Of a stretch of 35,231 nucleotides of DNA, positions 1 to 35,231 are shown piece by piece. Position numbers and translations under genes: made by a program. The notes beneath the pieces are model-generated. The model was not told the origin of the DNA. It ran no database searches and saw nothing but the letters and a program-made list of their open reading frames with translations. Each line of letters starts with the position of its first letter. Position 1 is the first letter of the stretch. This stretch comes from Cytophagaceae bacterium (GTDB taxonomy: Bacteria; Bacteroidota; Bacteroidia; Cytophagales; Cytophagaceae): positions 1 to 35,231 of the forward strand of contig JAIERY010000431.1 of NCBI GenBank assembly GCA_019746425.1. Direction: 5' to 3'.

Positions 1-310
1 ACCATCAATATTTAAATAATATTCAATATAATTTTCATAATCTATAGTGCCTAAATTGATAAACTCAACTGGGTATCATTGGCTGATTTCAATTCTCATT
101 AAATGCTGCAATCTTATCTTCCAGCTTGATTTTCTTTTCATGTGTAAATAATTTATTTTTAATTGTCACATGGAATACCCTTATATATATTCTCATTTTG
201 AGCGCCGCTCATGGGGCATTTCATATTAAAATCATTTAAATATAAGATACAGATTTTGACTTTTACTTATCATGTTTTTTTTGCATTTTATATCCTCAAA
301 ATATAAGCAT

Positions 311-1060
311 ATGTTAAAGAAGTTAAATTTTGTTGCTGTACTTATTTGTTGCTTTGCGATTAATTCTTTCGCTCAGTCGTCTACTGTTTACTTTTACCGG
401 CTGAAAAATCTTGTAATGGCCAATACACCCTGTGAAGTGACAGTGAATGATACTTTGAAATTCATTCTGATAAATGGATCTTATCATATAGTAAATATCA
501 ATGCCGATTCCATCAGGCTTGCTGCTTCACCCAATAATATCGGATCAAAATCGCTCAGGCTTGAAAAAGGAAAGACTTATTATATAGCGGCGGAGATGCA
601 GAACATGAATGCAGTAAACCTGATGGAGAAAAATGAGTTTGCCGGAAAGCCGGCCATAGAACGCCTGGAAGCTGATGCCAAAGCAAAAGAAATAAATACT
701 GAAAATCTGAAGCTTATTAAAATAACCTCAGTATCTCCCCTGCCCGAAGCCAAAGAAAATGCAGCCGTAATTTATTTATTCCGTCCTTTTAATGTGACCG
801 GCCTGAACCTGCTTATAAAAGTTTCTGACGGAGAATTTTTATATGAAATGAAAAACAACAGTTCATATGTGATAGCGTCCGATAAAAAAGAAGTAACGCT
901 TATTTCTGTAAATGAAGGCAGCAATACTACAAATACCAGTTTGAATTTAAAACCGGAAAAAGGTAAAGTATATTATGTGGCTGTGCTTCGTACCGGCGGC
1001 GCAATTGTATTGAGTGAATCCAAAATGGAATATGCAAAAAAAGAAATGAAACTGAAATAA
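311..1060 (+). CDS. secreted hypothetical protein with two tandem DUF2846-like domains
   Basis: ORF 272-1060; internal ATG at 311 gives a signal peptide (MLKKLNFVAVLICCFAINSFAQ). Two halves share '..VYFYR../..VIYLFR..' and 'EKGKTYYIA/EKGKVYYVA' motifs. Confidence 0.75.
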   Translation: MLKKLNFVAVLICCFAINSFAQSSTVYFYRLKNLVMANTPCEVTVNDTLKFILINGSYHIVNINADSIRLAASPNNIGSKSLRLEKGKTYYIAAEMQNMNAVNLMEKNEFAGKPAIERLEADAKAKEINTENLKLIKITSVSPLPEAKENAAVIYLFRPFNVTGLNLLIKVSDGEFLYEMKNNSSYVIASDKKEVTLISVNEGSNTTNTSLNLKPEKGKVYYVAVLRTGGAIVLSESKMEYAKKEMKLK

Positions 1061-1062
1061 TC

Positions 1063-1851
1063 TTAATATAGCTTCAGGTTGAGTCCTGCTATAAAATAAT
1101 ATTGGTTAATCCGGTTGAAATAGCTCTGATAGGTAAATCCTGCCATAGGACAGAATCTTAGGTTACTTTGTTTTCCTGTAGCAAATTTTCCAAGCTCATA
1201 ATCAAGGGTAATTTTAAATTCTCTCCTGAACCTGATATTGCTGCTGTTTCTTTCTGTGGCGCGGTACCCTATATCAGCTACGGATCTGTTTTTTAAAAAT
1301 CTCACATATCCGTTTACAGAATATTCCAGGTAAGTTATTTCTGAATAAGGCACTCTTGAAAAACCCAATCCCGTGCTAAAACCCACGGGGTGTGTAGGAA
1401 CATTAAATTTGATCACCTGCCAGTCATAAGTATCCAGTATTCCCGTACCGTCGACAATTCGCTGCTGCCTGAACTCTGTGGAAAATATTCCCCAGTTGGC
1501 TTTTACCTGAGGCCCGTAAAAAAAGCCATCCATCCTGGGATAGTATCCGCCATAAAACCCTGCTTCCAGCGAGGTAATTTCTCTGTGATTTTTCCTCGCA
1601 TCCAGTGCTGCTTTTTGTGCAAAGTATAAACCCTGGCCGGCAAAACGGAAAAAGTCAAAAATGAAAAAGGCGCCTGTCAGGGTGCTTACTCCCGGATCAG
1701 GATTGGAACTTGAGGAATAGGAAGTATTGGAAGTTTTTGATTTTTTATCCTTATTCAGTTCGCCGTATATTTCATTGATCTGGGCATTGCCTGAAGATGT
1801 AATTAAAGAAAAAAGTAAGGTAAAGAGACTGAAGCGGACTAATATTCTCAT
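1063..1851 (-). CDS. secreted/outer-membrane-associated hypothetical protein
   Basis: ORF 1063-1953; in-frame Met giving MRILVRFSLFTLLFSLITSSGNAQ signal peptide; alternating aromatic/polar beta-strand-like C-terminus. Convergent with the preceding gene. Confidence 0.7.
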   Translation of the reverse strand: MRILVRFSLFTLLFSLITSSGNAQINEIYGELNKDKKSKTSNTSYSSSSNPDPGVSTLTGAFFIFDFFRFAGQGLYFAQKAALDARKNHREITSLEAGFYGGYYPRMDGFFYGPQVKANWGIFSTEFRQQRIVDGTGILDTYDWQVIKFNVPTHPVGFSTGLGFSRVPYSEITYLEYSVNGYVRFLKNRSVADIGYRATERNSSNIRFRREFKITLDYELGKFATGKQSNLRFCPMAGFTYQSYFNRINQYYFIAGLNLKLY

Positions 1852-1970
1852 ATTAATATGTCCACAAAATTCATGCTGTTTAATAAACCAGGACAACAAT
1901 TTTTTATTTATCCCGTTAAAAATTAAATTAAAAGAAATATATTTACACTTCACCTAAAACTTATAACATC

Positions 1971-2072
1971 ATGTCTAAAGCTCAGGACGCTAAAAAAGAA
2001 CAAAAGAAAAAACCTGCTAAAACTTTAAAAGAAAAAAGAGCAGAGAAACAGGCAAAGAAAAATAAATATTAA
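1971..2072 (+). CDS. 33-aa Lys-rich small protein (MSKAQDAKKEQKKKPAKTLKEKRAEKQAKKNKY)
   Basis: Not in the ORF track. ATG at 1971, TAA at 2070-2072, followed about 24 nt later by a terminator-like hairpin; extremely basic coiled composition. Confidence 0.6.
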   Translation: MSKAQDAKKEQKKKPAKTLKEKRAEKQAKKNKY

Positions 2073-2095
2073 AATTTTGCTTCTGTAAATTATTC

Positions 2096-2123
2096 AGCAC
2101 AGGCTTATGCTTGTGCTTTTTTA
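2096..2123 (+). terminator. rho-independent terminator
   Basis: AGCACAGGC-TTAT-GCTTGTGCT followed by TTTTTTA; 9-bp stem with one G.T pair. Confidence 0.75.
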
Positions 2124-2154
2124 TTTCTTCTGGAATTCTGAAAAAGAGCAGGGA

Positions 2155-5100
2155 TTATTCTACTACCAATTTTGATCTGCTTATATCCTCTCCTGTTTTT
2201 ACTGTCACCACATACGTTCCTGCAGGCAGAGTCTTGTTGAATTCTACTTTAATCTGGTCTTTTCCTGAGTAATTTTTTTCAAATACCTGGTGTCCTAACA
2301 TATTGCAGATAGTTACTTTAACATCATCATTATTTTGATTTATGTTAATGATAAAGTATCCTGTTGAAGCAGGGTTAGGATAAATATTTAAAGTTTTTAC
2401 AGATGCTGCAGGAGTAACAGCGGTTAAATTTTCAGGCGTATAAGAGAATACTATTTTAAATCTCTTTCCGGCTGTGGCAGCGATGGTACTTTGAATACTG
2501 AATGTATATACCGGGTTCTGATCAATATCTGTAACCGTATTTGTATATTTATCTATGAGCAGCATATTATAATCATCACTCAGGCTGGTTCTGTCTGAGA
2601 AGTCGAGCGTATGTGAACCATCATAGCCGCCAACATTAAGCGGAATAGTATCATTTACAGCAGGTGTTGTTCTTGCATTGATAGACAACTCTGTATTATT
2701 ATTATCCATGATGCTCGACACCAATACATAGGAACTGGAAGTTCCTGTAGAAACTACATCCAGCTTATAAGCATCATACTGATTGTCAAAATTACCGGTA
2801 GCATCGTCTTCAAATCTCAGATAGGTAACATCTTTCTCACCGTATTGTAAATTCGTTAAAACTACAGGTATGTAATTGGCGGTTGTCGCTGATTTTTTAT
2901 ACAGGGCGAGTGATCCGGTAGTTTTTACATTCTCACTGGCCACAAGCGTACCTCCTCCTGGATTCACTTTTACCCAGAATGCCTGTGAAGAAGGTATCAC
3001 ACAGCTGCCCAGCCCTCCATTGCAAGACACATACCTTCTCTGATCAGAATCCCACATGTAGGTAGCGAAACCATCAAGATTGCTTTTGGTTGTCCAGGCA
3101 CTGTTGTTAAGATTACCGTTGATATTAGAAGGATATGGATTACCTATAAGATTCCAGCCTCCTGCTGGATTTCCTCCCGTAGGACTATAAGGCAATGAAA
3201 AAGTCTGATCTCCTGTATTGGGAGGTCCTATCAAGGAGAATGTTTTAGCGGTTGTATTGCCACCGTTATAGGCGGCATTCCCATCTCTTATAAATACCCT
3301 GTATCCAGCTCTCGGTTGAATTACTTCAGTGTTGGAGCTAACCGGAAATCCAGTCCACGTTGCTGTTGCAGCATTCCAGCTATAAGCTGATACTCCTGTT
3401 TTTACTACTCCATTTCCTGGATTGCTGGCACCTGTAAAAGGACCTGTCACATAAAATCCACCTGTAGGAGCGCCGGTTTGCCATTGAGCTACTGTTCCCG
3501 TGCTTACCGGTGAAGATAAGTGATACCAGTATCTGCCGCTGGGAGGAATATATCTTTGCATTCTGATATTTCCGGTAAACGTAGCGCTTGCCGGTATGGC
3601 GGCAATGCTCGCAGTGGCGCTTGCCGTAGAAACCAACGTAAATACAAATCCTGTAGTAGTGAATTTTGCATTAGCGCCAAGTGTTAACTCGCTGGTTAGA
3701 TTGGCATCTTTGGCAATACTTACTCCCGTTGTATTATTGATGTTAAGACTGGAAAATGTTGTAGCGCTGCTTCCATTTATTACCTGTGCAGCAGAACCAT
3801 TAAAACTCACCGCGCTGGTGTTCGATGTAAAGGTTCCGTTATTGGTGAAATCCCCGGCAACATTAAGAGATGACCCGTTAGCCATAGTTACAGACCCTGT
3901 TGTAGCAATAGTAATGCTTTTGGCATTAGCTGTTCCATTTACATTAGGATATGTCAGTAATGAAGCAGGTATGATTGCATCAAGATTTGTCGTAGGAATA
4001 ATGCCACAACCCCAGTTAGTTTGGTTAAACCAATCTGTACTGGTTACTCCTAACCATATATTGGTAGTAGTAATGGTAAGGCTTGCGGTGTTGCTTGTAA
4101 CAGAACATCCGCTCCTGGTAATCACCACATCATAGTTTGCGGCATCAGTGCTTACTGTTGAGGCAATGGAGTAAGTTGCGCTGGTAGCTCCGGAAATATT
4201 GCTGCCATTTTTTCTCCATTGGTAAGTTAAGCCTGTGCCAGCTGCCGTTACAGTGAAATTTGCAGCAGCACCCAGACACTTGCTTATACTTGCTGGCTGC
4301 AGAGAAATGGTAGTTGGTGTTGTTACTGTTAAAGTAGCATTGCTGCTGGTGATATTTCCGCATGTGTTTGTGATCACTACACTGTACAATGCACCATTGT
4401 CTCCTATGACTGTAGCAGGTGTTGTATATGAACTCGCTGTTGCTCCCGAGATATTTGTTCCATTTTTTCTCCATTGATAAGTAAGCGTAGCTCCGGAAGT
4501 AGCAGCAACGCTGAATGTAGCTGTGCTGCCAACGCATACTCCCTGGCTAACCGGCTGAAGAGTAATGACAGGTGCAGTGTTTATAGATAAGGTTGCCGGA
4601 GCGCTTATTGCAGAGCAACCATTTCTGGTGGCCACTACATCATAAGTTCCTGCATGTCCGGCATTGGTAGTGCCAATTACATAAATAAAAGCGGTGGCAC
4701 CTGAAATATTAACTCCGTCTTTTCTCCACTGATAAGTAGTACCGGAGCCCCATGCAATGGCAAAAAAGACAGCGCCATTTCCGCTGCATACCGCCTGATT
4801 GGTTGGATCAATAATAAAAGTCGGAGGTGTATTTACTGTTAAAGTAGCATTGTTGCTTGTTCTTAGCGCACATCCGGTATTACTGATGACCACACTGTAG
4901 GTATCGCCGCCATCACCTGTGCCAAGCGCTGGCGTAGTATAGCTGGATGAATTAGCGCCGGTAATATTGACACCATTTTTTCTCCACTGGTAATTTAAAT
5001 TTGTACCTGTAGCGGTAACATTAAATGTTGCCGTGCTTCCTTCACATACCGTCTGATTGGCCGGCTGAGTTGTAATAGCCGGTGTGGTATTGATGGTCAT

Positions 5101-6456
5101 GGTAATGGAATTGGAAGTTGCCGTCGGTGCATTCGGACAAGCATACGTTGAAGTCATAACACAGGAGATCACATCATTATTTGCCAGTGTGCTGCTGTTG
5201 TAAATAGCGCTGTTGGTTCCTACATTCGCGCCATTGCGTTTCCATTGGTAAGAAGGCGGCGTGCCTCCGTTAACCGGCGTAGCGGTGAATGTAACGTTGG
5301 TTCCTGTACAAACTGTTGTAGCAGATGCGCTGATAGAAACAGAAGGAGTCTGATAAGGATTCACCACCATAGTGATGGAATTGGAATTAACTACCGAAGG
5401 GTTAGCACCAAGGCAAGTATAGTTGGATGTCATTACACATCTTACCACATCACCATTGTTTAAGCTTGAATTAGAATAAGTAGCGCTGTTGGTTCCTACA
5501 TTCACATTGTTTAGTTTCCACTGATACGAAGGCGCTGTTCCGCCATTCGTAGGAGTTGCTGTAAAAGTCACATTGGTGCCGGCACAGATCGAAGTTGAAG
5601 AAGCAGTCACGGAAACGCTTGCTGCGCCTGTCGTGTTCACTGTAACTTTTATAGTGTTTCCGTATTGTGTGCAGCCCCCGGATGTTACCTGTAATCTGTA
5701 CCATCTGGTAGCTGCGAGTGCACCGGGAGCATACGTTGCATTAGTATTGGTTCCTGTAGCATTTGCAAAACTGCTTGGAACGCCTGTAGTGCTTGATTGC
5801 CATCTATAGGTTGGACTTACTGCTGTAGTAGAACTTGTCAGTATGGCAGCTGTCGTTCCTGAACAGATGCTTTGATTTGCTGAAATACTTACAGTGAATC
5901 CGCACAAGTTGCTTCCGGAGCATGGACCCGTATTACAGTTTCCTCCACTTCCAAAAACGGTCGAGGTATTATTAGTGATAAGTGTTCCTGTGGTATTGAT
6001 AGACCCGCTTCCATTAATGGCGGACGTATTGTTGCTCGTGAAGTTTCCATTCACCTGTATGGCGCCATCAATTTCCAGAGCTGCGCTGTTTGCAGTCGTG
6101 AAAGACCCATTTACTGTTAGCAATGAACCTGCAGGCATATTCAAAACAGATCCCTGAGTCATTGTCATTACTGTATTGGCCGCAGAATTCCCTATGTTAC
6201 CAACAACGATTGTGCCGTTGTTATCCACCGCTGTTCCGTTAGATGATATGGTAAATAAAGGTCCGGTTGTTCCGGTAATAGTTAATGTCACTCCCGAATT
6301 AATAATAAGATTACCGCCACCAGTTACGGTGACACTGGTATAGGTAATATTACTGGAGATGGTATAGGGGCTATTCCCGCTATTCACAGTAAGGGTTTGG
6401 GCTGATAATTGAAAGTAGAAGAAACTAAATAAAAGGAGGAAAATGGGACTTTTCAT
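2155..6456 (-). CDS. giant secreted adhesin-like protein: N-terminal beta-helix-like repeats, about six Ig-like domains, C-terminal T9SS type A sorting domain
   Basis: Signal peptide MKSPIFLLLFSFFYFQLSAQ; repeated 'VC.GSTATF.V.A.G..L.YQWRKNG.NI.GA....Y' units; C-terminus 'LNIYPNPASTGYFIININ...LPAGTYVVTVKTGEDISRSKLVVE' typical of T9SS CTD. Confidence 0.92.
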   Translation of the reverse strand: MKSPIFLLLFSFFYFQLSAQTLTVNSGNSPYTISSNITYTSVTVTGGGNLIINSGVTLTITGTTGPLFTISSNGTAVDNNGTIVVGNIGNSAANTVMTMTQGSVLNMPAGSLLTVNGSFTTANSAALEIDGAIQVNGNFTSNNTSAINGSGSINTTGTLITNNTSTVFGSGGNCNTGPCSGSNLCGFTVSISANQSICSGTTAAILTSSTTAVSPTYRWQSSTTGVPSSFANATGTNTNATYAPGALAATRWYRLQVTSGGCTQYGNTIKVTVNTTGAASVSVTASSTSICAGTNVTFTATPTNGGTAPSYQWKLNNVNVGTNSATYSNSSLNNGDVVRCVMTSNYTCLGANPSVVNSNSITMVVNPYQTPSVSISASATTVCTGTNVTFTATPVNGGTPPSYQWKRNGANVGTNSAIYNSSTLANNDVISCVMTSTYACPNAPTATSNSITMTINTTPAITTQPANQTVCEGSTATFNVTATGTNLNYQWRKNGVNITGANSSSYTTPALGTGDGGDTYSVVISNTGCALRTSNNATLTVNTPPTFIIDPTNQAVCSGNGAVFFAIAWGSGTTYQWRKDGVNISGATAFIYVIGTTNAGHAGTYDVVATRNGCSAISAPATLSINTAPVITLQPVSQGVCVGSTATFSVAATSGATLTYQWRKNGTNISGATASSYTTPATVIGDNGALYSVVITNTCGNITSSNATLTVTTPTTISLQPASISKCLGAAANFTVTAAGTGLTYQWRKNGSNISGATSATYSIASTVSTDAANYDVVITRSGCSVTSNTASLTITTTNIWLGVTSTDWFNQTNWGCGIIPTTNLDAIIPASLLTYPNVNGTANAKSITIATTGSVTMANGSSLNVAGDFTNNGTFTSNTSAVSFNGSAAQVINGSSATTFSSLNINNTTGVSIAKDANLTSELTLGANAKFTTTGFVFTLVSTASATASIAAIPASATFTGNIRMQRYIPPSGRYWYHLSSPVSTGTVAQWQTGAPTGGFYVTGPFTGASNPGNGVVKTGVSAYSWNAATATWTGFPVSSNTEVIQPRAGYRVFIRDGNAAYNGGNTTAKTFSLIGPPNTGDQTFSLPYSPTGGNPAGGWNLIGNPYPSNINGNLNNSAWTTKSNLDGFATYMWDSDQRRYVSCNGGLGSCVIPSSQAFWVKVNPGGGTLVASENVKTTGSLALYKKSATTANYIPVVLTNLQYGEKDVTYLRFEDDATGNFDNQYDAYKLDVVSTGTSSSYVLVSSIMDNNNTELSINARTTPAVNDTIPLNVGGYDGSHTLDFSDRTSLSDDYNMLLIDKYTNTVTDIDQNPVYTFSIQSTIAATAGKRFKIVFSYTPENLTAVTPAASVKTLNIYPNPASTGYFIININQNNDDVKVTICNMLGHQVFEKNYSGKDQIKVEFNKTLPAGTYVVTVKTGEDISRSKLVVE

Positions 6457-7094
6457 TTTGTTATCACTGAGAATCTCAGTGTTCAGGTTACAGATTTTAT
6501 ACTTGCTTTTAGTACAATATACTCGTTTTTTGATCACGGGATTTTAATATTATACTAAAAGCCTGGAGTACTCGATTAAAGTCAGCAATAATTAGACTAA
6601 AAAATGATAAGGGTGTCAGCCTGTTCTGATTTGAAACTATTTAAAATAAGGAATTTGCTAAAAAATTACATTTTATAACGTGATATATTTAAATGATTTT
6701 CACAAATAAATTATAAATAATTGTACTTTATCAATGGGATTATAAGTCCTTTTATTGTGTGTTTAAACATAAAAAAATGGTTTAGTGCAATAAAATATTA
6801 TATGAAGCACGGTAAATTATCGATAAAAATTTTATTTATGTAAAACAGAAATTTATATAAAAAAAAAGTTGTCCATACCCTGTTTTCTTACAAACACAGC
6901 TTTACTGGAAATATATAATTCTGATATTTGTGATGATAAAAGATTCATTAGGCATCTCTAAAAACTCTTTTTTTTCCTTCTCTTTTAGGAGAAAGGAAGT
7001 ATTGAGGTAATAAAAAAGGTTTTCACAAATGGGCTATTAGACATTAGATTATTGAGTATCTCTTTGGTTTCACCACAAAATTTTCACTGATGAT

Positions 7095-10022
7095 ATGCAT
7101 ACATTAATAATTACTTTTTTATTCCTTTTGATCATAAGCTTCAAAGTATCTGCACAAACCCAGGACGACTTTATGAACAAGCTTACAGAGGTTTATATGA
7201 ATGTCAATGATGAAAAGAAAGCGCTGGAACTGGCGAAAGAATTATACCAGATGGCGGAAAAAAAGAAAGAGCTGCAGACCTATACCAACTACCTCATGAT
7301 GCAGCAGATATTTGAGAACCAGGCTAAAGATGCTGCGCTGGCAAAAGCATGTAAAGAAAAAGCCGATAAGCTAATGGCTGAAATGGTGGGCAATACCAAT
7401 ACAAACACAGCTGTTAATACCGGAGGTGATGCCCTCAGTCAATGGAATGCTGTTTATTATCCTGCGTTATTCTCTACCACTGATCCTGACAACGCAAGCA
7501 AAGCGCTGAACTTCCTTACTAAAAATCCTTCTCTTCAGAATTTTAATAATTACACCTGGATCGCTTATGCCTTTGAAAGAAACGGCGACTTCAGAAAAGC
7601 AAAAGAAAATTATGAAAAGGCCCAGCGCCTAACAGGTAATCTCAAAGAGGAATTTCACACTTTTTCCTATTACACCAATTTTCTTTCCCGCTCAGGAGAT
7701 TATCTGAAAGCAGAAGAATTCATTCAGAAAATGGAAAAGCTCTCTTCTGAAGCTAATGAAATGTTCAGAAGCTCTTATAAATCTGAAGCCGCTACCAGCA
7801 AGATGGTTTACTATCTTTCCATAGGCGATTACAATTCTTATTTTCTTGCTGCAGAAGAGCAGTATAACTATATGGAAAAGCTTTTCAATAAAGGCGCTGC
7901 CTGTGATCCTTTCCCCATGATACGTTTTACGTATGGAGCTTTTGCGAAGGAAATGCTGAAAGAATATAAGACGGCAGAAGCTTTGTGGAAGCAGCGCGAC
8001 TCTGCACATTATGCATGGATAGAATGCAACAACAAACAATATCCCAATAATATACAGTATCCTCTTTCAATGCTTCCTGTGTATTATGTAAAGACCGGAA
8101 AAAAATCTTCTCTGAAACAACCGCTATCCTATTACATTAAAGAAACTGAAACACATTACAACAGCTACAGCCAGTATGCCGATATCTCCATCAATTATAT
8201 GAAGGCGCAGCACCTTGGCTTTTTAGGATCTCCTCAATACCACGAACAGTTTAAAACCATACTGGATCATATAGTAAGTGCAAAAGATTTCCGGGAGGCT
8301 ACGCTGCCATTTTCCAACTATGCTTATTTCACCATGCGTGACAGGCAATATGAAAAATCAAAATCTGCCTATGATAAGCTTTTTAAATTGAATACAGAAT
8401 GGATCAACGATGTGATATTTACCTTCGGCGAAAAAGCATTTATCACTTATTACAATTCAAGGTTGAAAGAAGGATATGACAACTATCATAGCTTTGTAAA
8501 AATTGCGAAAGAAAAGCAATCAGAAAACTTTCCCGCACTGGTGGCACAGGCATATAATAATTTGCTGTTCACCAAATCTATTTCTCTGAAGGGAACACAA
8601 AAAAGAAAGCAGGCTTTTTTAAAGGCCAATGATCCTGCCATTCATAAAATGTATGATGAATGGATCGCCCAAAAACAGGAGCTGATCAGGTTGTATCAGA
8701 AAACGGAAGATCCTTCGGGTGGACAGAAGACCGGCATCAATCAGGAACAATTAAAAAAACTACAGGAAGAAGTGAATCACCTGGAAAATGAACTGAGCCT
8801 TAAAGCGAAAGATTTTAAAAAATATTTAAAGATCACTCCGGTAGACTGGAAGTCAGTCCGTGATCAGCTAAAAGAAGGTGAAGCAGCCGTAGAAATCATC
8901 CGTTTCAGGTGGAGAGATCAGATTTATTATTCCGATACAGCTTATTATGCCGCCTATATCATCACCAAAACCAGCCAATATCCGGAAGTGGTTTATCTCT
9001 CTGCCCTCGCCAGCGAACTGGACAACAGATATTATAAATCTTATCAGAATAACATCAAATATAAACTGGAAGACAAAGATTCATACAATCAATACTGGAA
9101 GCCGATTAAAGATCAGTTGAATGGAATTAAGAAAATTTATTTTTCTCCTGACGGAATTTATCATCTTATCAATATATCCACCCTGAGCAATCCGGATTCA
9201 AAAGAATATTTGCTTGATGAGTTAGAAATTCAATACATCACGGGCAGCAATGATGTCTCCGGTGACCATAAAGCGGATGATATACAAAATGCGGTCTTAA
9301 TCGGAAGGCCCAGTTATAAAATGAATACAGACGGAAAAACTTTAGTTGCTGTCTCAGACAATAACACACGTTCTTTTGTGAGAAGCTTCAGAGACAATGC
9401 CGTGAATGACCTTCCCGGAACCGAGGTCGAAGTGATGACTATTAAAAGTGAAATGGATAAGTATAGATTTAAAGTGAATTATTTTATCAAAGACCATGCG
9501 ACCGAAGACAAAGTATATACACTGCAGAGCCCTGATATTTTACATATTGCCACCCACGGTTACTGGTCGCAGGCGGGATACAATGCGACAGAAGGTTACC
9601 GGGTTTTCAATGCTATGGTGAATTCAGGTCTGCTCATGTCAGGAGTAATCAATTATTATTCTTCCGCAGAATTTCCAGATACTTATGACGGTATTCTTAC
9701 CGCTTATGAAGCTCAGAATTTAAACCTGGAAAATACCTCTCTGGTAGTTTTATCTGCCTGTGAAACAAGTCTTGGTCATTTCGATGCAGGCGAAGGTGTA
9801 TATGGCCTGCAGCGTGCTTTCAGGGCTGCCGGGGCAAAAAGTATCATGACCAGTTTATGGAAAGTCGATGATGATGCCACCAAAGAGTTCATGATCTTGT
9901 TTTATCAGCATTACCTGAAAACCAATCATAAATTTGAAGCCTTCCGACATGCCCAGAAAAACCTGAAGCTTAAGTATCCGGATCCATATTACTGGGGAGC
10001 TTTTATTTTAACGGGCATATAA
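7095..10022 (+). CDS. secreted TPR-containing CHAT-domain protease
   Basis: Signal peptide MHTLIITFLFLLIISFKVSAQ; TPR-like helices; C-terminal CHAT domain with 'DILHIATHGYW' (His) and 'LVVLSACETSLGHFDAGEGVYGLQRAFRAAGAKSIMTSLWKVDD' (Cys). Confidence 0.9.
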   Translation: MHTLIITFLFLLIISFKVSAQTQDDFMNKLTEVYMNVNDEKKALELAKELYQMAEKKKELQTYTNYLMMQQIFENQAKDAALAKACKEKADKLMAEMVGNTNTNTAVNTGGDALSQWNAVYYPALFSTTDPDNASKALNFLTKNPSLQNFNNYTWIAYAFERNGDFRKAKENYEKAQRLTGNLKEEFHTFSYYTNFLSRSGDYLKAEEFIQKMEKLSSEANEMFRSSYKSEAATSKMVYYLSIGDYNSYFLAAEEQYNYMEKLFNKGAACDPFPMIRFTYGAFAKEMLKEYKTAEALWKQRDSAHYAWIECNNKQYPNNIQYPLSMLPVYYVKTGKKSSLKQPLSYYIKETETHYNSYSQYADISINYMKAQHLGFLGSPQYHEQFKTILDHIVSAKDFREATLPFSNYAYFTMRDRQYEKSKSAYDKLFKLNTEWINDVIFTFGEKAFITYYNSRLKEGYDNYHSFVKIAKEKQSENFPALVAQAYNNLLFTKSISLKGTQKRKQAFLKANDPAIHKMYDEWIAQKQELIRLYQKTEDPSGGQKTGINQEQLKKLQEEVNHLENELSLKAKDFKKYLKITPVDWKSVRDQLKEGEAAVEIIRFRWRDQIYYSDTAYYAAYIITKTSQYPEVVYLSALASELDNRYYKSYQNNIKYKLEDKDSYNQYWKPIKDQLNGIKKIYFSPDGIYHLINISTLSNPDSKEYLLDELEIQYITGSNDVSGDHKADDIQNAVLIGRPSYKMNTDGKTLVAVSDNNTRSFVRSFRDNAVNDLPGTEVEVMTIKSEMDKYRFKVNYFIKDHATEDKVYTLQSPDILHIATHGYWSQAGYNATEGYRVFNAMVNSGLLMSGVINYYSSAEFPDTYDGILTAYEAQNLNLENTSLVVLSACETSLGHFDAGEGVYGLQRAFRAAGAKSIMTSLWKVDDDATKEFMILFYQHYLKTNHKFEAFRHAQKNLKLKYPDPYYWGAFILTGI

Positions 10023-10301
10023 ACTCAGGTTTCCCAACACGAAATACTTCAATTTAAAAGCCTTCTTTTTGTGCAAAATACTGGCATTAATTTGTAAAAA
10101 TACAATGTAATATTGTTATACATAAATTGAGTGAATTTTTTATTGTTAATATAAAAAATATTCATTTAAATAATATTTTAATATTTTTTTAAAACAATAT
10201 TATTTTTACAGGGTTAATTTAATGTATGATTTATGGTATATAATACCATTTAGTTAGAAAATAGTGTAAGTTTTTTGTGGAACATTTTTTAGGCTAGAAT
10301 C

Positions 10302-10979
10302 ATGGATAAATTACAAATCCCTGGCAATGACTGCGAGATTTTTAACAATTTAAAACTGGATACTTTACACAAGCTTAATGCGATCCGGGAAATCAAAAAT
10401 TTTCAAAAAGGTGATTCTATTTTTTATCCCGGCAAAAGCCAGTCCGGACTATATTGTGTCCACAAAGGCAGCGTAAAGATTTTTAAAAATGACCAGGGTG
10501 GCAATCCCAGGATATTCTATATTTCCCGTCCGGGCGAATTAATAGGCTGGGAATTGCTGGAGCAATCTTTTCCAACAAAAGAGGCTGTGGCCCTGGAGGA
10601 CGTAACCTTATCATGCTTTCCTCTTCTGTCCTTTGTGGAGATCATGAAACAGGACAGCACGTTAGCCTTCGAATTTGCCCGATACCTCTGCAAAGGCAAG
10701 CTGATGCTGGAAACAAAGCTTTTTCACGACTCCCTGCAGCAAAAGCTTGCATTCAACCTACTGATATTAATGGAAAAGTTTGGGAAGAGCCAGGAGGCGA
10801 ATAATATGTTAATACAGCTGCCCTTAAGTAAAACGGAGCTGGCTCACCTGATTGGTACCAATCCGGAAACGGTTATTAAAATGCTTTCCAGGTTTAGAAA
10901 AGACGGCATCATAGACTTTCTCGATAAAAGAATGTTGATTTTAAATCCTGTAGAACTGCGGAAAATGTCCTCTTATTGA
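10302..10979 (+). CDS. Crp/Fnr family transcriptional regulator
   Basis: Cyclic-nucleotide-binding-like fold 'FQKGDSIFYPGKSQSGLYCVHKGSVKIFK' plus HTH 'LPLSKTELAHLIGTNPETVIKMLSRFRKDGIIDF'. Confidence 0.92.
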   Translation: MDKLQIPGNDCEIFNNLKLDTLHKLNAIREIKNFQKGDSIFYPGKSQSGLYCVHKGSVKIFKNDQGGNPRIFYISRPGELIGWELLEQSFPTKEAVALEDVTLSCFPLLSFVEIMKQDSTLAFEFARYLCKGKLMLETKLFHDSLQQKLAFNLLILMEKFGKSQEANNMLIQLPLSKTELAHLIGTNPETVIKMLSRFRKDGIIDFLDKRMLILNPVELRKMSSY

Positions 10980-11008
10980 GAATAATCTTATGTTGTATTC
11001 TTTTTGAA

Positions 11009-11022
11009 ATATCCTAGGATAT
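11009..11022. promoter_or_regulatory. 14-bp perfect palindrome ATATCCTAGGATAT
   Basis: Self-complementary and extended imperfectly (GAAATATCCTAGGATATATTTC); lies between the Crp/Fnr gene and the receiver gene. Function unknown. Confidence 0.35.
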
Positions 11023-11188
11023 ATTTCATATTATTTTAAAACCATTCATCTTACCTTGGTCATAACAGCAAGGAAAATATATCCCTATTATAAAATTTCC
11101 TTTCTTTTATTCCCTTCTCTCCAACCGATTGGAGCTGACAAAAAACCTCTGAGAAGGAATCAATAATTTTTAATACAATTTTGCTTCT

Positions 11189-11605
11189 ATGATAAAATTA
11201 AACACAGTATTACTGATTGATGACGATGTTGTAAATAATTTCATCAATACCATCCTTTTCGAAAAATTAGGCATTTGCAAAAACATTCATATTTCTAAGA
11301 ATGGCCAGGACGGCCTTCAATACATCATTGAAAAATCCCGCAAGAGAGATCAGTATCCCGACCTGGTTTTACTGGATATCAACATGCCCGTTATGGATGG
11401 TTTTGATTTTGTAGAGAAACTTAACGATTTGAATCTTAATCATCAAATAAATATCGTAGTTCTTACTACCTCAACGCGCAGCAAAGAAGAAGAAAAAATG
11501 AAAGGGCTTGGCATCGGACGTTTTTATAGAAAACCCTTGTCTGAAGAAAAAATAAAACACCTTATGCTTAGCCTAAGTCCAAAGGAATACCCACTGAACG
11601 GGTAA
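11189..11605 (+). CDS. orphan single-domain response regulator (CheY-like receiver)
   Basis: 'VLLIDDDVVNN', 'LVLLDINMPVMDGFDF', 'VVLTTSTRSKEE', 'FYRKPLSEE' = DD, phospho-Asp, Thr and Lys signatures. Confidence 0.92.
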   Translation: MIKLNTVLLIDDDVVNNFINTILFEKLGICKNIHISKNGQDGLQYIIEKSRKRDQYPDLVLLDINMPVMDGFDFVEKLNDLNLNHQINIVVLTTSTRSKEEEKMKGLGIGRFYRKPLSEEKIKHLMLSLSPKEYPLNG

Positions 11606-11661
11606 ACAAATTCTTTCCTAACTTAATTATATAAATAAGTAGTTCTAAAAGATGGAGATTT

Positions 11662-11814
11662 ATGAGAGAGAGGAATTGGAACAGGAGAAAGAGACTTATC
11701 AATCTGGAGACAAAAATTAAAACCTTCAGAGAATTGAATGGCCTTGAAGAAAAACACGAACCCGATACAATAGAACATTTGCATGTGCGCCTGAAAGCAT
11801 CGGGCAGATTATAA
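11662..11814 (+). CDS. possible 50-aa basic small protein (MRERNWNRRKRLINLETKIKTFRELNGLEEKHEPDTIEHLHVRLKASGRL)
   Basis: Not in the ORF track; ORF ends exactly at the base of a strong terminator hairpin. Confidence 0.4.
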   Translation: MRERNWNRRKRLINLETKIKTFRELNGLEEKHEPDTIEHLHVRLKASGRL

Positions 11815-11849
11815 AAAATTCCGCTGGAAGACCATCTGGCGGAATTTTT
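11814..11849. terminator. rho-independent terminator, potentially bidirectional
   Basis: AAAAATTCCGC...GCGGAATTTTT, 11-bp perfect stem with A-tract/T-tract on either side. Confidence 0.85.
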
Positions 11850-11993
11850 CTTTCCATAAGAAGAAAGAATTATATGCTTATAGGATTTTGTCATATTCTT
11901 TCCCACCCTATGTAATTATTTCCTGCAATTTATATTATACCCTGAGGCATTTTTTCGTATCATTGAAGCGTTAAATCTTCAAATTATAGTCCC

Positions 11994-12548
11994 GTGAAAT
12001 TGATCAGAAAATCTCTAATCCTGTCTTTTGTTTTGTTAAGTCTTTACAGTTGCACAGTAGATGTGAGCTCTTCAGTAGATGAAAGTAAAATTCAGGCTTA
12101 TAAAACCTATGCCTGGGTTACAGTTCCCTATCAAAAACCGGAATACAACCGCGAGTCAAGAAAAAAAGTTTTAGACCTGGACATAAAAAAAGAGATCGAC
12201 AGGGAAATGGCTGCAAGAGGATTTGTGATGGATACCGTAAAACCCGATATACTGATAAGCCAGAAAGCGGTTTTCGAAAAGCAGGATAACAGCGCCGACC
12301 TTTCCTGGACTAAACCCGGCTTTAATTCCTCCACCTATGGCTCTAATGCTATGCAGAATACCAATATGGTTTCCGAAGAACAGAATGTGCTGAAAGTTCA
12401 GATCGAATTCATTGATCCCGCCAGCCGCCAGGCTGTATGGACAGGCTCCAAAAGCAGGATATTGGGAAGCGTAATGCAATTGACAGGCTTTCTGGAGAAA
12501 GATGTGAAAGCGATATTCAAAAAGTTTCCGATAGAGAAAAAGAAATAA
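11994..12548 (+). CDS. DUF4136 lipoprotein
   Basis: GTG start, lipobox-like LLSLYSC, 'YKTYAWV...' and 'VQIEFIDPASRQAVWTGSKSR' pattern of DUF4136. Confidence 0.85.
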   Translation: MKLIRKSLILSFVLLSLYSCTVDVSSSVDESKIQAYKTYAWVTVPYQKPEYNRESRKKVLDLDIKKEIDREMAARGFVMDTVKPDILISQKAVFEKQDNSADLSWTKPGFNSSTYGSNAMQNTNMVSEEQNVLKVQIEFIDPASRQAVWTGSKSRILGSVMQLTGFLEKDVKAIFKKFPIEKKK

Positions 12549-12564
12549 GTCGTCAACTTTTTAC

Positions 12565-12637
12565 GTCATCTCGAGCGTAGCGAGAGATCTTAGATAAGTT
12601 AGACTTTGCCAGGATCTCTCGCTACGCTCGAGATGAC
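12565..12637. repeat. inverted-repeat element, 25-bp perfect arms (GTCATCTCGAGCGTAGCGAGAGATC), 23-nt loop
   Basis: Arms 12565-12589 and 12613-12637 are exact reverse complements; no U-tract. Confidence 0.9.
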
Positions 12638-12687
12638 AAACAGACCAACAAAGGCAAAGCGCTGTGGGCAGCCATCAGTTCCTCAGT

Positions 12688-12790
12688 GTCATCCAGCAGG
12701 GGTCTTGTTGATTAAGAGCTGCCATAAATTATTTATGGACTTGATTGTTGATGGTAGGGAAATTAACAGACAAGTTTCCTGCTGAATGAC
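12688..12790. repeat. second GTCAT...ATGAC imperfect inverted repeat with a nested hairpin
   Basis: Left arm GTCATCCAGCAGGGGTCTTGTTGATT (12688-12713); right arm AACAGACAAGTTTCCTGCTGAATGAC (12765-12790); nested CCATAAATTATTTATGG (12722-12738). Confidence 0.7.
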
Positions 12791-13126
12791 AATGCTGCGA
12801 TGAGGGTCAGTTCTAATTATTTTACTGTGAAATAAAAAGGGGGAGTATCGCGATTACTGAATAAATTCCTTCTTTATCTCTCAACAAAACCCTGACAGGC
12901 CTAAATTTTTTACTTCCGATGCTTAAAGGAGCAAATTGAATTTTAATTGTATTGTCTTTAACGAATAATTTTTTGTGACATCCTGTAGCCCATTTACCTC
13001 TTTCTTTAGAATTGCCATGTGATTCTTTTGACACAAGGAATCAAACATGATCGTAGGCAGGATTCACCGCGATTGTGCTTTATAAATTGCAAAAGGAAAA
13101 TAACCGGCTTGAATTAACAAGTTGCC

Positions 13127-13161
13127 CTATGTACTATTGACTATGTACCGTGGACTCATAA
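13127..13161. repeat. heptad-word element F (CTATGTA CTATTGA CTATGTA CCGTGGA CTCATAA)
   Basis: Five consecutive 7-nt related words; minus-strand reading GTCCACG GTACATA GTCAATA GTACATA; overlaps the folC stop codon. Confidence 0.7.
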
Positions 13162-14448
13162 TTCCTCTATCTCCGCCACCACAAATGTACTTCCACCGAT
13201 AAAAATAAGATCATCGGAAGTGGCTTTGGATTTAGCGGCAGCAACTGCTTTTTTTACTTCAGAAATAACTTCTCCTTTCAGAGAGTATTCCTGTGCTTTG
13301 GAACAAAGAACATAGGCATCAAGTCCCCTTGTAATATCTGGCTTGCAGAAAAAGTAATAAGCATTTTTAGGAAGAAATGATAAAATGGAGGTTATATCCT
13401 TGTCGTTGACAACGCCCAATACAAAAAACAAATTTTTATAACGAATAGAGTTTATTTGTCCTACTATCTGCTTAATACCTCCTTCATTATGTACGGTATC
13501 ACAAATGGTCAGGGGCTTTTCATTCAACACCTGCCATCGGCCTTTTAGTCCGGTTAAGGAAACGACCGACGAGATACCTTTACGAATATGTTCTTCTGAA
13601 ATATTAAATCCTTTTTTGATAAGCATATCTATGGATGAAAGCACGCCCGCAATATTCTTGAGCTGATACTTTCCTGCTAGACCACAAACAAGGTCTTTGT
13701 ATTTTAAAACATTTCCCTTATAAACATCTGCCACCAATTTTCCCTGCTCGAGGCGATCATTTTTCAAATGATAAATCTCTGAAGCGGGAATTAAAAGACT
13801 GCTTTGCTGCTTTGCCTTTTTTAGAAAAACATGATTCACTTCGTCCTGGCATTCACTGATCACGACAGGTATATTGGTTTTAATTATTCCTGCTTTTTCA
13901 GAGGCAATTTCGGGCAAAGTATTTCCTAAAATCTTCTGGTGATCAAAGCTGATATTGGTAATGAGTGAAAGTAGTGGAGTAATAATATTTGTACTATCAA
14001 AGCGGCCTCCCAGGCCTACTTCGACCACTGCTATGTCAACTTTTTCATCTGCAAAATAATCAAAGGTAAGAGCTACCGTCATTTCGAAAAAAGAGGGCTT
14101 TATTTCTTCAAAGTCTTGCTTATGCTTTTTAACAAAATCCACTATGCGTTGAGCTGAAATATCCTTGCCATTGACTTTAATACGCTCTGTAAAGCTTTTT
14201 AAATGAGGGGAAGTAAAAAGTCCTGTCTTGTATCCTGCTGCCTGTAAAACAGACGCAAGCATGTGAGAGGAGCTTCCTTTACCATTGGTACCGGCAATAT
14301 GTACAGATTTGAATTTGTGCTGAGGATTACCAAGAAGAGCGCAAAGCTTGATCGTATTATCCAGAGAAGGCTTCAGAGCGGCTTCTCCAATGCGGTGAAA
14401 CATGGGAAGACTATTGTACAAATAGTCTATTGTTTCCTGGTAATTCAA
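13156..14448 (-). CDS. folC: bifunctional folylpolyglutamate synthase/dihydrofolate synthase
   Basis: 'HIAGTNGKGSSSHMLASVLQAAGYKTGLFTSPHLKSFTERI', 'VVEVGLGGRFDSTNII', 'NISFDHQKILG'. Confidence 0.95.
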   Translation of the reverse strand: MNYQETIDYLYNSLPMFHRIGEAALKPSLDNTIKLCALLGNPQHKFKSVHIAGTNGKGSSSHMLASVLQAAGYKTGLFTSPHLKSFTERIKVNGKDISAQRIVDFVKKHKQDFEEIKPSFFEMTVALTFDYFADEKVDIAVVEVGLGGRFDSTNIITPLLSLITNISFDHQKILGNTLPEIASEKAGIIKTNIPVVISECQDEVNHVFLKKAKQQSSLLIPASEIYHLKNDRLEQGKLVADVYKGNVLKYKDLVCGLAGKYQLKNIAGVLSSIDMLIKKGFNISEEHIRKGISSVVSLTGLKGRWQVLNEKPLTICDTVHNEGGIKQIVGQINSIRYKNLFFVLGVVNDKDITSILSFLPKNAYYFFCKPDITRGLDAYVLCSKAQEYSLKGEVISEVKKAVAAAKSKATSDDLIFIGGSTFVVAEIEEL

Positions 14449-14454
14449 AGGTGA

Positions 14455-15288
14455 TTATTCGGCTTTTAATTGAACAGTTACAGGTCCTTCGGAGAATGGT
14501 GGAACATTCCCATCATTGATTCGTTCTAAAGGCATTTTCAATATACTTACCCTACACATTTCTGCAGAGGAGACACTCACTCCATTATTCTGTAATACCT
14601 TTGCGCTTATTATTAGGCCATCATCATTTACTTTTATATAAAAAACTATTGAACCTCTTTCCTCAGGTAAATTTTTGGGAATAGGGTTATCCTTAAATCT
14701 CCATCCTCCAAGTCCTTCTCCGAAAGATATACCCCCGGTACCATTAGGATCATCCCCATAACCTGGATTACCGATTACTTTCTTGCCGTCTTTTCCAAGA
14801 GGATTTCCAGGGTCTCCTGGTTTGTTTTTATCATCGCCGGAAGGTTTGTTATTCTTGCCGGGAAAAAGAGTTTTCTTATCAACGGTAGGCTCAGAAGGCT
14901 TATCTACCGGTTTGGTTTTATCGGTCTTGGTATCGACTGGTTTTACTTTATCGTCTTTTGGTTTGTCGACAGGCACTGGTATAGCATCCTTATTATCAGA
15001 TACCGGTATTTCCGTTTCTGAAGAGGTAGGTTCAGTCGGTTCTTCAGGAGCTACTTCCAACGGTACAAGATTTTCCTGGCCTGAGTTAGGGTCCGAAGGA
15101 TTGAGATTGTTTGGATCACCAGTACCTGCATCCACCTCTCCATAATTCAAATCAACCCCTCCACCTAATTCACCAAGAGGAGGATCCATAGGTTTAAGCA
15201 CAAAAAGGAATAAGATCAGCAATAGCAATGCATGAAATCCTATGGAAATCGCTAAAGCTTCATTCTTATATGACTTTTCTACTCTCAT
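14455..15288 (-). CDS. energy transducer TonB-like protein
   Basis: Single N-terminal TM, Pro/Lys/Asp-rich spacer (KPVDTKTDKTKPVDKP), short TonB/AgmX-like C-terminal domain; directly follows exbD (overlap TAATG). Confidence 0.85.
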   Translation of the reverse strand: MRVEKSYKNEALAISIGFHALLLLILFLFVLKPMDPPLGELGGGVDLNYGEVDAGTGDPNNLNPSDPNSGQENLVPLEVAPEEPTEPTSSETEIPVSDNKDAIPVPVDKPKDDKVKPVDTKTDKTKPVDKPSEPTVDKKTLFPGKNNKPSGDDKNKPGDPGNPLGKDGKKVIGNPGYGDDPNGTGGISFGEGLGGWRFKDNPIPKNLPEERGSIVFYIKVNDDGLIISAKVLQNNGVSVSSAEMCRVSILKMPLERINDGNVPPFSEGPVTVQLKAE

Positions 15289-15686
15289 TATTTTTTCTTT
15301 GCCGCAGCAAGGATTTTAACATTTAACTCTCTGCCAATATCTAAAACTTCCGCTACATACTCCCAGTCTACCGCACCGTCAATATTGAGAACAACGGTAG
15401 GGTCCTGTCTGGTTCCTACGCGTTTTTGGATTTCTTGTTTCACCTGCTCCCTTGTAATTGGCGTATTTTCAATAAAATACTCCATTTCCTTATTGATAGT
15501 AAGCGTAAGAGGCTTGTCTTTTGTCTGAACCTGTACGCCTTGAGCTTTAGGCAATAATACCTTAATGACGTTGGGGTTTGCCATGGTAGAGGCAATAAGG
15601 AAGAATAATAATAAGAAAAACATAATATCATTCAGGGATGATGTGCTCACCTCCGATGTGTATTTGCTTTTTCTTCTGATATTCAT
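15288..15686 (-). CDS. exbD: ExbD/TolR biopolymer transport protein
   Basis: 'STSSLNDIMFFLLLFFLIASTMANPNVIKVLLPKA' TM with conserved Asp; operon context. Confidence 0.93.
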   Translation of the reverse strand: MNIRRKSKYTSEVSTSSLNDIMFFLLLFFLIASTMANPNVIKVLLPKAQGVQVQTKDKPLTLTINKEMEYFIENTPITREQVKQEIQKRVGTRQDPTVVLNIDGAVDWEYVAEVLDIGRELNVKILAAAKKK

Positions 15687-15694
15687 TGTTAGTC

Positions 15695-16396
15695 TTATTT
15701 ATTTTCCTGAAGAAGGTCTATAAACTCCAGCGCATTGCTTTCCATTTTATAAACTATTCTTTCTACCAATAAATTTAAATAATGAAATCCGATGTGCGCG
15801 ATGATCCCTACAATAAGACCAGCGGCACTGGTGATCATCTTCTCATATAACCCCTCTGAAATGACACTGATATTAATATTCCCTTCAATAGAAATATTAT
15901 AAAATATCCTGATTACCCCGCTGATGGTACCTACGAATCCGAGCATAGGGGCAATACCGGCGATAATCCCTAACACACTGATATTTCTTTCGAGCTTATA
16001 TACTTCCAGTTTACCTGTAGCTTCGATAGAAGATTCAATATCTTTCAAAGGCCTTCCGAGACGCATAATCCCTTTCTCGATCATTCTCGCAATCGGAGAA
16101 TCTGTCTGTTCGCACATCAGCTTCGCTCCTTTTACATCTCCCTGCACGATCAGGCCTTTTACTTTTTCCATCAGAATGGTGGTATCACGGGAGGCTTTCT
16201 TAATGGTGATAAAGCGCTCGATCATGATGTAGATGGCAATTAATGATAAAAGCAGGATCGGGATCATTACCCATCCTCCCTTCATTAAAAGCTCTAATAA
16301 GCTCATGGGATCTCCTGTAGCTTTTCCGGTTGTAGCAGCAGTATCTGCTACTACGCCCCCTACTTCAATCTGAAGAAATGTGATTAAAAAATTCAT
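15695..16396 (-). CDS. exbB: MotA/TolQ/ExbB proton channel family protein
   Basis: 'LGIIAGIAPMLGFVGTISGVIRIF', 'EGLYEKMITSAAGLIVGIIAHIGFHYLN'; start taken at MNFLITFLQ. Confidence 0.93.
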   Translation of the reverse strand: MNFLITFLQIEVGGVVADTAATTGKATGDPMSLLELLMKGGWVMIPILLLSLIAIYIMIERFITIKKASRDTTILMEKVKGLIVQGDVKGAKLMCEQTDSPIARMIEKGIMRLGRPLKDIESSIEATGKLEVYKLERNISVLGIIAGIAPMLGFVGTISGVIRIFYNISIEGNINISVISEGLYEKMITSAAGLIVGIIAHIGFHYLNLLVERIVYKMESNALEFIDLLQENK

Positions 16397-16413
16397 GCAA
16401 GTTGTTTGAATTC

Positions 16414-17385
16414 CTAATAAGTTAAAATCCAAAGAGATTTACCATATTGTGCTTCAAGCTCTGTGAGCTTTTGTTTAGCTGATTCTTTTGAATCAAAATC
16501 AGCTATGGCCACCCGGTAAAATTTCTTTTTGCCGTAAGGCTCGATCAGAGAAGCATTGACACTTTCGTTTTCAAATTTCTCTCTCAGCTTCATGGCATTT
16601 TCGCGGTTCTTAAATGATCCCGCAACAATAAAGAAACGTCCTGTCTGGGAAGTTATTATCTGGCTGCCGCTTGTTTCCTCTGCAACAAACTGAGAACTGT
16701 CTACCTGAGTAACCTGTTCTTTGACTGGCTCAGGCTTCACTTCTGCTTTATCTTCTTTATTAAATATTACAAATGGATTTATGCTGGCAAATGTAGCATT
16801 GTCCTTATTGAAATATAAAAATGTAGTGGCTCCGCCCAGTAATACCAATATGATCGGTATTATAATCAGCGCTGCCTTTGATTTTTTAGGCTGTCCATCA
16901 GCGTCCATATCCTCGACAGCCTTTTTGGTGGGCTGCCCGGCTTTAATGGGTTTATTCATAGTTATTGATTTTCTTTCTATGGGCTTAAAAATTAGTTCGG
17001 GCAGGCCGAAGCTGTCTTCGAGGTAATTCACTCCGAGATCCGGTTCAAATTCAAGATGGTTCTCTGTATTATAAAAAAATCTCCCTATGTCTTTAAGCTC
17101 CGCAAATTTCTTTTTGCTTAAAGACTCATTCAGGCTTCTGATAAAATTTTCAATTAATGATATCGCTTCTTCCCTGGAAACGTTTTCACCGGAAGACACC
17201 GCTTCAATAAGAAGTCCGTCATTGTTTTTAAGATTTTCATTGAAGGCAATACGGCGTGAAGGTGGTAAGAATTTATGAGTGATGGGATGTATATCGGCAC
17301 TCACATAATGAGTTAAAAATCCTCCGAAGCCGGGAACTATAACACATTCGTAATCAAACAATAAATCTCTTATATACTTTTCCAT
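16414..17385 (-). CDS. CCDC81-type HU-like domain protein with TM and C-terminal SPOR domain
   Basis: N-term 'MEKYIRDLLFDYECVIVPGFGGFLTHYVSADIHPITHKFLPPSRRIAFN'; TM 'ALIIIPIILVLLGGATTFLYF'; C-term SPOR 'RFFIVAGSFKNRENAMKLREKFENESVNASLI...YRVAIADFDSKESA'. Confidence 0.9.
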   Translation of the reverse strand: MEKYIRDLLFDYECVIVPGFGGFLTHYVSADIHPITHKFLPPSRRIAFNENLKNNDGLLIEAVSSGENVSREEAISLIENFIRSLNESLSKKKFAELKDIGRFFYNTENHLEFEPDLGVNYLEDSFGLPELIFKPIERKSITMNKPIKAGQPTKKAVEDMDADGQPKKSKAALIIIPIILVLLGGATTFLYFNKDNATFASINPFVIFNKEDKAEVKPEPVKEQVTQVDSSQFVAEETSGSQIITSQTGRFFIVAGSFKNRENAMKLREKFENESVNASLIEPYGKKKFYRVAIADFDSKESAKQKLTELEAQYGKSLWILTY

Positions 17386-19004
17386 CAATTAATAGCAAAT
17401 GAATAGGTTATACCTCCTATTACGTTAATTCCCTTTACAGGGTAATATAAGTATCTCTGGTATTTCTGGGATAGTATATTATTGACCTCAAGAAAAGCTG
17501 AGAATACATTTGAAAACCGGTAGTCAACTTTAAGGTTCAGATCAAAAATATTATCCAGTTTATATTCCTTTCCGGAAATATAATTTTTACCCATTAATCC
17601 GCTAATATAATAAATATCCGTTTCAATGTATATCTTCTTATGCAAATTGTAAGTTCCTATTAATGAGGCTGTAAAGTTAGGTCTATGCCATGGCTTCTCA
17701 AGAGCGCCGGTATTGTACTTAAAGTAGTTCAGGTTAAGTCCCGTTCTGAACCTGTCAGACACCTCATAAGCCAGTTCCGTTTTTAAATTCAATACGGTGG
17801 TATTACCAAAATCGTATAGGGCTGTAAACCTGGAAGAATCCTGCACAGAATTATTAAAAAAGAAGAGATTCTTATAGGTCATATGATTTAACTCTGCCTT
17901 ATAGTCCAGACCTGTTAAGTTACCTCTCAACCCAGCAAATAACTCTACCGGCTTGTTACTGTGATATACCGGCACATTGGGCTGCAGGTAGGGGGTTTGT
18001 GCGATGAATGATCTTAAAGTATTCTTCTCCAGTCCTCCGTCCATGCCTGCATAGAAGGTAAGTACATTTTCTACAGCAGTAAATTCTCCTTTTATTCTCG
18101 GATAAAGATGCACACCTGAAATCAAAGTATCATTTGTATAAGCCAGATTAATTCCACCGGTGATTTTAAATATATCTTTAGTATATACAAACGCAGGTCT
18201 CATCTGAAAGTAAATCCTGCCCAGAGAAAGGGAGTCCTGCTTATTGCTTACAGATACTACTGCATCTGTGATAATAGATTTTTCAGAATCAATTTTATAA
18301 CCTAAGCTCAGCTTAGGAAGATACTCATCCTCTTTTGCTTTAAAATGATCACTGAAGTTGAAGTAAGAGAAAGAAAAATTATAATTAAGCTTCGAATCTG
18401 AAGGAAGACTTTTTACGCCTCCGTGAAAGGCTATGGTGTTGAACAATTGCTTTAAAGTATCGTCTTCTGCCGTGATGCTGTGGTCAAAGCCATAAAAATT
18501 ATACCGCTCCCTGTTGTAAGAGATGATAGAATAAATTTCATTCTTCTTAGAGAAGTATCTCACATAGGCATCTATTCCATTCTGACTCAACCCTGAGAAT
18601 TTAACCGGTCCATTCTGAGAGGAGAAATGTTTCACGTGCAAACCATAGGCTAAATTTTCACTTCGCTTATTGTTCAGGAAAGCTTCAAGGTATGGTGTAG
18701 TATAATTTCCAAAACCTGCTTTCACATAATTACCGTACAGCTTTGCAAGTGTCGGTGGCTTAATGCGAACTATATCAATTTTGGTAGTCAGCTTTGGAAC
18801 TGCCAGTTCTACATCTTCCGTCTGATACTCCTGCGGCTTACCAGGCATTTCAGAGGGCTGCTCTGTAATTTTTTCAAAGTTCCTGTTACCCTCCGGTAAA
18901 TCTATTTTCTTATTGGTAACATGGATAAATGTGTTATCATCGATCTGTGCGAAAACAGAAAGTGAACAAGTAAAGACTATTAGAGTGCAGATAAGCTTAT
19001 TCAT
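17385..19004 (-). CDS. TonB-dependent-receptor-like outer membrane beta-barrel protein
   Basis: Signal peptide, long alternating beta-strand pattern, C-terminal 'FSNVFSAFLEVNNILSQKYQRYLYYPVKGINVIGGITYSF'; 8-nt overlap with upstream TPR gene. Confidence 0.85.
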   Translation of the reverse strand: MNKLICTLIVFTCSLSVFAQIDDNTFIHVTNKKIDLPEGNRNFEKITEQPSEMPGKPQEYQTEDVELAVPKLTTKIDIVRIKPPTLAKLYGNYVKAGFGNYTTPYLEAFLNNKRSENLAYGLHVKHFSSQNGPVKFSGLSQNGIDAYVRYFSKKNEIYSIISYNRERYNFYGFDHSITAEDDTLKQLFNTIAFHGGVKSLPSDSKLNYNFSFSYFNFSDHFKAKEDEYLPKLSLGYKIDSEKSIITDAVVSVSNKQDSLSLGRIYFQMRPAFVYTKDIFKITGGINLAYTNDTLISGVHLYPRIKGEFTAVENVLTFYAGMDGGLEKNTLRSFIAQTPYLQPNVPVYHSNKPVELFAGLRGNLTGLDYKAELNHMTYKNLFFFNNSVQDSSRFTALYDFGNTTVLNLKTELAYEVSDRFRTGLNLNYFKYNTGALEKPWHRPNFTASLIGTYNLHKKIYIETDIYYISGLMGKNYISGKEYKLDNIFDLNLKVDYRFSNVFSAFLEVNNILSQKYQRYLYYPVKGINVIGGITYSFAIN

Positions 19005-22000
19005 TGCTCTTTCCCTCCTTTTCTGCTACCTGGGCAAGTTTCTCTTTAGCCTTTGCGACCAGTTCCGTATCTGATGAATTATCGATGATTGAGTTTAAAG
19101 TTGCCTTTGCCTGGAAGTACTCTTTCTGCGCAATGAAGTTATCAGCTATCAGCAAAAACGATTTACCGATCCAGTCATCGTACTCAGAAAAATTATTATT
19201 GAAGTCGTACAAAGTCTCCAGCGACTGCTTGTATTTGCCTTGTTTATATTGAATCTCAGCAACAGCATACTGCGCCTCTGCCCCATATCTGTCCTTCGCT
19301 AAATTTACCGTATTCAGATAGTAATCGATTGCCTTATCATAATCCTGTTTGGAATAATAAATCCTTCCCAGATACAGCAAGGCTTTGCTTTCCGCATTGA
19401 GCGTGGTATTACCATAAGTCTGCAGTTCTTTTGCATAATAAATAGCAGAATCAGGCTTTGACTGATAAATATTGCTTTCGGTCAAACCGATCAAGCTGGC
19501 GATCTTATCCTTCTTCCCTCTGGCATTTGCATAAAGCTGTGAATAATAATATTTAGCAGTAAGGTAATTTGCCTTTTTAAAATGCATGTCTGCCAGTGTT
19601 GCAATGGATTTTACAAAATATAAGGGGTCTCTGGTCTCGACTACCTTCTCATAGGATTTGATACTATTCAAGGTATCTCCTGTCTGCAGATAAGCATCGG
19701 CCAGATAAAATTGCACCTCTGTATTGCTGGCATTATCAGGATAAGAATTCAGGAAATTTGAAAAAGCTTCTGCAGCCTGCTTAAACTTTCCAGCACTGTA
19801 AAGATTCTTCGCATCATTTAGTTTTGCGTTGACCAGCAGTGAATTTTTGGGATCTACTTTCTCCATTACATCAATCCACTTTTTAAATTCTTCCGGTCTT
19901 CCTGCCTTGTCATACGATTGTTGCAAACCTAAGAATGCATCCTGAGCTACAGGATGATTGATATAATTGCTAAGCACATTTTCATAATCGGCAATAGCTT
20001 CATTGTCCTTATTTAAATTAGTATAAACCTGCGCTCTTTTCACCAATGAATATGGAACATAAGGGCTTCCCGCTTTCTGATTGATGATAGTTGAAAAGCC
20101 TGTTAAAGTTTCATCATAATTGCCTTGCTGAAAGCTTAATTGTGCTTTCTCATAAATAGCATCGTCGTGGTAAAGTGACCTGGGATAATTTTTGATTACT
20201 ACATCAAGACTCCCTTTTGCTTCTGTAATCTTTTCTTTAATACCATAAACTACTCCTCTCTGATAATAGGCATAATCCAGGTCCAGGTTTTTCCCTCTGA
20301 TGGCTTCATCGTAATAACGAATTGCATCATCATAGTTTTTCGATTGATAATACAGATCGGCCAGTCTTAAAAGCGCGTCATCATAAAATAATTTATCCTT
20401 TGCATTCCTCAACCTCTCCACATAATTTTTAAAATGTGGAGAAGCCTTTTCATAATCTTTGGTATTGAAATATGCGTAACCTATTCCATACCGTGATTTC
20501 AGGTGATAAAGATTTTCATCATTGGTTTTCTGAAAGACTGTGCTGTAGCTTCTGATGGCATTGGTATAATCTTTCAAAAATGAATAAGCTTCGCCTTTCC
20601 AGAAATTGGAAGCGAGAAAGATGTCTTTATCTATTGGAAACTCCGATGATTTGTCAAACAACTGGATGGCGGTTTGAAATTCTTCATTGTTAAAATGCTG
20701 TACTCCGCTGTAAAATGCTACCCGCTGGTAAGCAGTATTGATACGAAGGCTTCTGACTTTCAAAGACTCAATATAAGTAAGCGCTTCAGAGTAATTGCTT
20801 GTCCGTAAAAAAGATTCGCTTAACAATTCCTGTACTTCACCGATGTGTTTGCTTCCGGGAAATTGTTTTGAAAAGGATTTTAATGCAGTAATCGCATCGT
20901 GAAAACGATGAATATCATAATTGACTTTACCATGAAGAAAGGCAGACTCTTCTGCTACTTCCTTATTAAAAGCAGTCTTGCTGGCAAGATCAAAGGCAGT
21001 AATCGCAAAATCCTTTTTACCTTTTTTCAGATAAGACAATCCAAGATAGTAAGCTGCTGACTGAGCAATAGAATCTTTGTTGCCTGCAATGGCTGAAAAA
21101 TCTTTGATGGCGTTGTCCATATCTCCCGTTTGATATTCGGAGTATGCCAGGCGATAAGTAATTTCTGGAGTAATTTTGGTTTTGTATTCAGTCGTGTATT
21201 TCTTAAAAAATTCAGCCGCTTTTTTATAATCTTCCTTTTTGAAATAAGAATCAGCCGTCAATAAAAAGATATCATCTTTCCCGTACAGCTTTGTATTATC
21301 TGTTTTAGACAATATACTTTCAGAATATTTTATCAGTTCATCATAATTCCCCTGCCAGTAATAAACATTGGCAATCATTACCGGAACCAACGGTTGATAA
21401 TTCTCATTTTGTTCCGCCTTCTTTAAGTCCTTCAGAGCTTCATCATACTTTCCATTCTTTAATTCTATATAACCAACATAGTAGCTTGCGGCATAAGTAT
21501 GCTTGTTCTCGGTAGATTTAATCTCGTTAAACAATGGTTCGGCCTTTTCAAATTGCTTTTCATTGAAATAGGAATAGGCGAGTTTGAAATTTCTTTCCAG
21601 CTTCTGAAAGGCAGAAAGTCTTTGCACGTCTGCTTTTTCCAGGTACTCTATGGCCTTTCCGTATTGTTTGTTATTGAAGTTGAAAGTACCCAGGTCATAA
21701 TATGCAAGGGCTGACTTGGAATGTTCAGGATGCGTAGCAATGAAGTTTTCAAAAAGAGCTTCAGCGTCGGCATTGAAAAGATTTAAAGCGCAGTATGCAA
21801 TGTAATACTCTGCGTCTATAGACTTTAAATCGTTTTTATTAAGATTGATGTATCGTTGAAAAAATTCGCGGGCTGCTCCATACTTCTCATGGTCAAGTAG
21901 CTCTAATCCGGTTCTGAATAACTCATCGTCTGAATTTTTAACAAGTGTATTCTGTCCAAAAAGCTGAAAAGTATATATAAAAAGAAAAAGTAAGAGAATT

Positions 22001-22014
22001 CTCCTCTTAATCAT
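18997..22014 (-). CDS. large secreted/periplasmic TPR protein (1005 aa)
   Basis: Signal peptide 'MIKRRILLLFLFIYTFQLFGQ' and >15 TPR-like units across the length. Confidence 0.93.
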   Translation of the reverse strand: MIKRRILLLFLFIYTFQLFGQNTLVKNSDDELFRTGLELLDHEKYGAAREFFQRYINLNKNDLKSIDAEYYIAYCALNLFNADAEALFENFIATHPEHSKSALAYYDLGTFNFNNKQYGKAIEYLEKADVQRLSAFQKLERNFKLAYSYFNEKQFEKAEPLFNEIKSTENKHTYAASYYVGYIELKNGKYDEALKDLKKAEQNENYQPLVPVMIANVYYWQGNYDELIKYSESILSKTDNTKLYGKDDIFLLTADSYFKKEDYKKAAEFFKKYTTEYKTKITPEITYRLAYSEYQTGDMDNAIKDFSAIAGNKDSIAQSAAYYLGLSYLKKGKKDFAITAFDLASKTAFNKEVAEESAFLHGKVNYDIHRFHDAITALKSFSKQFPGSKHIGEVQELLSESFLRTSNYSEALTYIESLKVRSLRINTAYQRVAFYSGVQHFNNEEFQTAIQLFDKSSEFPIDKDIFLASNFWKGEAYSFLKDYTNAIRSYSTVFQKTNDENLYHLKSRYGIGYAYFNTKDYEKASPHFKNYVERLRNAKDKLFYDDALLRLADLYYQSKNYDDAIRYYDEAIRGKNLDLDYAYYQRGVVYGIKEKITEAKGSLDVVIKNYPRSLYHDDAIYEKAQLSFQQGNYDETLTGFSTIINQKAGSPYVPYSLVKRAQVYTNLNKDNEAIADYENVLSNYINHPVAQDAFLGLQQSYDKAGRPEEFKKWIDVMEKVDPKNSLLVNAKLNDAKNLYSAGKFKQAAEAFSNFLNSYPDNASNTEVQFYLADAYLQTGDTLNSIKSYEKVVETRDPLYFVKSIATLADMHFKKANYLTAKYYYSQLYANARGKKDKIASLIGLTESNIYQSKPDSAIYYAKELQTYGNTTLNAESKALLYLGRIYYSKQDYDKAIDYYLNTVNLAKDRYGAEAQYAVAEIQYKQGKYKQSLETLYDFNNNFSEYDDWIGKSFLLIADNFIAQKEYFQAKATLNSIIDNSSDTELVAKAKEKLAQVAEKEGKSNE

Positions 22015-22060
22015 AACCTGTCTTTCAATAAAAACTGAGTTTTAAAAAAAATATTGTATT

Positions 22061-22161
22061 AATGTGCCAAAGTGTTAACGTGTTAAGGCATTAAAGTGTT
22101 TGAATGTTATCCTGTAAAAAATTGCCATTAGCACACTAACACTTTAACACATTTTAATGCA
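22061..22161. repeat. octad-word element A (AATGTGCC AAAGTGTT AACGTGTT AAGGCATT AAAGTGTT TGAATGTT ... AGCACACT AACACTTT AACACATT TTAATGCA)
   Basis: Six in-phase 8-nt words at 22061-22108 and four opposed 8-nt words at 22130-22161; right edge overlaps the holA stop codon. Confidence 0.8.
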
Positions 22162-23176
22162 GGATTTTAAATACCAATTCCTTCAATACCTGTCCTTCTG
22201 AGGTGCTAACATTATCTACACCTTTTACATGCAAATCCGCCTGCCTAAGATAGTGAATTATATGAGTCACTTTAGCCGGAGAATAACTTTTTACCCCGTA
22301 AATATAATCTTTTACAAAATATGGGTTCACGCCAAGGACTTTCGCGAGGTTGGCTTCAGCCCTGTTTTCAGTACCATGCACCAGTAAGAGCTTGGTGAAA
22401 AAATTAAAAAGCACGACAAGCACCGGTATTACAGGATTATTCTTGGGGTTGGCTTCAAAATAGTTTACAATCTGATTGGCCTTGTAAACATCTTTTCTTA
22501 TCAAAGCCTGCTGCAGTTCAAATACATTAAACTCTTTGCTGACCCCGACATATTTTTCAATATGATCTTCCGTAACCTCCTGTCCTTTCTGAATATTGAT
22601 CAAAAGCTTATCACTTTCATTGGACAAACGGCTTAAATTATTGCCCACAAACTCAGATAACATGAGCGCCGCTTTCGGATTGATCTTAAAACCCTTGCTG
22701 CCAAAATATTCACCTACCCATTGCGGAAGCTGGTTATCATATATCTTCTTGGAACTGACTACTACTGAAAATTTATCCAGGTTTTTTGAAAGGGATTTTC
22801 TGGCATGAAGAGATTTGTACTTGTAACAAAATACCAGCACCGTAGAAGGCAATGGATTCTGAATATAGGCATTGAGCTGCGCATCGCCTGACTCTTTTCC
22901 AAGGTCAGATACTTCCTGTGCTTCCTTCACAATCACCACCTGCCGCTCTGCCATCATCGGAAATTTCTTGGCATTCAGCAAGATGGTATTCATATTCACA
23001 TCCTTACCATATAATACCGTCTGATTGAAGCTTTTTTCGCTATCACTGAGACAATTCTTTTCAATATAATCAGCAATTAAATCGATGTAATAACTTTCTT
23101 CTCCCTGGAGGAAATAGACGGGAGAATATTTATTGTTTTTAAGATCTTTAAGTATGCTTTCAGGGGTGGAAGCCAT
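22154..23176 (-). CDS. holA: DNA polymerase III subunit delta
   Basis: 'PVYFLQGEESYYIDLIADYIEKN', 'AERQVVIVKEAQ', 'ALIRKDVYKANQIVNYFEANPKNNPVIPVLVVLFNFF'; start at MASTPESILK. Confidence 0.92.
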   Translation of the reverse strand: MASTPESILKDLKNNKYSPVYFLQGEESYYIDLIADYIEKNCLSDSEKSFNQTVLYGKDVNMNTILLNAKKFPMMAERQVVIVKEAQEVSDLGKESGDAQLNAYIQNPLPSTVLVFCYKYKSLHARKSLSKNLDKFSVVVSSKKIYDNQLPQWVGEYFGSKGFKINPKAALMLSEFVGNNLSRLSNESDKLLINIQKGQEVTEDHIEKYVGVSKEFNVFELQQALIRKDVYKANQIVNYFEANPKNNPVIPVLVVLFNFFTKLLLVHGTENRAEANLAKVLGVNPYFVKDYIYGVKSYSPAKVTHIIHYLRQADLHVKGVDNVSTSEGQVLKELVFKILH

Positions 23177-23181
23177 GTGAC

Positions 23182-23262
23182 AAAAGTAAAGCAAAAAGCG
23201 TAAAGCGTAAAGCTTATAGGCTTAAAATATCCACATTAAGCTTTAAGCTTTACGCTTTAAGC
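23182..23262. repeat. heptad-word element B (AAAAGTA AAGCAAA AAGCGTA AAGCGTA AAGCTTA TAGGCTT ... ATTAAGC TTTAAGC TTTACGC TTTAAGC)
   Basis: Words in phase from 23182; opposed words from 23235; 16-bp perfect stem 23201-23216 / 23244-23259. Lies between divergent holA and tyrS starts. Confidence 0.8.
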
Positions 23263-23299
23263 TCTATATTTGGAGCTCGCTTTAAGGATATAATTGATA

Positions 23300-24571
23300 A
23301 TGAAAAATTTTGCAGCAGAATTGAAATGGAGGGGTATGATCCACGACATCATGCCTGGGACGGAAGAAGCTTTAAATAAAGAAATGACTGCCGGATATGT
23401 GGGTTTTGACCCTACGGCCTCTTCTCTTACCATTGGTAACCTGGTAAGTATCATGTTATTGGTTCATTTTCAGCAGGCCGGACACAAACCCATAGCCCTG
23501 GTGGGCGGCGCTACAGGTATGATCGGTGACCCTTCAGGAAAATCAGAGGAAAGAAATTTATTATCAGAAGATACTTTAAAACACAATCAGGAATGCATTA
23601 AAAAGCAGCTGGAAAAATTCCTGGATTTTAATTCAGGCAATAATAAAGCGGAGATTGTGAATAACTATGATTGGTTTAAGGAAGTCGGCTTCATTAATTT
23701 CCTTCGCGATGTAGGAAAGCACCTTACGGTAAATTACATGATGGCGAAAGATTCTGTGAAGAAAAGATTGGAAACCGGCATATCTTTTACAGAGTTTTCC
23801 TACCAGCTTTTACAAGGCTACGACTATTATCATTTATACAAACATAAGAGTTGCAAACTGCAAATGGGCGGCTCCGATCAGTGGGGAAATATCACTGCGG
23901 GAACAGAACTGGTAAGCAGAATGGCCAATGGAAAAGCATTTGCTATCACCACTCCCCTTATCACTAAAGCCGACGGCACCAAAATCGGTAAATCAGAAGG
24001 AGGCAATGTATGGCTTGACGCTAAGCTCACCTCTCCTTATGCTTTTTATCAATATTGGTTAAAAGTCTCCGATGAAGACGCTTCGAAGTTCATAAGAATA
24101 TTTACGCTTTTCAGAAAAGAAGAAATTGAGGCGCTGGAAGCCGAACATCAGAAAAATCCTGAAGTAAGGGTGTTGCAGAAAGCTTTGGCAAAAGATATTA
24201 CTGTAAGGGTACACAACCAAACCGAACTGGAAAGAGCCGAGCTTGCATCCGATATTTTATTCGGCAAGGGAGAAAAATATGATCTGCAGACAACTTTGAA
24301 TGCACTGGAAGGTGTAATTCCAGAAACGATAGTAAATGCTTCTGAATTTAAAGAAGCAGCCAATGTAACAGACCTGCTTTCAGTAGTAACGAAATCTGAG
24401 ATCTTCCCTTCCAAAGGAGAAGCCAGAAAAATGATCACGGGCGGAGGAGTTTATATCAATAAAAATAAAATCGCTACTCCGGATCAGAAGGTAGATTTTG
24501 AATTGCTGAACAATAAATACCTGCTGGTGCAGAAAGGAAAGAAGAATTATTATCTGGTGAAGGTAAATTAA
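23300..24571 (+). CDS. tyrS: tyrosyl-tRNA synthetase
   Basis: '[22 protein letters not shown]', '[18 protein letters not shown]', '[18 protein letters not shown]' (KMSKS-like), C-terminal S4 '[19 protein letters not shown]'. ATG at 23300; ORF track start is TTG. Confidence 0.97.
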
Positions 24572-24572
24572 T

Positions 24573-24600
24573 AGGCAATTGGCAAAAGGCATGAGGCAAT
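24573..24600. repeat. heptad-word element C (AGGCAAT TGGCAAA AGGCATG AGGCAAT)
   Basis: Exactly 4 x 7 nt, beginning 1 nt after the tyrS stop; contains CAATTG. Confidence 0.65.
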
Positions 24601-24679
24601 AAATTTTTTAATTTGAAAACTCCCAGAAGTTTATCAGTTTCCAACTGTATCGTTCAGACTAATATACAAAAAATAAAAA

Positions 24680-25459
24680 TTAAGGAACGAGAATACCTTT
24701 ACGTTCCAGCAATGGCTTTGATTCTTCAATCACCCTCAGCGTATATTCATAACCTATCTGGTAAATCTCCTTGGCTTTGGAAATTTCAAAAATACTATAG
24801 TCACAAAGTGCAGGCGGCTCAATAAAAATATCGCAGTACTTCACCCTGTCTCTTACATTCATACCAATAGCAAGATGGAATGTTCTTTCAATCATCGATT
24901 TAATAGAACTGATATTGTATTGGGTATTGGTAGGATTGGCATGAACTCCGATTATTAAATCAACCTCTCCTACCAAAGGCTCTACAGGTAAATTATTGAT
25001 AATTCCTCCATCTACCATCAGTTTATTATCAATCTCTATTGGAGCAAACAACACAGGCATGCAGGAAGAAGCAAGTATGGCTTTCACAAGATCTCCTTCT
25101 GTAAAAAAAACTGTCTTCCCTTCTCTTATATCCGCAGCGCTGATGTATAATTTCATAGGAAGATCTTCGAATCGCTGGACAGGCAGGTATAATTTATATA
25201 TCGCCATAAGCTTTTGAATATTCAGAAATCCGAATTTACTCCAGGCAGGTCTGAGGTATCTGAAAATTTTTGTTTTAACAAGAGTATCCAGAATTTCCTG
25301 GGGCTTCATTCCATAAGCATACAAGGCACCGATGATAGCACCTGAGCTCACACCCGATATGATGGTGGGCTTTATTCCTTTTTCCTCCAATGCAGCAAGC
25401 GCCCCAAGATGGACAACTCCTCTTGCTCCTCCTCCCGATAAAGCGACACCGATTTTCAT
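24680..25459 (-). CDS. patatin-like phospholipase
   Basis: 'LSGGGARGVVHLGAL', 'GVSSGAI' (GxSxG), 'MVDGGIINNLPVEPL' (DGG). Start at MKIGVALSGG; the ORF-track N-terminus is translation of element D. Confidence 0.93.
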   Translation of the reverse strand: MKIGVALSGGGARGVVHLGALAALEEKGIKPTIISGVSSGAIIGALYAYGMKPQEILDTLVKTKIFRYLRPAWSKFGFLNIQKLMAIYKLYLPVQRFEDLPMKLYISAADIREGKTVFFTEGDLVKAILASSCMPVLFAPIEIDNKLMVDGGIINNLPVEPLVGEVDLIIGVHANPTNTQYNISSIKSMIERTFHLAIGMNVRDRVKYCDIFIEPPALCDYSIFEISKAKEIYQIGYEYTLRVIEESKPLLERKGILVP

Positions 25460-25468
25460 AATATTAAT

Positions 25469-25509
25469 GTCGATAGTCCATAGTCTTAGTCTATCGACCA
25501 TGGACTGAT
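25469..25509. repeat. heptad-word element D (GTCGATA GTCCATA GTCTTA GTCTATC GACCATG GACTGAT)
   Basis: 41 of the 49 nt between the MBL stop and the patatin start; one word is 6 nt; GTCGATAG/CTATCGAC 8-bp stem. Confidence 0.7.
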
Positions 25510-26354
25510 TATAAAATATCTCTAAGGTTAAATGATTCTTTCATCCTCACTCCTTTTTCTGTATGCTGTACATTACAACATTCAATCATAGGGTCATGTT
25601 CGAAGAATAAAAAGTAATTTTCTGCAGCGGCTTTATTTAAAAAGTTTTCCTTTTCCTCCATAGTAAGCAAAGGACGTGTATCATAAGCCATTACATAAGG
25701 CAAAGGTATGTGCCAGGAAGAAGGGAAAAGATCGGCTACATAGGCAATGGTTTTATCTTTATATCGTATATGCGGAATGATCTGCTTCTCAGTATGACCG
25801 TCAACACTTAAGAAGCCTATATTGTTAAATGGCTTCTGTGTAGCCTGGTCTAAAAATTTCAGCTGTCCGCTTTCCTGTAAGGGAAGAATATTATCTTTCA
25901 GAAAACTTGCTTTCTCTCTGGGATTAGGATCTGCTGCCCACTGCCAATGCTGCGAATGAGACCAGTAGGTTGCATTCTTAAATGTGGGAACAATCCTTGA
26001 CCTGTCTTCATTGTATTTCAAAGCTCCTCCGCAATGATCAAAATGAAGATGTGTCAGAACCACATCAGTAACCTGATCTGGAGAATAACCGGCATTTTGT
26101 ATGGAACCTATCAACGAATCTTCCCCATGCAGGTAATAAAAGCTGAAAAATCTTTGATCCTGTTTGTCTCCCAATCCTGTATCAATGAGAATTAACCTGT
26201 TGCCATCTTCAATCAGAAGACATCTCATGGCCCAGGTACACATATTGTTTTCGTCAGCGGGATTTAACTTTTGCCAGATGGATTTGGGAACAACGCCAAA
26301 CATGGCGCCTCCATCTAACTTAAACATGCCTGTGTTGATGACGTGTAGTTGCAT
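25509..26354 (-). CDS. metallo-beta-lactamase-fold hydrolase
   Basis: 'VVLTHLHFDHCGGAL', 'LILIDTGLGD', 'SVDGHTEKQIIPHI', 'FLFFEHDPMIECC'. Start at MQLHVINTG; the ORF-track extension lies in element E. Confidence 0.93.
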   Translation of the reverse strand: MQLHVINTGMFKLDGGAMFGVVPKSIWQKLNPADENNMCTWAMRCLLIEDGNRLILIDTGLGDKQDQRFFSFYYLHGEDSLIGSIQNAGYSPDQVTDVVLTHLHFDHCGGALKYNEDRSRIVPTFKNATYWSHSQHWQWAADPNPREKASFLKDNILPLQESGQLKFLDQATQKPFNNIGFLSVDGHTEKQIIPHIRYKDKTIAYVADLFPSSWHIPLPYVMAYDTRPLLTMEEKENFLNKAAAENYFLFFEHDPMIECCNVQHTEKGVRMKESFNLRDIL

Positions 26355-26357
26355 AAA

Positions 26358-26417
26358 AGTCGACGGTCCACAGTCGACAGTCATCAGACTGTGGTCTGTG
26401 GACCGTCGACTATGGAC
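26358..26417. repeat. heptad-word element E (GTCGACG GTCCACA GTCGACA GTCATCA GACTGTG GTCTGTG GACCGTC GACTATG GAC)
   Basis: Eight consecutive 7-nt words each beginning GTC/GAC; hairpin 26358-26373 / 26396-26411 (16 bp perfect), 3x3 internal loop, ACAGTC/GACTGT stem, ATCA loop. Fills 60 of 67 nt between accA stop and MBL start. Confidence 0.9.
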
Positions 26418-26421
26418 TTAT

Positions 26422-27369
26422 TTATTCTACAAAAACTCCCATCGCAGAAAATTTCTCAATTCTCTGATTGATTCTTTCCTGTGGAGTGAGTTGATTTAAT
26501 TCTTTGATAGTATCTAAAATTACTTTCTTCACTTTCTTCGACATCCCCTGAGGATCTGTATGGGCGCCGCCAAGTGGTTCTTTGATGATCTCATCAATCA
26601 ATTTAAATTTTTGCATATCATAAGCAGTAAGCTTCAATGCTTCTGCCGCCTGCTCTTTATAATCCCAGCTTCTCCAGAGAATAGAAGAACATGATTCAGG
26701 AGAAATTACAGAATACCAGGTATTCTCCAGCATAAATACTTTATCGCCGATAGCAATACCCAACGCGCCGCCTGACGCACCTTCGCCAATGACAATGCAT
26801 ATCACAGGCACTTTAAGCATGAACATTTCTTTCAGGTTTCTTGCGATCGCTTCTGCCTGTCCTCTCTCTTCTCCTTCCAATCCCGGAAAAGCTCCCGGTG
26901 TATCTATGAAAGTAACAATGGGTTTATTGAATTTTTCAGCAAGCTTCATCATGCGCAAAGCTTTTCTGTAACCTTCAGGGTTGGCCATCCCGAAATTTCT
27001 CAACTGTCTCTGCTTGGTATTCCTTCCCTTCTGATGCCCGATAAGCATTACACCTTGTCCGCCAATTTCTGCAAAACCACCTACCATAGCTTTATCATCT
27101 TTCACACCTCTGTCTCCATGCAGTTCGATGAATTTATCAGCAATATCAGCAATGTAATCTAAAGTATAAGGACGATCGGGATGACGGGAAAGCTGAACTC
27201 TCTGCCAGCGGGTGAGATTGGAATATATTTCCTTTTTAAGGTTTTTGATTTTAGCTTCAAGAGACTTTACCGCTTCTTCCACATCTACATTATTCTCCTG
27301 AGCGAGCTGTTTCATATCTACCAGTTTTGCCTCCAACTCTGCAATAGGCTTTTCAAAATCAAGATGCAT
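26422..27369 (-). CDS. accA: acetyl-CoA carboxylase carboxyltransferase subunit alpha
   Basis: '[12 protein letters not shown]', '[12 protein letters not shown]', '[20 protein letters not shown]', '[27 protein letters not shown]', '[31 protein letters not shown]'. Confidence 0.98.
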
Positions 27370-27604
27370 AGTCTTAATCGTTTTTCAGGGTACAAATTTA
27401 GGAAATATCGGGTGGTATAAAATTAATTAGGGCAAAAGTTGGGGAAAGGTTCCCTTCTGAATGATTTTTTGAGAATAACGCCGTGACAATCAATGTATCC
27501 TAGTAGAAAATATTCTGTAACTATTCCAAGAATTTTTATTAACTTACTTTTAAAATATTAAACCAAGAGGAAAATAAGAGCTGATTATTTATCATTACAG
27601 AACT

Positions 27605-27880
27605 ATGGAAAAAATCAATTTTGAATCTTTGCAATTTCAGGCTCCTAAAGCTTATGATGATTTTCTGGATTTCTCAAATGAAATTCTTTCATCTTCGCCT
27701 TTTTCAAAAACTGTAAATATTAACTCCTTACCTTTTGAAATGCAATTGGGATTTTTTTTAAAATATTTCAATCAGAATGGCATCGAACTGGATGTATGCA
27801 ACACAGATTTCTCTCTTCTTCCCGAAAGAATTATTGAAGCGTTTAAAGAATTTGAAAAAGTGATTTCTCATTCATCTTAA
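27605..27880 (+). CDS. hypothetical protein, 91 aa
   Basis: Complete ORF MEKINFESLQFQ...; no recognised domain. Confidence 0.55.
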   Translation: MEKINFESLQFQAPKAYDDFLDFSNEILSSSPFSKTVNINSLPFEMQLGFFLKYFNQNGIELDVCNTDFSLLPERIIEAFKEFEKVISHSS

Positions 27881-28033
27881 TTTTAATTTCATCACAGATA
27901 CGCGACAAAGAAAATCAATTAACTGCTGCATGAAAATTACGTTTTTCAGAAATTCAAAAGCAAGACGAATGGAATATGCTTACTAATCTTGATGAATGAA
28001 ATGGTGGAAAGTAGTGGGGTTGGCCGCTGGCCC

Positions 28034-28062
28034 ATCACTGCAACCTGTAGTGATTAACGTTA
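28034..28062. repeat. small inverted repeat ATCACTGCA-ACC-TGTAGTGAT followed by TAACGTTA palindrome
   Basis: 9-bp stem with one G.T pair at 28034-28054; TAACGTTA at 28055-28062; GC-richer island in AT-rich intergenic DNA. Confidence 0.45.
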
Positions 28063-28175
28063 CCAACGGTGGCAAAGAAAAATCAAAGCGCCAAATTTAC
28101 CTTCAGCCTTCCATCCCGCCTCTTTAAAACATTTGATAGTATTTCATAGTTAATAAAAGAATTTACTTTATCGCT

Positions 28176-28841
28176 ATGAGAATATTACTTTTTACTTTCG
28201 GCACATTGCTGCTCTGCAATTCCTTATGCGGTCAGAGCCCGGGTCTGGCACTTGGCGGACATTTCGGAATCGGACAAGCAAAAATTTCCAAGGCAAACAT
28301 TAATAACCAGACAGGAAGACTTGCACTTCAGGGTGGTTTGTCATTGAATTATCAGTTTGTAAAAAACTTTGGTTTGTATGGGAATATTTTATTCTCCGGA
28401 AAGGGATCCAGGGCTTCGGGAAACGATGTACAATCTACATTTTTCGGAAACAAAGAATTTCCATTTGAACAGAAATACAATTTATATTATATAGAAATAC
28501 CCGTCATGGCTAAACTAAGTCTGGGAATAAATAACTTTTACTTCAAAGCATTTGCAGGTCCCAGCATTAACTTTAACGTCAAGGGTACCGAAAGTAAAAT
28601 TTACGAAGACAAAGATTATCATGAGCAAAACGGATATTCTGACAGAGAAATTCAGGGACTTAATCTTATGGAATACTCTTTCTGTTACGGAGGAGGAATT
28701 GACGTAGAGATCGCACAGCAAAGTATTTTTTTCCTGGAAGTAAGGAATAATATAGGAATGAATACTTTCGGCAAAATCAATAATCTCGATGCATTCAATC
28801 AGTATTTTGGATTAGGTTTGGGTATATTATATAAATATTAA
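28176..28841 (+). CDS. outer membrane beta-barrel protein (PorT-like family)
   Basis: Signal peptide MRILLFTFGTLLLCNSLCGQ; 'GLALGGHFGIGQAKIS', 'LSLNYQFVKNFGLYGNILFSGKGS', 'YYIEIPVMAKLSLGINNFYFKAFAGPSINF', 'YCYGGGIDVEI'-like barrel motifs. Confidence 0.85.
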   Translation: MRILLFTFGTLLLCNSLCGQSPGLALGGHFGIGQAKISKANINNQTGRLALQGGLSLNYQFVKNFGLYGNILFSGKGSRASGNDVQSTFFGNKEFPFEQKYNLYYIEIPVMAKLSLGINNFYFKAFAGPSINFNVKGTESKIYEDKDYHEQNGYSDREIQGLNLMEYSFCYGGGIDVEIAQQSIFFLEVRNNIGMNTFGKINNLDAFNQYFGLGLGILYKY

Positions 28842-28850
28842 TTTTATCGA

Positions 28851-28883
28851 AAAAAAAGGCTGCCATTTCAGACAGCCTTTTTT
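28851..28883. terminator. bidirectional rho-independent terminator
   Basis: AAAAAAGGCTG ... CAGCCTTTTTT between convergent genes. Confidence 0.85.
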
Positions 28884-28898
28884 ATTTTATATTATTAA

Positions 28899-29024
28899 CT
28901 ATTTCTTTTTTTGTATTTGCATTGCACCAGATACCCACTTCCAAAACTTCGCTTTGTTATCCCTTATCTGCTGCATCAGGATCATATTTTCCTTTATGAT
29001 CGCGTCTACATCTAAAGTTTTCAT
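28899..29024 (-). CDS. 41-aa small protein (MKTLDVDAIIKENMILMQQIRDNKAKFWKWVSGAMQIQKKK)
   Basis: Not in the ORF track; purine-rich RBS-like GAGGAGGAAG directly upstream of ATG, terminator directly downstream. Confidence 0.55.
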   Translation of the reverse strand: MKTLDVDAIIKENMILMQQIRDNKAKFWKWVSGAMQIQKKK

Positions 29025-29174
29025 CTTCCTCCTCATTTATCATTCTCTTCTTAAATAACTATGAGGTATAAAAATTGATTTTAAAATACATTATATTACT
29101 GAAAATCAAGTTGTTATATACATATTTTATCTGTAAGATATTATAAGTATTTTTTAGATTTTAGTATTCTGAGA

Positions 29175-29279
29175 ATGAAAAAAATAAAAGCGGGAATCAT
29201 TTGGCGGCGGCGCTGCAGGCTTTTTTGCAGCCATCAATTGTGCAAAGCCAATAAGGAAGCAGAGATTATTATTTTATAG
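29175..29279 (+). pseudogene. N-terminal remnant of an HI0933/BaiN-type FAD/NAD(P)-binding oxidoreductase
   Basis: Across two apparent frameshifts reads MKKIKAGII..GGGAAGFFAAINCAKANKEAEIIIL (Rossmann GxGxxG) then stops. Confidence 0.6.
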
Positions 29280-30026
29280 ATAGCACTGTTTCTCTAAGTA
29301 AGGCGACATGGCAGTAGCAGGTCTTCTGCCTTCTATATCGGCATCAGCTTTTTCTAATTTTGAATCGTTGTAAGAAAATCCTGCAATTATATTCAAGCCA
29401 TTGATAGGATTGGCGATCACTTCTGCCTCAAACCCTTTGCTTAATTGAGTTCCATCCTGAATCGAGAGGGTAGGATTAGCAGCATAAGGACGAACAAGGT
29501 CTTTTACTTGAATATGGTAATAACTAATCGTGCTGCTTAATTTGCCTTTAAAGGCATCTAATTTTACACCCCCTTCTACTTGATTTGCTTGTTCAGGTTT
29601 AAAGATTTTACCTTCAAAGTCTTTTCCTGTCTTATTGGTAAACCCATTTTGATAATTCGCAAAAAGTGATACCTTATCTTTTACTGGCTGAAATACTAAG
29701 TCAAATTTTGGTGAGAATGCGGTTTGGTAATATTCTCCAGTATATTTTCCTGTGGCTTCATTAAAACTACCCATGTTGGCAAAATGATCCACACGAATAG
29801 CTGCCGAGGCAATGATGTTGTTTGTAAGGTTTATAACATCTGAAACGTAAGCGCTGTAAGTGGTGGTTTTAAATTCATAAGGCCATGTCCAGAAACCATT
29901 TTGCAATGTAGCATTAAGATTATCCCTATTAAAATTACTGTAATTAGATATAGTGCCGTTTTTCTGTATTGTATCAAAATCGGCTCCATAGAAAAGTTGA
30001 TTTGAATTTTGATGAAAAAAAATCAA
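29274..30026 (-). pseudogene. truncated TonB-dependent siderophore receptor fragment (missing both ends)
   Basis: Reads 'LFYGADFDTIQ..', 'YVSDVINLTNNIIASAAIRVDHF', 'FSPKFDLVFQPVKDKVSLFANYQNGFTNKTG', 'EGGVKLDAFKGKLSSTISYYHIQVKDLV'; no signal peptide, plug or barrel terminus. Confidence 0.8.
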
Positions 30027-30187
30027 AACCTGCTAAGAATCTATTTCTTGAAAACATGGAAAAAATTATAGAAGGAAAAGTTTTTGAAGATGCTATTAAT
30101 ATTAGTGATCTGGCTGAGAAAATGTATAGACCTTCTTCAGAGGAGCTAAAGAAAACAATACAATCAAAAGATACAACTGCATTTTAA
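30005..30187 (+). pseudogene. AraC-type HTH domain remnant (response-regulator C-terminus-like)
   Basis: 'NFDEKKSKPAKNLFLENMEKIIEGKVFEDAINISDLAEKMYRPSSEELKKTIQ' resembles the start of AraC HTH (FLEK.....E....D..F.V.DLA..M..S...LYRKL) and then diverges. Confidence 0.5.
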
Positions 30188-30300
30188 AGGGATACCATCT
30201 TATGATTAATACCTGCAACAATTGTCATGCAGCATCGAATCATGAATTTGTGAAGATCATTATCCCCCAAAAGCCTTCTTTTACGAATCAGGAATATTAG
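30181..30300 (+). pseudogene. C-terminal remnant of a CxxCH haem-binding cytochrome-like protein
   Basis: Frame reads ILKGYHLMINTCNNCHAASNHEFVKIIIPQKPSFTNQEY*; one CxxCH motif and no upstream gene body. Confidence 0.5.
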
Positions 30301-30425
30301 TTGCTTAGTAATTTATAAATCGTAAGTTCAATGATCTTTACCGGTAATTTTTTACCGGGATTAGGGACAGATATATTAATAGAATAAGATGGAAGATAAT
30401 CCGGTATCAAATTCAATATCTTTTC
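30297..30425 (-). pseudogene. C-terminal remnant of an unidentified protein
   Basis: Minus-strand frame ...ILNLIPDYLPSYSINISVPNPGKKLPVKIIELTIYKLLSN*; no intact gene upstream. Confidence 0.3.
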
Positions 30426-30558
30426 ATAAGTTTAATTGAGGAGATTGGGAATGTAGAGGAAAAGAAAACATTATCTCTATGGAAGCATGTTGATTTTCTT
30501 TCAATTCAGGTTTATAATCCGTAAGATCTGTATTGCATAATTTAAAATTGACAATTCC

Positions 30559-31620
30559 TTAATCTATTTCAATCACCACATTGGGAGACACCGGATGTCC
30601 TACACAGGTAAGCACAAAGCCTTGCTGTATTTCCTTATCTGATAACCCATCCGGATCATTGAGATGCACTTTACCACTCACGCATTTTCCCATACAGGCA
30701 GTACACATACCGCTCTGACAAGAATAAGGAAGGTCTATATCAAGATCGAGAGCAGCCTCCAGTATGGATTTATTGGGCGGCACTGCAAATTTATATTCCG
30801 TGCCCTGGTAAATAATAGTTACTTCCTGAGAATTGCTTTGACTGGCAGCCACTACTTCTCCAGATGGTTCAGGAGAAGATGAGGAAACAAAACTTTCTTT
30901 TCTGATCTTATCTTTTGGAACATTTAAGATATGCAGTCCTTTGTTCGCTTCATCCATCATTCCCTCCGGTCCGCAGATAAAATATTCAGCAGCAGCAAAA
31001 TCAAACCTTGGAAAAGTCTCTAATAGTTTAATTACTTCCGACTGACTCAATCTTCCTTTATGAGAATTCCAATTGTAAGAAGGCTGACTTAAAATATGAA
31101 TGACAAAAAATCTTGACGCGTATCGGGATTGTAATTCTTCAATTTTCTTTTTAAATATTATGGAGTCTTCATTTCTGTTTCCATAGATAAGATACACTTT
31201 ACTGTCCGGTTCACCCGCAAGCAACGCTTTAGCAATACCCATTAAAGGAGTAATGCCGCTGCCCGCACCAATCAAAACAATATTTCTTTTATTTTTTAAG
31301 TTTCTCTCAATGGTGAATGTACCCATCGGCTGCATCACTTCAATGCTGTCACCGATCTTGACTTTATCAGCCACATAATTGGAAACTTTACCATTGGCTA
31401 CTCTTTTCACAGTAACTGCAGGAAATTCATCTACGCCGGGTGCGGTACATAAAGAATAAGATCTCCTTATTTTCTCTCCGTTGATAGTAAGGATCAAAGT
31501 TAAAAACTGCCCTGGCTTATAGTTTAATTTATCCTTTCCCGGATGCTCAAAAACCAGCGTAATAGCCTCTGCTGTTTCCTTTATTATTTCTCTTATTTTT
31601 AAATTAAAATACTGGCTCAT
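30559..31620 (-). CDS. PaaE-like FAD/NADPH ferredoxin reductase with C-terminal 2Fe-2S ferredoxin domain
   Basis: 'RRSYSLCTAP', 'IVLIGAGSGITPLMGIAKALL', 'YFICGPEGMMDEA', 'LPYSCQSGMCTACMGKCVSGKV...VLTCVGHP' (CxxxxCxxC..C). Confidence 0.93.
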   Translation of the reverse strand: MSQYFNLKIREIIKETAEAITLVFEHPGKDKLNYKPGQFLTLILTINGEKIRRSYSLCTAPGVDEFPAVTVKRVANGKVSNYVADKVKIGDSIEVMQPMGTFTIERNLKNKRNIVLIGAGSGITPLMGIAKALLAGEPDSKVYLIYGNRNEDSIIFKKKIEELQSRYASRFFVIHILSQPSYNWNSHKGRLSQSEVIKLLETFPRFDFAAAEYFICGPEGMMDEANKGLHILNVPKDKIRKESFVSSSSPEPSGEVVAASQSNSQEVTIIYQGTEYKFAVPPNKSILEAALDLDIDLPYSCQSGMCTACMGKCVSGKVHLNDPDGLSDKEIQQGFVLTCVGHPVSPNVVIEID

Positions 31621-31868
31621 GCTCCAACCTTATTTAAAGAATATGCAAAGAAAAACAATTTGACTTAATCAAAGAATTTTATGATCCAATAATCTTTCTA
31701 ACCTTAAAAAAATTATAATGCCAATATCACTAATCTGGTTTTTTTAATACAAGTATATAAATTATATACTATTCATTTTCAGATACTTAATACAGCAAGC
31801 TTTTAATTTACCTTGATTTTCAATTTGAATTTTGCAAAATTGTATACAAAATCAATCAATATCTATAT

Positions 31869-33611
31869 ATGTACAGGATTTTATTCATTCTATTATTCAT
31901 TTCTCTTCCCCTTGCTTCTTATTCTCAAAAGAAAAAAGCCGAGCAGTTTTATGAAAGCGGAGTAATGAAGTTTGAATCAAAAGACTATTCCGGAGCGATC
32001 GCAGATTTAACGGAAGCCATACAATTAAAATCCGGATATGCAGAAGCTTATCTAAAACGCGGAGTTTGTAAAAGCTGGCTGGGAGATAATAAAAGCGCGC
32101 TCGAAGATTTGAATGAAGCGGTGAAATTAAAACACAGCGCCGAAGCCTATTTTGAAAGAGCTTATGTAAAATATTTATTATATGAATACGAAGGAGCAAT
32201 AACTGATTTTAATAAAGTCATAGAATTAAAACCCGATTATAAAGACGCTTACTTCAACAGAGGCCTTGCTAAATATGAATTCCAGGATTACATAGGCGCC
32301 CTGTCAGATAATACTAAAGTAATAGAACTAGATCCCAATTATACTTATGCCTATTACAACAGAGGACTGGCAAGGTATGCCATGAAAGATTATAAGGGAG
32401 CATTATCTGATAACAGGCAAGTGCTGAAACTGGATCCCTCCTATCAGAAAGCTCACTACCAGATCGGATTATGTCACTACAATCTGGGAGAGTATGAAGA
32501 AAGCATCAAAGCTTATGACATCTCTATTGAATTAAATCCTAAATATGAGAATGCTTTATACAACAGAGGATTGGCCAAACATTACAATAAAGATTACGCA
32601 GGCGCTATATCAGACTTTTCAAAATTACTGGACATGAATCCTAAAGATTATGAGGCATATTACAGACGCGGTCTTGCGAAATATCTTTTGAATGATTTTA
32701 AAGGCAGTGTGGCTGATTATGAAAAATGTCTGCAGATAAATCCAGAGTTCGAAAAAGCAAAAACAGAACTATCCTTTGCCTCTGCCGAAGCGAAAAGAAG
32801 TCTTGAAACCACTAATACAACGAAAGAAGCGGAGAATATAAATATTGATATTAAGATGCCCCAGATATGGGCTGTTGTAGTAGGTGTTTCCAACTATAAA
32901 GACCCTAATATGAATCTGAAATTCGCAGATAAAGATGCTACGGATTTCTATAATTTCCTCAAGAGTCCTGAAGGAGGCGCATTATCCGATGATCATGTAG
33001 TGCTTCTTACCAATGAAAAAGCTACAAGAAGCAATATCATCAAAGCGCTGAATGAGAAATTTTACAGAGCCTTTGAAGATGATATGGTAATACTATTCTT
33101 CGCAAGCCACGGCCAGCCTGACCCTGTAGGAAATGAAGTTTACTTTTTAAGTCATGATGCTGAGTCAGACAACCTTGGAGGTACTGCAGTATCGCAAATA
33201 GATATTGAAAAAGTATTTACAAGAACCAAAGCAAAAAAGAAAATTTGGATAGCTGATGCATGCCATTCCGGTGGCGCAGGTTTACAGGTAAGGGCAAGTC
33301 ATTCTGCTTTAACCAACAAGCTCCTTACTGAAATAGCAAATTCCAACAATGGAATGGCTATGTTCACCGCCTCTTCCAGCAGTGAATATTCTTACGAAGA
33401 CAGCAAATGGGGAGGTGGGCATGGAGTGTTTACTCATTACCTGTTAAAAGGAATGAAAGGAGAAGCCGATAAAGATAACAATGGATTGATAGAAATAAGA
33501 GAGTTATATGAGTATGTTTACAGACAAGTCTCTAATGATACCAATGGTCAGCAGCATCCGGAACTTAAAGGAAGCTTCGATAATAAATTACCAATAGCCG
33601 TTACAAGATAA
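31869..33611 (+). CDS. secreted TPR-caspase (peptidase C14) protein
   Basis: Signal peptide MYRILFILLFISLPLASYSQ; seven or more TPRs; C14 domain with 'MVILFFASHGQPD' (His) and 'KKIWIADACHSGGAGL' (Cys). Confidence 0.93.
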   Translation: MYRILFILLFISLPLASYSQKKKAEQFYESGVMKFESKDYSGAIADLTEAIQLKSGYAEAYLKRGVCKSWLGDNKSALEDLNEAVKLKHSAEAYFERAYVKYLLYEYEGAITDFNKVIELKPDYKDAYFNRGLAKYEFQDYIGALSDNTKVIELDPNYTYAYYNRGLARYAMKDYKGALSDNRQVLKLDPSYQKAHYQIGLCHYNLGEYEESIKAYDISIELNPKYENALYNRGLAKHYNKDYAGAISDFSKLLDMNPKDYEAYYRRGLAKYLLNDFKGSVADYEKCLQINPEFEKAKTELSFASAEAKRSLETTNTTKEAENINIDIKMPQIWAVVVGVSNYKDPNMNLKFADKDATDFYNFLKSPEGGALSDDHVVLLTNEKATRSNIIKALNEKFYRAFEDDMVILFFASHGQPDPVGNEVYFLSHDAESDNLGGTAVSQIDIEKVFTRTKAKKKIWIADACHSGGAGLQVRASHSALTNKLLTEIANSNNGMAMFTASSSSEYSYEDSKWGGGHGVFTHYLLKGMKGEADKDNNGLIEIRELYEYVYRQVSNDTNGQQHPELKGSFDNKLPIAVTR

Positions 33612-33617
33612 AGACTT

Positions 33618-33666
33618 CAGTTGGCAATTGGCAGTTAGCAATTGCCAACTGCCAATTGCCAACTAA
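33618..33666. repeat. heptad-word element G (CAGTTGG CAATTGG CAGTTAG CAATTGC CAACTGC CAATTGC CAACTAA)
   Basis: Seven consecutive 7-nt words; hairpin AGTTGGCAATTGGCAGTT (33619-33636) / AACTGCCAATTGCCAACT (33647-33664), 18 bp perfect. Confidence 0.9.
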
Positions 33667-33682
33667 TTATATTTTTAAAAGA

Positions 33683-35032
33683 ATGAATCTAAACGAACTA
33701 ACAGCCATCTCTCCTATTGATGGAAGATATAGAAAACAGGTAAACAGTCTGGCTCCTTATTTTTCTGAGTATGGCTTGATAAAATACAGAGTATTGGTAG
33801 AAATAGAATATTTTATCGCCCTATGTCAGACTTCCCTTCCGCAGCTTAAATCTTTTTCTAAAAATAAATTTGTTGCGTTACGTGATATTTATCACAACTT
33901 CAATGAGGCTGATGCGAAAAAAATTAAGGAGCTTGAGAAGACCACCAATCATGATGTAAAAGCCGTTGAATATTTTATCAAGTCAAAATTCGAAACATTA
34001 GGCGTCGCGAAATACCAGGAGTTCATACATTTCGGATTAACCTCGCAGGATATCAATAATACAAGCATCCCTCTCCTGCTGAAAGATGCTTTGCAAAAAG
34101 AATTGCTTCCTTTGATTCTACAGGTACAAAAAGAATTAAAAAGTCTTTCGGTTAAATGGAAATCTGTTTCCATGCTGGCAAGAACTCACGGACAGCCGGC
34201 TTCTCCTACCAAATTGGGAAAAGAGATCCTCGTGTTTCATGAGCGGGTAGAAAAACAATTGGAGCTTCTGAAAACCATTCCTTATTCTGCGAAATTCGGT
34301 GGAGCAACGGGTAATTTCAATGCACATTATATAGCCTATCCTAACATTGACTGGGTAAAGTTTGCCAATAACTTCGTCAACAAAACTTTAAAGCTTGACA
34401 GAAGTCAGCACACTACACAGATCGAACATTACGATAATCTGGCTGCGCTCTTCGATAATCTTAAGAGGATAAACACTATTTTCATTGATCTTGACCGCGA
34501 TATGTGGCAATATATTTCCATGAATTACTTCAGGCAGAAAATTAAAGAGGGAGAAGTCGGTTCATCCGCCATGCCGCATAAAGTAAACCCTATTGATTTT
34601 GAAAACTCAGAAGGAAACTTAGGGATTGCCAATGCCATTTTAGAACACCTTTCGGCAAAGCTTCCCATTTCAAGACTACAAAGAGACCTGACAGACTCTA
34701 CTGTTTTGAGAAACGTCGGAGTACCTGTTGCACATATTGTAATCGCAATGAGATCTTTGTTAAAAGGAATTTCAAAACTGGAACTCAATAAAGATGCCAT
34801 CGATGCAGATCTTGAAGAGAACTGGGCGGTAGTAGCAGAAGGAATTCAAACCGTATTAAGACGTGAAGGATATCCTAAACCTTATGAAGCGTTAAAAGCT
34901 TTAACGCGCACCAAAGAAAAAATTACCGCTGCTGCTATCAAAAAATTCATTGATACACTTGATGTAAATGATGCAGTGAAAAAAGAATTGCATAGCATAA
35001 CACCACAGAGTTATACGGGAATAAAATTTTGA
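33683..35032 (+). CDS. purB: adenylosuccinate lyase
   Basis: 'LTAISPIDGRYRKQV', 'HFGLTSQDINNTSIPLLLKDAL', 'ARTHGQPASPTKLGKEI', 'GSSAMPHKVNPIDFENSEGNLG'. ORF-track start is a TTG inside element G; ATG at 33683. Confidence 0.97.
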   Translation: MNLNELTAISPIDGRYRKQVNSLAPYFSEYGLIKYRVLVEIEYFIALCQTSLPQLKSFSKNKFVALRDIYHNFNEADAKKIKELEKTTNHDVKAVEYFIKSKFETLGVAKYQEFIHFGLTSQDINNTSIPLLLKDALQKELLPLILQVQKELKSLSVKWKSVSMLARTHGQPASPTKLGKEILVFHERVEKQLELLKTIPYSAKFGGATGNFNAHYIAYPNIDWVKFANNFVNKTLKLDRSQHTTQIEHYDNLAALFDNLKRINTIFIDLDRDMWQYISMNYFRQKIKEGEVGSSAMPHKVNPIDFENSEGNLGIANAILEHLSAKLPISRLQRDLTDSTVLRNVGVPVAHIVIAMRSLLKGISKLELNKDAIDADLEENWAVVAEGIQTVLRREGYPKPYEALKALTRTKEKITAAAIKKFIDTLDVNDAVKKELHSITPQSYTGIKF

Positions 35033-35060
35033 ATCGTGAATATTGAATTATGAATTCATA
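35030..35060. repeat. heptad-word element H (TGAATCG TGAATAT TGAATTA TGAATTC) ending in palindrome TATGAATTCATA
   Basis: 4 x 7 nt in phase; the first three nt are the purB stop TGA; TATGAATTCATA at 35049-35060 is a perfect 12-bp palindrome. Confidence 0.7.
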
Positions 35061-35090
35061 TAAAGAAACATTCTGTGCAAGCTTAAAGCT

Positions 35091-35231
35091 CTTGGAAACC
35101 CGAACTTGAATCTGTTAATAAGATAAATACAATACTTCTTCAAAAAGAAAAACTTAATAAAGAAGAATTCTCAGAAATTATAAAAATTTTTAATCTTACC
35201 AATAAGCAAACTCATTACAATGGCTCAGCAT
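35091..35231 (+). other. partial open frame running off the window, no ATG (possible frameshifted or truncated gene)
   Basis: Frame reads WKPELESVNKINTILLQKEKLNKEEFSEIIKIFNLTNKQTHYNGSA...; preceding in-frame stop at about 35083; a short ATG frame (MNSYKETFCASLKLLETRT*) ends just upstream in another frame. Confidence 0.25.

Follow-up and report, generated by a model that had tools for sequence, protein, structure and literature searches.

The window, by which we mean the whole 35,231-nt stretch analysed from a contig of a Cytophagaceae bacterium, carries eight intergenic sites (13127, 22061, 23182, 24573, 25469, 26358, 33618 and 35030) that a sequence-only reading had reported as tandem runs of short words near folC, holA, tyrS, an MBL-fold gene, accA, a TPR-caspase gene and purB. 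All eight are present, and their arms, lettered by site, are as follows (P values from local dinucleotide shuffles).

13127..13158 (-): site A, one arm only, made of GTC words when the minus strand is read (plus-strand letters CTATGTA CTATTGA CTATGTA CCGTGGA CTCA), overlapping the folC stop codon (13156-13158); lag 7, P=0.0025
22061..22108 (+): site B, 5' arm of 8-nt, AAAGTGTT-like words; lag 8, P=0.004
22128..22153 (-): site B, 3' arm, TTAGCACACTAACACTTTAACACATT, abutting the holA stop codon at 22154
23188..23219 (+): site C, 5' arm of AAAGCNT words, flanked by the start codons of holA (-) and tyrS (+); P<0.0005
23236..23266 (-): site C, 3' arm, TTAAGCTTTAAGCTTTACGCTTTAAGCTCTA
24572..24599 (+): site D, one run of four words with a GGCA core, immediately 3' of the tyrS stop codon (24569-24571); P=0.001
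25469..25488 (+): site E, 5' arm, GTCGATA GTCCATA GTCTTA; weak alone, P=0.076
25491..25506 (-): site E, 3' arm, CTATCGACCATGGACT, adjoining the stop codon of the MBL-fold gene (25509)
26359..26386 (+): site F, 5' arm, GTCGACG GTCCACA GTCGACA GTCATCA; P<0.0005
26387..26418 (-): site F, 3' arm, adjoining the accA stop codon (26422)
33619..33639 (+): site G, 5' arm, AGTTGGC AATTGGC AGTTAGC, 7 nt past the stop codon of the TPR-caspase gene (33609-33611); P<0.0005
33640..33664 (-): site G, 3' arm, AATTGCC AACTGCC AATTGCC AACT, directly continuous with the 5' arm (no spacer)
35030..35057 (+): site H, single run, TGAATCG TGAATAT TGAATTA TGAATTC, the TGA of the first word being the purB stop codon (35030-35032); P=0.0005

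Periodicity was significant at seven of the eight sites, at lag 7 or, for 22061, at lag 8 (P 0 to 0.004); the site at 25469 is too short for significance alone and fits the genome-wide GTCNAYR pattern. Five of the eight sites (22061, 23182, 25469, 26358 and 33618) are two-armed inverted elements and the remaining three are single runs, which bears out the suggestion that elements switch strand midway to form stems. Rfam gave no match anywhere in the window.

The census covered 1.55 Mb of the window genome (Bacteroidota), or 37% of the whole, with 959 intergenic regions, and was controlled by shuffled sequence; the local tests above used dinucleotide shuffles of each local region. This autocorrelation check, of the kind the earlier reading had called for, found lag-7 arrays in 115 of the 959 regions in comparison to 4.0 in the shuffles, and lag-8 arrays in 35 in comparison to 3.8. 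Lag 14 was found in 60 regions (2.8 in shuffles), and lags 4-6 and 9-13 showed no excess over the shuffled background of these 959 regions. Coding DNA held lag-7 arrays in only 5 of 4812 segments, and GTCNAYRGTCNAYR occurred 117 times in the sample in comparison to 7 occurrences of its reversed control. These results confirm that the intergenic word elements are real and spread over the genome as dispersed 7-nt tandem units above chance; the proposed class of elements with a shared grammar and locus-specific words is supported, as is a genome-wide lag-7/8 signal. Gene callers are misled by the arrays, as false starts arise within them.

The usual element is about 80-120 nt long and consists of two arms, each a tandem run of a degenerate 7- or 8-nt word. 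The vocabulary was wider than first noted and includes TGAATNN, TGAGTNN, GTCNAYR, TTGRCAR, AARGCNN, TYAGANN, ACGANNN and others, with AARGTTNN, AATTGTTN and AAGTGTT listed among the 8-nt words. Most core positions are 93-100% constant, so that a core of 5-6 nt is kept and the remaining positions, about two per word, are free to vary. In 57 two-armed regions the constant letters of the arms are complementary and the word precedes its complement, and the reverse order was found in none; this polarity is the same in heterotypic elements, whose two arms draw on different word families. A G bias marks the 5' arm, at 60:16 in the window genome and 27:1 in another genus; it is absent from other intergenic hairpins (81:90 and 21:49) and from the GTC family. 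Neighbouring words were identical 25 times in comparison to 26.3 expected from words at other loci, and facing arms of TGAAT, AAAGTT and GTC elements resembled each other no more than arms exchanged between loci did. Facing arms did share some words in TTGGCAR and TTAGA elements, and there are a few perfect palindromes (L307:4546) and pure arrays (L020:7798), so both slippage and the birth of palindromes contribute. That the arms are perfect inverted copies of each other was rejected as a rule, though perfect cases occur.

Statistically, elements lie up against stop codons and keep away from divergent promoters. The median gap between element and stop codon was 5 nt in comparison to 24 nt for random placement, 85 of 142 elements lay within 10 nt of a stop, and element density per intergenic region was 18% in convergent and 19% in tandem regions in comparison to 6% in divergent ones, as expected from the claimed enrichment at gene 3' ends. 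Stop-codon anchoring thus stands as a statistical tendency and fails as a strict rule: the site at 23182 sits between the start codons of the divergent genes holA and tyrS.

Word turnover was followed in nine congeneric species belonging to another genus of the same order as the window genome. Elements at rplU-rpmA, atpA-atpG, iscS-iscU and upstream of truA kept their site, length and stem (77-113 nt at the rpmA site) and often carried a different word, one word class taking the place of another at a fixed position. Orthologous sites were occupied together across species beyond chance (p=0.001 and p=0.011) or held an unrelated palindrome instead. Where species share a word, arms are conserved and loops are not, as at iscS-iscU in G088 and G138, whose arms are identical and loops different. 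AT-rich TGAAT words are present inside a GC-rich genus, which indicates that host composition does not determine the word. As species without TGAAT carry other words, a correlation of TGAAT counts with gene content was dropped. Within genus g8 (G007 and G012), few conserved neighbours and few elements were available and no informative site was found.

We tentatively favour, at slightly less than even confidence, the interpretation that all sites belong to a single dispersed class of inverted-repeat elements lying between genes, and that templated copying of low processivity maintains this class at the level of DNA. Copying would occur between arms and between like-worded elements through template switching during repair or replication of the hairpin; the 5-6-nt core would be the seed at which strands anneal, and each switch would copy one step of 7-8 nt. 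Arms would be mosaics of a genome-wide word pool, and it is this shared pool that suggests copying in trans; a site's vocabulary could then be overwritten while its stem and length persist. Selection would exclude elements from divergent promoters and from within genes, and would tolerate, or perhaps even favour, a stem where neighbouring genes are transcribed together. We count in favour of templated copying the signal confined to lags 7 and 8, the 57:0 polarity kept by heterotypic arms, the G-biased 5' arms, the non-local sampling of words with constant cores and facing arms mostly no closer to each other than to arms elsewhere, the replacement of words at kept length, the co-occupancy of sites, the identical iscS-iscU arms around different loops, the composition-independent TGAAT words and a stem free energy z of about -4.5 to -5 in one genus (g22). 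A common generating process, as first suggested, is supported by these data. Counted against templated copying are the words shared between facing arms in TTGGCAR and TTAGA elements and the few perfect palindromes and pure arrays. The G-biased polarity would need a further cause, the enzyme and intermediate would be hypothetical, and the evidence for word turnover comes from a genus other than the window's own.

Alternatively, the stems may be processing, stabilising or termination hairpins in transcripts between co-transcribed genes, where any stem would suffice and words would drift, a reading we consider rather unlikely. Its best evidence comes from genus g22, where elements occupied 21 of 109 tandem regions of 60-200 nt in comparison to 0 of 32 convergent and 0 of 31 divergent ones, and where arm mismatches showed a weak G.U excess (40 vs 22, p=0.03); the occupancy of orthologous sites, sometimes by unrelated palindromes, and the conservation of iscS-iscU arms over the loop also agree with it. 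In the window genome, however, the G.U excess was absent among arm mismatches on the sense strand of tandem regions (62 vs 79, p=0.18), heterotypic, unpaired arms follow the same polarity, and spacers between arms reach about 400 nt and some contain tRNA genes or ordinary terminators, so a general RNA 3'-end pairing function was not supported. Nor do the elements listed here resemble intrinsic terminators when read by eye, as most arms are AT-rich rather than G+C-rich and no regular U tract follows; ordinary terminators stand apart from the elements, some of them between arms. Selection for a stem would also leave the constant cores, the 7/8 periodicity and the shared vocabulary unexplained.

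Breaks at gene borders could instead be repaired by extending both 3' ends with G-biased words and then joining them, an arrangement resembling a head-to-head fusion of two telomeres; a hairpin already in place would be a fragile site, and the same site would be rewritten repeatedly. The absolute inward polarity, the G bias of the strand that would be extended, the heterotypic arms and the replacement of words in place are all consistent with such end extension, but the GTC family is not G-biased, no template RNA is known (nor does Rfam offer one in the window), and the expected enzymes are patchy, which makes it distinctly unlikely. Reverse transcriptase (RVT_1) was not found in 5 of 15 element-bearing genomes (G012, G088, G047, G126 and G075), and Ku, present in 16 of 148 genomes, was missing from the element-rich G088, G047, G076, G094, G134 and G150; reverse transcriptase and Ku/NHEJ were accordingly both rejected as requirements. 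More broadly, it is doubtful, though conceivable, that a dedicated or co-opted activity writes degenerate 7/8-nt words, taken from a vocabulary particular to the species, onto both 3' ends at gene borders and over time rewrites the same sites; if true, this would be a sequence-imposing DNA synthesis process so far undescribed in bacteria.

Ordinary replication slippage would make the elements 7-8-nt long simple sequence repeats that expand by polymerase slippage, decay by mutation and are tolerated only intergenically. The preference for 7-nt units in bacterial repeats, to which a passage of PMC4679880 refers, and the few perfect arrays would fit, but the units within an array are not near-identical. 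Neighbouring words resemble each other no more than they do words elsewhere, which argues against plain slippage, and mutation confined to certain columns, strict inverted polarity and words that recur across loci and phyla render it very unlikely. Palindromes moved by a transposase in the manner of REP/RAYT or MITEs are more improbable still, for although related species differ by an element against a short or absent spacer (138 vs 9, 240 vs 0 and 88 vs -4 nt) and Y1 transposase domains occur in 14 of 15 genomes tested, a conserved full-length copy with defined ends is lacking, word order differs from copy to copy, and of the five weak Y1 matches in the window genome four are interrupted by stops, which does not support the suggested RAYT link.

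Observations of bacterial heptamer repeats go back to about 1990, and the repeats are usually ascribed to slippage. STRRs (short tandemly repeated repetitive sequences), the tandem heptanucleotides of Calothrix and Nostoc, have been reported as direct repeats, each kind with a single consensus, and we know of no description of them that includes polarity, vocabulary exchange or word replacement. The belief that no named family matches the elements was not right, as heptamer repeats are known as STRRs, long simple sequence repeats, Nostoc trnL P6b repeats and TAACTGA arrays. The elements belong with the cyanobacterial STRR and Nostoc trnL-P6b heptamer repeats and extend a known, so far unexplained repeat type. 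Like STRRs they are dispersed intergenic tandem heptamers, and the GTCNAYR word itself is found in Nostoc, Anabaena, Fischerella, Microcoleus and Tychonema, among words common to Bacteroidota and Cyanobacteria. The P6b stem of the Nostoc trnL intron is likewise built of degenerate heptanucleotides (Class I TDNGATT and Class II NNTGAGT; PMC4476775) whose class has repeatedly been replaced wholesale in place, and Class II is the same word as the TGAGTNN family. That stem, however, is one site in a group I intron, whereas the elements here, intergenic and without an Rfam match in the window, use many words at more than 100 sites whose position follows gene ends. Intergenic heptamer arrays are also formed by the directly repeated TAACTGA of Beggiatoaceae, Cyanobacteria and some Bacteroidetes, the last also with larger heptamer assemblages (PMC4679880), but these consist of one exact word, always in the same direction and for the most part immediately 5' of start codons. 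Cyanobacterial STRRs are cited in a part of PMC4692102, which describes GGGAATC and GGGGA(C/T)T repeats in Xanthomonas and Nostoc; like the elements here, these heptamer arrays stay between the same genes, vary strongly in sequence and length among close species and occasionally form inverted pairs, and they differ in having a single G-rich, quadruplex-forming word. REP, BIME and REPIN elements with RAYT are also short intergenic palindromes near gene ends, but with one conserved palindrome, whereas the words here are locus- and species-specific with 7/8-nt periodicity and no common sequence.

A paper on the best-studied heptamer case states that it is not known how its word classes arose. The rules that emerge from this analysis (steps of 7 or 8 only, inward polarity, a G-biased 5' arm, a constant core, unlike neighbours and word swaps in place) narrow the possible mechanisms. 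Many relatives too fill their gene gaps with fold-back sequences of repeated 7- or 8-letter words, and the origin of the elements is now testable in culturable relatives.

The eight window sites described in the sequence-only reading as arrays of degenerate words (positions 13127, 22061, 23182, 24573, 25469, 26358, 33618 and 35030) are all present, and seven were individually significant against local shuffles, site 25469 being too short to reach significance by itself. Self-match at each lag (offset in nucleotides) was calculated per intergenic region, with shuffled controls, for 81 stretches (1.55 Mb, 37% of the window genome) with genes called by a hexamer model. Lag 7 was found in 115 of 959 regions in comparison to 4.0 in shuffles, lag 8 in 35 in comparison to 3.8 and lag 14 in 60, and lags 4–6 and 9–13 gave no signal in these regions. 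Coding DNA of this sample gave almost no lag signal. Intergenic lag-7 signal therefore exceeds that of shuffled DNA genome-wide, as had been proposed. The proposed enrichment at gene 3' ends was likewise borne out, as the median distance from stop codon to element was 5 nt versus 24 nt under random placement and element density in divergent regions was one third of that elsewhere. Anchoring at stop codons holds statistically but fails at site 23182, located between two start codons.

Clustering identified about a dozen words, including the 7-nt TGAATNN, TGAGTNN, GTCNAYR, TTGRCAR, AARGCNN, TYAGANN and others, and the 8-nt words AARGTTNN, AATTGTTN and AAGTGTT. Most window-genome elements have two arms, and all 57 two-armed regions (seven families) carried the word first and its complement second, the reverse order occurring in 0. 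Including more families gave a similar count, one small family there being merely written on the opposite strand, and all four facing pairs of different families kept this order. Arm order extends to base composition: the 5' arm was richer in G than C in 60/76 informative elements of the window genome and 27/28 of another genus, a bias absent or opposite in other hairpins from the same kind of region. The GTC family (GTCNAYR) departs from the rule in G bias and keeps the order, which across distant species was followed in 25 cases and reversed in 5, the latter all long arrays of near-perfect repeats.

Translated GTC words also affect gene calling in the window, and such spurious tails are probably present in annotated databases. 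This and other window features were as follows.
25457–25501 and 26328–26384: false N-terminal extensions, consisting of translated GTC words, with which patatin-like and MBL-fold ORFs can be called (MVDRLRLWTIDINI..., MTVDCGPSTF...)
29274–30026: partial sequence similar to the C-terminal portion of a TonB-dependent receptor, lying in gene-poor surroundings and possibly a broken gene
7095–10022 and 31869–33611: putative protease genes of TPR-CHAT type and TPR-caspase type

Core columns of the words were mostly 93–100% constant, with one to three columns almost free. Identical neighbouring words numbered 25 in comparison to 26.3 expected from words at other loci, and counts at larger word distance were dominated by one pure 11-word array. 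For TGAAT, AAAGTT and GTC, the match between facing arms did not exceed that between arms exchanged among loci; for TTGGCAR and TTAGA it was somewhat higher. Because neighbours and, mostly, facing arms are no more alike than those of other loci, arms are mostly separate draws from a single word pool, an outcome not predicted by slippage in its plain form.

Orthologous spacers were compared across nine species of g22, a genus with GC-rich DNA from the window genome's order, which we take to be Hymenobacter-like and which carries the same AT-rich TGAAT words. Lag 7 was found in 26 of 244 spacers and 0 shuffled ones (400 kb, four species). The rplU-rpmA spacer (77–113 nt in 9/9 species) is a word stem in most of them. 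One species uses TGAATNN there, three use a TTAGTGC-like word, one uses TTAGCTG and two use TGAAT/TGAGT; the atpA-atpG, iscS-iscU and truA spacers behaved similarly, atpA-atpG holding other palindromes instead in some species. Orthologous tandem spacers were co-occupied above chance (p=0.001, p=0.011), usually by different words, in one case next to proteins 99% identical. Within a species, several sites tend to share a word (TTGATTG in genome G047, AATTAAG in G138). Elements also faced near-empty orthologous sites (138 vs 9 nt, 240 vs 0 nt), and one 88-nt spacer corresponded to a 4-nt gene overlap in another species. When two species share a word, as G088 and G138 do at iscS-iscU, their arms are almost identical and their loops differ. 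The same kind of tandem spacer also holds two long palindromic repeats of a different type, TGTCATTGCGAGG... and TGTCATCCTGAGC... (stretches L303:2936, L305:8012 and L307:2869), sometimes nested between word arms or replacing the word element of a sister species.

TGAATNN triplets were abundant in many, not all, genera of the order and present in 52 of 148 genomes. One genus had none and many TAAGTNN triplets; threefold TAAGTNN, a reversed control pattern, was strongly enriched (43–63 per genome) in G005, G011 and G015 (genus g6, the window's family), where TGAATNN is absent and TAAGTNN is another vocabulary. Among matches listed, the GTC word occurred mainly in Bacteroidota and Cyanobacteria, with few in other phyla. 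The STRRs of cyanobacteria are known heptamer repeats. TAACTGA arrays (PMC4679880) and GGGAATC repeats (PMC4692102) are also known. The Nostoc trnL P6b stem consists of either TDNGATT or NNTGAGT words, one class having repeatedly taken the place of the other, and that paper states their origin as unknown (PMC4476775). Its NNTGAGT word is one family among window-genome elements. The elements belong to this known kind as a variant with new features; searches of open-licence full texts turned up no description of the genome-wide rules or of words being exchanged at operonic sites within a genus.

The main rival to templated copying is that the stems act as RNA. Some constraint in g22 is suggested by conserved arms and by the confinement of elements, among spacers of 60–200 nt, to tandem ones (21/109 tandem, 0/32 convergent, 0/31 divergent). 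RNA-acting stems should show more arm mismatches leaving G.U than A.C in the transcript; this excess was weak in g22 (40 vs 22, p=0.03), and the window genome showed none (62 vs 79), which leaves the earlier proposal of an RNA 3'-end role unsupported by this measure in that genome. Some arms are separated by long spacers holding tRNA genes or ordinary terminators, which argues against a simple terminator.

Ku and reverse transcriptase were rejected as required genes, both being missing from element-bearing genomes. Y1 transposase gave five weak matches in the window genome (G000:C250, C205, C293, C314 and C338), four with internal stops. Generation by extension of DNA ends is retained as a less probable reading, since two telomeres joined head to head would have the same inward, G-biased arm geometry. 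The best reading of the pattern is templated copying among like-worded arms, by which they would be rewritten in concert, with the constant core as the seed for copying.
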